A stretch of 64,000 nucleotides of DNA from Ekhidna lutea. GTDB lineage: Bacteria; Bacteroidota; Bacteroidia; Cytophagales; Cyclobacteriaceae. The stretch is from assembly GCF_900188325.1 (NCBI RefSeq), contig NZ_FZPD01000005.1, forward strand, positions 248,001-312,000, written 5' to 3'. A program made the translations under genes and the position numbers. Below, in pieces: positions 1 to 64,000 of this stretch (positions are counted from its first letter, which is position 1; each line of letters starts with the position of its first letter). Below the pieces are notes generated by a model. That model worked only from the letters and a program-made list of their open reading frames with translations. It made no database searches and was not told the DNA's origin.

Positions 1-2
1 CA

Positions 3-1118
3 TCAAACAATGCCGATTCACCTGTTGAAACGGATGATAAATCCACGGTTGACCTTACATCCAATGAGGGGCTGAATCTGGATCAGGTGGTACTGCCTGA
101 AGGTTTTGAAATAAGTGTATTTGCAAGGGTCAACAATGCCCGAGCCATGGTTTTAACTGAAAAAGGTACTCTGTTTGTAAGTAACAGAGGAGGAGATAAG
201 GTTTACGCGTTGAAAGATACTGATGGAGACGGAAAAGCGGATGAACGATATGTTATAGCAAGTGATATGCGGATGCCAAACGGAATTGCATTCAGAGATG
301 GTTCATTGTTTGTAGCGGAGGTTTCGAAACTCTGGCGCTTTGATGATATCGAAAACAACCTGGATAACCCTCCCAAACCAGTGAAGATTTATGATGATTA
401 TCCAACCGATGGCCATCATGGATGGAAATACATCGCTTTTGGGCCTGATGGTAAACTCTATGTGCCGGTAGGGGCTCCCTGTAATATTTGCGAAAGTAAA
501 AATGAAATGTATGCAAGCATCACGCGTTTGGATCCGGATGGCTCGAATAGAGAAGTGTACGCGCATGGTGTTAGAAATACAGTTGGCTTTACCTGGCATC
601 CGGAAACCGGTGAGATGTGGTTTACGGATAATGGACGCGACTGGCTGGGCAATGATGAACCTCCTTGCGAGCTGAATCGGGTAGCAGAATCAGGTCAGCA
701 TTTTGGTTATCCTTATTGCCACGGAGGCTACTTCAAAGACCCGGAATTTGGGCATAAAAGACCCTGTGATGATTTTGTGAAACCTGCTCAAAACTTAGGG
801 CCACACGTTGCGCCGCTCGGATTGAAGTTTTGCACGAGTGACGCTTTCCCATCCGAGTATAAGCATAAGATTTTCATAGCAGAGCATGGCTCATGGAATA
901 GGGATGCGGAGGTTGGTCACACCGGTCACAAAATCACAATGGTGACCGAAGAGAATGGTGTAGGTGTTTCTTATGAAGATTTTGCAACAGGTTTCCTAAA
1001 CAAAGAAACGAATACCGCATGGGCACGGCCTGTGGACATAGTTTTTGCTGCTGATGGAGCAATGTTGGTATCTGACGACCTTGCCGAGACTATTTTTCGA
1101 ATTGTTTACAACAATTGA
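3..1118 (+). CDS. PQQ-dependent sugar dehydrogenase-like beta-propeller protein (5' partial)
   Basis: The frame is open to the left edge of the window, so the N-terminus, probably including a signal peptide, is missing. The visible part resembles the soluble glucose/sorbosone dehydrogenase family, six-bladed beta-propellers that oxidise aldoses with PQQ in the periplasm. Landmarks are the GHHGWKYIAFGPDGKLY blade motif, VPVGAPCNICE, a YAHGVRNTVGFTWHPETG stretch, DNGRDWLGND and AEHGSWNRD, all typical of this family. A GTG at 87 could act as a start, but similarity to the fold begins just after it and coding continues upstream, so a longer protein is more likely. The cofactor is inferred from the family. 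The true substrate cannot be read from sequence. Confidence 0.8.
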   Translation, partial: SNNADSPVETDDKSTVDLTSNEGLNLDQVVLPEGFEISVFARVNNARAMVLTEKGTLFVSNRGGDKVYALKDTDGDGKADERYVIASDMRMPNGIAFRDGSLFVAEVSKLWRFDDIENNLDNPPKPVKIYDDYPTDGHHGWKYIAFGPDGKLYVPVGAPCNICESKNEMYASITRLDPDGSNREVYAHGVRNTVGFTWHPETGEMWFTDNGRDWLGNDEPPCELNRVAESGQHFGYPYCHGGYFKDPEFGHKRPCDDFVKPAQNLGPHVAPLGLKFCTSDAFPSEYKHKIFIAEHGSWNRDAEVGHTGHKITMVTEENGVGVSYEDFATGFLNKETNTAWARPVDIVFAADGAMLVSDDLAETIFRIVYNN

Positions 1119-1220
1119 CATCCGTCACCGGCTGTTTTTTCGCCTTTGGTGTAAATGCCATCTTTTTTCCAGATGAAAATCACTTTCTTTCTATTGCAAT
1201 AATTACCTAATAAATACACT

Positions 1221-2600
1221 ATGAAATACAAAAAGCTATTTCTGATGGCAACCTGCCTGGCATGGCTGGCAGGTTGTACACCAACAGAAGAAAAACAAGA
1301 ATCAGCATCATTTCAGGTTCCGGTCGAGTATTATAAGCTCGACAATGGATTGAAGGTGATCCTTTCACAGGATAAAACATCACCCACCGTTGTGATAGCA
1401 GCTTACTACAACATTGGCTTCCGAATTGAGCCAAAAGATCGTACCGGTTTTGCGCACCTTTTTGAGCACATGATGTTTCAAGGTTCTGAAAATCTGGGCA
1501 AAATGGAGTTTATCAAGCTGGTGCAGCAAAATGGAGGGGTTCTAAATGGCTCTACTCGTTTTGATTTTACCAACTATTTTGAGATAGTCCCTGCACACAA
1601 GTTGGAAACCATGCTGTGGGCTGAAGCTGACCGAATGAGAGGGCTTGATATTACGCAAGAAAATTTATCAAATCAGCAAGGCGTAGTAAAGAATGAAGTA
1701 AAGGTAAACGTCTTGAATCAACCCTATGGCGGGTTCCCATGGTTGGATATGCCACAGTACGCTAATGAAAACTGGTATAACGCCCACAACTTTTATGGCG
1801 ACCTGGAAGATTTGGATGCGGCTACATTGGTTGATGTTCAAAATTTCTTTGACACTTATTATGCTCCTAACAATGCTGCGATTTCTGTAGTAGGAGATTT
1901 TGAAATTGAAGATGCCAAAAAATGGATTGAACAATATTTTGGTGACATTCCATCAGCAGAGCTACCGGAATCACCGGACATTTCCGAGAAGCCTCAAACT
2001 GAGGAAAAGCGATTTGAAAAGGAAGACAAACTGGCCACAAAACCAGCCATCGCACTTGCATATCAAATGCCGGAGCGTAATAGCGCAGAATACTATGCAA
2101 TGGGACTTTTGGATCAAATTTTAGTTCAGGGAGATAACAGCTTATTATATAAGGAGTTGGTAAAGGAAAATGGATATGCGGCCAATGTGAATGGCGGTAT
2201 CAACTATCTGGGTAATATGTTTAACTACAAAGGCCCAATGCTTTGGATGTTTAATTTAACCTATGACAACACCACGGAAGCAGATAGCATCATCCAGTCA
2301 GTAGATGACGTAATCAGTGGATTGGAAGAAAATGGAGTTACACAGGAAATGCTGGACAATGCGCTTGTTAAAATCAGATCAAGCCTGTACGATAATCTTG
2401 GAGGCTTCTTTGGCTTTGGACGGGCAGATTTACTTTGCAGTTTTGCCTTGTTTGATGATGATCCTTCCAGGATTAACAATATCGAAAGTGAATTTAAAAA
2501 GGTTACTGTTGAAGATGTAAACAGAACAATCAAGGATTACCTGAGATCATCCAACCGTACGATCCTTACCCTAAAACCAACTGCTGAAACTCAAAACTAA
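1221..2600 (+). CDS. M16 family zinc peptidase, active subunit, lipoprotein
   Basis: 459 residues. An N-terminal signal with lipobox (LAGC, Cys19) predicts an SPII lipoprotein. The inverted zinc motif HxxEH is present at H79-E82-H83, and the third ligand is likely E159 in the NQQGVVKNEV segment, as in pitrilysin/processing-peptidase proteins. A second, non-catalytic M16 half follows. The next gene (7 bp downstream) is an M16 protein without the zinc motif. Bacterial M16B enzymes are often encoded as such an active/inactive pair that forms a clam-shaped heterodimer degrading peptides. Location in the periplasm or outer membrane is inferred from the lipobox. Confidence 0.92.
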   Translation: MKYKKLFLMATCLAWLAGCTPTEEKQESASFQVPVEYYKLDNGLKVILSQDKTSPTVVIAAYYNIGFRIEPKDRTGFAHLFEHMMFQGSENLGKMEFIKLVQQNGGVLNGSTRFDFTNYFEIVPAHKLETMLWAEADRMRGLDITQENLSNQQGVVKNEVKVNVLNQPYGGFPWLDMPQYANENWYNAHNFYGDLEDLDAATLVDVQNFFDTYYAPNNAAISVVGDFEIEDAKKWIEQYFGDIPSAELPESPDISEKPQTEEKRFEKEDKLATKPAIALAYQMPERNSAEYYAMGLLDQILVQGDNSLLYKELVKENGYAANVNGGINYLGNMFNYKGPMLWMFNLTYDNTTEADSIIQSVDDVISGLEENGVTQEMLDNALVKIRSSLYDNLGGFFGFGRADLLCSFALFDDDPSRINNIESEFKKVTVEDVNRTIKDYLRSSNRTILTLKPTAETQN

Positions 2601-2607
2601 ACGAATC

Positions 2608-3993
2608 ATGAAGACGATATTTAAATATATATTTTACATCTACCTGATTCCAGCTATGAGTCTGGCACAGGAAAAAGAAACGCCACCTCCAGGTGGTGAG
2701 CCTAAAGGATTTACTCTTCCTGCAAAGGAGACTTTTTCACTTGAAAATGGACTTAAGGGAGTGATGGTGTCGTGGGGTTCTATCCCAAAAGCAACTATCC
2801 AGATTGTTGTTAAAACTGGGAATATCAATGAAGGTCCGGAGCAGGTTTGGCTGAGTGATCTTGTAGGTGATTTAATGCAGGAGGGGAGCTTAAACCGCAC
2901 AGGAAATGAGGTAGCAGATGAGATAGCAAGCATGGGTGGCGATCTTTCGATCGGAGTAGGTCAGCATACAACTACCTTAACAGCATCTGTGCTTTATGAG
3001 TATGTGCCGGATGCCATTGAATTGATGGCCGATGTTTTGACAAATCCTGCATTTCCTGAAGAAGAACTGGGTCGGTTGATTAACGATCAAAAAAGACAGT
3101 TGAGCGTGAGTATGACTCAGCCTCAACCACAAGCCATGGCTCAGTTTTATGCATCTATTTACCCGGATCATGCTTATGGTAGAATTTTCCCAACGGATGA
3201 AATGTTGGATAGCTATACCATTGATGATGTCAAGTCATTCTATAATGAAAACTTTGGAGCAAAGCGAACCACTGTTTATGTAGCGGGAAAATTTGACGCT
3301 GAGGCGGCAAAAGGAGCCATTGAAAAAAGTTTGAGTGGATGGATAGAAGGGGAGGAGGCGAACTACCCAATAGCTGAACCTCAACTTTCAGATAATATTC
3401 AGATGATTGATAGACCGGATGCTCCTCAATCAACAATTATGATTGGATTGCCGGTTGCTGACCCATCTAATCCGGATTATATCGCATTGGACATCACCAA
3501 CTCACTTCTTGGTGGTTCTTTTGGCTCTCGAATTACCAGTAATATCAGGGAGGATAAAGGATATACATATTCTCCTTACAGCACCATTTCTGATAAGTAT
3601 AAATCAGCCGTTTGGTATGAGATGGCAGATGTCACTACTGATGTCACAGGTCCTGCACTTCGTGAGATTACAAAAGAGGTGTTTAAACTTCAGGATGAAC
3701 CACCTTCAAAAGAAGAACTGGATGGAATCAAAAATTATGAGGCAGGCATCTATGTGCTCCAAAATTCCACACCTGGAGGCATTATAGGCCAGCTTTCATA
3801 CCTGGATATATATGATTTACCCGAGTCTTTCCTGACAGATAAAGTAAAAAATATCTACGCTGTTACTCCTGAGCAGGTAAGTGAGCTTGTGAAAAAGTAC
3901 ATTCGGCCAGAGGATATGAAATTGGTCATTGTAGGAGACAAGGAAAAAATAGAAGAGCAAATCAATGAATACGAAAAGGAATTTGGAAACTAA
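2608..3993 (+). CDS. M16 family peptidase-like partner subunit (no zinc site)
   Basis: 461 residues with a cleavable signal peptide (ends near SLAQ). At the place of HxxEH it reads LVGDLMQEG, so it cannot bind catalytic zinc. The C-terminal half keeps the Arg/Tyr pair region (NIREDKGYTYSPYS) that in M16 heterodimers completes the active site of the partner. Together with the upstream gene, 7 bp away, it forms a two-gene operon that ends at the hairpin at 4022-4048. It is predicted to be periplasmic and to work only in complex. Confidence 0.9.
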   Translation: MKTIFKYIFYIYLIPAMSLAQEKETPPPGGEPKGFTLPAKETFSLENGLKGVMVSWGSIPKATIQIVVKTGNINEGPEQVWLSDLVGDLMQEGSLNRTGNEVADEIASMGGDLSIGVGQHTTTLTASVLYEYVPDAIELMADVLTNPAFPEEELGRLINDQKRQLSVSMTQPQPQAMAQFYASIYPDHAYGRIFPTDEMLDSYTIDDVKSFYNENFGAKRTTVYVAGKFDAEAAKGAIEKSLSGWIEGEEANYPIAEPQLSDNIQMIDRPDAPQSTIMIGLPVADPSNPDYIALDITNSLLGGSFGSRITSNIREDKGYTYSPYSTISDKYKSAVWYEMADVTTDVTGPALREITKEVFKLQDEPPSKEELDGIKNYEAGIYVLQNSTPGGIIGQLSYLDIYDLPESFLTDKVKNIYAVTPEQVSELVKKYIRPEDMKLVIVGDKEKIEEQINEYEKEFGN

Positions 3994-4021
3994 AAGTTCT
4001 GTCCAATCACCTATTCATTTT

Positions 4022-4048
4022 AAAGCGGTCCAATGTGGCCGCTTTTTT
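4022..4048 (+). terminator. Rho-independent terminator of the M16 operon
   Basis: Stem AAAGCGG (4022-4028) pairs with CCGCTTT (4039-4045) and is followed by a run of six T. It lies 29 bp after the stop of the second M16 gene and before the convergent M23 peptidase gene. Confidence 0.8.
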
Positions 4049-4063
4049 ATTGAATTTACCCAT

Positions 4064-5206
4064 TCAGGGTAAAAAGCTGTAAACTTCAGATTTATCTAAA
4101 AATCCAACTATTCCATTCTCTGTTGCCACCCTTACATATTCATGATTAACGGCATTAACAGCGATAAAGCTTCCAGTGTCGAGGGTATCAAGATTTAAGG
4201 ACTGATTGCTCATTGCTGACTTTAAATACATTGCCTTGTTCACCGCAAATAATTTTCCAAGTAGCATTGTATCCGGGATAAGTTTTGGCGGTCTGGGATA
4301 TTCTTCAACGATAAAGGAATAGGGATCCATGGGCCCATTTCGGTAAATGCCGAAGTGAAGGTGAGGAGGGGTATATCGCGCATTGCCTGTATTGCCAACC
4401 GTGCCAATGGTATCACCTGGATTTACCATTTGATATTTATTGACCTTCTGATCTTGCAAATGAGCAAAATACAGGTTGTTGCCTCTTTCTCGATCATATA
4501 ACCAAACCACTTTGCCTCCTAAGCCTCGTACACCAACAAAGCGAACTTCAGCTTTGACAGGAGCAATAATGGGCGTATGCCTTTTTGCAAAAATGTCAAC
4601 TCCGTGATGATCTCTGCGTCCACCATCTCGGGGATCGCCGAAAAAGCTTTGAATCGCCCGATAATCTTTACCAGCAACAGGAAAAGCAAGCGTTGGTACG
4701 TTTTCAATGGTAATAGTGAATTGACCACCTCTTAACAACTCAGGCTGAAGCCGGAGTATGTATGAAGCATTTTTTCGAGGTTCAAAGCCTAGTTGAAGTG
4801 TACTATCTGCAGAAGCTACCTGCAAGTATTCACTAAGGGAGTCGTTTTCAACACGAAATAGATCAACAAACACTCTAGTCGTATCAGGTGAAAAGAGTTG
4901 AATATCTACTAATACTTTCTGCCCCCTTTTCACATCAAATCGATACCCAAGGGCCTCCGGCTTTATTTCCGATAAAGTAAATGATTCCTGATACGGAAGC
5001 TTTACTTCGATCTGTTGAGCAAAAGGTTTTTCTGCGGCTTCCAGCCAATCTTTTACTAGGGCTGTTTCCAGGAGATTGGCTTGCTTTAATGAATACCAGT
5101 ACGCGTGATGGTCATTTCGAGGGTAAAAACGTTCTGGTACTTTTTCTTCTTTGCATCCTTGAAGCAGTAGGATGCATATAGTTGTGGCGATCAACTTCAC
5201 ATTCAT
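4064..5206 (-). CDS. M23 (LytM) peptidase lipoprotein with C-terminal SH3-like domain
   Basis: 380 residues. The signal ends in a lipobox (LLQGC, Cys18). The central part is a beta-sandwich-like region of unknown role. The M23 domain (about residues 185-300) shows HHGVDIFAKRHTPIIAP and the HLHFGIY end motif, the zinc ligands of LytM endopeptidases that cut peptidoglycan cross-links. The last 60 residues look like a bacterial SH3 domain (VRVATENGIVGFL), often used to bind cell wall. It is the last gene of a minus-strand set with the K+ channel (33 bp upstream) and the MORN-like gene. Confidence 0.85.
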   Translation of the reverse strand: MNVKLIATTICILLLQGCKEEKVPERFYPRNDHHAYWYSLKQANLLETALVKDWLEAAEKPFAQQIEVKLPYQESFTLSEIKPEALGYRFDVKRGQKVLVDIQLFSPDTTRVFVDLFRVENDSLSEYLQVASADSTLQLGFEPRKNASYILRLQPELLRGGQFTITIENVPTLAFPVAGKDYRAIQSFFGDPRDGGRRDHHGVDIFAKRHTPIIAPVKAEVRFVGVRGLGGKVVWLYDRERGNNLYFAHLQDQKVNKYQMVNPGDTIGTVGNTGNARYTPPHLHFGIYRNGPMDPYSFIVEEYPRPPKLIPDTMLLGKLFAVNKAMYLKSAMSNQSLNLDTLDTGSFIAVNAVNHEYVRVATENGIVGFLDKSEVYSFLP

Positions 5207-5239
5207 GCATAAGTGATACGTATGAATCGTTCGCTCAGT

Positions 5240-5584
5240 TTAATCTTCTTTTTTACCCCGGGAATTTTTTTTAACCTTTCTTTTCACTAGAGTACTGTAA
5301 TGATGGTAAAGGGTATTGATAAAAGCCAGTATGATCCCAACCCCAATGGTTATGTAAATGATGGTGAAAATTTTCCCGGCATCTGTTTGTGGCGCAAAAT
5401 CCCCAAACCCAATGGTGGTGAGTGTGATAAAAGAAAAATAGAAAGCGTCCAGGTATGTCCAGCCTTCAAGCTCATGATAGACAAGAGTGCCCATAATAAG
5501 AATTGTAATTCCTGTTAAAAGCAGGTCTCGGTATTCTTTATCTGAAAGGAATGCTTTTAATGTTCGAAAGAAAATCATTGGCAA
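5240..5584 (-). CDS. Two-TM potassium channel
   Basis: 114 residues: TM1 (about 20-36), pore helix with selectivity filter T57-I-G-F-G-D62, then TM2 (about 73-95) and a basic tail. This is the minimal KcsA-like pore module. Family knowledge says that four subunits form one K+ channel in the inner membrane. There is no RCK or cyclic-nucleotide domain in the protein, so gating is not evident. It is 14 bp downstream of the MORN-like gene. Confidence 0.85.
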   Translation of the reverse strand: MPMIFFRTLKAFLSDKEYRDLLLTGITILIMGTLVYHELEGWTYLDAFYFSFITLTTIGFGDFAPQTDAGKIFTIIYITIGVGIILAFINTLYHHYSTLVKRKVKKNSRGKKED

Positions 5585-5597
5585 ATAAAGTCACTAA

Positions 5598-6908
5598 TTA
5601 ATTTGAATCCTCTTCAGTCACCTCAACTCCGTGTTTATATGTGATTTTGTTAGTAAGCTGACCTTTTTTATCAAAATATTCCCACTCACCATGCCTTCTA
5701 TTTCTTATGTACTTTCCCCGATACTCAATGCCACCTCCTTTATAATAAGACGTGTAGCTACCCTGAAGCTTATTAAGCTCATAAGCGGCCTCAATTTTAA
5801 GGTCACCGTTTAAATAGTATTCTTTATATAGCCCGTATTTATTACCAAACTGGAAACTCGTTTCTGCTATTTTTTGGCCTTTTTCGAAGGTCTCCTGTTT
5901 GCCATGAAGCTTTCCTTTTTCATATCGTTCAATTGTTAATAATTGTCCTTTTGAGTCCCATGATTTCCAGGTTCCATCAGGGAGTTCATTTATAAGTTCT
6001 TTTTGAGCTATAAGTTTGCCTTTATCGGTGTATTCTTTGATTGTTGCATTTTGGCCATTATTGGAATAGCTGGACTCCAGTCTGACCTCACCATTTTCAT
6101 GGTAATCCAGACTTTTTCCAACTCGGTATCCGTCTTTATACTTGTATTCACTCTTCAAGTCACCATCATCAAAATAAACAAGGTAATCACCCTGAAGGGC
6201 CCCCGATCCATACGTACCTGTGGCTTTTAATTGACCATTTTCATAATACATTTTCACAGATCCGCTTCTATCACCTTGTCTGTTCACTACTTCCATTTCA
6301 AGTTTACCTGTTGGATAAAAGGTTTTGTAGTCTCCATCAAGCAGACCATTAACGTAGTTTGCTTCTAATTGGGCTTGTCCATTTTGGTAATATTTTATGG
6401 TTTTCCCATTTGGCTTCCCGTTTTTATAATTCACCACTTCCCTTACTTCCCCATTTTCGAAGTATGAGTATACCGGACCATCCGGCTTTCCATTTTCGAA
6501 GGTTGTGGCACCCTTAAGTTGACCGGATTCATTGTATAGTTTGATCTGGCCAACAAGTGTATCATTGTTAAAGGTAGCTTCCTGTACAAGTGTACCTGTC
6601 GGAGAAAAAATTTGAGTTAGTCCCTCCCTGAGATTTTCCTCATAGATAGTTTGACGCTGAATGTTTCCATTCGAATAGTAATTATAAAAAATGCCTTGCT
6701 TCTTTCCTTGATCAAATTGTCCCTTGACAATTACATTTCCCTTGGGATCAAACATTTGGTAGTTCCCATCAACCAGTGAGCTATCATTATTTAAAATGAA
6801 ATACTGCTCCTTCTTTTGACCGGTTGGGTAGAAGGTTTCGATTTTCGTTTGCGTGAACGCACAAAAAAGAATGCAAAGTGAAAATAGGAAAACAATTTGT
6901 CTGATCAT
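5598..6908 (-). CDS. Exported MORN-variant repeat protein (YwqK-like)
   Basis: 436 residues with an N-terminal signal peptide. The rest is built from about 17-19 repeats of 22-24 residues with the pattern YYENGQLK..G.Y..G...G, the MORN_2 variant repeat. Databases often label such proteins 'toxin-antitoxin YwqK family antitoxin', but nothing here supports a toxin. The repeat forms an extended beta-structure, and a scaffold or surface role is only inferred. First gene of the set with the K+ channel and M23 peptidase. A paralogue with fewer repeats lies at 17979-18713. Confidence 0.75.
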   Translation of the reverse strand: MIRQIVFLFSLCILFCAFTQTKIETFYPTGQKKEQYFILNNDSSLVDGNYQMFDPKGNVIVKGQFDQGKKQGIFYNYYSNGNIQRQTIYEENLREGLTQIFSPTGTLVQEATFNNDTLVGQIKLYNESGQLKGATTFENGKPDGPVYSYFENGEVREVVNYKNGKPNGKTIKYYQNGQAQLEANYVNGLLDGDYKTFYPTGKLEMEVVNRQGDRSGSVKMYYENGQLKATGTYGSGALQGDYLVYFDDGDLKSEYKYKDGYRVGKSLDYHENGEVRLESSYSNNGQNATIKEYTDKGKLIAQKELINELPDGTWKSWDSKGQLLTIERYEKGKLHGKQETFEKGQKIAETSFQFGNKYGLYKEYYLNGDLKIEAAYELNKLQGSYTSYYKGGGIEYRGKYIRNRRHGEWEYFDKKGQLTNKITYKHGVEVTEEDSN

Positions 6909-6914
6909 GGTGAT

Positions 6915-6944
6915 AAAAAAAGCTCTACGAGAAAACGCAGAGCT
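6915..6944 (-). terminator. Minus-strand hairpin terminator upstream of the MORN operon
   Basis: Inverted repeat AGCTCT (6921-6926)/AGAGCT (6939-6944). Read on the minus strand it is followed by a T-run (A's at 6915-6921 on the plus strand). It would end transcripts coming from the small frame at 7004-7249 before they enter the MORN gene. Confidence 0.55.
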
Positions 6945-7003
6945 AATTTATAAATTGTAGTGATGATCTGCCCCCTACCGGAAAGTAACATCCAATAATT
7001 CCC

Positions 7004-7249
7004 TCATATTCCCAAATACAGGAGGAGTGGTACTTCACCAAATGATTCGAGTTGCGCTTTAGTGTATTCTTCTGTTAAATCAGGGTATCCTGTTTTTTGG
7101 ATTGTAATTTGATATAGATCTGCAGCTCTCTCAGCTATAGTTATTTCATTGGTAAACGCTTCAATGTCACCTTCGTAAAGTGTGTTGCCATCGTTAGTTA
7201 TTATGATATCTGCAGTAGTCAATGGTTGCGTTGCGAAATGCTCGGGGGG
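7004..7249 (-). pseudogene. Possible remnant or small hypothetical protein
   Basis: The minus-strand frame is open from a stop at about 7252 to 7004. It has no ATG start; the best internal initiator is TTG at 7222 (72 residues). The peptide (ADIIITNDGNTLYEGD ... GYPDLTEEYTKAQLES) reads like the compact C-terminal beta domain of a longer protein, and the codons look native. No upstream part was found in 7250-7440 in any frame. It may be the tail of a decayed gene. Function unknown. Confidence 0.35.
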
Positions 7250-7455
7250 TTACTAGGGAGCAAGTTACGTATGGACAAAGCAAATTTAGCAGCCTTCATA
7301 ATGGGTAGCTAGTAGCTATTAAGTCTGGATTTTTCAATGCACAAAATCGTGAGTATGTACAAGAGCTACTTCGTGCGGAAATCCCGTTCCATTTCTTATT
7401 GTTTTCCGTCTTTAAAAAGTTAATTTCATTACTAAATACATGAAATTTCCTTATA

Positions 7456-7463
7456 TATATTTG
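7456..7463 (+). promoter_or_regulatory. Bacteroidota -7 promoter box (TATATTTG) of the lipocalin-like gene
   Basis: Perfect TAnnTTTG, 18 bp before the ATG at 7482. It lies downstream of the alternative ATG at 7440, which supports the later start. No clear -33 element was seen. Confidence 0.45.
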
Positions 7464-7481
7464 GGAAAAAAAAGTAAAACT

Positions 7482-8012
7482 ATGATTAAAACTACTGCTA
7501 AAACACTACTACAATCGCTTCTTCTCGTTATTTTGTCGGTATTCATAGCTTGTTCTGAAGATGAGGGTATTACTGCGGGTGTTTCAGGAAAGCTAATTGG
7601 ATCATGGAATTCAGGATCAGTGGCTGTAACAGACATTACAATCAACGGAGATGACTTAGCCACCTATTATACAAATTTGGGTATATCTCCAGATTTGATA
7701 GAACAAATTGAGACTGCTTTGGAAAGTGAGATTGAGCAAGGTTTCCAAATTGATATTGAATTTAAATCAGATGGCACATATACATCTACAGATAGTGAAG
7801 GAACTGACTCAGGCACATGGGAGCTTACAAGTAATGATACGAAAGTTCTTTTTGATAAAGGAACGGAAGATGAGCTTGAAGTGAATATTGTTTCTCTAAC
7901 AGAGTCGATGTTTGTGGGATCTTTTACTCAAGTTGATGATTCAGAAGATATTGATGAAGATGGTATAAATGATGAATTAAGTATTTCAATTTCAATTACT
8001 TTAAACAAATAA
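7482..8012 (+). CDS. Lipocalin-like domain lipoprotein
   Basis: 176 residues from ATG 7482. This start is preferred because it gives a normal SPII signal (VILSVFIAC) and follows a promoter box. The frame itself runs from 7440. The mature part GKLIGSWNSGSVAVTD... with IEFKSDGTYTSTDS and GTWELTSNDTKV matches the lipocalin-like small beta-barrel domain common in Bacteroidota lipoproteins. Ligand and role unknown. It is monocistronic, with a terminator directly behind it. Confidence 0.75.
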   Translation: MIKTTAKTLLQSLLLVILSVFIACSEDEGITAGVSGKLIGSWNSGSVAVTDITINGDDLATYYTNLGISPDLIEQIETALESEIEQGFQIDIEFKSDGTYTSTDSEGTDSGTWELTSNDTKVLFDKGTEDELEVNIVSLTESMFVGSFTQVDDSEDIDEDGINDELSISISITLNK

Positions 8013-8021
8013 TAAACAACT

Positions 8022-8050
8022 AAAAAGGGGCTATAAGCCCCTTTTTTTTT
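8022..8050 (+). terminator. Bidirectional rho-independent terminator
   Basis: Stem AAAAAGGGGCT (8022-8032), loop ATA, stem AGCCCCTTTTT (8036-8046), then T's to 8050. On the minus strand five T's follow the stem, so it may also serve the convergent thiolase gene. Confidence 0.9.
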
Positions 8051-8077
8051 AAGTATTACACTTGAGGGTAAGTCTAT

Positions 8078-9256
8078 CTAAACTTTCTCAATCACAATAG
8101 CAGATGCGCCACCGCCACCGTTACAGATACCTGCACAGCCGATTTTGCCACCTTTCTTGTTGAGAACGTTTACAAGTGTTGCAATGATTCTGGCACCAGA
8201 GGTTCCCAGTGGGTGTCCCATCGCTACTGCACCACCAAACACGTTTAGTTTGTCGGCATCCAGTCCAAGTTTCTGCTGGTTAGCGATTGCAACAGCTGAG
8301 AACGCTTCGTTTACTTCCCAGAAATCTACATCTTCCTGTTCAATGCCTGCATGAGCAAGTGCTTTAGGGATTGCAAGAGAAGGAGCAGTGGTAAACCAGA
8401 TTGGCTCTTGCGCTGCATCTCCAAATCCTTTGATTTTTGCTATTAGTGTTAGTCCTAGTTCTTCTGCTTTTTCCTTGCTTACTAGTACCAATGCAGAGGC
8501 GCCATCATTGATTGTGGATGCATTAGCTGCAGTTACAGTCCCTTCTTTGTCAAATACTGGTCGTAATGAAGGAATCTTATCGAAGTTCACATTCGTGAAT
8601 TCTTCATCTTCGTTCATCACCACAGGATCACCTTTTCGCTGTGGGATTTCCACAGGGACGATCTCATCTTTAAACTCACCAGCTTCGGTAGCTGCCGCTA
8701 CTTTCTTGTAGGAGTTGATCGCATACTCATCTTGTGCCTCACGGGAGATGTTCATTTCTTTTGCTGTATTGTCCGCACAGTTACCCATCGGGAACTTGTT
8801 ATAAACTTCCCAAAGGCCGTCATGCATCAGTCCGTCTATCATCTGTCCGTGACCGTATTTGTATCCGAAGCGTGCTTTAGGAATGTAGTAAGGCACGTTT
8901 GACATGCTTTCCATTCCACCGGCTACCACCACATCATTGATTCCCAGCATGATGGATTGAGCGCCCAGCATTACAGACTTCATTCCAGATGAGCAAACTT
9001 TATTTACTGTAGTACATGGTACATTGGTGCCAATTCCTGCATCGATTGCAGCTTGTCTCGCAGGTGCCTGACCAAGGTTGGCAGAAAGCACATTTCCCAT
9101 GAACACTTCGTTAACCTGATCAGCAGCAACACCCGATTTATCAAGGGCCCCTTTAATGGCAAAAGTGCCAAGTTGGGTTGCAGAAAAGCCTGAGAGCTTG
9201 CCTCCAAAACTTCCAATTGGGGTACGTACTGCAGATGCGATGTAAACTTCCTTCAT
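8078..9256 (-). CDS. Acetyl-CoA C-acetyltransferase (thiolase)
   Basis: 392 residues, the usual length of type II thiolases. The nucleophile is C88 (VNKVCSSGMKS), and the acid/base pair is H348 (GHPLGTSGAR) and C378 (CAGICNGGGGA). The enzyme condenses two acetyl-CoA or cleaves acetoacetyl-CoA in the cytoplasm. Whether it serves beta-oxidation, ketone-body or PHB-like metabolism cannot be said, since no partner gene is adjacent. An FNR-like box lies about 21 bp before the ATG, but the position is unusual for activation. Confidence 0.95.
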   Translation of the reverse strand: MKEVYIASAVRTPIGSFGGKLSGFSATQLGTFAIKGALDKSGVAADQVNEVFMGNVLSANLGQAPARQAAIDAGIGTNVPCTTVNKVCSSGMKSVMLGAQSIMLGINDVVVAGGMESMSNVPYYIPKARFGYKYGHGQMIDGLMHDGLWEVYNKFPMGNCADNTAKEMNISREAQDEYAINSYKKVAAATEAGEFKDEIVPVEIPQRKGDPVVMNEDEEFTNVNFDKIPSLRPVFDKEGTVTAANASTINDGASALVLVSKEKAEELGLTLIAKIKGFGDAAQEPIWFTTAPSLAIPKALAHAGIEQEDVDFWEVNEAFSAVAIANQQKLGLDADKLNVFGGAVAMGHPLGTSGARIIATLVNVLNKKGGKIGCAGICNGGGGASAIVIEKV

Positions 9257-9276
9257 ATTAAATATTGTTGTCGTTT

Positions 9277-9290
9277 GTGATTAAAATCAA
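9277..9290. promoter_or_regulatory. Weak candidate FNR-like box before the thiolase gene
   Basis: GTGAT-TAAA-ATCAA matches the TGA-N6-TCA core seen in the respiratory block. It sits only 21 bp before the start codon and outside the block, so it may be chance in AT-rich DNA. Confidence 0.25.
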
Positions 9291-9327
9291 TAAAAAGCCC
9301 CGAGTCCCGATAACTATTGGGACTCGG
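9286..9327 (-). terminator. Terminator of the batB-batC unit
   Basis: Perfect 9-bp inverted repeat CCGAGTCCC (9300-9308)/GGGACTCGG (9319-9327) with a 10-nt loop. On the minus strand it is followed by GGC and TTTTT. It lies 184 bp downstream of the batC stop and upstream of the thiolase gene. Confidence 0.65.
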
Positions 9328-9510
9328 AACCGCAAAGATCGTAAAAGTTGGGAGTAAATGGTAATGGGATTAAGCTGCTTGTATGTGACCTAATCAAATT
9401 CCCTGATCATTTCGACACAGAAAATAATTTTGTCAGTTTGAGGTACTCGTGATCCATTTTATTGTTATCCTTCGAGACCTTCAGGAAGACAATAAAATTG
9501 AGAGTTGGTA

Positions 9511-10323
9511 TCACCAGTCAGGTTTTCCACTAGGAGGCCGCTTCGTAGGCTTCCTGCGTTGATGTTGTAGGTATTTAATTTCACTCTGACGCATTGCCTC
9601 CAGCAGCTGTCGAGCCTTTTCTTCACTAATTCCCATCTCTTCCAATTTCTCTTTGGTTATTTGATCCTGAGATTTTTCCTGTTCCTGTTCTTCGCCCTCT
9701 TGCTGATCTTGTTTTTGCTGTTCTTCTTGCTCTTTTTGTTCGTCAGACTTTTCTTGATCCTGCTCACCATTCTGATTCTCCTGGTTTTCCTGATCACCGT
9801 CTTTCTTTTCCTGCTCGTCTTTGTTCTGTTGCTCTTGCTGTTCTTCTCCGTCCTTGTTCTCCTGGTCCTGATTCTGCTGATTTTGTTGCTGCTGCTCCTG
9901 CTCTTGTAGCAATTTTTTCACTACTTCATAGTTGTATCTTGCTTTTTGATTTGTAGGATCTGCCTTGATCGCAGATTTAAGTTGTTGCAACGCCTCTTCC
10001 AATCGTCCGGCATCTTTGTTCATCACCCCTAATTGCTGTAAGGCAATAGATTTAAGCTTGTTATTTGAGGATGTGAAGACCTTGTTGTAGTTGTTTTTAG
10101 CTCCGGATGTATCTCCCAGATGATAATACGAATGTGCAAGGTTTAACTGCACTGCTGCATCTTCAATGTCCAGTGAGTCATGAAGCATGGTGTATTTATC
10201 AATTGCATCTTCATAGTCACCATTGAGGTAAGCTTCTTCTGCTTGTTTTTTGAGCGTATTAACTTTAGCGATCTCTTTAGGATCGGTAATGACTAAGGCT
10301 AATATGATCAATAAGAATTTCAT
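9511..10323 (-). CDS. batC: TPR protein with Gln/Glu-rich tail, BatC-like
   Basis: 270 residues. After a short signal-like N-terminus, TPR-type helices (about residues 25-140: AEEAYLNGDYEDAIDKY, LNLAHSYYHLGDTSGA, QQLGVMNKDAGRLEEA) are followed by about 90 residues made almost only of Q, E, D, K and N, then a short basic end. This is the layout of BatC of the Bacteroides aerotolerance (Bat) locus, thought to act in the periplasm as a scaffold with the von Willebrand proteins BatA/BatB. The start overlaps the batB stop by 4 bp (ATGA), so the two are translationally coupled. The charged tail is low complexity and will vary between strains. Confidence 0.75.
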   Translation of the reverse strand: MKFLLIILALVITDPKEIAKVNTLKKQAEEAYLNGDYEDAIDKYTMLHDSLDIEDAAVQLNLAHSYYHLGDTSGAKNNYNKVFTSSNNKLKSIALQQLGVMNKDAGRLEEALQQLKSAIKADPTNQKARYNYEVVKKLLQEQEQQQQNQQNQDQENKDGEEQQEQQNKDEQEKKDGDQENQENQNGEQDQEKSDEQKEQEEQQKQDQQEGEEQEQEKSQDQITKEKLEEMGISEEKARQLLEAMRQSEIKYLQHQRRKPTKRPPSGKPDW

Positions 10324-11288
10324 AGTTTGATTAGTTTCACGCTAAATACCACATCCAATACCATCAAAAGAAATGCCAGACCCAAAAAGTAGAAATACCT
10401 GTTTTGGGTGGCATCAACTTGCTTCGAATCTCGCGTTTCACCCTCTACATTGTTGATGGCACTTATCAAACGTGCAACATCGTTTCTTGATTCATTTATT
10501 TCAAAATATTCACCACCGGTATTCTCAGCTAAGTCTTCGAGCGAAGTAGAATTAAGTTGAGAAACTACCTCATTCCCACTATTATCCGTTTTAAACCCAT
10601 TTCGGGTAGGTATTTTACTTCCTTTTTTTGTGCCAACCCCAAGGGTAAATAGTGTAATGCCCTCATTTTCCAGGTCGCTTGCAATTTCATCCGTGTTGTC
10701 TCCAAAGTCTTCGCCATCACTAATTAGTATTGTGATTTTGGATTTTGATCGAGTGACTACCGTATCATCTGCTATGAGTTTTTCGATTGCCATTTCTAAC
10801 GGAGGCCCAAAGTCCGTACCAAAGTTTGGTACCATGTTCGTATTAAGTGTTTGGATGAAAAGATTAAGTGCGTTGTTGTCGTAGGTGAGCGGGCATTGCA
10901 TATACGCCTCACTGCTAAACATGATTAATCCAATTCGATCTGAACTGAAAGCCTCAACAATACTTTTAAGCTCGAACTTAACTTTTTCCAGTCTCGAAGG
11001 CTGAACGTCGGTGGCATTCATTGATTGGCTTAGGTCAATGCATATGAAGATATCTTTCCCCACGGTTTTCACTTCCCTGGATGTATCACCAAAACTTGGG
11101 CCAAGTAGAGCGGTGATAATTAATGCAAAATAGACTGTGCGAAGGATTGTTTTGATCAAAACCCGGGTAGCAGGAAGTCCTAGTCTTCGTGTTGTGCTAA
11201 TAACACGCCAGATGAAGGCCAGATAAAGGATTACAAAAATTGAAATTAATACCAACTCAAATGTGCTGATGGCATTCACCCATTTCAT
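10320..11288 (-). CDS. batB: VWA-domain membrane protein, BatB-like
   Basis: 322 residues with two N-terminal membrane segments (about 10-27 and 48-66), a VWA domain with a complete MIDAS (DLSQSMN, threonine in CPLTYD, ISDGEDFG) and a C-terminal TM segment (about 300-318). This is the BatA/BatB architecture, in which the metal-binding VWA domain faces the periplasm. It is coupled to the BatC-like gene. BatA, the DUF58 protein and MoxR, usually just upstream, are absent: the next 569 bp are non-coding. Confidence 0.8.
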   Translation of the reverse strand: MKWVNAISTFELVLISIFVILYLAFIWRVISTTRRLGLPATRVLIKTILRTVYFALIITALLGPSFGDTSREVKTVGKDIFICIDLSQSMNATDVQPSRLEKVKFELKSIVEAFSSDRIGLIMFSSEAYMQCPLTYDNNALNLFIQTLNTNMVPNFGTDFGPPLEMAIEKLIADDTVVTRSKSKITILISDGEDFGDNTDEIASDLENEGITLFTLGVGTKKGSKIPTRNGFKTDNSGNEVVSQLNSTSLEDLAENTGGEYFEINESRNDVARLISAINNVEGETRDSKQVDATQNRYFYFLGLAFLLMVLDVVFSVKLIKL

Positions 11289-11857
11289 ACACAGTAATGT
11301 TTTGTTTTCATCGGACTTGTTTCATGGCCGGCAAAGCTAACAGATCAATCCTTTCTAAAGAATAAGATTTTTATAGATTAACATTTTTTAATGATGAATG
11401 AAAATAGGACTTAAAACTCAGTCATCACGATAAAAACATACGTTGATAACAGAGGTATGTATTAAAATTAATATTATTTTAGATACTGATTACTGGTATG
11501 ATATTGCATTTCTTATACCGTATTGTTATATTAGATATTGTTATATTACAATAAGCGTGAACAAGTTGGTATAAAATTTATTAATGCATTGATTAAGAAC
11601 CAAGCTGAGATGTCCATGTGAGTGATTTTGGATGTTTCATTTTTACCAAACTTTTTCAAATTAGAAGTGTATGACATGGAATTTTCACCATGATTAGGTT
11701 TACTATTTTTCTATAGTATTCGTTTAAAAATGGTTGTCCAAACCACTATAGCCAAAGTGGTCAATTAGAAAGATTTCCCATCGTCACACAATGATTAAAG
11801 TTATATGAAAACTCCTGATCTGATTGGGTCAATCAGTTTAGTAAAAATTTATGGACT
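11289..11857. other. Long AT-rich intergenic region
   Basis: 569 bp between the divergent batB and the large surface-protein gene, with no credible coding frame on either strand. It holds a 15-bp near-perfect tandem repeat (11521-11550) and a small CCACT/AGTGG inverted repeat near 11743-11760. It probably contains the promoters of both flanking genes, but no clear TAnnTTTG box with a -33 partner was assigned. Confidence 0.6.
11521..11550. repeat. 15-bp tandem repeat, two copies
   Basis: TATTGTTATATTAGA followed directly by TATTGTTATATTACA, one mismatch. Purely AT-rich and upstream of the giant surface-protein gene. Confidence 0.7.
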
Positions 11858-14800
11858 ATGGAAACTCACAATCTTGAATTACAAGGTATCAAAGCTTATA
11901 AGGTTATTCTGGTAGCTTTATTAGTTGTTTTATACTTACCTACCTCTGGACAAACCATCATATACGCAGATGATTTTGAGGCGGGATTTGAAGGCTGGTC
12001 ATCTACAGACTGGACCAGGGATGCCAATGTAGCATTACCAGGATCGGATGGTAACTATTTGCATCCTACCAGTTTCGATAACTATTCCAGTAATACAAAT
12101 GTCACAACGACTAGCGGAACCATCGATTTGACAGGTCATTACAGTCTCATACTCCAAGTTGATATTAGTTATAATACTGAAGCAGATTTTGATGGATTCA
12201 ATATTGAGTATTCGAGTAATAATGGTACCAACTGGAATTTGCTCGGGTCAGCAACAGATGGTTCAAACTGGTATAATGATGCAAGTAATGATGGCTTAGG
12301 AACAGAAGGGTGGTCAGGCGATAATGGTGGTTGGGTTACAGCATCCATACCTCTTCCGGAAATATTGGAAAACAATAATCAGGTTCGTTTCAGAGTGAAT
12401 TTTGCATCGGATTTGTTATTTACAGATGTTGGGGTTGGATTCGATAATTTTACCGTAACAGGTTATCAAACCTCGAATACATCACCCGGAAATGTCAGCA
12501 GTGGTTTGTCCTTATGGCTAAGGGCAAATGGTCCCATTTATACGGAAAACGGAAATATTGCAATTTGGGCAGATGAAAGCGGCAATGCAAATCATGCAAG
12601 ACAGACAACAGATGCATCCAGACCTGGATTCTTAGCTGATGCAATAAACGAAAACCCAGCCTTGCAATATGATGACTCTTATGTTCAGGGAACTGCAGGA
12701 TTCTACACCCGGGAATTTTTCGTAGTAATAGATCCTGACTTTATCAGTAGTAGTTCTGCAGAGACCGGAGATGTCATTGGATATGAACCAGGCGATGTTG
12801 GAAGTTTGGAACTTGGGGCCTCAACTGTACAGTTTGATGATGAACTAATAACACACACCATTCAGCCAAGTACGGGTTATCGTTCGGCATTTCAGGATGC
12901 CAGCGGAGAGTACGTTTTGGCTAATCCAATCATTATCAATGACAGATGGAATGCAACAAATAATGGTCAAAACCTCTATTTAAACGGTGAACAGGTGGAT
13001 AATATTGAAGTAGATCCGGATACAGATTATACAGATTTTGCGGATGGTGCATACATCATTGGGTATGGATTTGACCTATCTGACGATTTTCAAGGAGGTA
13101 TTGCGGAAGTTATTTCTTACAGTTCCAAACTCAGTGCGAGCGATAGAGTTGATGTAGAAACCTACCTGGCAATTAAATATGGGATCACGTTAGATGAGGA
13201 TCCTTCCAGCGCTGCAACAAATTATGATTATCAGGTAGATGGCTCAACCATCATATGGCCGGGCACGGCAAATACAGCCTATCAATCTTATCATCATGAT
13301 GTTGCAGGAATAGGAAAAAACGTAACCACGCAGGGTTTAAATCAACAAACCAGTCAAAGTATCAATGATGCTACGATTGTAAATGTTGGCTCAGCTTCAG
13401 ACCTGGATGACGGAGAGTATCTGGTATGGGGGAACGATGATGGAGAGAATACCTTTACCACATCAGATGTGATTACGGGGATTACGCATCGATTGCAACG
13501 GATATGGAAGGTAAAAGAAACGGGAGATGTAGGAACCATTACTTTGACGTTTGATATAACCAATCTGGCAGTAGACAAAGACAATACTACACTAAACTTA
13601 ATTGTAGCACCAGGAACAGCTACAATGCCAACCGACCTTGGAGATGACGCAGTATCTTCTTTGATTTTGGGCGGAAATGTGACAAGAAATGGAGGTAAGG
13701 ATCTTCTTTCGTTTGAGAATGTTGATTTGAGTGATGGCGATTTCTTTACACTAGGTGGTGATGTACAAACAATTGCTCCAGGTGGGGTTTCAGCGGGTCT
13801 TACATTATGGTTGAGACCTGAAGATGGAGTGAGTGTAAATGGCTCCAATCAGGTGACTAGTTGGGCAGATGTTAGTGGAAATGGTAATGATGCTGACCAG
13901 GGAGATGACAATGAAAAACCAACTCTATTGGAAAATGAAGTCAACTTTAATGATGCAATCGATTTTTCTGATGACTTTTTAGATGGGATAGCTGGGTTCA
14001 ACACACAGGATTATTTTATGGTCTTAAAACCTGATGCTACTGTGCAGTCCGGGAGCGGAAATGGGTTTGTGCTTGGGTTACGCAATGGTGCATTTGATGG
14101 AATGTACCTTGGCATCAATGGAGGAGATACCCTGGTAGGTCATGCTGTCAATAGTTATCGGTCAGCATATATAGATGCCGCAGCTTCCCTTGATCCGGTC
14201 TTTATCCTCAATTCCAGAAATGATGTCGATGCTTCTCCTACGGCTCAGGATATTTTGATAAATGATTTAAGTGTCGGCAATGGTGCTGGTGGAACATTTG
14301 CTAATCGCAGCAATTCCTACTTTCGTCTTGGAAATAATTTCAACAGCACAGATAGTTACGATGGAAAGATTACAGAGATAATTAGCTACAATACACGTTT
14401 GAGTGATTCAGACAGGAGGGATGTCGTTTCGTATCTGGCCTTAAAGTATGGAGTTACACTCGATATTTCTTCTGATCCATACACCTCTTCTAGTGTTTCT
14501 ATTTATAACAACACTGCCTATGCAAATGATATAGCTGGGATCGGAATAAATTTGGATCACGGCCTCATTCAGACCTCTTCTATGAGCGGAAATGCTGACG
14601 CAGTAGTGAATGTAGCTGGTGGTACGGATTTAGGCACAGGTGATTATGTTTTGTGGGGCAGTGATGCAACGGATAAAACATTGGTGAAATCAACCGAGTT
14701 GCCATCAGGTTTTGAGGAACGAATGCAAACGGAATGGCAGGTGGATGTCACAGGCTCACCCGGTCCGGTAACAGTCAAGGTATACGTTGGAGCAATTACA

Positions 14801-17800
14801 AATTTTAACAGAAGGGCTAAATCTGAAGGGCTCTATCATTTGCTGGTAAATACGTCAAATGATTTTTCGACTATTACTACTTCATACGAAGGCTCCTATT
14901 TTTCAGGAGATACCGTTGTGTTCACAAATGTCACCTTTTCGGACAATGACTATTTTACAGTCAGTGTGCCTGTGGAAGCAAGTCTTCATGCAAATATGTC
15001 GCTTTGGTTAAGAGCAGATGCAGGAACAAGTACAACTACAAACGGTGCTGCTGTGACAACTTGGGAAGATCAGGCTGGGAGTAACAATGCAACCGGGGCA
15101 GGAGGAAATCGTCCCCTTTATGTAGAAAGTGCAATTGGTAATAAACCCGCATTGGATTTTGATGGAACAAACGATATCATGGACGGCTCAGGAGGGTTCT
15201 ATTCGCATGATTATTTTATCGTAGTAGACCCGGATATTACTTATAACTATAATTCAGGATTTGGAACCATCGTAGGATTCGAATCCGGCCAGCTCACAAG
15301 TATGGCTCTTGGCGGTGATGCCACAAGTGACTTAACTAATGAGGTGGTTACGCATCTTTATAGAGGAGCGGGAAATTACAGGTCTGGTTATGAAACCACT
15401 GCTGTATCATATTCTGATGCATTAATTGTTAATGCCAGTGAAAATGCTACCAATAATGGTCAGGATTTGTTCATTGACGGGATAGGAGTTAATAATGCTG
15501 AAGCGAATGCTGGAACGTACACAGCTTTGTCTAATCAGGCTTATCGATTAGCCGAGGATCTGGGTGCTGGAGGAGGATTGTGGAATGGCAAAATTGCAGA
15601 AGTTGTGACTTTCTCTGCCAGACTTACAGATAATGAGCGAAGAGATATTACCTCTTATCTGGCTATCAAATATGGAATTGAATTGGATATAAGCAGTACC
15701 GGATATACCTACAATGACGGCACAAACTTGTACAACCTAACTAGTTACCCCAATGCAATTGCTGCTATTGGTGCCAATGCTGATCATGGTCTAAGCATAA
15801 ATAGCAATGCTAGCCTGGATGCCTCGGCCATATTAACTATAAGTAACCCATCGAGTTTAAATAGCGAGGACTACTTGTTTTGGGGTCATGATGGAGGAGT
15901 GATTACATCATCCACCTCTAATCTACCTTCAACCGTTACAGAAAGAGCTACAAGAATCTGGGGTATTACTGAAACAGGAGATGTAGGAACAGTGAACTTG
16001 TCTTTTGATCTTACCGGGGGAGGGTATGGTGCATACACACTTACTGATTTCTCCCTTATCATAGATGATGATTCGGATTTTACGAATGGAACCATAAGGA
16101 TCGCTTCAGCAGCAAGCTTTGATGGAACGACACTGACATTTGAAGGGATTGACTTAAGTGGTGCTGTTAACATAAGTATTGGCACAGGGAGAGATCTTTC
16201 AACAGATTCTGACTCAGACGGCATTCCTGATTATTTTGAATTGGCTTATGGAACTAATGAAGCAGATGCGAATTCACCGATTACAAATGGAGGCGATGAT
16301 GACAACCTTGACGCTGCTCCTAATAAAGGGATCAATGATACGGGGATCAATGGTGATGGGATAACGGATGCGCTAGAGCAAATTTTAATTGACAATGGAG
16401 CTGCTGGTCCTATTTCCAGAGTCACTGATACCGATGGAGATGGTATTCCTGATTGGCTGGAGGTAGCGGATGGAACGAACCCTTTTAATGGAAATCAACC
16501 TACGAATACTGGTGATGCAGATACGGATAATGATGGAATTCCCGATGCATTTGAGAGCTATATTACGAGTAAAGGAGGTGCCGCTGACCCAGATCTTTCA
16601 ACAGATACAGATGGTGATGGCATTCCTGATTACTACGAAGTGTTGAATGACACGGACCCTAATGATGTGAATGATCCTACAGTGTCAGGAGGATCAGATG
16701 GAGATGCAGATGGAATTTCAGATGCACTTGAAGCCATATTACTAGCTGGAGGAGCAGACGCACCAATTGATGTTAATTCAGACGTAGATGGAGATGGTAT
16801 TCCGGATTTTATCGAAGCACTTACTAAAACTGATCCCTTTAATGAAGATAGCCCGGGACTTCCTTCTGGAGTTGTAAACGTTCGATCATTGCAGGCTGAT
16901 TATCAGGTTAGTGGGGGGAACTGTATTGATATGGATGGGTATCAATGGATTCACGTGACGGATAATAACGGAAGTCTGGTGTTTTCCATAAATCCGGTTG
17001 GCAATGACCTGGGAAGTACCTGCTGGGCCGTGAGGATACTCAGTGGTGAAGCCAACGTTCGGAAACAAACCGTAGGGGGCGTTCAGGATGAATATGTGTT
17101 GAATAGAAATTGGTGGATTACACCAACCACTCAGCCTTCTTCCAATGTTTATATTCGATTCTACTCTTTAGACGCAGATCCAATTGATTTAAGAGATAAA
17201 GCGGTCTCAGATGGATACAATCCGAATACTTTGGAAGAATTTCAAGCGGACAGTATCCATTTCACTAAAATTTCAGGTATTGATGATCTTGATCCCTTTG
17301 TTTCGGGGGGAACAAGGAGTTCACATCAACCATTGGTGGCAGATGCCGGCAGTCTGGGTAAGTCATTCACCTTTGGGATTAACTCATTCTCTTCATTTGT
17401 TCCGCATTATAGTCCTGGGAATGACGATGCACCTTTACCCATTGAGCTAAACTTCTTTCAAGCGAAATTGGAAGGTCAGGTGATTAAACTGTTTTGGCAA
17501 ACATTGACTGAACAGAACAATGAAAAATTTCTGATTCTAAGGAGCAGTGATGGTGAATCTTTTGAAACTATCGGAAAAATTCCTGGTATGGGCGATTCAT
17601 CAAATCCGATTGACTATCAGTTTGTAGACAAGAAGCCTACTAGCGGATTAAATTATTATCAGTTGGTTCAGGTAGATTTTGATGGCCAGTCATCCAGTTC
17701 AAACATCATAATGGTAGATGCCTATGCATCGTCTGATTGGGTGGTATATCCCAACCCATCCAGTGATGTAATAAATATTAGCTTGTCTGATCCTCAAATC

Positions 17801-17977
17801 ATTAGCGAAGGATTTCAATTGAGCCTTACTGATATTTCAGGCAGACAATTTCCAGTGGATTCTTTTGTGTTTGGAAGTCAAATTAAAGTGCCCGTGAGTC
17901 ACCTTACGCTAGGTAGATATACTTTAAAGCTGGAGGTAGCTGGTCATTCAAAAACTTTTACGGTTGTTGTAAAGTAG
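11858..17977 (+). CDS. Giant T9SS-exported multidomain surface protein
   Basis: 2039 residues. A signal peptide (about 15-32) is followed by a jelly-roll-like region (about 35-205). Three related modules start near residues 216, 648 and 1047, each opening with LxLWLRA/P...V.xWxDxSGNxN.A and closing with IAEVISY...L....R.xVxxYLAIKYGITLD. These look like LamG-type DUF8202 modules of Bacteroidota surface proteins. Residues about 1449-1667 carry thrombospondin type 3 calcium repeats (DTDGDGIPD...). The last 80 residues (WVVYPNPSSDVINISLSD...) are a type IX secretion C-terminal sorting domain. A secreted, surface-bound adhesin or matrix protein is inferred. No catalytic residues were recognised. 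Confidence 0.85.
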   Translation: METHNLELQGIKAYKVILVALLVVLYLPTSGQTIIYADDFEAGFEGWSSTDWTRDANVALPGSDGNYLHPTSFDNYSSNTNVTTTSGTIDLTGHYSLILQVDISYNTEADFDGFNIEYSSNNGTNWNLLGSATDGSNWYNDASNDGLGTEGWSGDNGGWVTASIPLPEILENNNQVRFRVNFASDLLFTDVGVGFDNFTVTGYQTSNTSPGNVSSGLSLWLRANGPIYTENGNIAIWADESGNANHARQTTDASRPGFLADAINENPALQYDDSYVQGTAGFYTREFFVVIDPDFISSSSAETGDVIGYEPGDVGSLELGASTVQFDDELITHTIQPSTGYRSAFQDASGEYVLANPIIINDRWNATNNGQNLYLNGEQVDNIEVDPDTDYTDFADGAYIIGYGFDLSDDFQGGIAEVISYSSKLSASDRVDVETYLAIKYGITLDEDPSSAATNYDYQVDGSTIIWPGTANTAYQSYHHDVAGIGKNVTTQGLNQQTSQSINDATIVNVGSASDLDDGEYLVWGNDDGENTFTTSDVITGITHRLQRIWKVKETGDVGTITLTFDITNLAVDKDNTTLNLIVAPGTATMPTDLGDDAVSSLILGGNVTRNGGKDLLSFENVDLSDGDFFTLGGDVQTIAPGGVSAGLTLWLRPEDGVSVNGSNQVTSWADVSGNGNDADQGDDNEKPTLLENEVNFNDAIDFSDDFLDGIAGFNTQDYFMVLKPDATVQSGSGNGFVLGLRNGAFDGMYLGINGGDTLVGHAVNSYRSAYIDAAASLDPVFILNSRNDVDASPTAQDILINDLSVGNGAGGTFANRSNSYFRLGNNFNSTDSYDGKITEIISYNTRLSDSDRRDVVSYLALKYGVTLDISSDPYTSSSVSIYNNTAYANDIAGIGINLDHGLIQTSSMSGNADAVVNVAGGTDLGTGDYVLWGSDATDKTLVKSTELPSGFEERMQTEWQVDVTGSPGPVTVKVYVGAITNFNRRAKSEGLYHLLVNTSNDFSTITTSYEGSYFSGDTVVFTNVTFSDNDYFTVSVPVEASLHANMSLWLRADAGTSTTTNGAAVTTWEDQAGSNNATGAGGNRPLYVESAIGNKPALDFDGTNDIMDGSGGFYSHDYFIVVDPDITYNYNSGFGTIVGFESGQLTSMALGGDATSDLTNEVVTHLYRGAGNYRSGYETTAVSYSDALIVNASENATNNGQDLFIDGIGVNNAEANAGTYTALSNQAYRLAEDLGAGGGLWNGKIAEVVTFSARLTDNERRDITSYLAIKYGIELDISSTGYTYNDGTNLYNLTSYPNAIAAIGANADHGLSINSNASLDASAILTISNPSSLNSEDYLFWGHDGGVITSSTSNLPSTVTERATRIWGITETGDVGTVNLSFDLTGGGYGAYTLTDFSLIIDDDSDFTNGTIRIASAASFDGTTLTFEGIDLSGAVNISIGTGRDLSTDSDSDGIPDYFELAYGTNEADANSPITNGGDDDNLDAAPNKGINDTGINGDGITDALEQILIDNGAAGPISRVTDTDGDGIPDWLEVADGTNPFNGNQPTNTGDADTDNDGIPDAFESYITSKGGAADPDLSTDTDGDGIPDYYEVLNDTDPNDVNDPTVSGGSDGDADGISDALEAILLAGGADAPIDVNSDVDGDGIPDFIEALTKTDPFNEDSPGLPSGVVNVRSLQADYQVSGGNCIDMDGYQWIHVTDNNGSLVFSINPVGNDLGSTCWAVRILSGEANVRKQTVGGVQDEYVLNRNWWITPTTQPSSNVYIRFYSLDADPIDLRDKAVSDGYNPNTLEEFQADSIHFTKISGIDDLDPFVSGGTRSSHQPLVADAGSLGKSFTFGINSFSSFVPHYSPGNDDAPLPIELNFFQAKLEGQVIKLFWQTLTEQNNEKFLILRSSDGESFETIGKIPGMGDSSNPIDYQFVDKKPTSGLNYYQLVQVDFDGQSSSSNIIMVDAYASSDWVVYPNPSSDVINISLSDPQIISEGFQLSLTDISGRQFPVDSFVFGSQIKVPVSHLTLGRYTLKLEVAGHSKTFTVVVK

Positions 17978-17978
17978 C

Positions 17979-18713
17979 CTAAAAGAGGGTGGTTTTTAGA
18001 ACAAGCGGGTTGCCCTGTGAGCTTTCACAAGCGCAAATGATGTCTTGATACTTGAGGTAACTGGGCGTGTAAATGTTTGTGTCCACAAAGTATCGCCCGT
18101 TTTCTTTTGTTAAGAGCCGGATGTTTAAATCAACGGGATCAAAGTAAGTGTCCTCGATAAGCTTACCTATGTAAAAGGTTTTATCCTCACAAGGCTCAGA
18201 GGTTTCCAGCCAAATAATTGAACCTTCGTTTTCGAAAGTGATTTTGATTTCATCTTTTAAGTCACCGTCAATCAGGTATTCTTTGGTGCCAGTACCGGGA
18301 TTTCCATATCCATAATTAATTTCTGCTTTAATCTGTCCGGTAGAATAATAGATGGTACGTATACCATGAAGTTTGTCATTTTGGTAGGAAGTGGATGCGT
18401 ATAGCTGCCCGTTCTCATAGTATTTTTTTGATACCCCTTCACGTTTGCCATTTTCGTAGGGCATGGCTAATAACACGGTTTCACCATCATCATGATACAG
18501 GTATGAAGTGCCGTGCTTGATCCCCTGATCATAATTTACTACTGTCTTTAGCCTACTGTCTTTCGTATACTGTCGCACCTCACCATGCTTTACTTTAGGT
18601 TTTTTGTCTGCTACAGGATCTCTGGTTATCACCTCAAATAAATCCAGATATGCTGAGCTCATACCTATTAAACTAATGATCACCAGAGAAAGAACGATTT
18701 GATTTTTGTTCAT
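17979..18713 (-). CDS. Exported MORN-variant repeat protein, short paralogue
   Basis: 244 residues with an N-terminal signal/TM segment (residues 7-24). Four to five MORN_2-type repeats follow (YHDDGETVLLAMPYENGKREG, YYENGQLYASTSYQNDKLHG, YYSTGQIKAEINYGYG). The last 80 residues are a different domain with a conserved-looking CACESSQG end. It is related to the protein at 5598-6908. The stop lies 2 bp from the convergent stop of the T9SS protein. Function unknown. Confidence 0.7.
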   Translation of the reverse strand: MNKNQIVLSLVIISLIGMSSAYLDLFEVITRDPVADKKPKVKHGEVRQYTKDSRLKTVVNYDQGIKHGTSYLYHDDGETVLLAMPYENGKREGVSKKYYENGQLYASTSYQNDKLHGIRTIYYSTGQIKAEINYGYGNPGTGTKEYLIDGDLKDEIKITFENEGSIIWLETSEPCEDKTFYIGKLIEDTYFDPVDLNIRLLTKENGRYFVDTNIYTPSYLKYQDIICACESSQGNPLVLKTTLF

Positions 18714-18781
18714 GTCAAGGATTTATTTCATGAAATTACTAAAGAATTAAAGCTTTGAAATGGATTTTTGACCGTAACTTT

Positions 18782-18789
18782 TATATTTG
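18782..18789 (+). promoter_or_regulatory. -7 promoter box (TATATTTG) of the tRNA unit
   Basis: Perfect TAnnTTTG about 100 bp before tRNA-Ser, in the typical context TATATTTGCACTCC. TTTG at 18754-18757 is a possible but widely spaced -33 element. Confidence 0.5.
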
Positions 18790-18883
18790 CACTCCTTTTC
18801 AGGATGTACCCGGTTAACGGGCCTTTTTTTGATAAGGTTTTGACTCAAATGTGAGTCAATTTTAAGCATTAGCTAAAAACCAC

Positions 18884-18971
<88 letters not shown>

Positions 18972-19074
18972 AACAAAATGCTGCGAAAGCAGCATCCGGA
19001 GAAAATCCGAATCAAGTTTACTTGAATGAGGGTTTTGAGGAGGTTGGTATGATACGAAGTATCAGCATTTTGTT
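18972..19074 (+). other. Structured spacer between the two tRNA genes
   Basis: The spacer contains a perfect 12-bp inverted repeat at its ends (18972-18983 and 19063-19074) and inner hairpins: ATGCTGC-GAAA-GCAGCAT (18978-18995), TCAAGT-TT-ACTTGA (19012-19025) and TGATAC-GAA-GTATCA (19050-19064). The first and the outer pairing are mutually exclusive. It could be a processing signal or a small RNA. No known family was recognised. Confidence 0.4.
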
Positions 19075-19124
19075 TCATCTCCCCAAAAGGGATCATGAAA
19101 TAATCCCTCTCTCAGCAACAAAAT

Positions 19125-19198
19125 GGTTGCATAGCTCAACTGGATAGAGCAGCTGCCTTCTAAGCAGCAGGTTCGGGGTTCGAGTCCCTGTGCAATCA
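19125..19198 (+). tRNA. tRNA-Arg(TCT)
   Basis: 74 nt. The acceptor GGTTGCA pairs with TGCAATC (one G-T), with A73. The D-arm is TAGCTCAACTGGATAGAGC. Anticodon stem GCTGC/GCAGC with loop CTTCTAA gives anticodon TCT, reading AGA/AGG. The T-arm is GGGGTTCGAGTCCCT. CCA is not encoded. It is followed by a strong terminator. Confidence 0.97.
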
Positions 19199-19233
19199 CA
19201 TAACCCTGACAGAAATGTCAGGGTTTTTTGTTT
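19196..19233. repeat. Direct repeat copy A: tRNA-Arg tail plus terminator
   Basis: 38 bp covering the last three bases of tRNA-Arg and its terminator. It matches 49679-49716 at 37 of 38 positions, and the two copies flank the respiratory block. Confidence 0.6.
19202..19229 (+). terminator. Rho-independent terminator after tRNA-Arg
   Basis: Perfect 10-bp stem AACCCTGACA/TGTCAGGGTT with GAAA loop, then TTTT. Confidence 0.95.
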
Positions 19234-19235
19234 CA

Positions 19236-19277
19236 AGGGATCATGAAATAATCCTTCTCTCCGCAATAAGTGGTTGC
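19236..19277. repeat. Decayed copy of the tRNA-Ser/tRNA-Arg junction
   Basis: The stretch AGGGATCATGAAATAATCC...CTCTCCGCAA...GGTTGC repeats, with several mismatches, the sequence at about 19087-19131 that leads into tRNA-Arg. It ends where the tRNA body would begin, so it looks like a truncated tandem duplication. Confidence 0.55.
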
Positions 19278-19303
19278 TTATTCCTATGATAAAATTCTTC
19301 TTA

Positions 19304-20350
19304 TTAGAATTTGATTGCTTTTATTTTCTCCGGCTCCAAAATCGAAATAGCGCTTCCGTTTATCTCTATCCATTTATCCTTTTTGAACTCAGATAGAATT
19401 CTGATGACCGACTCTGTTGCCGTTCCGACCATTCCCGCTAAGTCTGCTCTGGAAACATCGATTGTTACATTTTTTTGGTCACCTTGATATGTTTCGTATA
19501 GCTTCATCAGGGAATCAGCGGTGCGCTTTCGAACGGTGTTATAAGCCATTTCCATCAGCTCTTTTTCTCGTTGGGACAGGTTGTTTGAAAGCATCTTGAT
19601 AAACTGACCCGATACCTCTCGGTTTTTAAAGATTAGCTCCTGAAAGTCATCTTTAGGGATCAGCATCATTTCTGTATCATCCAATGCCTCAGCAAACTCA
19701 GTTCGTGCGGTATCCTGGATTACAGATTGCTCACCTAAAAAATCACCTTCTTTTCGAAGGTCATGAATAAACTCTTTACCATCTTTATTTATGTGATAGG
19801 ACTTAACCTTACCTTTTAATATTTTGTAAACGAAATTCCCATAATCTCCCTCACGATAGATAATCTCTTTCCTTTTGAAGGTCTGAACCTTTCGCTCTTT
19901 TTCCAGCTCCTGAATATTTTGATACTTTGCCGCGTGTTCAACCAACTGGTCCATACCAGAAATGCTGGAGAGTTCTTCATATTTCTTTAGCCTACGCTCA
20001 ATGGCTCCTAAGAGCTCCATTTCTTCGAAGGGCTTAGTGATGTAATCATCAGCCCCCATATTCATTCCCTTTCTGAAGTCCGATTTCTCCGCCTTGGCAG
20101 TCAGAAAAATAAAAGGAAGGGAAGCCGTCTCCGGATTTTTGGAAAGGAGATACAATACCTCATAACCATCCATTTCCGGCATCATGATGTCACAGAGAAT
20201 CAGGTCGGGTGGAGAATCCAAAGCTGATTTTATGCCTTCTTTTCCATTTTGAGCAGAGTAAACAGTGTAATTGGAGAGTTCCAATAATTCTACAATATTC
20301 TCTCGGACATCATCCTGATCTTCGATTACTAGTATCCTGTGCTTGCTCAT
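19304..20350 (-). CDS. Receiver-cNMP-binding-HTH (Crp/Fnr-type) fused transcription regulator
   Basis: 348 residues. A receiver domain (1-120, phosphoacceptor D54 in ILCDIMMPEMDG, ITKPF lysine) is joined by a helical linker to a cyclic-nucleotide-binding-like beta roll (about 150-255) and a Crp-type winged helix (about 270-345). The recognition helix region TESVIRIL keeps the Glu and Arg that read the TGA core in CRP and FNR. There are no FNR-type iron-sulphur cysteines. It is predicted to turn phosphorylation by a histidine kinase, probably the neighbour at 20642, into control of TGA-N6-TCA sites. One such site lies 42 bp upstream of its own start, so it may be autoregulated. Confidence 0.85.
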   Translation of the reverse strand: MSKHRILVIEDQDDVRENIVELLELSNYTVYSAQNGKEGIKSALDSPPDLILCDIMMPEMDGYEVLYLLSKNPETASLPFIFLTAKAEKSDFRKGMNMGADDYITKPFEEMELLGAIERRLKKYEELSSISGMDQLVEHAAKYQNIQELEKERKVQTFKRKEIIYREGDYGNFVYKILKGKVKSYHINKDGKEFIHDLRKEGDFLGEQSVIQDTARTEFAEALDDTEMMLIPKDDFQELIFKNREVSGQFIKMLSNNLSQREKELMEMAYNTVRKRTADSLMKLYETYQGDQKNVTIDVSRADLAGMVGTATESVIRILSEFKKDKWIEINGSAISILEPEKIKAIKF

Positions 20351-20391
20351 ATTCTCCGGTTATTTCTGAACACCTCCAAATTACTAAAAGG

Positions 20392-20405
20392 CTGATGATA
20401 ATCAT
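20392..20405. promoter_or_regulatory. FNR/CRP-like box before the REC-Crp regulator
   Basis: CTGAT-GATA-ATCAT, perfect TGAT-N4-ATCA core, between the regulator gene (minus) and the small PLDc_N gene (plus). Confidence 0.55.
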
Positions 20406-20475
20406 CGGAAAGGCTAAGCTAACTCATGAAATGCCGTTATAAAATCAGATTACTTTGGAAGAAAAAGATACAAAG

Positions 20476-20679
20476 ATGAATTACTGGATGTTTATTTCTT
20501 TAGTCGCAGCAGCAGTGGCTGTGTATGGTATGATTGATGTTTTAAGGGCACGTACCTCGAATAATAAAAAAATGTTATGGTTCGCTATAATTGTATTGCT
20601 TCCCCTGATTGGACCATTAAGTTACTTATTCAGGAAACGGTCTATTGTGGAAACTGGTGGAGAGGAAGCGAAAGGGTAA
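20476..20679 (+). CDS. Small membrane protein with PLDc_N-type domain
   Basis: 67 residues from ATG 20476; an in-frame TTG at 20455 would add seven polar residues. Two TM segments flank a short loop (MNYWMFISLVAAAVAVYGMIDVL and KKMLWFAIIVLLPLIGPLSYLF). The LLPLIGPLSYLFFRKR-like end is characteristic of the phospholipase D/cardiolipin-synthase N-terminal domain found as a stand-alone membrane protein. Its 3' end overlaps the end of the histidine kinase gene on the other strand by 38 bp. Role unknown. Confidence 0.7.
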   Translation: MNYWMFISLVAAAVAVYGMIDVLRARTSNNKKMLWFAIIVLLPLIGPLSYLFRKRSIVETGGEEAKG

Positions 20680-21955
20680 ATGTACTTCCTTCGCCTTCTG
20701 AACTTTTGAATGAAATTTGCCCATTTAATAGGTCCGTATATTTCTTTACAATGTTCAATCCAAGACCAGTACCCTGGATATTGGTTGCATTGGTAGCTCT
20801 GAAAAAGCGATCGAACATTTTTGACTGATCTGTTTCCGGAATACCAATGCCATGGTCTATTATATGAACATTAAGTTGATTTCCTAACTCAATATTTACT
20901 TCAATTTCGTCTCCTTCATTGGAATACTTACTTGCATTAGAAATCAAATTGAAAAGTATATTTTTTAATATGTGATCATCAGCCTGTATGCCTGGAGCTT
21001 CTCCGTTTAATATAATCTTTTGATCTTTTTTTAGATTCTCACTCATTTCCTCAATCACTTCTTTGAGAAGTCCACCGACATCCACTTCGTGGAAAGAGGC
21101 TTTTTGCGCACCACTTTCCAGCTTTTCCAGCGAGAGGAAATCATTGAGAATGTTAGTTAGGTTCTGAACGCTTTTTCGTATGCGATTGATGTGTTTTTCC
21201 CTTGCTTCCTGCTGGTCCGATTCGGTGTATTTTGCAATCAGGTTGGCGGATGAAAGGACAGTCGTCAGAGGGGTTCTGAATTCATGGCTGGCCATCGATA
21301 CAAACCGGGATTTTAGCTCACCCAGTTCTTTTTCTTTCTCAAGAGATTTTAAGATTTCCTGCTCCGCTTTTTTAAGGTCTTCCAGGCTTTGCTTCAAGGC
21401 TTCTTCAGCTAGCTTGCGTTCCTGAATCTGGCTTTGAAGTCCCAGGTTCATGTGTTCCAGCTCACTGGTTCTAGCCTTTACTTTCTGCTCAAGTTCGGAG
21501 GTGTATTCTTCAAGCTTTTTTCGTTGCTCCTCCAACTTCTTTTCGTTTTCTTTTCGAACTGATATATCGGTGATAAATGCAACAACAAGCTTCTCCTCTC
21601 CATACTGCATATAGCTGAGACTTATTTCCAGGGGAAACATGGTGCCATCTTTTCTAAGACCAGCCAGATCTCTCCCCACACCCATTCTGCGTGGTTCTGG
21701 GTGATCGATGTACTTTTTTCGGTCTTCAACGTGTTTTTTCTGTGAATTTCTGGGAACGAATTTTTCCACTTTTTGGCCTAGCACTTCTCCTTCATCATAT
21801 CCGAACATCTCTCTTGCTCTCGGGTTAGCCATGACAACTTCTCCCTCTTGATTGAAAAGCATGATGCCTTCACCAGAACTCTCAAACAGGCTCTTGAGAA
21901 GCTCTAGTCCTTCATTTGAGACAATCTCCTGACTACCGAGTTTTATCTTATTCAT
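20642..21955 (-). CDS. PAS-domain sensor histidine kinase, soluble
   Basis: 437 residues: PAS (about 15-135, with the NPRAREMFGYDEGEVLGQ motif), a long coiled coil (135-212), HisKA with H224 (MASHEFRTPLT) and HATPase_c with N box (NLISNASKYS), G1 (DHGIGIP) and G2 (GTGLGL). There are no membrane segments, so it senses a cytoplasmic signal such as redox state or a bound ligand. PAS residues that would fix heme or flavin cannot be assigned by eye. It is adjacent to the receiver-Crp regulator and divergent from the usp-ccoI unit, so it is the likely kinase of the block. Confidence 0.9.
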   Translation of the reverse strand: MNKIKLGSQEIVSNEGLELLKSLFESSGEGIMLFNQEGEVVMANPRAREMFGYDEGEVLGQKVEKFVPRNSQKKHVEDRKKYIDHPEPRRMGVGRDLAGLRKDGTMFPLEISLSYMQYGEEKLVVAFITDISVRKENEKKLEEQRKKLEEYTSELEQKVKARTSELEHMNLGLQSQIQERKLAEEALKQSLEDLKKAEQEILKSLEKEKELGELKSRFVSMASHEFRTPLTTVLSSANLIAKYTESDQQEAREKHINRIRKSVQNLTNILNDFLSLEKLESGAQKASFHEVDVGGLLKEVIEEMSENLKKDQKIILNGEAPGIQADDHILKNILFNLISNASKYSNEGDEIEVNIELGNQLNVHIIDHGIGIPETDQSKMFDRFFRATNATNIQGTGLGLNIVKKYTDLLNGQISFKSSEGEGSTFTLSLPLHQFPQ

Positions 21956-22006
21956 TCCTGCTAAGTAAGCCTATCAGTAGCAATGTGACAAAATTCAATG
22001 TTAGCA

Positions 22007-22020
22007 TTGACGAATATCAA
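22007..22020. promoter_or_regulatory. FNR/CRP-like box before usp-ccoI
   Basis: TTGAC-GAAT-ATCAA. A -7 box TAGTTTTG (22043-22050) follows, so the centre lies about 43 bp before the expected start point, the class II activator position. It may also serve the divergent histidine kinase. Confidence 0.65.
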
Positions 22021-22042
22021 CTTCAAGGTTTTGTAAGCTCTC

Positions 22043-22050
22043 TAGTTTTG
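22043..22050 (+). promoter_or_regulatory. -7 promoter box (TAGTTTTG) of the usp-ccoI unit
   Basis: Matches TAnnTTTG. It lies 20 bp before the GTG start of the stress-protein gene and downstream of the FNR-like box. Confidence 0.5.
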
Positions 22051-22069
22051 AATCTCAAATAAACTGCGA

Positions 22070-22516
22070 GTGATCACGAGTATATTAATCCCTACAGATT
22101 TTTCTCCTGCTTCCTGGAATGCTACACAGGTAGGAATAGAGCTATATCAGCATTACAAAGAAGCTTCCATTTCTTTCTTGCACGTTTATCCCGATTCCTC
22201 AAGGTACTCAGGAAAGGAATTACCAAATGTTACAGAAAGTCAGTTGCAACAGTTCAAAGAACGAATGAATCACCTATCTCAAAATTTGATTGACTTTTCT
22301 GATGACAAAATTCAGAATGTAGTGCTCACAGGAAATGTGGAGAAAACCATACTCCAGTTTATCAAAGATCATCAATTCGATTTGGTGATAGTAGGAATTA
22401 ATAGCAATGGGTCAACCAATGAAATTGGGAGTCATACCGTCAAAGTCATCAGGGAAAGTGGTGTGCCGGTGATGATCGTACCTAATCGCACATCGCATGG
22501 AGCTATTGCAAGCTGA
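22070..22516 (+). CDS. Universal stress protein, single domain
   Basis: 148 residues from a GTG start. The UspA fold is shown by ILIPTDFSPASWNATQV at the N-terminus and the end motif VIVGINSNGSTNEIGSHTVKVIRESGVPVMIVP. The ATP-binding G-2x-G-9x-G(S/T) pattern is only partly kept (GINSNGSTNEIGSHT). Its 3' end overlaps ccoI by 20 bp, so both are co-translated. Usp proteins are commonly induced by low oxygen or energy stress, in line with the upstream FNR-like box. Confidence 0.85.
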   Translation: MITSILIPTDFSPASWNATQVGIELYQHYKEASISFLHVYPDSSRYSGKELPNVTESQLQQFKERMNHLSQNLIDFSDDKIQNVVLTGNVEKTILQFIKDHQFDLVIVGINSNGSTNEIGSHTVKVIRESGVPVMIVPNRTSHGAIAS

Positions 22517-24872
22517 GGATATCAAGTGTGAACACTGTGGGGATCTGTGTGATGATTCAATACAAGCCAGTGATCACCATTTTTGCTGCTACGGCTGCAG
22601 GGCAGTTTATGAATTGCTGGACCAAAGCAATCTCAATCAGTACTATTCGGAAACGTCAAAGGAAAACAAATCATTATCGGAACTAAAAGCCGAACGTAAA
22701 TTCGCCTTTCTGGATAATGAGGATATTCAAAATCAGTTACTGAGATTCAGGAGCGAAGAAGTATCAGTAGTGAAGTGGTTTCTTCCGAGCATCCATTGTA
22801 GCTCATGCATTTATTTATTGGAGCATTTACCAAAACTGGATCAAGCAGTCGTTCGATCAGAGGTGAATTTTGTGAAACGGGAGGTAGTAATCACCTTTGA
22901 TCATCATCAAAAGTCATTAAAGAACCTCGCAGTTCTCCTTTCGCAATTAGGCTATGCTCCTGGGATTACACTTGATAGTCTGGACAAGACTAAGAAGCAG
23001 GTGATTAAATCCAGCATCGGTACAAAGATCGCTGTGGCCGGATTCTGTTTTGGAAACGCTATGCTTATGAGCATGCCCGAGTACCTGGATAGCAATTTTC
23101 TATTGACCAACGATTTTAAATCTGTCTTCAGCTGGATCAATTTAGCCCTTGCATTCCCTGTTCTATTTTATTCAGCTAGCGACTATTTCAGCAAAGCGTG
23201 GAAAGGCATTCGATTTGGGAATCTGAATATTGACGTGCCAATTGCTTTGGGAATTCTGACACTCTTCGGTAGGAGTGCTTATGAAATTATATCCGCAGTA
23301 GGTGCAGGATATGTAGATTCATTGGCTGGTCTGGTTTTCTTTCTATTGATTGGTAAATGGTATCAGGGAAAAACGTACCAGGCACTTTCCTTTGATCGGG
23401 ATTTTACTTCTTATTTTCCGGTTTCTGTTACCTGTTCGGTTAACGGTGAGGAGATACAACGATCATTGAAAGATTTGAAAAAAGGAGATGTAGTTGTCAT
23501 TCATAATGATGAATTGATTCCGGCTGATGGTATGATCAAAGCTGGTAAGGGAAACATAGATTACAGTTTTGTGACAGGGGAGTCCCGACCAGAATTCAAA
23601 GAGCCCGGACAAAAGGTATTCGCCGGAGGAAGACAAAAGGGAGGTGAGCTGGTCATCGAGCTGAGTGAGACTGTCAACAATAGCGAGCTGACAAGTGTTT
23701 GGAACGCAAATGCTTCAGGTGAAAATGAGAAAGTCAACCTGCATAACTGGGTGGATAAAATCAGTAAGTATTTCACCATGACCATCATTTTGCTTGCTGT
23801 CTTAACAGCAGTTTTTTGGTGGATTAAAGATCCGACGCTCATCTGGAACTCCGTAACGGCTGTTTTGATTGTGGCATGCCCGTGTGCCCTTGCGCTCGTG
23901 TTACCCTTCTCGTACGGTCATGCCATGCGCAAACTGGGAAAACTTGGACTATACCTAAAAAATGCAGAGGTGATTGAATCGATAGCAAAAGTAGATGCAA
24001 TCGTTTTTGATAAGACCGGAACCCTCACGACGACAGAGGCTGGAATTGATTATTCGGGCGATGTGATTGATGGAAGGGAGATGATTTGCCTTAAGTCGGC
24101 AATCGGTAACTCAGCACATCCACTAAGCAGAATCATTCATTGTGAATTGCCCCAAAGTGAGAAACGACCAATCAGTCAGTTTGAAGAAATAACTGGAAAA
24201 GGGTTTGAGGCGAATGTGGATGGGGTGATTATCAAGGTTGGTTCCGCTGAGTACCTGGATTTGGCTACCAATGATTCCGGCATCAATGAGTCCAGAGTAT
24301 ATGTGTTGGTGGGAAGTAAAAAAGGCTTTTTCACGATAAGATCAAATTACCGGAAGGGCGTTTTCGAAATGCTAAATAATCTGAAAAACAAGTACCTGTT
24401 GAGTTTGTTATCCGGAGATAATTCAGCTGAAAAGCATATTCTTGAGCCATATTTTAATGATGTTTTTTTCAATCAAAAACCAATGGATAAATTGGTATAC
24501 CTGAAAAAGAGTGATAAGCATCAGCTGATGGTAGGAGACGGGCTAAATGATGCCGGGGCACTCAATGAGGCATCTGTTGGTATCGCCATTTCTGAAGATA
24601 TTCACCAGTTTTCACCTGCTTGTGATGCCATTCTTGCTTCTGAGAAAGTTACCTCCATTCCGAATATTTTGAAATTTTCGAAGCAAGTCATAAATGTTGT
24701 ATTCATCGCTTTTGGAATCTCATTTCTTTACAACATTGTCGGACTTACTTTTGCTATGTCAGGGCATTTAACACCATTGATTTCAGCAATCCTGATGCCT
24801 GTCAGTTCAGTCACGGTTGTTGGATTTGTAACACTTATGGTAGGTTGGATTGGAAGGAAGCTGACCTATTAA
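22497..24872 (+). CDS. ccoI: Cu+-exporting P-type ATPase for cbb3 oxidase assembly
   Basis: 791 residues. An N-terminal cysteine-rich metal-binding region (C11xxC14, then C30-C31-x-x-C34) is followed by an HMA-like domain with C101xxC104, eight membrane helices, a TGES actuator motif, the CPC copper site C461-P-C463, the phosphorylation site D505-KTGT and GDGLNDAG. The N-terminal FCCYGC motif marks the FixI/CcoI subgroup, which supplies copper to the CuB site of cbb3 oxidase from the inner membrane, rather than CopA. ccoS and ccoNO follow 5 kb downstream. The 3' end overlaps the convergent thioredoxin gene by 4 bp. Confidence 0.93.
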   Translation: MELLQAEDIKCEHCGDLCDDSIQASDHHFCCYGCRAVYELLDQSNLNQYYSETSKENKSLSELKAERKFAFLDNEDIQNQLLRFRSEEVSVVKWFLPSIHCSSCIYLLEHLPKLDQAVVRSEVNFVKREVVITFDHHQKSLKNLAVLLSQLGYAPGITLDSLDKTKKQVIKSSIGTKIAVAGFCFGNAMLMSMPEYLDSNFLLTNDFKSVFSWINLALAFPVLFYSASDYFSKAWKGIRFGNLNIDVPIALGILTLFGRSAYEIISAVGAGYVDSLAGLVFFLLIGKWYQGKTYQALSFDRDFTSYFPVSVTCSVNGEEIQRSLKDLKKGDVVVIHNDELIPADGMIKAGKGNIDYSFVTGESRPEFKEPGQKVFAGGRQKGGELVIELSETVNNSELTSVWNANASGENEKVNLHNWVDKISKYFTMTIILLAVLTAVFWWIKDPTLIWNSVTAVLIVACPCALALVLPFSYGHAMRKLGKLGLYLKNAEVIESIAKVDAIVFDKTGTLTTTEAGIDYSGDVIDGREMICLKSAIGNSAHPLSRIIHCELPQSEKRPISQFEEITGKGFEANVDGVIIKVGSAEYLDLATNDSGINESRVYVLVGSKKGFFTIRSNYRKGVFEMLNNLKNKYLLSLLSGDNSAEKHILEPYFNDVFFNQKPMDKLVYLKKSDKHQLMVGDGLNDAGALNEASVGIAISEDIHQFSPACDAILASEKVTSIPNILKFSKQVINVVFIAFGISFLYNIVGLTFAMSGHLTPLISAILMPVSSVTVVGFVTLMVGWIGRKLTY

Positions 24873-25165
24873 GCTGACTGATTGATTGCCTGTTCCAGCA
24901 TATGTTTTGGGATGGCTCCAGACTGACGCCAAACTTGCTTTCCTTGTTTGAAGAGAATGAATGTAGGAACACCGCGCACGTTATATTTATGAGCGGCTGC
25001 CTGATTCTTATCAATGTCCACCTTGATGATTCTAGCCTTACTCCCAATCTCAGATTTCAATTCTTCCAGGATAGGAGCCATTGTGTGACAGGGTCCGCAC
25101 CATGTCGCATGAAAGTCAACCAACACAGGTTGATCACCATTAATTAATTCATTGAATTTTGACAT
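24869..25165 (-). CDS. trx: Thioredoxin
   Basis: 98 residues, a complete single thioredoxin domain with active site W22-C23-G-P-C26 and the cis-proline segment RGVPTFILF. Cytoplasmic, no signal. It reduces protein disulphides. It lies 17 bp downstream of the beta-CASP gene and is probably co-transcribed from the divergent promoter region at 26572-26709. The match is strong to the general family, but this is not necessarily the main housekeeping thioredoxin. Confidence 0.93.
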   Translation of the reverse strand: MSKFNELINGDQPVLVDFHATWCGPCHTMAPILEELKSEIGSKARIIKVDIDKNQAAAHKYNVRGVPTFILFKQGKQVWRQSGAIPKHMLEQAINQSA

Positions 25166-25182
25166 GGTTCATGATTTCATCT

Positions 25183-26571
25183 TTAAACATGATCATAGAG
25201 TGTAAAAGTTTCCAGATAGTCCGGAATGGTTACATTCCATCCTTTCCCCTCAATACGTTGTTTCAGGATATTGGATTGTTCTTTTTCTCCGTGAATCAAA
25301 AAGGTCATTTTAGGCGCCTTCTTTATGTGCCCGGACCATTCCATTAATTCATCCTGATCCGCATGTGCTGACAGGCCATCAAGCACATGAACATTTGCTC
25401 TTACATCCACGTCTTCTCCAAATATTTTCACTTTAGGTTCTCCATTAGCAATGTCTTTTCCCCGGGTTCCTTCCGGCAAGAATCCGGTGAATAGTATCGT
25501 GTCCTGCTTATTTGGAAGCCGGTGATATAAATGATGTAAGATGCGACCTCCGGTGGCCATTCCACTTGCTGAAATGATGATTGCCCGATCTTTAATGGTG
25601 TTCAAAATCTTGGATTTACTTTGCTCGGTTACATAGTGTACGAATGGTGCATCAAAAATGTGATGACCAAATTCGCTATCGCTTTCCAGTCGATGATAGC
25701 TTGTGAACTGCTTATACAGGCGTGTCACACTGATTGCCATTGGACTATCCACATAAATCGGTCTTGACCTCATGTTCTGGAAGATTTTCCAGAGGTAATA
25801 CAAGACAAGCTGTGTTCTTCCTAGAGAGAATGCCGGGATGAGTATGCAGCCTCCAAGCTTATCACTCTCCATGATCAATTGCCGAAGTTCAGCTTCCAGG
25901 TTTTGATCTTTGTGATTCCGCGCCCCGTAGGTTGATTCCATGAACAATATATCGACATCAGGTGGGTTTGAAGGTGCTACATGAAGTGGACTGTGCATAG
26001 GGCCTAGATCACCAGAGAAAATCAATTTTTTTGTTCCCTGACTCGTATAGATTTTGACCTCAATACTTGCTGCACCCAGTATATGGCCGGCATGGAAGAA
26101 TCGTACTTCAATTTGATCATGAATTCGAAATGTCTTTTCAAAAGGATGTGATTCGAATGAATGCATGACATCCAGTGCATCCTCTACTTTGTAAAGAGGT
26201 TTGGCCGGATTGTGTTTACTGTATCCTTTTCTATTAGCAAACTCTGCTTCTTCTTCCTGAAGTTTGGCACTGTCAGTTAAAAGTATTTCTGCTAATTCCC
26301 TGGTGGGTTCAGTGCAGTGAATTTTCCCTCCAAAACCATTTTTAAACAAGAGTGGAAGGTAGCCGGAGTGGTCGATGTGTGCATGGGTCAGCAGGACTGC
26401 ATCGATTGAGTCAGGATCGATCGGCAGATCATCCCAGTTTCTAAGCCTAAGCTCTTTTAGCCCCTGAAAAAGCCCACAATCAATCAGAAGGTTGAAATCA
26501 TCAATCATCAAAAGGAACTTGGAACCGGTTACCGATCCGGCACCACCCAGAAACTTTATTCGTATATCCAC
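25183..26571 (-). CDS. MBL-fold beta-CASP RNA-hydrolase family protein
   Basis: 462 residues. Metallo-beta-lactamase motif HAHIDH at 63-68 (H63, H65, D67, H68), later ligands in FFHAGHILGAASIEV and SGDLGP, then the beta-CASP insert and end motifs TGFLPEGTRGKDI, DGLSAHADQDEL and LIHGE. This is the CPSF-73-like family (KH domain absent), putative zinc exo/endoribonucleases. The gene frequently sits beside thioredoxin, usp and cbb3 genes in Bacteroidota. An RNA-decay role in the low-oxygen response is inferred from this context only. Confidence 0.88.
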   Translation of the reverse strand: MDIRIKFLGGAGSVTGSKFLLMIDDFNLLIDCGLFQGLKELRLRNWDDLPIDPDSIDAVLLTHAHIDHSGYLPLLFKNGFGGKIHCTEPTRELAEILLTDSAKLQEEEAEFANRKGYSKHNPAKPLYKVEDALDVMHSFESHPFEKTFRIHDQIEVRFFHAGHILGAASIEVKIYTSQGTKKLIFSGDLGPMHSPLHVAPSNPPDVDILFMESTYGARNHKDQNLEAELRQLIMESDKLGGCILIPAFSLGRTQLVLYYLWKIFQNMRSRPIYVDSPMAISVTRLYKQFTSYHRLESDSEFGHHIFDAPFVHYVTEQSKSKILNTIKDRAIIISASGMATGGRILHHLYHRLPNKQDTILFTGFLPEGTRGKDIANGEPKVKIFGEDVDVRANVHVLDGLSAHADQDELMEWSGHIKKAPKMTFLIHGEKEQSNILKQRIEGKGWNVTIPDYLETFTLYDHV

Positions 26572-26638
26572 GGCATGAAGTTAGTGAATAATAACAGACT
26601 ATTTTAGGAGATAAACATGATCATAATCCGCTTCTGAA

Positions 26639-26652
26639 CTGACTAAAATCAG
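26639..26652. promoter_or_regulatory. FNR/CRP-like box between the beta-CASP and osmC genes
   Basis: CTGAC-TAAA-ATCAG, symmetric outer bases. A weak -7 box (GTGCTTTG, 26675-26682) places it about 43 bp before an osmC start point. It may act on both directions. Confidence 0.6.
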
Positions 26653-26709
26653 CGAAGATTCAGAGCAAATGAATGTGCTTTGTACATAAAAATTAAACCT
26701 TCTATTATT

Positions 26710-27168
26710 ATGGAATCTCATATATACAATGTGGATATCAATTGGAACGCTGACCGAAAAGGAGTGATGTGTTCGCCGGAGTTGAACAAGGATGCCAATA
26801 GCTGCATCGATGTGGCTACTCCGCCGGAGTTTCCAAAAGGGATACCGGGAATCTGGTCTCCTGAGCATCTATTTACGGCCTCTGTTAGTAGCTGTTTGAT
26901 GACAACCTTCCTGGCAATTGCCGAAAATTCGAATCTGGAGTTTGAAAGCTTTAACTGTAAGTCTAAAGGGAAGCTGGAAAAAGTGGATGGCCGTTACCTG
27001 ATGACCCAAATTATCCTGGAACCAAAAGTGGTGATTTTGAATGAAAAAGATAGGAGCAGAGCAGAGCGGGTTTTGGAGAAATCAGAAAAGGCGTGTTTGA
27101 TATCTAATTCCATTAAATCCGAGGTGATCATGACACCAAATATTGAGGTGTTGGAAGTAGCCGAGTAG
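26710..27168 (+). CDS. OsmC/Ohr family peroxide-reducing protein
   Basis: 152 residues from ATG 26710; a TTG 30 bp upstream is less likely because it falls in the promoter region. The two redox cysteines of the family are present in SVSSCLMTTFLAIAE and EKACLISNSI. OsmC/Ohr dimers reduce organic hydroperoxides with thiol donors. The sequence is closer to the general OsmC (YhfA-like) group than to Ohr. It shares a control region with the beta-CASP/thioredoxin unit. Confidence 0.88.
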   Translation: MESHIYNVDINWNADRKGVMCSPELNKDANSCIDVATPPEFPKGIPGIWSPEHLFTASVSSCLMTTFLAIAENSNLEFESFNCKSKGKLEKVDGRYLMTQIILEPKVVILNEKDRSRAERVLEKSEKACLISNSIKSEVIMTPNIEVLEVAE

Positions 27169-27220
27169 AAAAATGAGGGTTCAAACAAGCGGAATCTTGG
27201 TGAACACCTCATTCTTTTAT

Positions 27221-27607
27221 TTATCTGAAAAAGCCCAGGTAAATAAATATCAAGCCCAATAAGACGATCGCAATGGTCAATCCTTTTCCTGTTCTCACCT
27301 GTAGGATACCTTTAAACATATTCAGATAGGTGGGAGCCAATAGTAAGATGATACCTTTTATCAAAGCTATCCACCCTATGAGGGTTATAACCACTCGCCA
27401 ATCATTGACCCAAAGATTGTGGTAGGTGACCAGTGCCATTCCGCCAACAATTGCCATAAACCCTCCGAGTAGTGCATAACCGGGGCTCTCTAAAATCTTT
27501 CTGAAAGCCAGTATGTAAGTCTCCCGAAAAAGAAAAAGCCCAATACCGACAGTGACATACATGACACCTAAGGTACGGGCTATAAAAATCGATAGTTCCA
27601 TGATCAT
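27221..27607 (-). CDS. Small four-TM membrane protein
   Basis: 128 residues with four hydrophobic helices (about 5-25, 42-62, 70-92 and 106-126) and short loops. The motif GGFMAIVGGMALVTYHNLWV and a conserved-looking W-x-x-L-x-G-W-I-A-L-I-K-G suggest a real family, which I do not recognise with certainty. Last gene of the unit 28885-27221 (membrane protein, ric, this gene), 82 bp after ric. It may help the NO-stress or respiratory response by context only. Confidence 0.6.
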   Translation of the reverse strand: MIMELSIFIARTLGVMYVTVGIGLFLFRETYILAFRKILESPGYALLGGFMAIVGGMALVTYHNLWVNDWRVVITLIGWIALIKGIILLLAPTYLNMFKGILQVRTGKGLTIAIVLLGLIFIYLGFFR

Positions 27608-27689
27608 TTTATTTAGTTACACTAAAGTGACCAAACTCCATGATCTAAAATATGAGCTCTGTCATGTGCTAACATGACCTTTCATTCTT

Positions 27690-28412
27690 TTACAACAACT
27701 CTTTTTCCAACGCGATAGCTTTTGGGAAAAGGATATTATTCTCAAGATGAATATGTCTATGTAAATCTTCTTCAAACTCTCGTAGCATGGCATAGCTCAC
27801 ACGATAGGTATTGCATGCATGCACGGGAGGTGCGTAGTTATTGCTCAACTCAGCAATTTCTCTAAATCGATCTCCTTCAGTCGCATGTTCATGACGCATC
27901 ATGTTGATTGGGTTTTCAGCCGATCCAAAGTGTGGGGGATCCAGCCGCTCTCCGGTCTCTTTGGCTTTCATCATTTTCTTAATGAAGGGAAACAAGATCA
28001 TCTCTTCCTTTTTCATATGCATAGCCAATTCACCTGCTGACGCTTCGAACAGCTCGTGGATTTTCACTACTTCAGGATTGTGCTCTCCGTGCACCACAGC
28101 CACTTTTTTCAGGTAGGTTTTGAGCTCAGGTAGTTTTCTCTCAATATAGGTATGATGTGTTTCCACAATATAATCCGCCAGCTCATCAGGAGCCATGTCC
28201 CTCGGGTGGTCTGTCGGGATGTCTTTACCACGGATTACTTCTTCAAGTGCTCCCAATACCTCATTCTCATCGATTTTCTTGAGTGCACATGCTTCACCAA
28301 TCGTGCGATCACCATTGCAGCAGAAGTCTATGTTTCTTTCTTTAAATACAGTGGCTGTGCGGTAATCTTCCGCTACCAACTCTCCGATAATTTGTTTAGC
28401 TGTTATTGACAT
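27690..28412 (-). CDS. ric: Iron-sulphur cluster repair di-iron protein
   Basis: 240 residues. An N-terminal ScdA domain with the C31-C32 pair (NIDFCCNGDRTIGEAC) is followed by a hemerythrin-like domain with metal-binding His/Glu residues (HHTYIERKLPEL, VVHGEHNPEV, HMKKEEMILFPF, MRHEHATEGD, HRHIHLENNILFP). The Ric/YtfE/ScdA family repairs Fe-S clusters damaged by nitric oxide or oxidants. It fits the nos and cbb3 neighbourhood. The gene is 11 bp downstream of the membrane protein gene that carries the FNR-like box. Confidence 0.93.
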   Translation of the reverse strand: MSITAKQIIGELVAEDYRTATVFKERNIDFCCNGDRTIGEACALKKIDENEVLGALEEVIRGKDIPTDHPRDMAPDELADYIVETHHTYIERKLPELKTYLKKVAVVHGEHNPEVVKIHELFEASAGELAMHMKKEEMILFPFIKKMMKAKETGERLDPPHFGSAENPINMMRHEHATEGDRFREIAELSNNYAPPVHACNTYRVSYAMLREFEEDLHRHIHLENNILFPKAIALEKELL

Positions 28413-28423
28413 ATTGATTTGAT

Positions 28424-28885
28424 TTATAAAGTTCTTGATCTAAAAAGCTGAAGTCCGTATGCAAACAATCCGCAAACTTTGATGACTTCTGCAACGACGT
28501 AATAAACATGCAGATTAGAGGACATAGGTGGGTGATTGAGCATGTATAATTCGGCTCGCGCATCCAGTGCTGGGAGCAGCCAGACGGATTGGGTCAACAG
28601 GATAAGAAGTGGAAGCATCAAAATCTTAGAAGCTGTCGTCTTGATTTCCCTATCTGAAATGATACTAATCAGTAAAGAAAGTGCGAACACAATCTCTACT
28701 TTATTGAGCGCTCCAAAAACCAGTCTCCCAATCCCCAATCCCAGCGATAATGTAATGCCGGGTGCCTGGAACTTCAGCCAGGCTTCCATGAAGCTGATGG
28801 CACAGACAAATCCAATCCAAAGGAATACGACACTGATCCGTAGCGGGCTCTTCACCACCGCCTCATTCATTGTGGTTGCTTTCAT
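28424..28885 (-). CDS. Four-TM membrane protein upstream of ric
   Basis: 153 residues with four TM segments (about 17-33, 62-80, 88-104 and 125-145). Residues such as SFMEAWLKFQAPG and RAELYMLNHPP are distinctive and recur in Bacteroidota membrane proteins of unknown role near ric and cco genes. First gene of the ric operon. The FNR-like box at 28942 lies upstream, centred about 41 bp before a possible start point. Confidence 0.65.
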   Translation of the reverse strand: MKATTMNEAVVKSPLRISVVFLWIGFVCAISFMEAWLKFQAPGITLSLGLGIGRLVFGALNKVEIVFALSLLISIISDREIKTTASKILMLPLLILLTQSVWLLPALDARAELYMLNHPPMSSNLHVYYVVAEVIKVCGLFAYGLQLFRSRTL

Positions 28886-28941
28886 GCTGCAATGATCTGG
28901 AGGTATGCAGAATCAAAGAATGAGCATCGTCTTATCGAAGC

Positions 28942-28955
28942 ATGATATTAGTCAG
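28942..28955. promoter_or_regulatory. FNR/CRP-like box before the ric operon
   Basis: On the minus strand CTGAC-TAAT-ATCAT. A -7-like sequence (ATTCTTTG on the minus strand, 28914-28921) places the box centre near -41.5 of the ric operon. Confidence 0.6.
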
Positions 28956-29023
28956 TTCAATATTTATGCTAGTTTAGTTGATTGAATATTGAGCAAAATA
29001 GGGGTTTGTGTTAAATTTAGACG

Positions 29024-29641
29024 ATGTTCACTCCAGATACTTCTAAAGAAACATTTCCCATTTTAAGAAAGAAGGCTAAGAACAATAACATAGCTACAAT
29101 ATCTGTCTTATTGTATTATACTTTAGATCTGGATATTGCAAGTGTAAATCTGGGACAGGCTATACTTAAGATTGGGAATCCTGATTTCATAATATATTGG
29201 ATATGGTTCTTTTTTGGGTTTTATACTTTTAGGTTTTTACAAGCGTATTTTTCACATTCTAAAGCTGATAAGCAACTTCTGTTTTGGGAGGATAATATTT
29301 TAAGATGGGTTAAGATTTTCTTTCCACTTAAATATGATCATGCCTTCATAAATAATACAAGAAATAACGGAGAGTTTAAGAGAGATCGGATTTACAAAGG
29401 ATCTTATGAGTATCGCGAACATGGCAAAATGAAGGTCACAAATTATTATATAGAAGCACCTACTCCTGATGGGACGCATCAGTACTACATTCCTTTATCA
29501 AATTGGAAAATTAAGTTAATTCAAATCTTGATTTTTGTTCCTTGGATTCTATGGACTAATCTTTCTAAACCTGATTTTTTCACCATCCATCTTCCATTTG
29601 TTGGATATTTGATTTTGTCACTTAACTTCATATTTTTTTAA
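29024..29641 (+). CDS. Hypothetical membrane protein, AT-rich
   Basis: 205 residues, not recognised. Three or four hydrophobic segments (about 55-73, 166-180 and 186-204) flank a polar middle part rich in Asn, Lys and Tyr. Codon use is clearly more AT-rich than in the flanking ric and cco genes, and the gene sits alone between two respiratory operons, which suggests later acquisition. It could be transcribed from the region of the box at 28942. No motif for catalysis or metal binding was seen. Confidence 0.6.
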   Translation: MFTPDTSKETFPILRKKAKNNNIATISVLLYYTLDLDIASVNLGQAILKIGNPDFIIYWIWFFFGFYTFRFLQAYFSHSKADKQLLFWEDNILRWVKIFFPLKYDHAFINNTRNNGEFKRDRIYKGSYEYREHGKMKVTNYYIEAPTPDGTHQYYIPLSNWKIKLIQILIFVPWILWTNLSKPDFFTIHLPFVGYLILSLNFIFF

Positions 29642-29714
29642 AATTTTCTACTATCTATTCTGCAAGATTTCTCAGAATTTATTCTAAAAACAAATGCCTG
29701 TCGCCACTTTCGAT

Positions 29715-29728
29715 ATGACAAAAATCAT
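29715..29728. promoter_or_regulatory. FNR/CRP-like box before the cco operon
   Basis: ATGAC-AAAA-ATCAT. With TAATCTTG (29773-29780) as -7 element, the centre is about 65 bp before the start point, a class I activator position. Confidence 0.6.
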
Positions 29729-29790
29729 CCTAATCCCTAACACCCCTCATTAGCTACCCTACGTCACTCCGCTAATCTTGTCACTGGATT

Positions 29791-30000
29791 ATGAGTGTCA
29801 TATTTATTCTCATCGCATGTAGCCTGTTATTGGCAGGTACCTTCCTTGGAGCATTCCTCTGGGCTTCTCGCTCGGGGCAGTTTGAGGATGATTATACACC
29901 CTCTGTCCGTATCCTTTTTGAAGATGAAGAACCTTCGGTCTCTTCCAAAAATATCAGTAATAAACCTAGTGACCAATGTCAGAAAACAGCCAAAAAGTAG
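29791..30000 (+). CDS. ccoS: cbb3 oxidase maturation protein CcoS
   Basis: 69 residues: one N-terminal TM helix and the family signature FLWASRSGQFEDDYTPSVRILFEDE. CcoS is needed for cofactor insertion into CcoN. The gene overlaps the start of ccoNO by 25 bp. First gene of the operon ccoS-NO-Q-P-G-H. Confidence 0.92.
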   Translation: MSVIFILIACSLLLAGTFLGAFLWASRSGQFEDDYTPSVRILFEDEEPSVSSKNISNKPSDQCQKTAKK

Positions 30001-32144
30001 GTCTGGAGACCTTCCATTATGACAACACCACGGTTCGAAATTTCCTAATTGCCACCACGGTATTCGGGATTATCGGCATGTCGGTGGGACTTCTTGTTGC
30101 ATGCCAGTTCGTGTGGCCTGAAGCCAACTTCGGATTGCAATATACCACCTTCGGTAGAGTAAGACCACTGCATACTAACGCAGTGATTTTTGCTTTTGTG
30201 GGGAATGGAATTTTTGCCGGTGTATACTACTCACTTCAGCGATTGTGCAAAGCACGGATGTATAGCAATCTGCTCAGCAAGATCCATTTCTGGGGCTGGC
30301 AGTTGATCATTCTTTCGGCAGCTATTACGCTTCCTTTGGGCTTTACTTCGGGAAAGGAATACGCAGAGTTAGAATGGCCAATTGATATCGCAATTGCCTT
30401 GATCTGGGTGGTGTTCGGTCTTAATATGTTTATGACCATCGTCAAGCGAAGAGAACGTCACTTGTATGTAGCTATTTGGTTCTACATCGCCACTTTCGTG
30501 ACGGTAGCCATGCTACACATTGTCAACTCATTTGAGTTGCCAATTGACTTCATGAAGAGTTACTCCTGGTATGCTGGTGTACAAGATGCATTGGTGCAGT
30601 GGTGGTATGGTCACAATGCAGTTGCATTCTTCCTGACCACTCCATATCTGGGTTTGATGTACTATTTCATCCCGAAAGCATCCGGTCGACCGATCTACTC
30701 ATACAGACTTTCAATCATTCACTTCTGGGCATTGATTTTTATTTATATCTGGGCTGGCCCACACCACTTACTATATAATGCTTTGCCTGACTGGGCACAG
30801 TCACTGGGAGTGGTATTCTCAGTAATGCTACTGGCGCCTTCCTGGGGTGGAATGCTAAATGGACTTTTAACGCTTCGTGGAGCATGGGATAAGGTTCGTG
30901 AAGATGCCATCCTAAAATTCATGGTTGTTGCACTTACATGTTATGGAATGGCCACATTCGAGGGTCCTTTATTGTCACTTAAAAATGTGAATGCGATTGG
31001 TCACTTTACCGATTGGATTGTAGCGCACGTGCACGTGGGTGGACTGGGCTGGAATGGATTCCTGACCTTTGCCATGCTTTATTACCTGATTCCAAAGATG
31101 TATGGCACTAAGCTTCATTCACAAAAACTGGCCAATGTTCATTTCTGGATCGGAACAATGGGAATTTTGTTTTACGCAATCCCAATGTACTGGGCAGGGT
31201 TTACTCAAAGCTTAATGTGGAAACAGTTTAACCCGGATGGTACGCTTGTATACAGCAACTTCCTTGAAACTGTAACGCAGATCATCCCGATGTATGCGCT
31301 GAGAGCATTCGGCGGTTTGCTTTATCTCAGCGGTGTGTTTGTGATGGTATTCAACCTAGTGAAGACAGCTCGCTCAGGCAAATTCCAACCTAGCACCGAG
31401 GCACAGGCTGCACCATTGATGAAAGACTACAAACCTGAAAAGAGTGAGCACTGGCATAGAAGAATATTTGAATGGAAGCCGGTACGAATGCTTGTATGGA
31501 GTTTGATCATAGTAGCTATTGGAGGGGTGATTGAAATCGTACCAACCTTTTTAATACAAAGCAATGTACCCACCATTTCTACTGTGAAACCATATACAGC
31601 GCTGGAATTGAATGGACGTGATATCTATGTAAGGGAAGGTTGCTACACCTGTCACTCCCAGATGATACGGCCATTCAGGTCAGAGGTAATGCGATATGAC
31701 CCTGTGGATTTAGAATACTCAAAAGCGGGAGAGTTTGTATACGATCATCCGTTCCAGTGGGGATCCAAGCGAACAGGACCAGACCTGCATAGACTTGGAG
31801 GAAAATATCCGGATAGCTGGCACTTCTACCATATGCTGGATCCAACAAGCATGTCTCCGGGTTCAATCATGCCACCATATCCATGGCTCTTTGAGCAGGA
31901 GTGGGACAAGAAGCGAATACCGGCCAAGATTCGCGCCATGCAAACACTAGGTGTTCCGTATCCAGAGGGTTTTGATCAACAGGCGGTGGCGGATGCCGAA
32001 AATCAGGCGGCTTTGATTTCTAAAGGTCTGGAACTTGAAGGAATCAAGATGAGCAGTGATGCTGAAATCATTGCACTGATTGCCTACCTGCAACGGTTGG
32101 GCACTGATATTAAAAATGTGGAAGGAGTAGCTGAAGGGAACTAA
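29976..32144 (+). CDS. ccoNO: cbb3-type cytochrome c oxidase, fused subunits I and II
   Basis: 722 residues. Residues about 15-480 form the 12-helix CcoN subunit with heme and CuB histidines (RPLHTNAVIF, WWYGHNAVAFFLT, AGPHHLLYN, VAHVHVGGLGWNG). After one more helix (about 505-525) comes a CcoO domain with one c-type heme site C556-Y-T-C559-H560 and the methionine segment PGSIMPPYPWL. The N-O fusion is the common state in Bacteroidota. The enzyme reduces O2 with high affinity and pumps protons across the inner membrane. Confidence 0.97.
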   Translation: MSENSQKVGLETFHYDNTTVRNFLIATTVFGIIGMSVGLLVACQFVWPEANFGLQYTTFGRVRPLHTNAVIFAFVGNGIFAGVYYSLQRLCKARMYSNLLSKIHFWGWQLIILSAAITLPLGFTSGKEYAELEWPIDIAIALIWVVFGLNMFMTIVKRRERHLYVAIWFYIATFVTVAMLHIVNSFELPIDFMKSYSWYAGVQDALVQWWYGHNAVAFFLTTPYLGLMYYFIPKASGRPIYSYRLSIIHFWALIFIYIWAGPHHLLYNALPDWAQSLGVVFSVMLLAPSWGGMLNGLLTLRGAWDKVREDAILKFMVVALTCYGMATFEGPLLSLKNVNAIGHFTDWIVAHVHVGGLGWNGFLTFAMLYYLIPKMYGTKLHSQKLANVHFWIGTMGILFYAIPMYWAGFTQSLMWKQFNPDGTLVYSNFLETVTQIIPMYALRAFGGLLYLSGVFVMVFNLVKTARSGKFQPSTEAQAAPLMKDYKPEKSEHWHRRIFEWKPVRMLVWSLIIVAIGGVIEIVPTFLIQSNVPTISTVKPYTALELNGRDIYVREGCYTCHSQMIRPFRSEVMRYDPVDLEYSKAGEFVYDHPFQWGSKRTGPDLHRLGGKYPDSWHFYHMLDPTSMSPGSIMPPYPWLFEQEWDKKRIPAKIRAMQTLGVPYPEGFDQQAVADAENQAALISKGLELEGIKMSSDAEIIALIAYLQRLGTDIKNVEGVAEGN

Positions 32145-32156
32145 AAACGTACAACT

Positions 32157-32348
32157 ATGCTGAAATTTATCAAACATCATATGGAGACCATCGCAGGGAT
32201 AGAGATCTATCCCGTGATCTCCTTCGTCATCTTCTTTGTCTTTTTTATCGCATTGACAATTTATGTTTTGAAAGTAGACAAGAAGCTTTTCAATGACATT
32301 TCAAATATTCCTTTGGACTCAAACGATACCGATCATGAAGATGCTTAA
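32157..32348 (+). CDS. ccoQ: CcoQ-like small subunit
   Basis: 63 residues with one TM helix (about 18-40) and an acidic C-terminus, placed between ccoNO and ccoP as in other cbb3 loci. ATG 32157 and ATG 32181 (METIAGIEI) are both possible starts. The end overlaps ccoP by 14 bp. Identity rests mainly on size, topology and position. Confidence 0.75.
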   Translation: MLKFIKHHMETIAGIEIYPVISFVIFFVFFIALTIYVLKVDKKLFNDISNIPLDSNDTDHEDA

Positions 32349-33306
32349 GTATTTACTCATAACAGTAATGGTAGCTCTGCCCGGACTTTCTTTCGGGCAG
32401 GATGCTCCACAGCAAAGCTTTTTTGAGCTATATAAGGTGGAGATTATTCTTGCACTCATTGTCATGATTTGTGTAGTAGTGGTGTCTGCCATGTTCATCC
32501 TCTTGATGGCATTAAAGGCTGTACTTAGACTTAAACGTGCCGAAATGGGCATAGAGGAAGAGGAGAAGGAATTAATTCCAGCTAAAGAAGGGGAAGAGCA
32601 TGTTGGTTTCTGGAGAAAGTTCTGGAATAGGATCAATGCCTCTGTTCCGGTTGCACAAGAGCATGAAGTGGCAACCAGCCATGAGTACGATGGCATACGG
32701 GAGCTGGACAACAAACTTCCACCTTGGTGGCTTTATAGTTTCTATATCTCAATCGTTTTCGCAGTGTTTTACCTGATCAATTATGAGGTACTTGGTACCG
32801 GTCAAAATCAAGAGGAAGAGTTTCAGGCCGAGATGATAAAGGCAGAAGAAGATGTAAAGACCTATTTGGCATCACTGAGTGAATTAGTGGACGAAAGCAA
32901 TGTCACTTTGACAACAGAAACAGCAGATCTGGATGCAGGTAAGGCTATTTATGAGCAAAACTGTGGAGTGTGCCACGCAGCAGATGGCGGTGGCGGTGTA
33001 GGTCCCAATTTTACCGATAAATACTGGCTACATGGTGGAGATATGTCATCCATTTTTAAAACCATTAAATATGGAGTTCCGTCAAAGGGGATGATTGCCT
33101 GGGAAGCGCAGCTTTCGCCTAAAAAAATACAACAGGTAGCCAGCTACATATATATGATGGAGGGCAATGCAGCTGAAAATCCTAAGGAGCCTCAAGGCGA
33201 CTTATTTGAGCGAAATGATGCTGAAGAGACAAGTGACGAGGATGCTGACACCAATCCGGATTCCGTGGATGACGAAGCAGACCTGGAAGAAGGGGAGTGT
33301 TGCTAG
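32335..33306 (+). CDS. ccoP: cbb3 oxidase subunit III (cytochrome c), single heme site
   Basis: 323 residues from ATG 32335, which gives a clean signal peptide (ALPGLSFGQ); an upstream in-frame ATG lies inside ccoQ. Two membrane segments (about 30-55 and 133-152) frame a conserved CcoP_N motif (HEYDGIRELDNKLPPWWLY). Only one CxxCH is found (C210-G-V-C213-H214), whereas proteobacterial CcoP has two hemes. A methionine in SKGMIAW can be the axial ligand. The tail is very acidic and ends in Cys-Cys. It passes electrons to CcoO. Confidence 0.92.
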   Translation: MKMLKYLLITVMVALPGLSFGQDAPQQSFFELYKVEIILALIVMICVVVVSAMFILLMALKAVLRLKRAEMGIEEEEKELIPAKEGEEHVGFWRKFWNRINASVPVAQEHEVATSHEYDGIRELDNKLPPWWLYSFYISIVFAVFYLINYEVLGTGQNQEEEFQAEMIKAEEDVKTYLASLSELVDESNVTLTTETADLDAGKAIYEQNCGVCHAADGGGGVGPNFTDKYWLHGGDMSSIFKTIKYGVPSKGMIAWEAQLSPKKIQQVASYIYMMEGNAAENPKEPQGDLFERNDAEETSDEDADTNPDSVDDEADLEEGECC

Positions 33307-33325
33307 TCCAATATTGGGAATATAA

Positions 33326-34753
33326 ATGGCTGACGTAAAAGATATATATCAGGAGCAGGAGAGCGCTGAGGAAACGTTTCGAGATCACCTATCCACGGTG
33401 GATAAAGAGGGGAAACGTGTGTGGGTGTACCCCAAAAAACCGCGGGGTAAGTTCACCAACTATCGATCGTTAGTCAGTTATCTCCTGCTATTGTTACTAT
33501 TTGGTGCACCATTTATTAAAATAGATGGTCAGCCTTTTCTGCTCTTTAATGTTTTTCAAAGAAAGTTCATCATTTTCGGACAGGTATTCTGGCCGCAGGA
33601 TTTCTTTCTGTTTGTGATTGGCATGCTGGCCTCACTGGTATTTATCATTCTCTTCACTGTAGTATTCGGTCGTATTTTCTGTGGATGGATTTGTCCGCAG
33701 ACCATTTTCATGGAGGGAGTTTTTCGAAAGATAGAGTACTGGATTGAGGGGGATTACATGGCTCAGCGAAAACTGGATAAACAACCATGGGATAGGGAGA
33801 AACTTGTTAAAAAGTCGGTAAAACACACGCTTTTCATCATGATAAGTGTGTTGATCATGCACACCTTCATGGCCTATATGGTAGGGGTGGATGAGGTTTG
33901 GAATATTATAGAGGAGGGACCTGGAGAAAATACTGCAGGCTTCATCGCAATGTTCGTATTTACCGGACTGTTCTATGGTGTTTTTAGTCAGATGCGAGAG
34001 CAGGTTTGCACGACAATATGTCCATACGGAAGGCTGCAAGGCGTATTGTTGGACAAGCAAAGTGTGGTAGTGGCCTATGACCATGTACGAGGTGAGCCGC
34101 GGGGCAAGTTTAGAAAGGGAGAAGACCGTGAGGTAGTTGATAAAGGTGATTGCATTGATTGCAATCAGTGTGTGTACGTATGCCCGACTGGCATTGATAT
34201 TCGCAACGGCACACAACTGGAGTGTGTGAACTGTACGGCATGCATCGACGCATGTGATTCAATCATGGATCGAATAGGCAAACCACGAGGGTTGGTTCGA
34301 TACGCCTCTGAAGAAAACATAGTCGAGAGAAAGCCCTTTCACTTCACAGTGCGGATGAAAGCCTATTCGGGAGTTCTTATCCTTTTGGTTGGTGTGCTGA
34401 TTACATTATTGCTTGTGCGTTCTGATTTTGAAACCACCATTTTGAGAACCCCAGGAATCCTTTATCAGGAAAGAGAAGACGGTATGATCACGAACCTGTA
34501 CCAGGTGAAATTGGTGAACAAAACCAATGACGCTATGGATGTGCGCTTTGAGCTTATTGAACCAAATGGTAGAATAGAAATGATCGGAGGTGCTATCGAT
34601 TTAGTAGAGCAGGGGATAGGTGAGGGCGCTTTTTTCATCATCATGGATCCGAAAGACATTGAGAAAATGAGCACTATGGCAACCATTGGGGTGTATTCAG
34701 GTGATGAGTTAGTAGAAACCGTCGAGACTAAATTTTTGGGACCAACGAACTAG
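33326..34753 (+). CDS. ccoG: cbb3 oxidase accessory protein CcoG (polyferredoxin)
   Basis: 475 residues: five TM segments, the FixG/RdxA motifs CGWICPQTIFMEG and CTTICPYGRLQGVL, two 4Fe-4S clusters (CIDCNQCVYVCPTGID and CVNCTACIDACD) and a C-terminal Ig-like FixG domain facing the periplasm. CcoG reduces copper for delivery to the oxidase. 19 bp downstream of ccoP. Confidence 0.95.
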   Translation: MADVKDIYQEQESAEETFRDHLSTVDKEGKRVWVYPKKPRGKFTNYRSLVSYLLLLLLFGAPFIKIDGQPFLLFNVFQRKFIIFGQVFWPQDFFLFVIGMLASLVFIILFTVVFGRIFCGWICPQTIFMEGVFRKIEYWIEGDYMAQRKLDKQPWDREKLVKKSVKHTLFIMISVLIMHTFMAYMVGVDEVWNIIEEGPGENTAGFIAMFVFTGLFYGVFSQMREQVCTTICPYGRLQGVLLDKQSVVVAYDHVRGEPRGKFRKGEDREVVDKGDCIDCNQCVYVCPTGIDIRNGTQLECVNCTACIDACDSIMDRIGKPRGLVRYASEENIVERKPFHFTVRMKAYSGVLILLVGVLITLLLVRSDFETTILRTPGILYQEREDGMITNLYQVKLVNKTNDAMDVRFELIEPNGRIEMIGGAIDLVEQGIGEGAFFIIMDPKDIEKMSTMATIGVYSGDELVETVETKFLGPTN

Positions 34754-34796
34754 ATAATTGAGAATTGATAATGAATAATTGACAATTAAAGAATTG
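34754..34796. repeat. AATTGA-rich spacer between ccoG and ccoH
   Basis: 43 bp made of imperfect repeats of AATTGA/AATTATCA type (GATAATTGAGAATTGATAAT...). Such repetitive AT spacers are frequent in Bacteroidota genomes and can act as mobile small repeats. No promoter box was seen. Confidence 0.45.
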
Positions 34797-35228
34797 ATGA
34801 ATATGAACTGGGGAAATAAAATTGTAGTAGCATTTGTGCTCTTTGCAGCGTTCATTGGTTACATGGTAGTCAAAGCGTTTCAGGAGGATTTCGATCTGGT
34901 AGCGGAAGACTACTACGCACAGGAAATCAATTACCAGCAAAAACTAAACAGACTTTCCAATGCTTCTGAGGAAGGAAAGGAGGTATTGGTTAGCCAAAAA
35001 GACGGAGGAGTACACCTGACTTTCCCTGATAAGGGGACAACAGGGACAATCCATTTCTATCACCCGTCGAGGAAGATGTTTGATCGTACGTTTGATATTG
35101 ATTTATCAGACAGTCAGATCCAAAAGATCGATCGGTCAGAATTGATAGCCGGTAGTTATCGAGTCAACATTACCTGGCAGACAGGAGAAGAAGATTTTTA
35201 TCAGCAATCCAGCATTTACATCCAATGA
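34797..35228 (+). CDS. ccoH: FixH/CcoH family cbb3 assembly protein
   Basis: 143 residues from ATG 34797; ATG 34803 is equally possible, and a TTG at 34779 would fall in the repeat. One N-terminal TM helix (KIVVAFVLFAAFIGYMVVKA) is followed by the typical EDYYAQEINYQQKL motif and a periplasmic beta domain. It is needed for oxidase stability. The stop overlaps the next start by 4 bp. Confidence 0.88.
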   Translation: MNMNWGNKIVVAFVLFAAFIGYMVVKAFQEDFDLVAEDYYAQEINYQQKLNRLSNASEEGKEVLVSQKDGGVHLTFPDKGTTGTIHFYHPSRKMFDRTFDIDLSDSQIQKIDRSELIAGSYRVNITWQTGEEDFYQQSSIYIQ

Positions 35229-35905
35229 TAGGTGCATTCATCATCGGGTTATTTGGGAGCTTGCACTGTGTGGGCATGTGTGGTCCGGTGATGATGGCCT
35301 TTATGGGCCCTAGGCAATCTAAGACAGGTTTTGTGATGTACCATTCAGGTAGAATTCTCACTTATGTTTTGATTGGCCTGATTTTAGGACTAATTGGAGC
35401 AACAGTAGCCCTTTTCCAACTTCAGCAAATTTTAGCATTTGTTCTGGGCTTTGGCTTGATTGTCCTTTACGGAATTCCATCAATTAGGCATCAGCTGGAG
35501 CGCTTTTACTACGAGTCAAAATTTTATCATTTCTTGAAGTCATTCCTTTCAAAGAACCTTTCCATGCGAAGGCGTTGGTTTTTGAGTGGAATCGCCAATG
35601 GCTTTTTTCCGTGTGGATTGACTTATGTCGCTGCTGCGGGTGCAGTCGCGATAGGAAACTCTCTTGAAGGAGCTGCATTCATGGTGCTATTCGGACTTGG
35701 AACACTACCTGCCTTGATCACCCTTTCTTTCGCAGGGAATGTATTTTCCAGCCGATTGAAATCAATTATCCCTAGATCCATTCCTATTATTGCTATTGCC
35801 TCCGGGCTGCTTTTGATTACCAGAGGACTACTGACCACCTCCCCTCAATTTAATCAATTGGTTCAAGCCAATGCAGCTGGATTAATTACGGTTTGTGGAC
35901 TCTAA
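35225..35905 (+). CDS. TauE/SafE-like (DsbD-like) membrane protein of the cbb3 locus
   Basis: 226 residues, six TM helices. The signatures GSLHCVGMCGPVMMAFMG and GFFPCGLTYVAAAGA are those of the 'sulfite exporter TauE/SafE' group regularly encoded after ccoH. Conserved Cys and Met in helices I and IV suggest copper or thiol transfer for oxidase assembly, but this is inference. Translationally coupled to ccoH. Confidence 0.85.
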   Translation: MIGAFIIGLFGSLHCVGMCGPVMMAFMGPRQSKTGFVMYHSGRILTYVLIGLILGLIGATVALFQLQQILAFVLGFGLIVLYGIPSIRHQLERFYYESKFYHFLKSFLSKNLSMRRRWFLSGIANGFFPCGLTYVAAAGAVAIGNSLEGAAFMVLFGLGTLPALITLSFAGNVFSSRLKSIIPRSIPIIAIASGLLLITRGLLTTSPQFNQLVQANAAGLITVCGL

Positions 35906-35925
35906 TTCTCCGTTAGGGATGGGTC

Positions 35926-35939
35926 CTGATATAAATCAT
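35926..35939. promoter_or_regulatory. FNR/CRP-like box before hemN
   Basis: CTGAT-ATAA-ATCAT. The -7 box TAGCTTTG (35984-35991) places the centre about 65 bp upstream of the start point, as for the cco operon. Confidence 0.6.
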
Positions 35940-35983
35940 ATTCGACCCTTCCATTCATCAAACCAAACCCTTTTTCACGTCTC

Positions 35984-35991
35984 TAGCTTTG
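35984..35991 (+). promoter_or_regulatory. -7 promoter box (TAGCTTTG) of hemN
   Basis: Perfect TAnnTTTG, 16 bp before the ATG of hemN. Confidence 0.5.
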
Positions 35992-36007
35992 GGTCAAATT
36001 TTGATTT

Positions 36008-37351
36008 ATGCAAGACCTGAAGAAATACAACCAACCTGTTCCAAGATATACAAGCTATCCCACCGTTCCATTCTGGGAGCCGGAAAGCTTCTCTATTCAA
36101 TCCTATGAAAAGACATTGCAGTCGGCTTTCTGGGAGAGTAGCAAAGAGGTGAGCATCTATATTCACTTGCCCTTTTGTGAGAGCTTGTGTACGTATTGTG
36201 CCTGCAATACCAGGATCACTAAAAACCATCAGGTAGAAGAACCATACATTGATCATTTATTGATGGAGTGGGAGTTGTATTTGGAAAGACTTCCTGAAAA
36301 ACCATTGATTAGAGAAATTCATCTGGGTGGCGGGACACCAACTTTCTTCGCTCCGAAAAACCTCAATCGATTGCTTTCGGGGATCATTGAAAAGGCTACA
36401 CTCTCCAAAGAATTTCAGATGTCGTTCGAAGGGCACCCGGCCAACACCACAGCCAAACATCTGGAGACCTTACATCAGCTGGGCTTTGATCGCGTCAGCT
36501 TTGGTATTCAGGATTTTGATCTGAATGTTCAGAAACTAATCAACCGCATGCAGTCATTTGAGCAGGTAAAAGCGATTACTGAGAAGGCACGAGAGATAGG
36601 ATATTCTTCGGTAAACTATGATGTGGTTTATGGTTTGCCCGGACAAACCATTGAATCCGTCCGGAATACATTGAATCAAATTATTGAATTGAAGCCGGAA
36701 CGTATTGCATACTACAGCTATGCGCACGTTCCTGCCATGCGACCGGCACAGAAATCGTATGAGCAGTACTTACCTGATGAAGACAAAAAATGGAGATTTA
36801 TGCAGCTGGGAAAAGAGGCTTTTACTCAGGCAGGCTATGAAGAGGTGGGTATGGATCATTACGTGTTGCACGGCGATGAATTGCTGGAGGCTCGCAAAAA
36901 CGGTGAGCTCCATAGAAACTTTATGGGCTATACGCCATTTACCAGCAAGCTGCTTATAGGGTTGGGGGTGAGTTCCATCAGCGATAGCTGGTCAGGCTTT
37001 GCTCAAAATGAGAAGAGTATCCCAAAATACTATGAATACCTGGATCAAAATCAGCAACCAATTATTAAAGGACACATCCATACCAAGCAAGATCTGTTTT
37101 TCAGAAAGCACATCTTGAATTTGATGTGTGATTTTGAAACGACATGGCATGAGTCTGAATTCCTGGAACATTGCGTGGCGCTTAATTACAAATTGCTTGA
37201 TCAGCTGCAGGAGGAGGGACTCATTATGTATGATGAAACCGGAATGAAGGTCTTACCTCAAGGCCGTGAAGTGATTCGCGTGATTTGTACTGCCTTGGAT
37301 GCAAGAATGAGCAGGAGCAATCGAGCGCAACAGTTTAGTAAGGCAGTTTAA
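36008..37351 (+). CDS. hemN: Oxygen-independent coproporphyrinogen III dehydrogenase
   Basis: 447 residues. The radical-SAM cluster cysteines C57-x3-C61-x2-C64, followed by C66, sit in HLPFCESLCTYCACN, and GGGTPTFF follows, as in genuine HemN rather than HemW. It converts coproporphyrinogen III to protoporphyrinogen IX without oxygen, providing heme for the oxidase and cytochromes at low oxygen. It has its own promoter with an FNR-like box. Confidence 0.95.
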   Translation: MQDLKKYNQPVPRYTSYPTVPFWEPESFSIQSYEKTLQSAFWESSKEVSIYIHLPFCESLCTYCACNTRITKNHQVEEPYIDHLLMEWELYLERLPEKPLIREIHLGGGTPTFFAPKNLNRLLSGIIEKATLSKEFQMSFEGHPANTTAKHLETLHQLGFDRVSFGIQDFDLNVQKLINRMQSFEQVKAITEKAREIGYSSVNYDVVYGLPGQTIESVRNTLNQIIELKPERIAYYSYAHVPAMRPAQKSYEQYLPDEDKKWRFMQLGKEAFTQAGYEEVGMDHYVLHGDELLEARKNGELHRNFMGYTPFTSKLLIGLGVSSISDSWSGFAQNEKSIPKYYEYLDQNQQPIIKGHIHTKQDLFFRKHILNLMCDFETTWHESEFLEHCVALNYKLLDQLQEEGLIMYDETGMKVLPQGREVIRVICTALDARMSRSNRAQQFSKAV

Positions 37352-37358
37352 TAATCGG

Positions 37359-37988
37359 CTAGTGCTTAATCGGCTTCAAAAAGATTAAAAGCTGGATCAG
37401 CACTCCAATAGCTATCAAAGCTGCAATTTCTAATTTGGAAATAAAATTACTGGTTCCAATCGTCTGTGTGGAATTTCGAATAACTCTACTACCTTCTTCA
37501 AGTTGAATTCTGAATAAAGCGTCCAAATCCTGATATATAGCTTGAAAATGTTTTTCGCTGCTGGATGTAAAAGGTGCCTCAGGTGCAATTGATTCTTTGA
37601 TGATGTGCTTGTTTTCAAGCTTATTTAGATATTCAATATTCTTTTTTAGAGATTCGAAACGAAGCTTCTCATTTTCTGTAAGTTTAGTAGCCCCAAACTT
37701 ATCAATGAGTGTCGTGATGGAATCATTGATTTGTAGATTCAGCTTTTTCAGGCTATTGCTTTCTATGTCTAGGTGCTCATAGATTTCCTTTTTTTGCTGG
37801 ACTTGCCTGGATATCCCGTACAAATAGTTTTTGGTTAGTAATCGGTCTTCATAAACAGTGGTAAGGTTTTCTTTAACAATTCTAAAGTGATTCTTGTCTA
37901 TCAGGTTTGTGGCTAAAATCAAAAGAAAAACCACAGCCAGTGAAGCACCCAATCTTATTCTTTGTGCTAAAGTAAGTTTCCAACGCAT
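37359..37988 (-). CDS. Truncated chemoreceptor-like membrane protein (4HB only), copy 2
   Basis: 209 residues: TM1 (about 12-30), a helical domain of about 150 residues with MCP four-helix-bundle features (VYEDRLLTKNYLYGISRQV ... IQLEEGSRVI), then TM2 (about 184-204) and only a few residues after it. There is no HAMP, kinase or methyl-accepting domain. A tandem paralogue lies at 37995-38639. It is the last gene of a four-gene operon divergent from rrf2. A sensor that works through membrane or partner contacts is possible. Function unknown. Confidence 0.75.
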   Translation of the reverse strand: MRWKLTLAQRIRLGASLAVVFLLILATNLIDKNHFRIVKENLTTVYEDRLLTKNYLYGISRQVQQKKEIYEHLDIESNSLKKLNLQINDSITTLIDKFGATKLTENEKLRFESLKKNIEYLNKLENKHIIKESIAPEAPFTSSSEKHFQAIYQDLDALFRIQLEEGSRVIRNSTQTIGTSNFISKLEIAALIAIGVLIQLLIFLKPIKH

Positions 37989-37994
37989 GTAGTG

Positions 37995-38639
37995 CTAGTT
38001 ATATGAATTATGGAAGTTCTTAATTCTTTTCATTCTAAATGTTGGATTAATCATGAGAAAAATAAGAAGCACAATAATCATAAGAGCGATTTCTAAACGA
38101 CTACTAATATTATTTGAAGACAATATTTTTTTCGAGTTATCCACCAGGCTTTTTCCTTCCTTTAGTTGGATGTGTGAAAGCCCTACTAAATCACGATGAA
38201 TACGTTCGTATTGACTGTCAAGATGTTTTTCTAATTGAATCCTTTGCTTTGAAGCCAGGTTATGAAGTATTTGGTTTTCAAATTCATCAGCAAGAGCCAA
38301 TTCACTTTTGAGCTTCTCCCAAAGCTTACTTTCTTCGACTGTGAGATCTGTTTTTTCATATGCATCAATCAATATGTCTATTTCATGATTTAACAAAGCC
38401 AGTTCTTGAGCTGCATCCTGATTATTAGCCATCAGCCACTTTTTGCTCTCAGTTTTTCGTGATAGCTCAAAAATATATTCATTGGCCACCAGCCTGTCTT
38501 CATAAATAGAAGTAACCGTTTCTTCCATGTCTGACAGATTCTTTTTATGCATATAACCTATCATGACAATCATTAGTAGAACTGAGAACAATACTATTGC
38601 CTCATTCCTTTTCTTATCTAGAATATATTTCCACCTCAT
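37995..38639 (-). CDS. Truncated chemoreceptor-like membrane protein (4HB only), copy 1
   Basis: 214 residues from ATG 38639. This start is chosen because the paralogue begins with the same MRWK; an ATG at 38663 would overlap the upstream gene by 20 bp. TM1 is at about 14-32, the helical domain carries SIYEDRLVANEYIFELSRK and IQLKEGKSLVDNS, TM2 is at about 185-203, and a short basic tail follows. It aligns along its whole length with copy 2. It ends 6 bp before copy 2. Function unknown. Confidence 0.75.
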   Translation of the reverse strand: MRWKYILDKKRNEAIVLFSVLLMIVMIGYMHKKNLSDMEETVTSIYEDRLVANEYIFELSRKTESKKWLMANNQDAAQELALLNHEIDILIDAYEKTDLTVEESKLWEKLKSELALADEFENQILHNLASKQRIQLEKHLDSQYERIHRDLVGLSHIQLKEGKSLVDNSKKILSSNNISSRLEIALMIIVLLIFLMINPTFRMKRIKNFHNSYN

Positions 38640-38643
38640 CTTT

Positions 38644-38844
38644 TTAATCGTTTTTGTTATCAACCATTTTTCCTTTTAAGAGAAGCCATTGCTTTAGCTC
38701 TTCCTGATCTTTAGGGTTTAGGTATTTAAGTCCCTTTTGATACTCTTTTTTGAGCAATTCATCGTTAAAACTGATTTTGTTTAGTAGCAACTTGCAGTAC
38801 TCAAGCATGGTCATTGTGCTTTTGATTTTAGCCGTACTTTTCAT
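38644..38844 (-). CDS. Small helical protein of the 4HB operon
   Basis: 66 residues, no signal or TM, mostly alpha-helical and charged (LEYCKLLLNKISFNDELLKKEYQKGLKYLNPKDQEELKQWLLLKG). It lies 4 bp upstream of the first 4HB gene and 39 bp after the exported protein, so it is very likely part of the operon. Not recognised. A cytoplasmic adaptor is one idea. Confidence 0.65.
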   Translation of the reverse strand: MKSTAKIKSTMTMLEYCKLLLNKISFNDELLKKEYQKGLKYLNPKDQEELKQWLLLKGKMVDNKND

Positions 38845-38883
38845 TTTTTATTTATGTTTTTATGATCGAAACCTCTGATGGGA

Positions 38884-39456
38884 TTAATGCTCCCACACTT
38901 TTCTCCTTATATAGAAGTGCTCCACATGTCTTTTTATGCGCTTTACTTTTTTGGTTAATCGTTTGAGATATCGGTACATCACCACCTCTTGAGCGTATAC
39001 CTTGCTTCCGTAAGAGTGACTGGCAAATCCCGCTTTATAGTGATCAGAGTACTTCTCGATTTTAGATTGAATGGAACATTGCTCCCTGAAAAAGCCTGTG
39101 AAGTCATCCGGATTGAATTTCCGATCAAGATGATCCATATGTCTTAAGATTCTGCTGATAGTCCTTTTGGAATGATTGTAGCTGGTAATCTGTAGTTCCT
39201 TTTCCAGCATATCGTGATATGTATGAATTTGATCTAGAAGGCTGAATATCGTTTCCCTGTAACTATTATCATTACAAAAGACTTTAAGGTTTTTGTATTT
39301 AGAAAGGTCCATCATTTCAGCATCCAAATGGATGGATAGGATCAGTATCTTTTTCTCAACAGTATAAGGCTCATAACTTTTATTACCGTAAATGTTTATG
39401 GATCCAAAGAGAAGAATAGATATGATCGCCAATCTCATAGGATAAATTAACGTCAT
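38884..39456 (-). CDS. Exported His-rich helical protein of the 4HB operon
   Basis: 190 residues with a signal peptide (ATG 39456 or ATG 39438 both fit). The mature part is helical, with many histidines (IHLDAEMMD, DQIHTYHDMLEKE, ILRHMDHLDRKF, FREQCSIQ, KRHVEHFYI) and two cysteines. A ferritin- or hemerythrin-like four-helix arrangement with a metal site is conceivable, but no family motif is clear. First gene of the operon 39456-37359, 123 bp from the divergent rrf2 start, with an operator in between. Confidence 0.65.
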   Translation of the reverse strand: MTLIYPMRLAIISILLFGSINIYGNKSYEPYTVEKKILILSIHLDAEMMDLSKYKNLKVFCNDNSYRETIFSLLDQIHTYHDMLEKELQITSYNHSKRTISRILRHMDHLDRKFNPDDFTGFFREQCSIQSKIEKYSDHYKAGFASHSYGSKVYAQEVVMYRYLKRLTKKVKRIKRHVEHFYIRRKVWEH

Positions 39457-39518
39457 ATTTAATAATGAGTGAGAGGTAATAAATCGTGATTTTTTGTTGG
39501 GTGTAAATACTTAAATAT

Positions 39519-39544
39519 AATAAAGGATTAGTTTGTCCTTTATT
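39519..39544. promoter_or_regulatory. Palindromic operator overlapping the rrf2 promoter
   Basis: AATAAAGGA-N8-TCCTTTATT, perfect 9-bp half-sites. The spacer ends in TTTG (39532-39535), the probable -33 element, so binding would block rrf2 transcription. It is also upstream of the divergent 4HB operon. A second copy is at 40009-40034. Confidence 0.75.
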
Positions 39545-39563
39545 AGGTGGATTACTATTTTTG
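39532..39563 (+). promoter_or_regulatory. rrf2 promoter
   Basis: -33 TTTG (39532-39535), 20-bp spacer, -7 TATTTTTG (39556-39563), 16 bp before the ATG. Fits the Bacteroidota consensus. Confidence 0.65.
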
Positions 39564-39579
39564 CTTGAAAAGGGAATAG

Positions 39580-39999
39580 ATGTTTTCGAGAGCCTGTGAA
39601 TATGCCATTAAAATCATGATCTACATTGCTGGTAATGAGCAGGAGGGAAGAAGAACAGGAGTAAAGGAAATATCTGAAGCCATAAACTCACCAGAGGCTT
39701 TTTCAGCGAAAATATTGCAGCAGCTTGTTAAGAGTGAATTATTAGTCTCTTACAAAGGGCCAACAGGAGGTTTTGAATTAGCTCCTAACAAGCAGATCAA
39801 ACTGGTAGATATTGTGAAAGCCATAGATGGAAACAAACTATTGGAAAGTTGTGTACTTGGACTTGAAACTTGTTCAGGAAAAAACCCATGTCCGGTTCAT
39901 TTCAAGTTTATAGAAATACGCGATCAGCTAAAGGAAACCCTACTTTCTACTGAAATAAGAGATCCTGAATTAATAACAAAAGGCATAGGAATGACCTAA
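39580..39999 (+). CDS. Rrf2 family transcription regulator with three cysteines (NsrR/IscR-like)
   Basis: 139 residues: winged-helix DNA-binding domain (1-75, SPEAFSAKILQQLVKSELLVSYKGPTGGF) and a cluster-binding loop with C91, C98 and C104, close to the C91/C96/C102 arrangement of NsrR. Such proteins hold a 2Fe-2S or 4Fe-4S cluster that reacts with NO or reports cluster status. Its position just before the nos operon and the shared palindrome suggest a repressor relieved by NO or N-oxide stress. The cluster type and the signal are inferred. Confidence 0.85.
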   Translation: MFSRACEYAIKIMIYIAGNEQEGRRTGVKEISEAINSPEAFSAKILQQLVKSELLVSYKGPTGGFELAPNKQIKLVDIVKAIDGNKLLESCVLGLETCSGKNPCPVHFKFIEIRDQLKETLLSTEIRDPELITKGIGMT

Positions 40000-40008
40000 T
40001 TTTTATTT

Positions 40009-40034
40009 AATAAAGGATAAAATGATCTTTTAAT
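40009..40034. promoter_or_regulatory. Second Rrf2-type operator, upstream of the nos operon
   Basis: AATAAAGGA-N8-TCTTTTAAT: the left half is identical to the rrf2 operator, the right half has two changes, and the spacing is the same. Located about 100 bp before the first nos-operon gene. Confidence 0.65.
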
Positions 40035-40130
40035 CTTAAAATAACAACATAAATCATAAAGAGGACTGAAGAAGATCATGTTTCAGACATCCGATTCTTT
40101 AAAACTTTGAACCATTAAATAGTAAATGTC

Positions 40131-40622
40131 ATGAATAGAGTATTATCAATCACTTTAATAGCCGCGCTTTTTATCATCACAGCATGTGGAGGCGGAGGCG
40201 GAAAAAGCAAGATCGATCAGATCAAAGAGCAGTCCAAAATGGAAGCTACAGAAGCAGAAAGCAATGTTCCTGCTAGTGAGCGTATCACACTGGATAACAA
40301 AGGGGTAGGGCCAATTAAGGATTTACCACTTTCGGAGACCATTGATCAGGAAATGGTAGAGAGAGGAAAAACACTTTTCAGTACCAACTGCAGCGCTTGC
40401 CATAAGATAGATAAACGCTTCATTGGTCCTTCACCAAAAGGAATCATGAAACGGAGAAGTCCGGAATGGATTATGAATATGATCCTGGATCCTCAATTAA
40501 TGGTGGAGCAGGATAGATGTGCCAAGGATCTTTTAGTTGAGTTTAACGGAGCTGCTATGGCTAACCAAAACATGACTGAAGAACAGGCTCGTGATATTTT
40601 GGAATACTTCAGAACCTTATAA
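40131..40622 (+). CDS. Cytochrome c lipoprotein of the nos operon
   Basis: 163 residues. SPII signal (IITACGGGGG), a linker, then one class I c-type heme site (STNCSACHKIDKRFIGPS) and a likely Met ligand (AAMANQNM). Monoheme c cytochromes are common in clade II nos clusters, where they may deliver electrons to NosZ. First gene of the operon running to nosY. Confidence 0.85.
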   Translation: MNRVLSITLIAALFIITACGGGGGKSKIDQIKEQSKMEATEAESNVPASERITLDNKGVGPIKDLPLSETIDQEMVERGKTLFSTNCSACHKIDKRFIGPSPKGIMKRRSPEWIMNMILDPQLMVEQDRCAKDLLVEFNGAAMANQNMTEEQARDILEYFRTL

Positions 40623-40639
40623 ACCAAACCTATAATACT

Positions 40640-41212
40640 ATGAAAGATAAAATTTTAAACTCTTTGACCTTATTGGTGCTTTCTGCACTGATATGGTCGT
40701 GTACACCTCAGAAAGAGGGTGATTCTTCTTCAGAAGCCTCCACGGGGACAGATAGCCATCCGATGGGGCAAGCCTCTGTTGTAGACGATGTGTCTGATCC
40801 CAATATTCTGCAGGTTGCTATTTCGTCAGAGCCTCACAGCACGTTAGTCGCAGCAGTTCAGGCTGCTCAAATTGAGCATGTGCTTGTCAATGCCGGGCCA
40901 CTTACCGTGTTTGCTCCTGTCAATGAAGCTTTCGACGCACTTCCTGAGGGCACATTAGACAACCTTTTGAAGCCCGAGAACAAGGGAGATCTTGCTACGA
41001 TAATCACTCGTCATGCTGCTCCTGGTTCATTCGATTTAAACGCTCTTAAACGTGAGGCTGAGAAGGGAAGAAAAATTTACATGGCTACCGGGGATTACCT
41101 CGAAGTAACAGTAGATGGAGACAATGTGAGCATTGGAGGAGCCAAAATTGTCGGAACAGTGGCTGCTTCAAATGGAATCATCCATGTAATAGAAAAAGTG
41201 ATTTTACCTTAA
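40640..41212 (+). CDS. Fasciclin-domain lipoprotein
   Basis: 190 residues. Lipobox LIWSC, low-complexity linker, then one FAS1 domain (about 60-190: HSTLVAAVQAAQIEHVL, GPLTVFAPVNEAFDALP, ASNGIIHVIEKVILP). FAS1 is an interaction or adhesion fold. In Bacteroidota it is repeatedly found next to nosZ, but its job there is not known to me. Spacing of 17 and 12 bp to its neighbours shows operon membership. Confidence 0.85.
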   Translation: MKDKILNSLTLLVLSALIWSCTPQKEGDSSSEASTGTDSHPMGQASVVDDVSDPNILQVAISSEPHSTLVAAVQAAQIEHVLVNAGPLTVFAPVNEAFDALPEGTLDNLLKPENKGDLATIITRHAAPGSFDLNALKREAEKGRKIYMATGDYLEVTVDGDNVSIGGAKIVGTVAASNGIIHVIEKVILP

Positions 41213-41224
41213 AAAACCAATAAA

Positions 41225-43192
41225 ATGAAAACTAACATTATTAAAAATATTTTATTCATAAGCGCGCTTGCCTTCTTGTTTTCTTGTGGTCAGGCAGGGG
41301 ATAGAGGAGGTAATGGTGCGCTTAGCAGTAATATTGCTGAAAAAGTGTACGTAGCACCCGGCGAAAGGGATGAACAATACGCTTTCCTGTCTGGAGGCTA
41401 TAGTGGCAACCTGACCGTTTACGGACTGCCTTCAGGACGACTCTTTAAAGAGATCCCTGTATTCTCTCAATTTCCAACGTCAGGTTATGGCTATTCGGAA
41501 GAAACTAAACCTATGTTAAATACTTCGTTTGGTTTCATTCCATGGGATGATCTTCACCACCCGGATATTTCCCAAACAAATGGTGAACTGGATGGAAGAT
41601 GGATTTTTGCTAACGGAAATAATACTCCGCGTATTGCAAGAATCAGTTTGACCACCTTTGAGACAGAGGAGATCATCGAAGTACCTAATAGTGCCGGTAA
41701 TCACAGTTCTTCTTTCATTACTGAAAACACTGAATATGTAGTAGCTGGAACACGGTTTTCCGTGCCTGTACCTCAAAAGGATATGCCAATCAGTGAATAC
41801 AAGGCAAATTTCAAAGGAGCCCTGACATTTATCGCAGTTGATCAAGAGCATGGACATATGGATATCAAGTTTCAGTTGTTGATGCCTGGTTTCAACTATG
41901 ATCTGTCGCACCCCGGCAGAGGCAAGTCACATGGTTGGTTCTTCTTCTCTACTTATAATACCGAAGAAGCCAATTCACTGCTTGAAGTAAATGCATCACA
42001 GAATGACAAGGACTTCATTGCTGCGATTAACTGGAAGAAAATAGAAGAATATGTGAACAACGGAGGTGGAACTAAAATGCCTGCCAAATTTGCCCACAAT
42101 GTATACGATGAATCCACACATACAGCTACTTCTACCATGAAGAACGAGGTGCTTACTGTTAATCCTGTGGATGTACCAGGTGCTATCTACTTTCTACCAA
42201 CTCCTAAATCACCTCACGGGTGTGATGTAGACCCTAATGGAGAGTATATTATTGGTTCAGGTAAGCTATCAGCAAACATAACTGTCCATTCATTCGACAA
42301 AATGTTGGCTGCTATTGATGCGGAAAAATTTGATGGCGATGCATATGGTATTCCGATTTTGAACTATGACGATGTATTGGCAGGTAGCGTACAGAGTGGT
42401 GGCTTAGGCCCACTGCACACCGAGTTTGATGGAAAAGGGAATGCGTACACTACTTTCTTTATCTCCTCAGAGGTAGTAAAGTGGAAACTTGGAACCTGGG
42501 AAGTAGTGGATAGAAAGCCAACTTATTACTCTGTAGGTCACTTAATGATCCCAGGCGGTAACTCAAGAAAACCGCATGGTAAGTACCTAGTAGCTATGAA
42601 CAAGATCACGAAAGATCGCTACCTACCTACAGGTCCTGAAATGGAGCACTCTGCACAGATTTATGATATCTCAGGAGAGAAAATGGAGCTGCTTTACGAT
42701 TTTCCTACGCATGGAGAACCGCACTATGCTGCTGGATGTGATGCAGAACTTTTGGTGAATAACTCTAAGAAAATTTACCGAATCGATGAGAACAATCACC
42801 CATATGCTATTAAGAGTCCGGCAGAAGCCAGGGTAGAAAGAGATGGCAAAGAAGTACATATCTATATGTCCACCATCAGAAGTCACTTTACGCCTGATAA
42901 TATCGAAGGTATCAAAGTGGGTGACAAAGTGTACTTCCATATCACTAACCATGAGCAGGATTTTGATGTACCCCATGGATTCTCCATGATCGGACAGAGA
43001 ACATCTGAAATACTTGTAATGCCTGGTCAGACCAAAACTTCACTTTGGGAACCAGAAAGAGTTGGAGTGTGGCCATTCTACTGCACAGACTTCTGCTCAG
43101 CACTTCATCAGGAAATGCAAGGATACATTAGAGTATCACCTGCAAACTCAAACATCGAGTTGAGTTATACCCTGGACGGTGACGACATCTAA
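41225..43192 (+). CDS. nosZ: Nitrous-oxide reductase, clade II (Sec-type)
   Basis: 655 residues. The signal has no twin-arginine and ends with Cys21 (FLFSCG), so export is by Sec and probably lipid-anchored, typical of clade II. A seven-bladed propeller has CuZ histidine motifs (DLHHPDISQTNGELDGRW, HGWFF, SPHGCDVDPNGEY, GPLHTEFDG, KPHGKYL). The C-terminal cupredoxin domain carries the CuA site C620-TDF-C624-SAL-H628-QE-M631. It reduces N2O to N2 in the periplasm. No nir or nor gene is in the window, so the cell may be a partial denitrifier that only consumes N2O. Confidence 0.97.
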   Translation: MKTNIIKNILFISALAFLFSCGQAGDRGGNGALSSNIAEKVYVAPGERDEQYAFLSGGYSGNLTVYGLPSGRLFKEIPVFSQFPTSGYGYSEETKPMLNTSFGFIPWDDLHHPDISQTNGELDGRWIFANGNNTPRIARISLTTFETEEIIEVPNSAGNHSSSFITENTEYVVAGTRFSVPVPQKDMPISEYKANFKGALTFIAVDQEHGHMDIKFQLLMPGFNYDLSHPGRGKSHGWFFFSTYNTEEANSLLEVNASQNDKDFIAAINWKKIEEYVNNGGGTKMPAKFAHNVYDESTHTATSTMKNEVLTVNPVDVPGAIYFLPTPKSPHGCDVDPNGEYIIGSGKLSANITVHSFDKMLAAIDAEKFDGDAYGIPILNYDDVLAGSVQSGGLGPLHTEFDGKGNAYTTFFISSEVVKWKLGTWEVVDRKPTYYSVGHLMIPGGNSRKPHGKYLVAMNKITKDRYLPTGPEMEHSAQIYDISGEKMELLYDFPTHGEPHYAAGCDAELLVNNSKKIYRIDENNHPYAIKSPAEARVERDGKEVHIYMSTIRSHFTPDNIEGIKVGDKVYFHITNHEQDFDVPHGFSMIGQRTSEILVMPGQTKTSLWEPERVGVWPFYCTDFCSALHQEMQGYIRVSPANSNIELSYTLDGDDI

Positions 43193-43269
43193 AATGAAAG
43201 CTGTAAGACTGATGATTGATTCAGTCTTACAGTTTTATACAAATTTCTCATTTAAAACATGTTAAACAA

Positions 43270-43887
43270 ATGAAACGTGCTGGAATTATTATGATCATAG
43301 GTAGCAGTATGCTGCTTGGATTATTTGTTTTCCCGATGTGGAACATCCGGCTTGGAGCTCCTCAATACCCTGAGCCACTTGGAATTGACATTCATGTAAA
43401 TGGATTGAAGGGAGAGAGTGAGTTCGATATTCAAAACATTGATGGACTCAATCACTACATTGGTATGAAAACACTGCCAAAACCTGATGATATGTGGGAG
43501 TTCTCCGTGTTTCCGAAAGTAGTATGGTTAATGGCCGGTCTTGGGATCCTTATTGGCATCCTGGGTTTAATGGGAAAAATATCTCCGATCTTGTTTCTTG
43601 TATGGTTTGTAATGATGAGCATACTTGGGGCACTTGGTATCTATGATTTTAATTTATGGCTGGTGGATTATGGTACCGATCTGGATCCCAATGCAATACT
43701 GAAACTTGTCAATCCTGATGGTACACCGATGCAGTATAACCCTCCACTACTGGGGCATAAAAAGCTACTAAATTTTGATGCCTTTTCGTATCCACGGACA
43801 GGAGGCATATTACTAGGGCTTGGTATGTTACTGAGTTTGGTATCTTTTTTCCTGGGTCGAAAAGCCAGATTAGTTTCTAAATCATGA
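43270..43887 (+). CDS. Membrane protein of clade II nos clusters (NosB-position)
   Basis: 205 residues from ATG 43270 (an upstream ATG 43216 adds a stretch without similarity to a signal). Four TM helices (about 4-22, 87-105, 111-130 and 175-195), with a periplasmic loop after the first (WNIRLGAPQYPEPLGIDIHVNGLKG). It lies directly after nosZ and before nosL, where clade II clusters such as that of Wolinella encode membrane protein NosB. Homology to NosB is inferred from place and topology. Confidence 0.7.
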   Translation: MKRAGIIMIIGSSMLLGLFVFPMWNIRLGAPQYPEPLGIDIHVNGLKGESEFDIQNIDGLNHYIGMKTLPKPDDMWEFSVFPKVVWLMAGLGILIGILGLMGKISPILFLVWFVMMSILGALGIYDFNLWLVDYGTDLDPNAILKLVNPDGTPMQYNPPLLGHKKLLNFDAFSYPRTGGILLGLGMLLSLVSFFLGRKARLVSKS

Positions 43888-44324
43888 GCACTATGAGATT
43901 AATAAATGCAATGCTGTTGTCACTCTTTGTTTTATCCTGTAGCACGGGTCCAAAACCCATATATTATGGACAGGACGCATGTGTTTTCTGCAAAATGACC
44001 ATTGTGGATAAGCAACATGCTGCACAACTGGTCACAAAAACTGGTAAGGCCTTTAAGTATGATGCCATTGAGTGTATGCTCAATGATCTGAAGGAATGGG
44101 AACATCCGGAGGTTCAACACTACCTCGTTGCTGATTATGCCAATCCCGGCGTATTGACAGATGCCTCTGGTGCTGCTTATTTGATATCTCAGGAAATCCC
44201 CAGCCCCATGGGTGAATTCCTTACGGCATTTGAAAGTGAGGATAAACGAAACGAGACAGTGCAGGATGTATCCGGGACCGCCCTGGATTGGAAGGCTTTA
44301 AAAGTAGAATTTGAAGTTAATTGA
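43884..44324 (+). CDS. nosL: NosL copper chaperone lipoprotein
   Basis: 146 residues. Lipobox LFVLSC. The NosL motif DACVFCKMTIVD with the Cys-x-x-Cys and Met that bind Cu(I), and AIECMLNDL, are clear. NosL delivers copper for CuZ assembly. The start overlaps the upstream stop by 4 bp. Confidence 0.92.
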   Translation: MSTMRLINAMLLSLFVLSCSTGPKPIYYGQDACVFCKMTIVDKQHAAQLVTKTGKAFKYDAIECMLNDLKEWEHPEVQHYLVADYANPGVLTDASGAAYLISQEIPSPMGEFLTAFESEDKRNETVQDVSGTALDWKALKVEFEVN

Positions 44325-44329
44325 GTTAG

Positions 44330-45556
44330 ATGAGAATACTGCTGGCTTTATTTTTTGCTTTGATTTTTCTGCAGTCTAGCGGACAAATAATGGTTTGTCC
44401 AAGCTGTGAGATCAAGGATTTACAACAAGCAGTAAACCTCAGTGAGCCACACGATACCCTCATTGTAAAAAGTGGTGTTTATCCCGTAGTTGATCTTGAA
44501 ATAACAAAACCCTTGACCCTGATTGGTGAAAAGGGTGCCATATTGGATGGTCAGAATAAAAGCTATGTGTTAAAGTTGCTCGCTGACAGTATTAATATTT
44601 CCGGGCTGAAAATCATCAATGCCGGTAAAAGCTACACGAAAGACTATGCTGCGATCTATGCCTCCAGAGCGAATCATTTGGTTATAGAGAACAACATTGT
44701 GGTCGATCCATTTTTTGGACTATTGATTGAAAAATCCAAACATGGAATCATCAGGAATAATCTGGTCTATGGAGAGAATGTAAAAGAGGATGAAGCGGGC
44801 AATGGCATTCACGCATGGCATTGCTCCAACCTGCAGATCCATGACAATGAAGTATTCAAAATGAGGGATGGCATTTACCTGGAGTTTGTGGATGAAAGCA
44901 TTATTGAAGAAAACTATGCACATGACAATGTTAGATATGGATTACATTTCATGTTTTCCAATAATGATGATTATATCGGGAATCGATTTGAACACAATGG
45001 AGCAGGTGTGGCTGTCATGTTTTCTAAGTTTATTATCATGAAAAGCAATGTCTTTATTAACAACTGGGGACCAGCGAGTTATGGGCTGCTATTAAAAGAA
45101 ATATACGATGCGGAAGTTTTGGATAATGAATTCACCGAAAACACGACGGCTGTTTTTATAGATGGTACCAGTCGTATTAATTATGTCGGTAATGTATTTA
45201 ATAAAAATGGGTGGGCGATTAAGGTATCCGGAGGTTGCTACACCAATCGGATCACCGGAAATGATTTCAAAGGAAACTCTTTTGATGTTTCCTATAACTC
45301 TAAGATGAATGATAACACGTTTGATGGAAATTACTGGGGGGATTATACCGGATACGATCTAGATAAAGATGGTGTGGGAGATGTGCCGTATAGACCGGTG
45401 AAGCTATTTTCTTACATTGTGAATAAAACCCCGGAAACCATCATTTTACTCAGAAGCCTTTTTGTAGACATTATGAATTTTTCCGAAAAGGTTTCGCCTG
45501 TTTTTACTCCTGACAACCTGGTGGATCGAACACCGGCAATGAACGCATTCAAATGA
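44330..45556 (+). CDS. nosD: NosD periplasmic beta-helix protein
   Basis: 408 residues. A signal peptide (ends SSGQ) is followed by right-handed beta-helix/CASH repeats (IENNIVVDPFFGLLIEKS, IIRNNLVYGENV, YAHDNVRYGLHFMFSNNDDY, NYWGDYTGYDLDKDGVGDVPYRP). It works with the NosFY ABC transporter and NosL in CuZ maturation. The stop overlaps the nosF start by 4 bp. Confidence 0.95.
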   Translation: MRILLALFFALIFLQSSGQIMVCPSCEIKDLQQAVNLSEPHDTLIVKSGVYPVVDLEITKPLTLIGEKGAILDGQNKSYVLKLLADSINISGLKIINAGKSYTKDYAAIYASRANHLVIENNIVVDPFFGLLIEKSKHGIIRNNLVYGENVKEDEAGNGIHAWHCSNLQIHDNEVFKMRDGIYLEFVDESIIEENYAHDNVRYGLHFMFSNNDDYIGNRFEHNGAGVAVMFSKFIIMKSNVFINNWGPASYGLLLKEIYDAEVLDNEFTENTTAVFIDGTSRINYVGNVFNKNGWAIKVSGGCYTNRITGNDFKGNSFDVSYNSKMNDNTFDGNYWGDYTGYDLDKDGVGDVPYRPVKLFSYIVNKTPETIILLRSLFVDIMNFSEKVSPVFTPDNLVDRTPAMNAFK

Positions 45557-46269
45557 TTCAAGTTACAGATCTAAATAAAAGCTTTGGCAAATTGGAGGTA
45601 TTGAAAGGTGTGAGCTTTTCAATTAATCGTCCCGGTGTTTTCGCGGTTCTTGGGCACAATGGATCCGGCAAAACAACGCTACTAAAAACCATTTTGGGTA
45701 TGGTCATTCCTAATAATGGCGAACTTCAGGTCAATGGAGCAGCCATTAAAAGAAGCTGGGAATACCGAAAGGACATAGCTTACTTACCACAGATTGCTCG
45801 TTTTCCGGAGAACTTGACAGTCAATGAGCTTATCAAGATGATTTTAGACATTCGAAATCGGAAGGGTAGAGAGGTTGAGCTAATTCAACGTTTTGGATTG
45901 GAGAAATTTCTGGATAAGAAACTGTCTGATCTTTCCGGGGGTACAAGACAGAAGGTGAATATCGTGTTGGCATTTATGTTCGATGCAAACATCTGCATCA
46001 TGGATGAACCTACGGCCGGACTGGATCCGGTGGCACTCATAGAGTTAAAGAAGCTGATTGAAGAAGAACGTGAGAAAGGTAAAACCATACTCATAACCAC
46101 ACACATTATGAGCCTGGTAGAGGAGGTGGCCGAAGAGATCATCTTCCTGCTGGATGGTAAGATTCATTTTCAGGGAACATTGGAAGAGATGCAAAAACAG
46201 ACGAATGAAAAAGATTTGGAACACGCAATCGCAGCGATGCTTGTGCCTAATGGCACACATAATCATTAG
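45553..46269 (+). CDS. nosF: NosF ABC transporter ATPase
   Basis: 238 residues with Walker A (GHNGSGKTTLL), signature LSGGTRQKVN, Walker B (ANICIMDEPTAGLDP) and H-loop (TTHIMS). It energises the NosDFY complex for NosZ copper-sulphide cluster assembly. Confidence 0.95.
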   Translation: MIQVTDLNKSFGKLEVLKGVSFSINRPGVFAVLGHNGSGKTTLLKTILGMVIPNNGELQVNGAAIKRSWEYRKDIAYLPQIARFPENLTVNELIKMILDIRNRKGREVELIQRFGLEKFLDKKLSDLSGGTRQKVNIVLAFMFDANICIMDEPTAGLDPVALIELKKLIEEEREKGKTILITTHIMSLVEEVAEEIIFLLDGKIHFQGTLEEMQKQTNEKDLEHAIAAMLVPNGTHNH

Positions 46270-46335
46270 AGAATTGAATTGATAAAGAAATGGCTAGAAC
46301 TAAATGCTATCCGTCTCGAGCTTAATACGAATACG

Positions 46336-47118
46336 ATGATCAAAATATTAAAATACAGCTTTTACGATTTAATGCGTAGCAGATGGAGCTACGTGTACCT
46401 GGCATTTTACATGCTTTTGGGATTCGTTTTGCTTTTCCTTAATTCAGACCTATCGAAAGCAACCATTACCTTGATGAATATCATAGTGGTACTTACCCCC
46501 ATGATCGGAACCATCTTTGGAATTATGTATTTCTATAACTCCCGTGAGTTTACGGAGCTATTGCTCTCACAACCCGTGAAGCGTTCCACCATTTTTCTTG
46601 GACAATACCTGGGCCTGTCACTCTCACTCTCCATGAGTTTAATTATCGGGCTAGGCATACCCTTTCTAATGTATGGGATCACTCAATCAGATGCGGTTGG
46701 CAACTTTATCACACTGCTTGCGTCTGGCACATTTCTCACGTTCATTTTCGTGGCTTTGTCCCTTAATATTGGTCTTGGTAACTCTAACAAAATCAAAGGT
46801 TTTGGCTATGCCATTTTGATGTGGCTCTTTTTTGCGGTGATCTATGATGGACTATTTATGATTTCACTAATCGTTTTTGGAGACTATCCGTTGGACAAGT
46901 TTGCTCTTGGAGCTTCGCTTTTTAATCCGATTGATTTGAGTCGTATCATGATTTTACTCAAACTGGAGATTTCAGCGCTTCTCGGATACACAGGTGCATT
47001 GTTTCAGAAATTTTTTGGCACCAATTTAGGAATACTCATTTCAGTTGGTGTGCTGCTGCTTTGGATATTTATTCCTGTGATGCTCATGCTTCGAAAATCG
47101 CTTAGAAAGGATTTTTGA
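46336..47118 (+). CDS. nosY: NosY ABC transporter permease
   Basis: 260 residues from ATG 46336 (an earlier in-frame start at 46279 adds a polar, unlikely N-terminus). Six TM helices. Motifs FYNSREFTELLLSQPVKRSTIFLGQYLGLS and the NPIDLSRIMILL loop are those of NosY. End of the nos operon. Confidence 0.93.
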   Translation: MIKILKYSFYDLMRSRWSYVYLAFYMLLGFVLLFLNSDLSKATITLMNIIVVLTPMIGTIFGIMYFYNSREFTELLLSQPVKRSTIFLGQYLGLSLSLSMSLIIGLGIPFLMYGITQSDAVGNFITLLASGTFLTFIFVALSLNIGLGNSNKIKGFGYAILMWLFFAVIYDGLFMISLIVFGDYPLDKFALGASLFNPIDLSRIMILLKLEISALLGYTGALFQKFFGTNLGILISVGVLLLWIFIPVMLMLRKSLRKDF

Positions 47119-47121
47119 GGC

Positions 47122-47148
47122 AAAAAAAAGGAGACTGCTAAGCCTCCT
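47122..47148 (-). terminator. Terminator of the cysteine-dioxygenase-like gene
   Basis: On the minus strand AGGAG-N10-CTCCT followed by seven or eight T. The stem overlaps the last codons of the gene, a compact arrangement. Confidence 0.65.
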
Positions 47149-47677
47149 GTCTAAGTAAATTGTAGTTCTTGTTTTCCCAGGTCTCCATCATGGTACTACT
47201 AGAACTCCCTTCGTCATACACATGCCACTCAGCGACTGGTTTACGATAGATGTTTAAGCTAACGGAACGGGCTTTGTTGGCATTGGAATACCGATGAATA
47301 CCGATTTGATTCATGTATGAAAACTCATCGTTCCCCAAAAGCATATTACTTACTTTTTCCAATCGATCGTCATCAACATTGATCTTGAATCGCTCTTCTC
47401 TAAGCATCCCTTCAATCGGGTGAATCCATGCCTCCTGGGCATTGAAGTCATGAATAGGAGAGGACTGGCCTTTTTCCCAGCAGACCAGTAGCACCTCAAA
47501 ATCATCATTTCGTGCCAGCACATTTCTTGCTTGTTTCTCGTCACTCCATGAATAGTATTTTTCAAACTCTTCACGAGGTATCTCCACATTGGTCATTACA
47601 TCCAGCACATGATTCCCTGATTCCACGCAATTGTTAAGAGCATTTACCAGCTGCTCAACTGTTCTAATCGTTTCCAT
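47138..47677 (-). CDS. Cysteine dioxygenase-like cupin protein
   Basis: 179 residues from ATG 47677; the frame extends upstream to 47812 without similarity. Cysteine dioxygenase features: VCWEKGQSSPIHDF with H76, cupin-type E82, GIHRYSN with H128, and the SLNIYRKP tyrosine region. The second iron histidine of mammalian CDO (H-D-H) is Phe78 here, so the metal site differs. It may oxidise cysteine or another thiol, or act as an oxygen-dependent N-terminal cysteine oxidase. It shares the control region with the stress proteins and its FNR-like box. Confidence 0.7.
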   Translation of the reverse strand: METIRTVEQLVNALNNCVESGNHVLDVMTNVEIPREEFEKYYSWSDEKQARNVLARNDDFEVLLVCWEKGQSSPIHDFNAQEAWIHPIEGMLREERFKINVDDDRLEKVSNMLLGNDEFSYMNQIGIHRYSNANKARSVSLNIYRKPVAEWHVYDEGSSSSTMMETWENKNYNLLRQEA

Positions 47678-47770
47678 AATCGAATATTTTTTGATTAAAG
47701 CCAAGTTAGGTGTCAGCTCCACAAGGAATTGTGATAATTGCCACTTGGCAAGCTGAGATTCATCAGTCGG

Positions 47771-47784
47771 ATGACGTAAATCAG
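47771..47784. promoter_or_regulatory. FNR/CRP-like box before the usp pair
   Basis: ATGAC-GTAA-ATCAG. The -7 box TACTTTTG (47829-47836) puts the centre near -65, equal to the cco and hemN promoters. Confidence 0.65.
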
Positions 47785-47828
47785 CAGGGAAGCTACTATT
47801 TGTCATTACCACGGGTGTTTCTCATCCC

Positions 47829-47836
47829 TACTTTTG
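47829..47836 (+). promoter_or_regulatory. -7 promoter box (TACTTTTG) of the usp pair
   Basis: Perfect TAnnTTTG. It overlaps the alternative upstream start of the usp gene, which favours ATG 47867. Confidence 0.5.
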
Positions 47837-47866
47837 GCTTGCATTGGAACTTTAAAAAATACAGTC

Positions 47867-48781
47867 ATGAAAAAAATACTTGTACCCATCGATTTTTCTG
47901 AAGTAAGTGAGCATGCCACTCAGTTTGCTATCGAATTAGCCGAAAAGAATGATGCTGAAATCACACTACTTAACTGTCTTCATTTTGATTATCATGCTGG
48001 TTACGAATTCACATCATTTACCAGTGCAAAATCTTTATTGGCAGATTTTAAAGGGGTCATGGAAGAGAAGATGAAAAAGTTTGTAAAGCTGTTTCAAACC
48101 AGAAGAAGAATCAATACGATGGTGAGTGAAATGCATTTGGTTATGGGCATTAAGGATATGGTCACAGAACAGGGGTATGACCTGGTGGTCATCGGAACAA
48201 ACGGAACTTCAGGATTGGAGGAAGCTCTTGTGGGTTCAAATACGGAAAAAATTGTGCGGAAAATACCATGTCCGGTTATATCTGTTCCCTCTCGTTGTTC
48301 TGTCGATGGTATTAAGAAGATCTTAGTGCCCATAGATATAAGAGAAATCAAGAGTAGCTTTTTAAAACAGATAGGAGACTTGCAAAGACAATTTGATGCA
48401 CAGATAGAATTTCTATGGGTAAAAACACCTCACAACATAGAAAACGAAATTGTTGTGAGTGCTGAGCTTAGCGAATTCACCGAATCGTTTAATATCAAAG
48501 ACTATGAGTTTACTGTGGTAAAAAATGTATTCCCTTCCGATGGGATTTTGTTACACGCTGATGAAACCAATGCGGATATGATTGCCATGCCAACACATGC
48601 GAGAAGAGGCATTTCTCATTGGCTATCCGGTAGCCTAACGGAAGATACGGTCAATCATATCGATATCCCTGTTTGGTCCTTTAAGATGGATAAAAATGAA
48701 AAATCCCTGAGCCTAAAAAGTATAAAAGAGGCTTATGGAAAACCAGAGTATAAGAAAATAGAAGTTTTAACTACAGATTAA
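47867..48781 (+). CDS. Tandem-domain universal stress protein
   Basis: 304 residues from ATG 47867. Two Usp domains (about 1-145 and 150-280). Domain one keeps the ATP-binding pattern VVIGTNGTSGLEEALVGSNTEKIVRKIPCPVISVP. Domain two is more diverged (MPTHARRGISHWLSGSLTEDTVNHIDIPV). The first of two usp genes, 7 bp apart, probably induced at low oxygen through the box at 47771. Confidence 0.88.
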   Translation: MKKILVPIDFSEVSEHATQFAIELAEKNDAEITLLNCLHFDYHAGYEFTSFTSAKSLLADFKGVMEEKMKKFVKLFQTRRRINTMVSEMHLVMGIKDMVTEQGYDLVVIGTNGTSGLEEALVGSNTEKIVRKIPCPVISVPSRCSVDGIKKILVPIDIREIKSSFLKQIGDLQRQFDAQIEFLWVKTPHNIENEIVVSAELSEFTESFNIKDYEFTVVKNVFPSDGILLHADETNADMIAMPTHARRGISHWLSGSLTEDTVNHIDIPVWSFKMDKNEKSLSLKSIKEAYGKPEYKKIEVLTTD

Positions 48782-48788
48782 ATTCAAA

Positions 48789-49631
48789 ATGAAAAAAATA
48801 ATAGTACCAATAGACTTTTCTGAGGAAGCGTCCCATGCACTGAATTTTGCAATTGAGTTCAACGAACGGGTAAAAGGTGAGATTGTCCTCGTCCATGTAG
48901 TAGAAATGCCGGTAGGACATTTAAGTTTTATGGGCGAAGTAAATACTTCCGGAATGGAGTCCTTTTACACGGGTGAATACCTCAAAGCCACCCACAATAA
49001 ATTGGATGAATGGGCAAAGCGCCCCAAGGATGCAGGCCATAAAGTACATGTACACATGAAGTCTGGAAATGCCTTTACGAACATTAGTAAGTTGATTGCA
49101 GAAGAAAATGCGGGCTGGATAATTATGGGCTCAAAGGGAGCTTCAGGTATTCGGGAAGTTTTCATTGGCTCGAATGCTGAGCGAATGATCCGACATGCAG
49201 AATGTCCCGTGATTATAATCAAAGGTGAAACGCATTTAAAGGACATGAAAAGCATGGCTTTCGCTTCAGATCTGAGTGCGGAGCAGGATTTGATTGCGTA
49301 TAAGGCAAAGGAAATTCAGGAGTTGTTAGGTTTGAATATGCACGTTGTGAAAGTAAAGACTCCTTACAACTGGCTTGAAGAAGTGCAGGTAAAAAAACGC
49401 CTGGAACAGTTTGCGGAAAGAAACCACCTAAAAGACTATAGCATAAGTACGGTTGAAGCTGAATTTGTAGACGAAGGTGCTGTACAGTTTGCCAATGAAG
49501 TGAATGCTGGTCTTATAGTGATGGGGACACATGGTAAGAAAGGAATAGCTCATCTGATCGGTGGCTCCATTACCGAAGATGTAGTAAATGAATCTAAGAT
49601 TCCAATCCTGGTTTATAAGATTTTAGCGTAA
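48789..49631 (+). CDS. Tandem-domain universal stress protein
   Basis: 280 residues, two Usp domains. The first has MGSKGASGIREVFIGSNAERMIRHAECPVIII and the second MGTHGKKGIAHLIGGSITEDVVNESKIPILVY. Both fit the nucleotide-binding G-2x-G-9x-G-S/T pattern. It is similar to the upstream gene and likely arose by duplication. Confidence 0.88.
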   Translation: MKKIIVPIDFSEEASHALNFAIEFNERVKGEIVLVHVVEMPVGHLSFMGEVNTSGMESFYTGEYLKATHNKLDEWAKRPKDAGHKVHVHMKSGNAFTNISKLIAEENAGWIIMGSKGASGIREVFIGSNAERMIRHAECPVIIIKGETHLKDMKSMAFASDLSAEQDLIAYKAKEIQELLGLNMHVVKVKTPYNWLEEVQVKKRLEQFAERNHLKDYSISTVEAEFVDEGAVQFANEVNAGLIVMGTHGKKGIAHLIGGSITEDVVNESKIPILVYKILA

Positions 49632-49652
49632 TATAGAATTCGGATGCTAATA

Positions 49653-49682
49653 AGGTTTCTGATTCGAACCGAGCACAGTCAC
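49653..49682 (+). pseudogene. Possible decayed tRNA 3' part
   Basis: About 30 bp with a T-loop-like GATTCGAACC and a tail GAGCACAGTCAC, directly before a copy of the tRNA-Arg terminator. The T-stem does not pair, so it is not functional. It may be a relic of tRNA-Arg. Confidence 0.3.
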
Positions 49683-49716
49683 ATAACCCTGACAGTAATG
49701 TCAGGGTTTTTTGTTT
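49679..49716. repeat. Direct repeat copy B of the tRNA-Arg tail plus terminator
   Basis: Identical at 37 of 38 positions to 19196-19233. Confidence 0.6.
49685..49712 (+). terminator. Rho-independent terminator after the usp pair
   Basis: Perfect 10-bp stem AACCCTGACA/TGTCAGGGTT, GTAA loop, then T-run. It lies between convergent genes. Confidence 0.9.
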
Positions 49717-49718
49717 GG

Positions 49719-50177
49719 CTAGCGTATTAAGGTAAAACTAGAAGTAATGCCTACACTAAAGTTGCGTGGCAACCGATCCACCCCGAAAATTGCCCGGGAA
49801 TGAGTTCCTTTCTCTTCCAGGACATTCACAAACAAATCTGATGCTCCATTTACAATCACTGGCGCATTATCCCAACCTTCAGTGGATTGATAGTAAGCAT
49901 CAAAATGATTCAGTCCTTCAACTGAATCAAAACCAATTTTGGAGTCAATTTGTGCAATTACGTTCAAAGCGCATAGCTCCATGGCCTTTATACCATCTTC
50001 GTCAGAAATGGAAGCTCCGAGCTTACCCTGATGCAAGAATTTCTCATTTAGAATAGGAAATTGTATAGCTACATAGGCAATAGCTCCTCGTTTGTTAACT
50101 GAAACGTAGTTTCCTCCTGGAGTAGAGACTTCTGGTAATGAAAGACCCAATGCTTTTACTCTTTGTGATAGATTCAT
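49719..50177 (-). CDS. RidA/YjgF-like family protein
   Basis: 152 residues. It belongs to the longer RidA-like branch (LPEVSTPGGNYVSVNKRGAIAYVAIQFP ... IGFDSVEGLNHFDAYYQSTEGWDNAPVIVNGASDLFVNVLEEKGTHSRAIFGVDRLPRNFSVGITSSF). The Arg that defines deaminase activity in RidA appears as the R of THSRAIFG. These trimeric proteins hydrolyse reactive enamines/imines. Substrate unknown. Confidence 0.82.
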   Translation of the reverse strand: MNLSQRVKALGLSLPEVSTPGGNYVSVNKRGAIAYVAIQFPILNEKFLHQGKLGASISDEDGIKAMELCALNVIAQIDSKIGFDSVEGLNHFDAYYQSTEGWDNAPVIVNGASDLFVNVLEEKGTHSRAIFGVDRLPRNFSVGITSSFTLIR

Positions 50178-50243
50178 ACTGTTTAATTATAAGTTTTTTG
50201 AACTCTTATTGAGGTTATTCGGGTTGGTACATAAACATGAAAA

Positions 50244-50588
50244 ATGCCTCACTTTATCATTCATACAAACACGAAAGCGATTCAATCTGTCGATGCGCAA
50301 ACCATTTTAAAGACCGTTCATAAACAAGCTGTTTCCAGCGGCCTTTTTGATGAAAATGACATCAAGGTTCGTTTGGTTCCATTTGAGAAATCATTGGTAG
50401 CAGGAAAACCAGATAATGACTTTATTCATGTTTTTGGCTACATCATGGGAGGGAGATCCACAGCTCAGAAAAGCAAACTCTCTGAAGCGATTGTTAAAAA
50501 ACTCGATGAGCTCCTTAATACCGAGAACATTGCCATGAATGTGTATGATTTTGAGCCGCAGACATACTTTCATCGAAAAATGATTTGA
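50244..50588 (+). CDS. 5-carboxymethyl-2-hydroxymuconate isomerase-like (HpaF/CHMI) protein
   Basis: 114 residues. It begins MPHFIIHTN, so Pro2 is the catalytic N-terminal base of the tautomerase superfamily, and the length and GGRSTAQKSKLSEAIVKKLDELL helix match CHMI. No homoprotocatechuate pathway genes are nearby, so the natural substrate may differ. Confidence 0.75.
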   Translation: MPHFIIHTNTKAIQSVDAQTILKTVHKQAVSSGLFDENDIKVRLVPFEKSLVAGKPDNDFIHVFGYIMGGRSTAQKSKLSEAIVKKLDELLNTENIAMNVYDFEPQTYFHRKMI

Positions 50589-50601
50589 GGAAGAGAACTA
50601 C

Positions 50602-51687
50602 TCAGCCCATTTCGACTGCAACAATCTTTGTGGATTGAGATTTTCCTTTGAGTTTGATTGCACCAAGATCCCGGGTCTTAATTTCCTTTGGAAGATGTTT
50701 TTTAAGTTCTTCTGAAATAATCAGTGACGCACCATGCTCATTGCATAAGGCTTGTATCCTGGCTGTTGTGTTTAGTACATCACCGCTAAAAACAATCTCC
50801 TTTTTTAGTGCTCCTATTTCTCCAGTTGTCACCGCACCGAGATGCATTCCGGCTTTAAATTCTGGAGAAATGCCAAAATTCTGATGAAATAGATTCCGCG
50901 TTTTATTCATACTACTTGCAATTTCTTTGAAGCATTCAATGCAGTGATTCTTATTTAAACCTTGCTCTTGCTTCCATGAAACGACTACTTCATCTCCAAT
51001 GTATTGATATACTTCGCCCAGATGATTGATGATTGGATCTGTCATTACATCATAGTATTGTTGAAGAAAATTGAAGTAATTAATGTGTCCCAGTTTCTCA
51101 GCAATAGCAGTTGAGTGCTTCATGTCCAGAAACATAAATATCCGCTCTTCCACTCGAGGCTTATGATACTTTCCTGTAAAGAAATTGAACATTACCTGAT
51201 GACCCAGATTTTCGCTAATTGCAGCGTACAAAAGGCTTATCGCCAGGTGGAATGAAATTTGAAACATTGTATTGATGAACACAATACTTTGGAAAAACTG
51301 TAGGGTCTTTTTCCAAATCTGATGATTCAGGATTGATGTGTTAAGCTCAATTGCAGATGCGATGGGAAAGAATAATGCCTGAATCACAAGCATGAGCAAC
51401 AGGTAAATTAAGAATTTGTATCCTACTTTTCTTTTAAAACTGTAGTGTCGAAATCGCTTTTCAAGGATCACAAGCTCGATTAACCCAACCAATAGACCAA
51501 CAGAGGTCACAGCCAAACTTGCAAAAATGAAAACTGGTATTGTTAGACTAACCGCAGAATCAGGGTTGAGGTTTTGATTGCCCGTTGCTACTGTTTCAGC
51601 TAATAAAAATACCCAACCGGTCACCAGCCAGATGATCCCAAAAGGGATAATGCGGCTGATGTTACGTTTTTGTTTTGGGCTGAGCAC
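50602..51687 (-). CDS. Membrane-bound class III adenylate/guanylate cyclase
   Basis: 361 residues. Four to six TM helices (about 12-160) are followed by a cyclase domain (190-360). Metal-binding Asp residues are present in FLDMKHSTAIA and YIGDEVVVSW, and transition-state residues in DVLNTTARIQALC. Such a cyclase could supply cAMP for cyclic-nucleotide-binding regulators, including the Crp-like proteins in this window, though no direct link is shown. Confidence 0.88.
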   Translation of the reverse strand: MLSPKQKRNISRIIPFGIIWLVTGWVFLLAETVATGNQNLNPDSAVSLTIPVFIFASLAVTSVGLLVGLIELVILEKRFRHYSFKRKVGYKFLIYLLLMLVIQALFFPIASAIELNTSILNHQIWKKTLQFFQSIVFINTMFQISFHLAISLLYAAISENLGHQVMFNFFTGKYHKPRVEERIFMFLDMKHSTAIAEKLGHINYFNFLQQYYDVMTDPIINHLGEVYQYIGDEVVVSWKQEQGLNKNHCIECFKEIASSMNKTRNLFHQNFGISPEFKAGMHLGAVTTGEIGALKKEIVFSGDVLNTTARIQALCNEHGASLIISEELKKHLPKEIKTRDLGAIKLKGKSQSTKIVAVEMG

Positions 51688-51746
51688 AATGATAGAATTT
51701 AGGCGTGATGACAGCTACTAAATTAACGCATTAAGCGGTTTTCAAG

Positions 51747-52841
51747 CTATTCCTTCGATTTCGCATGGGCCAAAAGTCGAATGAGGTCAACTGTAGTTAC
51801 AAGCTTCCATTGCATGGCTGAAACAATACTATGTACGGCCAGAAGCTCCCTCTTAATAGGAATTTCTTCATTCAAGTTTTGCTCTAACATTTGTTTAGCT
51901 GGATCATATCCCAATTGCGCATATGCGTTCAAAATTGCTACTGAGTTTTCTTCTGCAGTAATTGGTCGTGACTTTGGTTTATGCCCCACTGCTTCAATCA
52001 TAGATTCAGCAAGTGTCCAGGTAGACCATGGGTTTTGACCAGTGACAAGTTTTCCATCCACCACCACATTTTCCAAGTACATAGCACCTTCCTGAAAAGA
52101 TGCACCCGATTCAATGAGCTTGTCCTGAAGAAGAAAAGGAAATATTTCAGATGCATCTGGAATGAGGAAAATTTCTTCTTCATTGGTGAATCCGCTGACA
52201 GACTTCTCATCCAGAAGTGAGCGACCATCACTAAGAGTAACATTAACGAGAGCCGCCGGACCGTGACATACGGCACCAACTACTTTATCATTTTCGTAGA
52301 GTTCTCTTACAATATTTTGAATTGAAGCATTCTCTGGAAAATCATACATGGCTCCCTTTCCACCTACAAAATAGACAGCCTCATAATCCGAAGGGTTTAG
52401 ATCAGCTAAGGCAAAGGTATTGTTGACTTTGTATTGTGCAACTGGATCATTCATGAACGCATAATCATACATCTCAACATCGTCATCATCAATAACCACC
52501 GGGGTTTGGCCGCCAAGTGGGCTTGCCACCTCTACTTCAAATCCATTAGCCATGAAAACATAGTACGCTCGGGACAGCTCTGTTAATTCATAGCCTGTGG
52601 ATTTGCCACTGGTGCCCATTTCAGCAGTGCTGGTCACCACTGCTAGTATTTGGCCCCGATATTCAACTGAGTCATTTGTTAGGTAATTGAGATCGGAAGG
52701 ACGTGTTTTGGTGATGCCTTCATACATCGGTTTATCTGCTACTATTAACCCCATAAACCAATAGCCAAATACGGTCAATGATATGACTAGAATGACAATG
52801 GTGATTGCTGACCGTTTAATGATCTTTTTTGCCTTAGACAT
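51747..52841 (-). CDS. Membrane-anchored DJ-1/PfpI family protein
   Basis: 364 residues. An N-terminal TM anchor (about 10-31) is followed by a DJ-1/PfpI domain (about 60-270) with nucleophile elbow VGAVCHGPAALVNV, FTNEEE and VTGQNPWST, as in the Hsp31/glyoxalase III-like branch. A C-terminal region of about 90 residues is extra. The domain probably faces the periplasm. It may act as a glyoxalase or chaperone-like deglycase; this is not certain. Confidence 0.82.
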   Translation of the reverse strand: MSKAKKIIKRSAITIVILVISLTVFGYWFMGLIVADKPMYEGITKTRPSDLNYLTNDSVEYRGQILAVVTSTAEMGTSGKSTGYELTELSRAYYVFMANGFEVEVASPLGGQTPVVIDDDDVEMYDYAFMNDPVAQYKVNNTFALADLNPSDYEAVYFVGGKGAMYDFPENASIQNIVRELYENDKVVGAVCHGPAALVNVTLSDGRSLLDEKSVSGFTNEEEIFLIPDASEIFPFLLQDKLIESGASFQEGAMYLENVVVDGKLVTGQNPWSTWTLAESMIEAVGHKPKSRPITAEENSVAILNAYAQLGYDPAKQMLEQNLNEEIPIKRELLAVHSIVSAMQWKLVTTVDLIRLLAHAKSKE

Positions 52842-52973
52842 GATACGTGTTTTAGTGATCTGAATTGATTACAACTGAAGAGGGGTGTCGTGGACTAAAA
52901 GTTACACGTTGAGAGCTATCGTTCTTTAGATACTAATACGAAGGTGAGATTTACAAACATTAATAATTGAATA

Positions 52974-53585
52974 TCAATTTTCCTCCATCTGACGAAAGGT
53001 CAGATTTATTCGCGGTTGATTCACCTTTTTAGTGGGTGGGAGCCGATGAAGCCAGTGGGTTTGAGTGGTGCCTTTCATCACCAATAGACTACCATTTTCC
53101 AATAGTAGGTCGATGCGTTCCTTGGTTTGCTTATGCTTAAAAGAAAACTTCCGCTCGGCACCAAAGCTTAATGAAGCAATCGATCCGTCTTTCTTTAGTT
53201 CAGTCTCACCATCACTATGCCAGGCCATGCCTTCTTCGCCGGAATGATACAAATTCAACAGGCAAGAGTTGTAAGTTTCACCGGAGTGCTTTTCAGCGAG
53301 CTCTTTGATAGACCGGAGTTCTTCTGTCCATGGAAGTGCTACTTTGGTGGTACCTGAATAGCGATAGGGAAAGGACTTTTCCGCATACCAGGCTACCTTC
53401 CGTTTGGTCACAATCGTCTTACCGAAAATGACAGCCTGATCGGGCTGCCAGTCTATGGTAGCTAGAAAAATTTCAAATAATCGGTCAGCTTCCAGCAACT
53501 CAAAGATTTTGCCATAATAATTGACCGTGCCATCATGGGGCAACCAGTTTTTAGAAGGATATGCTTCCCGTTCGAATAGCTCCAT
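52974..53585 (-). CDS. AlkB-like 2-oxoglutarate/Fe(II) dioxygenase
   Basis: 203 residues. Iron ligands in MAWHSDGE (H, D) and THWLHRLP (H), 2-oxoglutarate-binding arginines in RINLTFRQM, and the substrate region SLSFGAERKFSFKHK. This family repairs alkylated nucleic acid bases (ALKBH2/3-like branch). Stand-alone gene. Confidence 0.92.
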   Translation of the reverse strand: MELFEREAYPSKNWLPHDGTVNYYGKIFELLEADRLFEIFLATIDWQPDQAVIFGKTIVTKRKVAWYAEKSFPYRYSGTTKVALPWTEELRSIKELAEKHSGETYNSCLLNLYHSGEEGMAWHSDGETELKKDGSIASLSFGAERKFSFKHKQTKERIDLLLENGSLLVMKGTTQTHWLHRLPPTKKVNQPRINLTFRQMEEN

Positions 53586-53637
53586 AAACGATTTTGTGAT
53601 TATTGTTTTCGTTCGATGATGTGAATGTTATTGCCAT

Positions 53638-54219
53638 CTACTCTTCCCAAATTCCATGTTTATACAATTGATACCACTTGTTTAGCTCTTCTTCATTGTA
53701 TAGCCCCATCATTTTGAGGACTTCCCTGGTGAATTCAATCGGAGCGATTCCGTTTGCGGTTATTAGTTTCTTATCGGAAACTGAAAGGGAAGCCTGATAA
53801 TGAACTTCACCAGCATAATTGGGAGCTATAGCTTTTAAATAGTTCAAGTCATTGCTTGTATGCATCGTTTCGTTCAACAACCCTAACTGACCAAGAAATG
53901 TGGTGGCAGCACAGATGGCAGCAATTGGCTTATCTAAATCTGCAACCTTTCTGGTAAGTGGCTCTATTTCATTGTTTAGTCCCTTTTCCCAATGCGTGCC
54001 TCCCGGAAGTACCAACAGATCAATGTTGTCCGGTTTGATATTTTTAAGTGCTTCATCCGGAACCACTGTAAGTCCTCCCATACTTTTGATTGGCTTATCA
54101 TCTTTTGAGAAGAAGATCAAATCTGCTAATTCGTTTCGTTTGATTTCAGGAGTTAGATATGCAATTTCCCAGTCTGAAAAACCATCAAATAGGAATACAT
54201 ATATTTTAACTTTTTCCAT
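53638..54219 (-). CDS. DJ-1/PfpI (ThiJ) family protein
   Basis: 193 residues from ATG 54219 (MEKVKIYVFLFDGFSDWE); a start at 54255 would add 12 residues not seen in the family. Nucleophile elbow AAICAATTFLGQLG with the cysteine, and acid residue E16 region. Related to YdeA/DR_1199-type proteins of unknown substrate. A 10-bp inverted repeat lies 28 bp upstream. Confidence 0.85.
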   Translation of the reverse strand: MEKVKIYVFLFDGFSDWEIAYLTPEIKRNELADLIFFSKDDKPIKSMGGLTVVPDEALKNIKPDNIDLLVLPGGTHWEKGLNNEIEPLTRKVADLDKPIAAICAATTFLGQLGLLNETMHTSNDLNYLKAIAPNYAGEVHYQASLSVSDKKLITANGIAPIEFTREVLKMMGLYNEEELNKWYQLYKHGIWEE

Positions 54220-54246
54220 TGTTAACTGTATAAGGAGGTTTAGAAA

Positions 54247-54270
54247 TTGGGTCAATTAGCATTGACCCAA
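54247..54270. promoter_or_regulatory. Inverted repeat between the DUF4386 and PfpI genes
   Basis: Perfect 10-bp inverted repeat TTGGGTCAAT-TAGC-ATTGACCCAA. There is no T-run, so it is more likely an operator (MarR/TetR/HxlR-type size) than a terminator. Confidence 0.45.
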
Positions 54271-54286
54271 AATATTAATATCTGAT

Positions 54287-54979
54287 TTAGGAAGGTTCGT
54301 TTACACCTTTAATCAATAAATAAAAAGTAAGAGAAACTTCACCAACTGCCGCTGAGAATCCCACGATGTTTGCTAACAAAGCTTCATTTCCGGGAATCAT
54401 GATATTACCAAAGGTCTCAATCAGGTACCCAAAAGCTGCGAATACCATCAGGATTCCGAAAATACTTGGGAACAGATTGGATCGATTGAGTAGAATTCCA
54501 AGCAGCAAACAATGTATCCCGAAAAATGCACCAGCAAGCAAATAGCCATAATTGTGTGCCTGCAAAAAGAGCATGGTCCAGGTTTCTTGCTGTTCCATTC
54601 CCAGCACAGAGAGGTAGCCACCTGAAGTCGCTGCTTCGATCACCATGTAATGATTTAATAGGTTAAGGCTTGCAATCGCCGGATGTGCCAAGAGGCGGAA
54701 TACAGCCGCAATGATGGCGAGTGTTTTATTTACTCCTTTCAGTAGTTGATACAGAAGAATAGCAATTACTGCATCTAGTAAAAAGGCAATGAGATCAGTT
54801 GTCAGTCCTAGCCTGAATAGGCCTTCTGATGCCACAATGTTAGCCAAAGTATTTTCCGGTTCACCAGGTACAAACAAGGTGCCTCGCACATAGCCCTGGC
54901 TGAAACCAGCGCAAATAATGACCAACAGGTACAGGATACCTGTCAGTCGAGCTGTTTTTTTATTGTCAGTTTCCATCAC
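54287..54979 (-). CDS. DUF4386 membrane protein
   Basis: 230 residues, six TM segments, with the DUF4386 signatures TARLTGILYLLVIICAGFSQGYVR and FGIHCLLLGILLNRSNLFPSIFGILMVFAAFGYL. Function unknown. It is 7 bp downstream of the nitroreductase gene, so the two are co-transcribed. Confidence 0.85.
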   Translation of the reverse strand: MMETDNKKTARLTGILYLLVIICAGFSQGYVRGTLFVPGEPENTLANIVASEGLFRLGLTTDLIAFLLDAVIAILLYQLLKGVNKTLAIIAAVFRLLAHPAIASLNLLNHYMVIEAATSGGYLSVLGMEQQETWTMLFLQAHNYGYLLAGAFFGIHCLLLGILLNRSNLFPSIFGILMVFAAFGYLIETFGNIMIPGNEALLANIVGFSAAVGEVSLTFYLLIKGVNEPS

Positions 54980-54986
54980 AATAAAA

Positions 54987-55619
54987 TTAAGCTAATTCAA
55001 AAAGTTCATCCATTGGCTTCCTTACTTTCTTACGCTTTTGCGTTTGATCATTTTCAGAACGATATCCTATGGGAGCAATGACCGAAGCATTGAGTCCTAG
55101 CTCGTCCAGTCCGAGAATGCGATTGTATGCCTGTTTATCAAATCCCTCCATTGGACATGCATCTATCTTGCGATCGGCACAAGCTATAATGAGGTTATTC
55201 AGAGCCAGATACGTTTGCTTTTCAGACCAGCTTTTTCGCTCTGCTGATGTCTTATTTGCAATATCTGATTTGATGAACTCACCATATTGTTTCAAGCCTT
55301 TTGTGTCCACAGTATCTTGCGTATCTATAATCAACTGAATATAATCATCCACATGTTGATCATGGTTTACGGTGTAGTTGCAGAATATAAATAGATGCGA
55401 AGCGTCTGTGATTTGCGCCTGATCCCACGAAGCTTTCCGTAGTTCCTCTCGTATCTCAGGACTCTCGATGATCAAAACCTTATACATCTGTAGGCCATAA
55501 GAGGAAACGGATAAGCGGATAGCTTCCTTTAAGAAATCCAGGTCGTCAGTTGACACCTTTCTTTTAGGGTCAAAGACTTTAGTGGCATAGCGCCAGTTTA
55601 GTTTGTCTAATAAATTCAT
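54987..55619 (-). CDS. NAD(P)H-dependent nitroreductase (NfsB-like)
   Basis: 210 residues. FMN-binding nitroreductase fold: RYATKVFDP at the N-terminus, SSYGLQMYKVLII, ALNNLIIACADRKIDACPMEGFD and the GYRSENDQTQKRKKVRKP end. It reduces nitro compounds or quinones with NAD(P)H. It lies between the GNAT gene (7 bp) and the DUF4386 gene, forming a short stress operon. Confidence 0.9.
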   Translation of the reverse strand: MNLLDKLNWRYATKVFDPKRKVSTDDLDFLKEAIRLSVSSYGLQMYKVLIIESPEIREELRKASWDQAQITDASHLFIFCNYTVNHDQHVDDYIQLIIDTQDTVDTKGLKQYGEFIKSDIANKTSAERKSWSEKQTYLALNNLIIACADRKIDACPMEGFDKQAYNRILGLDELGLNASVIAPIGYRSENDQTQKRKKVRKPMDELFELA

Positions 55620-55626
55620 AGTCCTT

Positions 55627-56355
55627 TTAATTTTTGGGTTTAATAAATGTTTTAATGATGAAATCTTCTCTAAATCCGGTCTTTAGGTATAGTCCTTTTC
55701 CTATTTCCGAAGCTTGCAGTGTAGCATAGTTCGCTCCCTTCATTCGGGCGATATTCATCATGTGAATGAGTAGTTCTTCCGCATAACCTTTCCTGCGCTG
55801 CGTTGGAATAACCCCCATGGAGTGGATGCCTGCAATGCCATGCTGATCCATAAAAAGTACTGCTGTGCCTACCGGAACTCCGTCATGTTTGCCAATGAAG
55901 TATTCAATAGATCCAATGGTTTTTGTTACAGTCTCAGCACTTACTTCATAACCAAATGATTCCTGAAATAGATTGGACCATGTTACTGCCATCTTTTCGT
56001 TCGTCACTTTTTGAATGACCACCCGATCAATACGCTCGGGTGCATTCGTCAGATCCATTGACATGGCTACTTGTGTTAGTTTTTCTTCAAAACCTCTGGT
56101 TATAAGTGTTAACTCTTGCTTTGCTAGATCATTTCCCCAAATGGGAATCGATACGCCATCCAGATTCCATTTGAGTTGAATGTCATGGAGTGTCAGCATG
56201 TCCAATGATTGAGTAAACCATAGTTTGTTTGGCCACTCGCCACTTCCTGCAACGCTCAAACAGTAGCCTTCTTCTTTTATGTATTGTCCGGCCAACTGAC
56301 CTCCGGCCTTCCAGAGAGCAGTAAGGTTGTTAATATTTGCCTTGATTAAATCCAT
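55627..56355 (-). CDS. GNAT family N-acetyltransferase
   Basis: 242 residues. The N-terminal half is diverged. The C-terminal GNAT core (about 130-242) shows the acetyl-CoA loop IPTQRRKGYAEELLIHMMNIARMKGANYATLQASEIGKGLYLKTGFRE. Substrate unknown. It abuts the transporter gene upstream (1-bp overlap) and the nitroreductase gene downstream. Confidence 0.88.
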   Translation of the reverse strand: MDLIKANINNLTALWKAGGQLAGQYIKEEGYCLSVAGSGEWPNKLWFTQSLDMLTLHDIQLKWNLDGVSIPIWGNDLAKQELTLITRGFEEKLTQVAMSMDLTNAPERIDRVVIQKVTNEKMAVTWSNLFQESFGYEVSAETVTKTIGSIEYFIGKHDGVPVGTAVLFMDQHGIAGIHSMGVIPTQRRKGYAEELLIHMMNIARMKGANYATLQASEIGKGLYLKTGFREDFIIKTFIKPKN

Positions 56356-56801
56356 TATGATTTGATTAAAATGACACCTGATATCATCACGACTAATCCA
56401 GCAATCTTCTTCATCGTGATGGGTTCCATTGGCATATTAAACCACCCAAAATGTCCGGCAATAGCGGCGAAAATGAGTTGACCGGCCAGACCGAATGTCA
56501 CCGCTGTGGAGATACCCAGCCTCGGAATGATGTAATAGAAAAGCGTTACCGCCAGGAAGCTCAAGACTCCTCCGGTGATCCACATATAGATCGGTATTTC
56601 CCTGAGCTGATGCATACTTGGAAACTGCCTAACAGTGACCAGCACTGCAATCAAGGTAAAGCTGGCACTCATGGTCAGTGCTGTGGAGGTGGCCAAGAGG
56701 GAATTGTTTAGTAGGATACCAAGGCGGGCATTTACCCCGCCCTGGATCACGACCATAATTCCCACCGAAAAGGAGAGAAGAAGCAATGTTGGATTATTCA
56801 T
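56355..56801 (-). CDS. DMT-type transporter (DUF606/YdcZ)
   Basis: 148 residues, five TM helices, with GGVNARLGILLNN near the start and FGLAGQLIFAAIAGHFGWFNMP near the end, as in the DUF606 branch of the drug/metabolite transporter superfamily. First gene of the operon with GNAT, nitroreductase and DUF4386. Confidence 0.88.
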   Translation of the reverse strand: MNNPTLLLLSFSVGIMVVIQGGVNARLGILLNNSLLATSTALTMSASFTLIAVLVTVRQFPSMHQLREIPIYMWITGGVLSFLAVTLFYYIIPRLGISTAVTFGLAGQLIFAAIAGHFGWFNMPMEPITMKKIAGLVVMISGVILIKS

Positions 56802-56870
56802 CGTCTTATTGTTTTTGATGTTGATTTGAATAGCGAATGGGACTCTAGGGAACCATTCGCTTTATAGCTA

Positions 56871-57167
56871 TCAGGCAGGAAGTCCTTCGATAATCACACC
56901 GGTAGACGTGGTAGCGGACATGCGAAGAGCCTTCAAATCTTTGTACTCGTCCGAGTCGTACCAGTTTTCCGCCATTTCAAAACTTGGAAACTGAATCATG
57001 ACCAGGTAACTGGGTGTTACCGATCCCTCAACCACTCTTGTTTTACCACCCAGTACCACGTACTTTCCCGGGTGTTTTTCCACCACTTCAGCCACTTGGC
57101 TTTTGTAGGTTTCTAAATCCTCCGGACTGGTTACCGTGAGGTTGTCAAATAATATGTAAGCTGACAT
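56871..57167 (-). CDS. DUF1330 domain protein
   Basis: 98 residues, complete DUF1330 (dimeric alpha-beta barrel) domain: YILFDNLTVTSPEDLETYKSQV, GKYVVLGGKTRVVEG, LVMIQFPSFEMAENWYDSDEY. Role unknown, perhaps handling small aromatic or reactive compounds. The current end of the cyclase frame overlaps its start by 23 bp only because of a frameshift. Confidence 0.88.
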   Translation of the reverse strand: MSAYILFDNLTVTSPEDLETYKSQVAEVVEKHPGKYVVLGGKTRVVEGSVTPSYLVMIQFPSFEMAENWYDSDEYKDLKALRMSATTSTGVIIEGLPA

Positions 57168-58164
57168 GTTGTTTGTTGTTTAAATTTTTCAGAATTATTT
57201 GGATATAGGTAGGGCAATGGGACGCATTGGAGAGCCGCTTGCACCTTTTTAGTTTCAGTGAAGCTGCGATGAATGCAAACTCATACACCTCATCATTGGC
57301 CAGCTCTTCCAGGTACATCTGCTCGATGAACATAACACCTTTTTCAGCCAGTAGATAGGTGTGTACAGGTACCCAATTATCTTCTCGCTCCGGAGGGAAT
57401 GCTTCAAAACTCAGGTTGTCTGCACCCAGAAGCATGATGCCCTGGTCTTCAATAAGCCACTTTACCGCATCAAGGCTGATACCCGGATAGTTGTCGAGAT
57501 AGTGATTGGCATCCTGATAAAACTCACCCTGACCTGTGCGGATAACGACAACATCGCCAGGCTCCAACCCAACTCGCTGTTTTTTAAGTGCATCCTGAAG
57601 GTCTTTGGCAGTAATCCGATAGTTCGCGGGAAGTGTCCCTTTGGATGATTTTACATCAATCATCACTCCACGAGCGATGATGGGAGGGATGGTCTCTGCT
57701 CCGGTTTTTTTCCAGCCTTTGTCGCCCAGATGTTCTTCCGGAGTAAATCCATTCCAAATTTTTCCGTTCAGTCCAAAATGGTTGAGTGCATCAATGTGTG
57801 TACCCATGTGCGTGTACATAGAGATGGCATCCCCTGTGTAACTCACCTTGCGATTCATCGTTTCACCTATTCCGTTAGGGTTGTCTACGATGGTTCCGTG
57901 CGGGGTATGAGTGAGCCAATACTGATAGCCGGGATCTCCCAACGCATGGAAGCTGGGCATGCCCACAAAGTAGTCGACACTGAGGTCATAAGCCTTGCCC
58001 GAATTAATCTGAGAGAGAACGTGAAGCTTGGATGCTTCGGTCATTAAGTTCAGGGTGCCGATTTCATCTTCCGGTCCCCATGGACTTGTACCAACTACCT
58101 CTTTGTGCTGTGCCTTGACAGCCACGGTGAGAAGTAATAACATAGAAAAGAATGTTGCTTTCAT
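57145..58164 (-). CDS. Cyclase/kynurenine formamidase-like hydrolase with C-terminal frameshift
   Basis: 339 residues as read. A signal peptide (VAVKAQ) precedes a cyclase-family domain with the metal motif HMGTHIDALNHFG and EAFPPERE. After AASLKLK the frame continues with an atypical tail. Dropping one A from the five-A run at 57246-57250 restores GASGSPMRPIALPISK and a stop at 57195, the ending I expect for this family. So the gene likely carries a +1 insertion (or a read error). The catalytic part is intact. It probably hydrolyses an amide or ester in the periplasm. Confidence 0.8.
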   Translation of the reverse strand: MKATFFSMLLLLTVAVKAQHKEVVGTSPWGPEDEIGTLNLMTEASKLHVLSQINSGKAYDLSVDYFVGMPSFHALGDPGYQYWLTHTPHGTIVDNPNGIGETMNRKVSYTGDAISMYTHMGTHIDALNHFGLNGKIWNGFTPEEHLGDKGWKKTGAETIPPIIARGVMIDVKSSKGTLPANYRITAKDLQDALKKQRVGLEPGDVVVIRTGQGEFYQDANHYLDNYPGISLDAVKWLIEDQGIMLLGADNLSFEAFPPEREDNWVPVHTYLLAEKGVMFIEQMYLEELANDEVYEFAFIAASLKLKRCKRLSNASHCPTYIQIILKNLNNKQHVSLHII

Positions 58165-58225
58165 AGCTTTTTAACTTTTTGATTACAAAGTTTCAAGCCA
58201 GCGAAAGCGAAAACATTAAGGTATC

Positions 58226-58813
58226 TTAAGAAAGGCTTTGAGTGCTCATTTTTTTTCGGATGGTACTCAAATGTTCAGGGGTAATGCCGAGATACGATGC
58301 GATCATATATTGAGGAATTTGCTGCTCCATGTCTCTGTATCGATTGATAAATTCGGAGTAGCGTAGCTCGGCGCTAACACTCATGGATCGGATGGTTCGT
58401 TCCTGTAAAGCGACATAGCCATTTTGTGTTTTGATGCGAAAGAAGCGATCCATCATGGGCACTTCATCGTACAGCTGATTGAGACGATCACGATGCACCT
58501 GCATCATGGTGCTTTCCGTAATGGCCTGCATGAAAAAAGTGGCAGGTGTTTCCGTGAGAAAGGCATAAAGATCGTTGATCCACCATCCGGAAATACCAAA
58601 CTGAAGAATGTGTTCCTGCCCGTCCTCATCAACGGAATAAACCTTCATGCATCCATCCGAAACAAAACGCATATGGTTGGATGGGTCTCCTTTTTGCAAC
58701 AGGTGTTCTTTCTTTTTTAGGTGTCGAGGCTTAAATGCATCGCTTACCAACGCCACTTCTTTCTCAGAAAGAGGAACGAGTTCTTTGATATTATTGATGA
58801 GGATGCTGTGCAT
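58226..58813 (-). CDS. Crp/Fnr family transcription regulator
   Basis: 195 residues from ATG 58813 (MHSILINNIKELVPLSEKE); the frame is open to 58867. A cNMP-binding beta roll (LQKGDPSNHMRFVSDGCMKVYSVDEDGQEHILQFGISGWWI) is followed by a helical dimer interface and a degenerate HTH (QYMIASYLGITPEHLSTIRKKM). This is the short Bacteroidota Crp-like branch, without FNR cysteines. It is divergent from nothing and lies upstream of the cyclase/DUF1330 genes on the same strand, which it may control. Confidence 0.88.
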   Translation of the reverse strand: MHSILINNIKELVPLSEKEVALVSDAFKPRHLKKKEHLLQKGDPSNHMRFVSDGCMKVYSVDEDGQEHILQFGISGWWINDLYAFLTETPATFFMQAITESTMMQVHRDRLNQLYDEVPMMDRFFRIKTQNGYVALQERTIRSMSVSAELRYSEFINRYRDMEQQIPQYMIASYLGITPEHLSTIRKKMSTQSLS

Positions 58814-58880
58814 TGGTTTGTTACGATTGCTTAAAAATGGATGGTGGGTCTTGAAGTCCACCACCATCCAAATTTAGTTG

Positions 58881-59525
58881 CTACTCTTCTTCCTTAAATG
58901 GAAAAAAATCAAGCACATCGTATTCCCACATGTTAGTTGGAAAAATGACCACCAAATTGGCGGTTTTTTCTCCTATGTTTTTAAACGCATGAGGTACCAT
59001 AGGAGGGATATTAACAATGTATGGAGCCTCAATGGTGAATAGTGTATCGCCCAGTGCGTATAAGATTGTACCCTCCAGCAATACATGAGATTCTTCACCT
59101 TTATGAGTGTGCATGGGTGGTGCACCACCAGGAAAGGTTTCGGTGATACCGATAACAAGATTCTTATATCCGTGTTTATATCCTTCCATAACATGTACAT
59201 ATTCACCGGGTCCTGGATTGATGGCCGGCAGGTCTTCCACTTTCGCAACGTATTCACTCCAGTTTTTGAGTTCTTTGGATTCATAGCCCGGAGGGACGGT
59301 TCTGCGCTCCAGTACTTTATGCGAATGATGTTGGGCATGTAAATACTCCATAATTGAGTCAGGAACAGTTTTTACTTCTGCTACTAACTTTTCAATGGAG
59401 AAGGTCTCCTTCGTTTGGTCGTGAGTGTGTGATTCGCCTCCGTGAGAATGAGTTCCTTCATTGCTCTGGGTGCATGACATAGCTAAAGCAACTAATGCGA
59501 TTACAATAAAATTGATCTTTTTCAT
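58881..59525 (-). CDS. Cupin-domain lipoprotein with His-rich N-terminus
   Basis: 214 residues. Lipobox LAMSC, then a histidine-rich linker (HSHGGESHTHDQ). A second His cluster (HAQHHSHKVLERR) precedes the cupin (about 115-205: GAPPMHTHKGEESHVLLEG and VPHAFKNIGEKTANLVVIFP), with both metal histidine sets. A periplasmic metal-binding dioxygenase or isomerase is possible. Confidence 0.82.
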   Translation of the reverse strand: MKKINFIVIALVALAMSCTQSNEGTHSHGGESHTHDQTKETFSIEKLVAEVKTVPDSIMEYLHAQHHSHKVLERRTVPPGYESKELKNWSEYVAKVEDLPAINPGPGEYVHVMEGYKHGYKNLVIGITETFPGGAPPMHTHKGEESHVLLEGTILYALGDTLFTIEAPYIVNIPPMVPHAFKNIGEKTANLVVIFPTNMWEYDVLDFFPFKEEE

Positions 59526-59582
59526 GGTTGGTTAATTTGATGATAGACAGTAGAAAGATAATTAGAAAGCGTGAAAATCTTT

Positions 59583-60203
59583 CTAAGAATCAACTAGCAG
59601 CACTTTTCCGTAATACCGCTCCCAACTTTTTTTTGCTGACTTCATCAGTGCAGGGTATACAATCCAATGACGGAACGGCTGGATCAATTTCATGTAGGCT
59701 TTTCCAAAAAGTCCCTTTGGTTTTACGTACACAGCCATATGAATGCCATAACCACCAGCTATTTGCACTCTCCCAATATGCAGGGCAGCATGTACGGTCT
59801 TATTCTCAATTTCAGATAAATATTCATCCTCCAGTTGATAAACAGGAATAAAGTCTCCGGTACCGGGATCAGGCAGGTCTTTGAATTTCTGGTTTTCTGC
59901 CTTCGCATATCGTTCCCGGATACTTCCGGGGAGCAAATGATCTATCTGCTGTTTTTCATCCCAGTTGAAGATTTTGCCAAGAAAGAGTCTAAGACGAAAT
60001 AGAAATCCTGCTAGTCCTTTTTGTGTCACCTGTTCATTCGATTCCATGAACTGATTTAGAAACAGATCCAGGCTGTGCTCTTGTTTGAGCTTTACCGGTA
60101 CACGCCAGACATCTTCAATATCAAAATCTTCCAGCAAGGAATGCACTCGCCATGGCTGTTCCAGGTGGCTCTGTTTATTAATTTTGATTTGGTTGAGTGT
60201 CAT
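59583..60203 (-). CDS. DUF2867-like protein
   Basis: 206 residues, cytoplasmic. Features: SLLEDFDIEDVWRVPV at the N-terminus, GSIRERYAKAENQKFKDLPDP, TVHAALHIGRV and FGKAYMKLIQPFRHWIVYPALMKSAKKSW near the end, the last being typical of DUF2867 proteins. Function unknown. Confidence 0.7.
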   Translation of the reverse strand: MTLNQIKINKQSHLEQPWRVHSLLEDFDIEDVWRVPVKLKQEHSLDLFLNQFMESNEQVTQKGLAGFLFRLRLFLGKIFNWDEKQQIDHLLPGSIRERYAKAENQKFKDLPDPGTGDFIPVYQLEDEYLSEIENKTVHAALHIGRVQIAGGYGIHMAVYVKPKGLFGKAYMKLIQPFRHWIVYPALMKSAKKSWERYYGKVLLVDS

Positions 60204-60234
60204 GAAAGCCTATTGAGCGAATAAATATCAATTT

Positions 60235-60615
60235 TCATTGATAATCTTGTATTAAAAACTCAAGTGCCTCTTCCTTCGTTTCAAACCAATCGATGTTTCT
60301 GTTTTCCCCCGGTCGAGGAGTAATCAGCTTGGTATCTATCATTTCTTTAAAAATCAATTTACCAAAACCAACAGACCCCCACCTTTTCACATGTCCTTTA
60401 ATTTCATCAAAGTATTGTGGAAAGTAGTCTAAAATCTCTTGTTTCAATTTTACTCGTGAGATGATTTCTAAGACGAGGGCAGAAGTACGCTCATATTTAG
60501 TGATATACTCCAGAGAGTATTTCATCAGATCAAATTCAAGCTCATGAGGTACGATTGAGTAGTCAATGACCACAATCTCCTTTTCATTATGAATTTCTGT
60601 GTAAAGCCCCTGCAT
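60235..60615 (-). CDS. Hypothetical protein, STAS/SpoIIAA-like fold
   Basis: 126 residues without signal or TM. Start IVVIDYSIVPHELEF and end NIDWFETKEEALEFLIQDY resemble the SpoIIAA-like (STAS/SEC14) small proteins, in which the last helix follows a 'F.t.eeAl.wL' motif. Assignment is tentative. Function unknown. Confidence 0.6.
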   Translation of the reverse strand: MQGLYTEIHNEKEIVVIDYSIVPHELEFDLMKYSLEYITKYERTSALVLEIISRVKLKQEILDYFPQYFDEIKGHVKRWGSVGFGKLIFKEMIDTKLITPRPGENRNIDWFETKEEALEFLIQDYQ

Positions 60616-60743
60616 CTTAGAATATTGTGCTTATTAAAGGTACCTAAATTGTTTGATGTATGATCAGCCATAAGCCATCAGATGCTTTGAATGTTGCGTA
60701 TTAAGATTTATCTCGTATCTTTTGCCACCTCAAACTGAAAATC

Positions 60744-61307
60744 ATGCTATCAGAATTACAGAAAGAGAAAATTTCGCATTATTTCCGAGTGGTTTTAGAT
60801 CAAGACCGAAATGGTGTGCTAGAAGAAAATGACTTTAGAGAAATTGGTGAGTCTTTATGCGTTCTTTGGGTGTACAAACCGGGAACAAAGGAATATGAGG
60901 AAGTGATCGACAAGAGCATCCAGAGCTGGAAAATGTTCAAAAAGTATTTCGAGAAGCAGGGAGGGGTAGCGAATGAGGAACAGTTTCTCTACTTTTTTGA
61001 AGTGATGCTAAGACCAGGAAATGAACATGTTTACAAAAGCTGGGTGAAGTACATGATCAGCTCCATATTTGATTCATTTGATCTAAATAAAGATGACGTA
61101 ATCTCAGTGAATGAGTATTCTGACATGTTTATGTGCTATCACATCCCCATCAAGCATTCGGCAAAAGCATTTGTCAAACTAGATAGAGACGGGGATGATT
61201 TTATCACTAAGAAAGAGTTGATGAAAGCAGTAGATGAATTCTTCATGTCAAGTGATGAAAAGTCACCAGGAAACTGGCTTTTCGGTTTTTGGGGAGATAA
61301 AGACTAA
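60744..61307 (+). CDS. EF-hand calcium-binding protein
   Basis: 187 residues, cytoplasmic. Three EF-hand loops can be read: DQDRNGVLEEND (residues about 19-30), DLNKDDVISVNE (about 113-124) and DRDGDDFITKKE (about 147-158), with a degenerate fourth in between. The layout resembles calerythrin-type bacterial sarcoplasmic-calcium-binding proteins. It probably buffers Ca2+ or switches with it. Confidence 0.88.
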   Translation: MLSELQKEKISHYFRVVLDQDRNGVLEENDFREIGESLCVLWVYKPGTKEYEEVIDKSIQSWKMFKKYFEKQGGVANEEQFLYFFEVMLRPGNEHVYKSWVKYMISSIFDSFDLNKDDVISVNEYSDMFMCYHIPIKHSAKAFVKLDRDGDDFITKKELMKAVDEFFMSSDEKSPGNWLFGFWGDKD

Positions 61308-61309
61308 AA

Positions 61310-61335
61310 AAACAAAACCCCGCCGAAGCGGGGTT
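61310..61335 (-). terminator. Hairpin terminator between the EF-hand gene and the small ORF
   Basis: Stem AACCCCGC/GCGGGGTT (61316-61335) with CGAA loop. On the minus strand it is followed by TTGTTTTTTT, so it mainly serves the 51-residue gene. On the plus strand the T-run is poor. Confidence 0.75.
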
Positions 61336-61377
61336 CATACACCTACCTAATCCTGGATGAAACTTACCATAGCTTAC

Positions 61378-61533
61378 TCAAGCCATCCGTAGCTGGTTCA
61401 TATAGGTTTGACACTTCTCTTTTGATCCGATATATAATATCTTAAGATTCTTTTTCACAATCCACTCTCCTGAATCTGTCTTTGCCATCTTAATAGAATC
61501 CTTCTTGGCGAATAGTTTAAATAGGTTCATCAT
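61378..61533 (-). CDS. Small 51-residue protein
   Basis: Minus-strand frame from tandem ATGs at 61533/61530 to TGA at 61378. The peptide starts MMNLFKLFAKK and has GEWIVKKNLKILYIGSKEKC and a short basic end. It is followed 43 bp later by a good terminator in its own direction, which supports a real gene. It may be a short beta-hairpin protein. No family was recognised. Confidence 0.55.
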   Translation of the reverse strand: MMNLFKLFAKKDSIKMAKTDSGEWIVKKNLKILYIGSKEKCQTYMNQLRMA

Positions 61534-61662
61534 AGCTGTTATTCCGTTTAATTATGATTCAAAGATGGATTTGAATAATTCAATTTAATGTAAGTATTGT
61601 ACCATAAATTAATGTAGGTAAAATGCTTATTAAAATATTATTATTTAGCTAATAAATTGTAC

Positions 61663-61728
61663 TATTTAAATATAGAAGCGCGAATCGGATCTGTATATTT
61701 AAATATAGAAGCGCGAATCGGATCTGTA
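61663..61728. repeat. Perfect 33-bp tandem duplication
   Basis: Two identical 33-bp units (61663-61695 and 61696-61728), each starting TATTTAAATATAGAAGCGCG. They end 4 bp before the stop of the M20 gene on the minus strand. Confidence 0.95.
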
Positions 61729-61732
61729 TAGG

Positions 61733-63022
61733 CTATTTGTTCATGTAATCCAGGGTTAAACCCATCATCGCATTCATACCCAGTTTCATCCCTGCATCAT
61801 CTACATAGAAGTCTGGTGTATGGTGCCCCGCCACTTCATCAGGGTCGTTTTCCGGTGGACAACCGCCTACAAAGAAGTACAGCCCTGGAATCTGCTCCTG
61901 GAAAAAGGAGAAGTCTTCTGCTCCGGTAATCGGCTTAATGATTTCGACATTGTCTTCTCCGGCTGCACGCTTCAGTGTTGGAAGCATCTGCTCATAGAGG
62001 TTAGGTTCATTGTACGTCACAGGATATCCTTCATCAATCCAGACTTCTACTTCGGCATTATTTGATTCACCCGTTTTCTGAGCTACTTCTCTAATTCGTG
62101 AAAGGATTTGTGTGCGCATATCTTCATCCAGCGTACGGATGGTTCCAAGCATATACAGATCTTCAGGAATGATGTTGTATCGCACACCGCCATGTATTGC
62201 CCCAATGGTTAAGACAGCAGGTGCCTCAGTAAGTTGCATGTTTCTGCTGATGATCGTTTGAAAGTTATTGATCATCTGTGCGGCAGTCACCACCGGATCT
62301 ATTCCATCCCAGGGAGCTGAGCCATGTGCCTGCTTTCCTTTGATGTCTATACGCATTGAGTTTACTGCCGCCATGATTCCTTCCGGTCTCACTTTAAGCT
62401 TTCCAACAGGTGTTTGAGCGTTGATATGTAAACCAAAAATGGCATCTACATCCGGATTTTTTAGTACGCCTTCTTTCACCATCAATTTGGCTCCACCTTC
62501 TTCGCCCTTTGGAGCTCCTTCTTCAGCTGGCTGAAAGATGAACTTTACAGTCCCCGGAACTTCGTCTTTCATTTCCCACAGCATTTTAGCTACTCCTAAC
62601 AGGATACTAATGTGTGTATCGTGTCCGCAGGCATGCATGACAGGAACCTGCTCGCCATTGTATTCGCCCATCTGCTTAGATGCCCATGGTAGTTCTACAC
62701 GCTCTTTTACTGGTAGTCCATCAATATCTGCTCTAAGACCTACTACTGGCCCGGGCTTTCCACCTTCAAGGATAGCAACCACTCCGGTCTTTGCTACTCC
62801 GGTTTGAGGTTCATAGCCAATTTCTTTTAAAATTTCTGTGATTCGTTCAGCAGTTTTAAACTCTCGGTTGCTGAGCTCGGCATTCTGATGAAACCAATGG
62901 CGCCATTCAATAACTTCAGCTTCTGTTTGAGCTACCATCTCCTCAATTTGCTTATCAAAATTTTGAGCAAAGAGTGTTATAGAAAATACAACTGTAAATA
63001 AGGTTAGAAAGGTTTTTTTCAT
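61733..63022 (-). CDS. Exported M20 amidohydrolase (N-acyl amino acid/hippurate hydrolase-like)
   Basis: 429 residues. Signal peptide (ITLFAQ), then an M20D peptidase: metal motifs HACGHDTH, QPAEEGAPKGEEGG, and H/E ligands in FGLHIN and GAEDFSFFQ. A dimerisation/lid domain lies at about 215-330. It cleaves N-acyl amino acids or similar amides in the periplasm. Single gene, with the tandem duplication just behind it. Confidence 0.92.
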   Translation of the reverse strand: MKKTFLTLFTVVFSITLFAQNFDKQIEEMVAQTEAEVIEWRHWFHQNAELSNREFKTAERITEILKEIGYEPQTGVAKTGVVAILEGGKPGPVVGLRADIDGLPVKERVELPWASKQMGEYNGEQVPVMHACGHDTHISILLGVAKMLWEMKDEVPGTVKFIFQPAEEGAPKGEEGGAKLMVKEGVLKNPDVDAIFGLHINAQTPVGKLKVRPEGIMAAVNSMRIDIKGKQAHGSAPWDGIDPVVTAAQMINNFQTIISRNMQLTEAPAVLTIGAIHGGVRYNIIPEDLYMLGTIRTLDEDMRTQILSRIREVAQKTGESNNAEVEVWIDEGYPVTYNEPNLYEQMLPTLKRAAGEDNVEIIKPITGAEDFSFFQEQIPGLYFFVGGCPPENDPDEVAGHHTPDFYVDDAGMKLGMNAMMGLTLDYMNK

Positions 63023-63146
63023 AATAATTCTGGTTTTGGAAGCATAAGTTACAACTCATCCGGATATTTCTACAGTTCGGTCAGGATGATTGGTGTAGGC
63101 AATTGATCTGCGGGACTTTTGGATTGAATCTAAAAGTCAAAAACAA

Positions 63147-64000
63147 ATGCGAGCAATCATCCTACTACCTTTTCTTTTCATCTGTTCATCTCTTTTTGCC
63201 CAAACAACTATTTCAGGACGAGTTGCTGAAAAATCCGGAGAGCCTTTGCTTGGGGTTAATGTTTATATAAAAGGAACTTATGATGGAGCTACCACAGACA
63301 TCAATGGTAATTTTTCATTTACTACTTATGAGGAAGACAGCCTGATTCTTGTCGCTTCGTTCATTGGGTTTCATGAGATAAACCTCCCACTATCAAAGGA
63401 TAATGAGCCCTTGTTAATCAGGATGCGTGAGAAAGTGAGTGAGTTGAATGCTGTGGTGATTACCGCAGGCGCTTTCCATGCTTCAGAGGAGGGAAAGCGA
63501 GAAGTATTAAAGCCGCTTGATATAGTGACTACTGCGGGTGCTACTGCAGATGTTCCTGGTGCTTTGAATACTTTGCCAGGCACGCAAACAGTGGGAGAGA
63601 CCGGAAGATTATTTGTTAGGGGAGGTGATGGAAGAGAAACCAAGACCTTCATCGACGGGATGCTCGTGCACAATGAATACAGTCCATCCGCTCCTAATAC
63701 GCCTGGAAGAAGCCGCTTCTCACCATTCATGTTTAAAGGAATGAGCTTCTCAACGGGTGGCTATTCAGCAGAGTACGGGCAGGCACTTTCTTCTGCTTTG
63801 ATTCTCCAATCCAAAGATCTTGCAGAAAATGACCGAACAGATATCTCACTGATGTCGGTAGGTGCAGATGTATCGACAACTCAGGCGACCGAAAACAGCT
63901 CTTTTGCCGGAAAGGTACAGTACACCAACCTGACACCTTACTTTAAGTTAGTAGATCAGAATCTGAAGTGGGATAAAGCACCGGAAGAGTACAATTCGAA
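63147..64000 (+). CDS. TonB-dependent receptor (3' partial)
   Basis: The frame opens with ATG 63147 and runs past the window end (284 codons visible). A signal peptide (ICSSLFAQ) is followed by a carboxypeptidase-regulatory-like domain (TISGRVAEKSGEPLLGVNVYIKGTYDGATTDINGNF, about 20-100) and the plug domain (PGALNTLPGTQTVGETGRLFVRGGDGRETKTFIDGM). Outer-membrane, energy-dependent import. Substrate cannot be told from this part; no SusD gene is visible. Confidence 0.9.
   Translation, partial: MRAIILLPFLFICSSLFAQTTISGRVAEKSGEPLLGVNVYIKGTYDGATTDINGNFSFTTYEEDSLILVASFIGFHEINLPLSKDNEPLLIRMREKVSELNAVVITAGAFHASEEGKREVLKPLDIVTTAGATADVPGALNTLPGTQTVGETGRLFVRGGDGRETKTFIDGMLVHNEYSPSAPNTPGRSRFSPFMFKGMSFSTGGYSAEYGQALSSALILQSKDLAENDRTDISLMSVGADVSTTQATENSSFAGKVQYTNLTPYFKLVDQNLKWDKAPEEYNS

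Follow-up and report, generated by a model that had tools for sequence, protein, structure and literature searches.

The window, a stretch of 64,000 nucleotides of the Ekhidna lutea genome, contains a respiratory block in which FNR-type boxes (TGAY-N4-RTCA) are found together with a histidine kinase gene and a gene encoding a receiver-fused Crp-family protein, referred to here as REC-Crp. The features are listed below, with the matches of each -7 element to the six defined positions of TAnnTTTG.

19304 to 20350, - strand: REC-Crp regulator, 348 aa (Pfam Response_reg, cNMP_binding, HTH_Crp_2), proposed reader of the boxes
20393 to 20404, + strand: box CTGATGATAATCAT, centred at -63.5 relative to the -7 element TTACTTTG (20450-20457, 5/6) of the PLDc_N gene
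20476 to 20679, + strand: previously missed small gene for a Pfam PLDc_N membrane protein of 67 aa, convergent with the kinase gene
20642 to 21955, - strand: PAS histidine kinase, the PAS related to FixL, with Arg89 at the FixL heme-ligand position
21986 to 21997, + strand: weak usp-ccoI partner box TGACAAAATTCA (1 mismatch), centred at -63.5 and separated from the main box by exactly 22 bp
22008 to 22019, + strand: main usp-ccoI box TGACGAATATCA at -41.5, with -7 element TAGTTTTG (22043-22050, 6/6)
22070 to 24872, + strand: putative target operon of usp and a ccoI-type heavy-metal P-ATPase gene (Pfam; the name ccoI is from context)
26618 to 26629, + strand: weak osmC partner box TGATCATAATCC (1 mismatch), 22 bp away from the main one
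26640 to 26651, + strand: osmC box TGACTAAAATCA, with a poor -7 element GTGCTTTG (26675-26682, 4/6) on the osmC side
28943 to 28954, - strand: hyp28424-ric box, weakly supported, lacking a good -7 element at either canonical distance
29716 to 29727, + strand: cco box TGACAAAAATCA at -63.5, with -7 element TAATCTTG (29773-29780, 5/6)
29738 to 29749: weak cco partner box (2 mismatches)
29791 to 30000, + strand: ccoS, 69 aa, overlooked first gene of the cco operon (FixS, E=3.9e-21; TIGR00847 over cut-off)
29976 to 35905, + strand: fused ccoNO, ccoP, ccoG, ccoH and a DsbD_2 membrane protein gene
35927 to 35938, + strand: hemN box TGATATAAATCA at -63.5, with -7 element TAGCTTTG (35984-35991, 6/6)
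35949 to 35960: weak hemN partner box (2 mismatches)
36008 to 37351, + strand: hemN, oxygen-independent coproporphyrinogen III oxidase (TIGR00538 over cut-off)
47138 to 47812, - strand: CDO ORF as called
47772 to 47783, + strand: usp-pair box TGACGTAAATCA at -63.5, with -7 element TACTTTTG (47829-47836, 6/6)
47794 to 47805: weak usp-pair partner box (2 mismatches)
47834 to 49631, + strand: two double-usp genes (Pfam Usp)

The ccoI-type ATPase matches heavy-metal P-type ATPase models of NCBIfam with scores under the cut-offs. The ric and nos genes share the respiratory block.

The seven boxes of the original prediction are indeed present, as exact 12-mers starting at 20393, 22008, 26640, 28943, 29716, 35927 and 47772; the window holds 19 exact matches altogether, against 7.23 ± 2.59 (largest 15) in 100 dinucleotide shuffles. 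According to the curated genes, nine of the 19 are intergenic and 10 lie within ORFs. With automatic gene calls, the N4 spacer yields eight intergenic matches in 5.7 kb of the window, whereas 12 other spacers (0 to 12) yield only 0 to 3 each. A 400-kb sample of the same genome has two N4 matches in 30 kb of intergenic DNA, corresponding to a rate ratio of 21 (Fisher p = 1.4e-5), while coding densities are alike (11 matches, 0.19 per kb, in the window; 60, 0.16 per kb, in the sample). Since coding DNA stays at background and only intergenic DNA is enriched, an equal density of the motif in both is contradicted, and the expectation that seven upstream sites would hardly arise by chance is borne out by the spacer control, the genome sample and conservation. 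The boxes were also said to lie always in upstream regions, which does not hold for 47772, located 29 to 40 bases inside the CDO ORF as called, although it does hold toward the divergent usp pair. The position at which the CDO ORF starts is itself uncertain, since homology to four relatives begins at query residues 2, 20, 37 and 39. The match at 29970 was discarded as a regulatory box, as it falls in the ccoS/ccoN overlap.

Where a TAnnTTTG element is found at a fixed distance, box centre and element are 29.5 or 51.5 bp apart. This places the boxes at -41.5 and -63.5 and sharpens the predicted centres near -41 and -65. This numbering is calibrated to a published flavobacterial transcription start site (TSS) map, from another organism than the one studied here, in which TAnnTTTG spans -12 to -5 (PMC9723704). 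Among 94 ortholog boxes, the element (at least 5/6) occurs at 29.5 bp in 26 and at 51.5 bp in 29, with at most four at any other distance; 39 of the 94 have it at neither distance, partly because the regions ended at the start codon. In 80 named loci (the best 80 of 580 relatives), the exact element is found at 51.5 bp in 49 and at 29.5 bp in 28, with at most five elsewhere, while N3, N5 and N6 boxes in these loci give no distance peak. In the 78 further REC-Crp loci left after removal of two that duplicate earlier sequence, the grammar holds with counts of 49 and 26; in the 56 loci left without Mucilaginibacter, the counts are 21 and 21. Many promoters carry a second box at exactly 22 bp from the first (with up to two mismatches allowed, 40 of 92 ortholog boxes have one at +22 and 28 of 93 at -22), and the layout is that of a class II or tandem Crp-type promoter, with a box at -41.5 and a predicted second dimer site upstream. 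A gap of 24 is likewise elevated in the genus (14/108). Identical upstream regions and matches below identity cut-offs were dropped before the 30 REC-Crp and 41 ccoNO upstream regions were counted; also left out were L135, a ccoNO fragment of G013, from a 21-locus set, and weak non-orthologous matches.

The genome contains five perfect composites of box and element, three of them within this block; the other two, outside the window, precede a YgaP-like gene and paaE. Thirty-one composites have one mismatch: in 25 the box lies within a gene, which we take as chance, and three of the six intergenic ones fall in the window. Reversed-pattern controls of the composite scans returned 2 and 9, against 14 and 22. 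The canonical matches at L415, L416, L417 and L418 have no ORF of at least 60 aa within 350 bp downstream, and two other gap-23 matches in G009 have no evident target gene.

For individual promoters, the predicted -7 elements stand for usp-ccoI, cco, hemN and the usp pair but not for ric and osmC, whose boxes lack a good one. The osmC box is also found at the osmC gene of G005, while ric has no close orthologue in the genus, and both may be regarded as weak members of the regulon. Because the TTG start listed for the usp pair coincides in part with the -7 element, translation probably begins further downstream. The box at 20393 had been assigned to the REC-Crp gene, an assignment that we no longer prefer: the correctly spaced -7 element is on the opposite strand, ahead of the PLDc_N gene, and the same geometry recurs with 5/6 elements in G005 and G007, so that this box would fit the small gene better. 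In four other relatives a similar small ORF was seen with no exact box.

In upstream regions of orthologues, the genus keeps the boxes of cco, hemN, usp-ccoI and the usp pair. The usp-ccoI box is present in 8/8 genus relatives having this usp, the hemN box in 6/6 with the gene (outside the genus, an exact box within 600 bp in 6/13) and the usp-pair box in 4/4 relatives read. An exact box precedes ccoNO in 6/6 genus relatives with the gene, in 12 of 15 other REC-Crp genomes (of the three that lack it, one offers just 116 bp of upstream sequence) and in 14 of 20 genomes without REC-Crp, whereas wrong spacers are found in 0 to 6 of 41 ccoNO regions; the cco box is thus retained in most genomes examined of the order. 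The view of the respiratory block as one regulon is upheld insofar as conserved FNR-type boxes occupy activator positions, but the regulon is not confined to the block, with three of the five perfect composites located there.

REC-Crp combines a receiver (DIMMP, TAK and TKP motifs) with a cNMP-type beta barrel and a Crp helix-turn-helix whose recognition helix reads TATESVIR. Barrel and HTH_Crp_2 both exceed the Pfam cut-offs, which places it in the Crp/FNR superfamily, and the receiver motifs with a cognate kinase gene adjacent are, as predicted from sequence, those of a two-component response regulator. No Fe-S cysteine cluster is present, the single Cys of the entire 351-aa frame being that of the receiver CDIMMP motif. 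Compared with the FNR recognition helix, E-x-x-S-R, E and R are retained and Ser is replaced by Ile; 24 of 29 REC-Crp rows have this Ile, and the remaining five have Val, Asn or Ser. Kinase, REC-Crp and usp remain neighbours across the genus, and a kinase homologue lies within 4 kb of REC-Crp in 69 of 109 loci (including L245, a repeat of G005, and L246, a repeat of G002). Among solved structures, the kinase PAS is closest to FixL. At the position of what we take to be the heme-ligating proximal His of FixL, the 69 kinases have R in 43, H in 18 (16 of them Mucilaginibacter), K in six, I in one and Q in one. The Arg89 of the kinase studied here makes heme-based oxygen sensing doubtful, and FixL-type heme sensing through the usual ligand was discarded for this species.

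The boxes are probably read by REC-Crp, a two-component FNR-like protein encoded among its putative target genes. It is the best candidate, though not proven to be the sole reader: in G009 it is the only HTH_Crp_2 protein over cut-off and the usp-ccoI promoter is kept, and the REC-Crp gene has its own perfect composite in seven loci of the named set (the 80 best among 580 relatives). In Cytophagales an exact box precedes this gene in only 4 of 30 upstream regions, equal to the commonest wrong spacer. In G008, which is without REC-Crp, 0/5 matches lie at canonical distances, a number too small to count alone. Since single-domain FNR-like proteins of other genera share the helix type and similar boxes, the boxes do not identify their reader. 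A second candidate in this genome is L004, a single-domain Crp protein of 211 aa with the helix VETVIR. The boxes may be real FNR-type activator sites read mainly by L004, or by L004 and REC-Crp, for instance in a nitric oxide response, with REC-Crp controlling something else. Such a role is suggested by its E-x-x-I-R helix, like that of REC-Crp, by the location of ric and nos in the block, and by HTH_Crp_2 proteins of 207 to 259 aa, assumed to be L004 orthologues, which adjoin a canonical -41.5 promoter in G003, G004, G005 and G007; in G007 and G003 a YgaP-like gene follows this promoter. We deem it unlikely, since G009 keeps the usp-ccoI promoter with no second HTH_Crp_2 protein over cut-off and since the neighbours of usp in the genus are REC-Crp and the kinase, not L004. 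A tree of 65 Crp parts, with 11 open forks, did not recover the deep order of REC-Crp and cysteine-FNR; several of its branches are very long, those of L408 and L004 the longest.

We consider it probable, then, that the boxes are FNR-type dimer sites activating low-oxygen genes and that their reader is most likely REC-Crp, phosphorylated by the kinase. The sequence itself shows the boxes and how well they are conserved, their spacing from each other and from the promoter element, and the domains of the proteins; that the sites are bound, that REC-Crp is phosphorylated and activates, and that the signal is low oxygen, we infer. A dimer at -41.5 would contact RNA polymerase directly, and a second at -63.5, 22 bp upstream on the same DNA face, would have a supporting role (class II plus class I contacts). 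In the genus this dimer is most likely REC-Crp, rendered active through phosphorylation by the adjacent FixL-related kinase, so that the kinase, rather than an iron-sulfur cluster in the regulator, would do the sensing. Predicted targets comprise the cbb3 oxidase, the genes ccoS and ccoI for its maturation, hemN and universal stress proteins, with hemA as a probable further one.

The direction of control is not readable from sequence, and two boxes per promoter might block access; that a Crp-family protein active in air uses them chiefly for repression or anti-activation nonetheless appears improbable, because -41.5 and -63.5 are activator positions, which leave the -7 element and the start unobstructed. 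The targets are also similar to those of FnrL in Rhodobacter sphaeroides, among which ccoNOQP, uspA, hemA and hemN carry a + mark (PMC2908626). An origin of the boxes by chance in AT-rich intergenic DNA, with the matches picked post hoc, can practically be dismissed: although seven of 19 matches were selected and 10 lie in ORFs at background density, no other spacer shows enrichment, matches per intergenic base are 21-fold fewer in the genome sample, the boxes are kept at orthologous promoters and their distance to the promoter element is constant to the base.

Induction of the Bacteroidota cbb3 oxidase at low oxygen seems little described. The flavobacterial TSS and expression study reports higher expression of cbb3 and heme genes at low oxygen and uses no word starting with "crp" or "fnr" in its main text (PMC9723704). 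Among the openly available papers listed, no title or abstract opening describes a Bacteroidota regulator of the receiver-Crp type. The grammar tells which genes should belong to the regulon and, to the base, where their transcription should start, which makes it testable against TSS maps. More tentatively, in several Bacteroidota orders a FixL-like kinase and a receiver-fused FNR could form a one-step version of FixL-FixJ-FixK that took over, or shares, the promoters of Fe-S FNR, with a rigid tandem code (dimers 22 bp apart at -63.5 and -41.5, TAnnTTTG) and self-activation in some lineages; the heme ligand and direct oxygen sensing would be kept in some (18 of 69 kinases, 16 in Mucilaginibacter), while the lineage of the window, with Arg, would sense something else.

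Crp/FNR targets in Bacteroidota were also sought in meta-regulon predictions for Flavobacteriales and Saprospiraceae MAGs; that study used a MalR matrix from Bacteroides and, in the portion of its text considered, names neither a receiver-fused regulator nor a promoter spacing (PMC8510549). Other Cytophagales have single-domain FNR-like proteins with an E-x-x-I-R helix (18 of 20 examined) and similar cco boxes, which, unlike REC-Crp, lack a receiver. Sixteen of the 20 contain 5 to 8 cysteines, which are probably used for sensing, and the other four (L174, L177, L178 and L190) contain 0 to 3; one protein was aligned to an FNR crystal sequence, first cysteines included. No N-terminal CxxC was seen by eye in the other three HTH_Crp_2 proteins of this genome. 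Proteobacterial FNR/FnrL (TTGAT-N4-ATCAA) are alike in the core TGAY-N4-RTCA, in activator positions and in targets, with FnrL of R. sphaeroides binding at ccoNOQP, uspA, hemA and hemN (PMC2908626). The boxes described here differ in having mostly A or C rather than T as outer base (A or C in 77 of 94 ortholog boxes, T in 7; outer A on the opposite side in 10, both in 2), and REC-Crp in having no N-terminal Fe-S cysteines, a receiver domain and Ile for the helix Ser. The system would work like FNR/FixK, with variant features. With FixL-FixJ-FixK of Alphaproteobacteria it has in common a FixL-like PAS kinase and a Crp-family output without Fe-S, predicted two-component control and FNR-like sites; the heme ligand is replaced by Arg in this lineage, and there is no separate FixJ with its own DNA-binding output, the receiver being fused to the Crp output in one protein, which dispenses with a FixJ-to-fixK transcription step. 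In Caulobacterales such FixLJ-FixK control replaced FnrN (PMC4999443), and the system described here may represent a parallel to that replacement, achieved via domain fusion.

All seven FNR-type boxes (TGAY-N4-RTCA) of the original prediction are present in the window, which holds 19 exact matches compared with 7.23 ± 2.59 in shuffles, 9 of them between genes and 10 within ORFs. The decisive control is the spacer comparison: across the 5.7 kb of the window that are intergenic, N4 matches number 8, whereas the twelve other spacers (0 to 12) have 0 to 3 each. A 400-kb sample of the same genome (4.23 Mb, 16 contigs) has 2 N4 matches in its 30 kb of intergenic sequence, and the ratio of intergenic rates, window to sample, is 21 (p = 1.4e-5). 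Since the coding densities are similar (0.19 per kb in the window, 0.16 in the sample) and only the intergenic rate rises 21-fold, the block is a local concentration of boxes, with the upstream excess over coding DNA that had been predicted.

According to the logo from 94 ortholog sites, the box reads [A/C]TGAY-WWWW-RTCA[T/G]. The base outside TGA, which was left out of the search pattern, is most often C (41 sites) or A (36), with G at 10 sites and T at 7; FNR sites typically have T there, according to an excerpt of the Rhodobacter FnrL list (PMC2908626). Downstream of the ortholog boxes, the −7 element TAnnTTTG (5 or all 6 of its letters matching) begins 29.5 bp from the box centre at 26 sites and 51.5 bp from it at 29, with at most 4 at any other distance. 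A second box (up to 2 mismatches) occurs at +22 in 40/92 and at −22 in 28/93, counts into which both members of one pair can enter (next best offsets, 7/92 and 5/64), and 22 is also the difference between 51.5 and 29.5. TAnnTTTG spans −12 to −5 in Flavobacterium psychrophilum, according to an excerpt of PMC9723704, and on that placement the box centres would therefore be at −41.5 and −63.5. In a second set, 1.33 Mb from 80 named loci surrounding REC-Crp (the best 80 of 580 relatives), exact TAnnTTTG occurs 49 times at 51.5 bp and 28 times at 29.5 bp, no other distance exceeding 5, and N3, N5 and N6 boxes give no distance peak. Two of the 80 loci duplicate first-set sequence (genomes G005 and G002); with these removed from the best 80 of 580, 78 loci remain and give 49 and 26, and with Mucilaginibacter also removed, 56 loci give 21 and 21, the next distance having 4. 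Across ten genus genomes, 108 matches at gaps 23 to 45 include 20 at gap 23 (−41.5), 19 at gap 45 (−63.5) and 14 at gap 24, the others having at most 6 each. Judging from these sequence patterns, the regulon is real and its promoter code sharp. The promoters inside the window are as follows.

Promoters of the window, with box positions and −7 elements
21986 (weak box, −63.5) and 22008 (main box, −41.5): usp-ccoI, TAGTTTTG
35927 (main box, −63.5): hemN, TAGCTTTG
47772 (main box, −63.5): usp pair, TACTTTTG
29716 (main box, −63.5): cco, TAATCTTG (5 of 6), directly before a missed ccoS gene
Tandem boxes: osmC, GTGCTTTG (4 of 6)
20393 (plus strand, −63.5): TTACTTTG (5 of 6), preceding a 67-aa PLDc_N gene

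The boxes had been placed near −41 to −44 or −65, which is sharpened to −41.5 and −63.5 for usp-ccoI, hemN, the usp pair and cco; osmC has only 4 of 6 letters, and no good −7 element was found at the window's ric promoter. The 254 bp from the cco box to ccoN are due to the missed ccoS gene between them. The assignment of box 20393 to the REC-Crp gene is the poorer reading, its element lying on the plus strand before the overlooked PLDc_N gene, an arrangement repeated in G005 and G007 with 5-of-6 elements. The window also contains a Sec-type nosZ cluster (39580-47118; TIGR04246 over cut-off) behind an Rrf2 regulator. No exact box was found in the gap before rrf2 in the window; one stands before rrf2 in G001, G006 and G007, and before a cytochrome c gene in G005. 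Two adjoining genes (37359-38663) have the 4HB_MCP_1 sensor domain as sole Pfam match, and 11858-17977 is a 2039-aa ORF.

Conservation upstream of orthologs, which the original prediction implied, is borne out for ccoNO, both usp promoters and, within the genus, hemN, but not for ric or most PLDc_N genes. An exact box precedes ccoNO in 6/6 genus relatives having the gene (G004 among them) and, outside the genus, in 12/15 genomes with REC-Crp (within 600 bp) and 14/20 without it (within 800 bp); the 450-bp ccoNO regions have it in 33/41, compared with 0 to 6 of 41 for wrong spacers. For hemN (within 600 bp) it is found in 6/6 genus genomes and 6/13 outside, for usp ahead of ccoI in 8/8 orthologs, for the usp pair at all four loci read, for osmC in 1/1 (G005) and for PLDc_N in 2/6. 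No close ric ortholog was found in the genus (best matches, 24 to 35% identity); of nine less closely related ric loci, a perfect −7 element at −41.5 occurs at two (beside an exact box at one, a box with 1 mismatch at the other), and three lack any box. The usp pair promoter of G001, G005, G006 and G007 has another exact box upstream of the canonical −63.5 box, at 15 to 18 bp rather than 22.

Perfect composites of box and element number five genome-wide, three of them in the window and the others before a YgaP-like membrane gene and before paaE. The latter (−63.5; G000:C7:467689-467753, source genome) precedes paaE-paaA, encoding phenylacetyl-CoA epoxidase of an oxygen-using pathway. The hemA box is one base off, at −42.5, and three relatives have matches with the same gap and similar sequence, which may lie before hemA there too. 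In the 80 named loci (best 80 of 580), perfect composites mark 72 promoters, 28 before genes like the window's set (REC-Crp-like 9, usp 6, kinase 3, others 10) and 44 not; the nine comprise 7 REC-Crp and 2 single-domain Crp proteins (loci L271 and L280). Among the 44, again from the best 80 of 580, 17 genes begin by eye like D-2-hydroxyacid dehydrogenase (2 confirmed by Pfam), other tested targets are acetyl-CoA hydrolase/transferase, alcohol dehydrogenase, a PNPOx-like protein and YceI, and one 588-aa protein has no Pfam match. These gene types suit low-oxygen metabolism. In loci L271-L322 (Sphingobacteriaceae and Flavihumibacter; best 80 of 580), the D-2-hydroxyacid dehydrogenase gene with its perfect −63.5 promoter often follows REC-Crp. 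At locus L414 (G001:C184) both positions, −63.5 and −41.5, are occupied by exact boxes, ahead of a membrane-like protein, and L412 and L413 share a perfect −63.5 promoter between G007 and G002, about 200 bp ahead of a small protein.

REC-Crp, the receiver-Crp fusion proposed to read the boxes, has an intact receiver and the recognition helix TATESVIR, and is matched over nearly full length in 29 of the 59 genomes searched, source genome included. Its closest named loci, among the best 80 of 580 relatives, are a 'Cytophagaceae bacterium' chromosome, an Ekhidna MAG and Marinoscillum, so that the source is probably a marine bacterium of the Cytophagales. The draft genome G009, in which REC-Crp is the sole HTH_Crp_2 protein over cut-off and the usp-ccoI promoter is kept, is a natural test of the reader; two other gap-23 matches there lack an evident target. 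The draft genome G008 has no HTH_Crp_2 protein over cut-off and no REC-Crp, and canonical gaps there are 0/5, numbers too few for a test. Upstream of REC-Crp itself, the box occurs in 4/30 Cytophagales regions (450-bp set), equal to the commonest wrong spacer, and its frequency differs in other orders. Seven named loci of the best 80 of 580 have a perfect composite at the REC-Crp gene (−41.5 in L258, L276, L287, L295, L296 and L308; −63.5 in L310), which suggests that REC-Crp would activate its own gene there. The source genome encodes four HTH_Crp_2 proteins, and no N-terminal CxxC was seen by eye in the three besides REC-Crp. L004, its second Crp-type protein, is a further candidate reader. 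This protein (L004/L221; G000:C9 near 433860-434104) carries an E-x-x-I-R helix, and after it comes a box that departs from the canonical form at one position; the 134-aa ORF after L004 has no Pfam match, and L004-like proteins in G003 and G007 adjoin a YgaP-like gene's canonical promoter.

The PAS domain of the adjacent kinase has FixL as its closest PDB match (E = 4.1e-16), with Arg89 at the heme-ligand position, which we take to be His200 in FixL. A kinase lies within 4 kb of REC-Crp in 69 of 109 loci, some of them repeated (the other 40 include loci ending at contig ends, and a few kinases aligned poorly), and the residue at this position is R in 43, H in 18, K in 6, I in 1 and Q in 1. The 18 with H, by record title from Mucilaginibacter (16), Flavihumibacter (1) and Pedobacter (1), have PHIIGIGRE-like sequences. 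Single-domain FNR-like proteins of relatives (n = 20) carry E-x-x-I-R in 18/20 and 5 to 8 cysteines in 16/20, and one single-domain protein of a relative, aligned to the FNR crystal sequence, has Ile where FNR has Ser. Because defining features were tested and found lacking, we count REC-Crp as outside the Fe-S FNR family, and the system as distinct from the FixLJ-FixK cascade; the window system would work in like manner to FNR/FixK.
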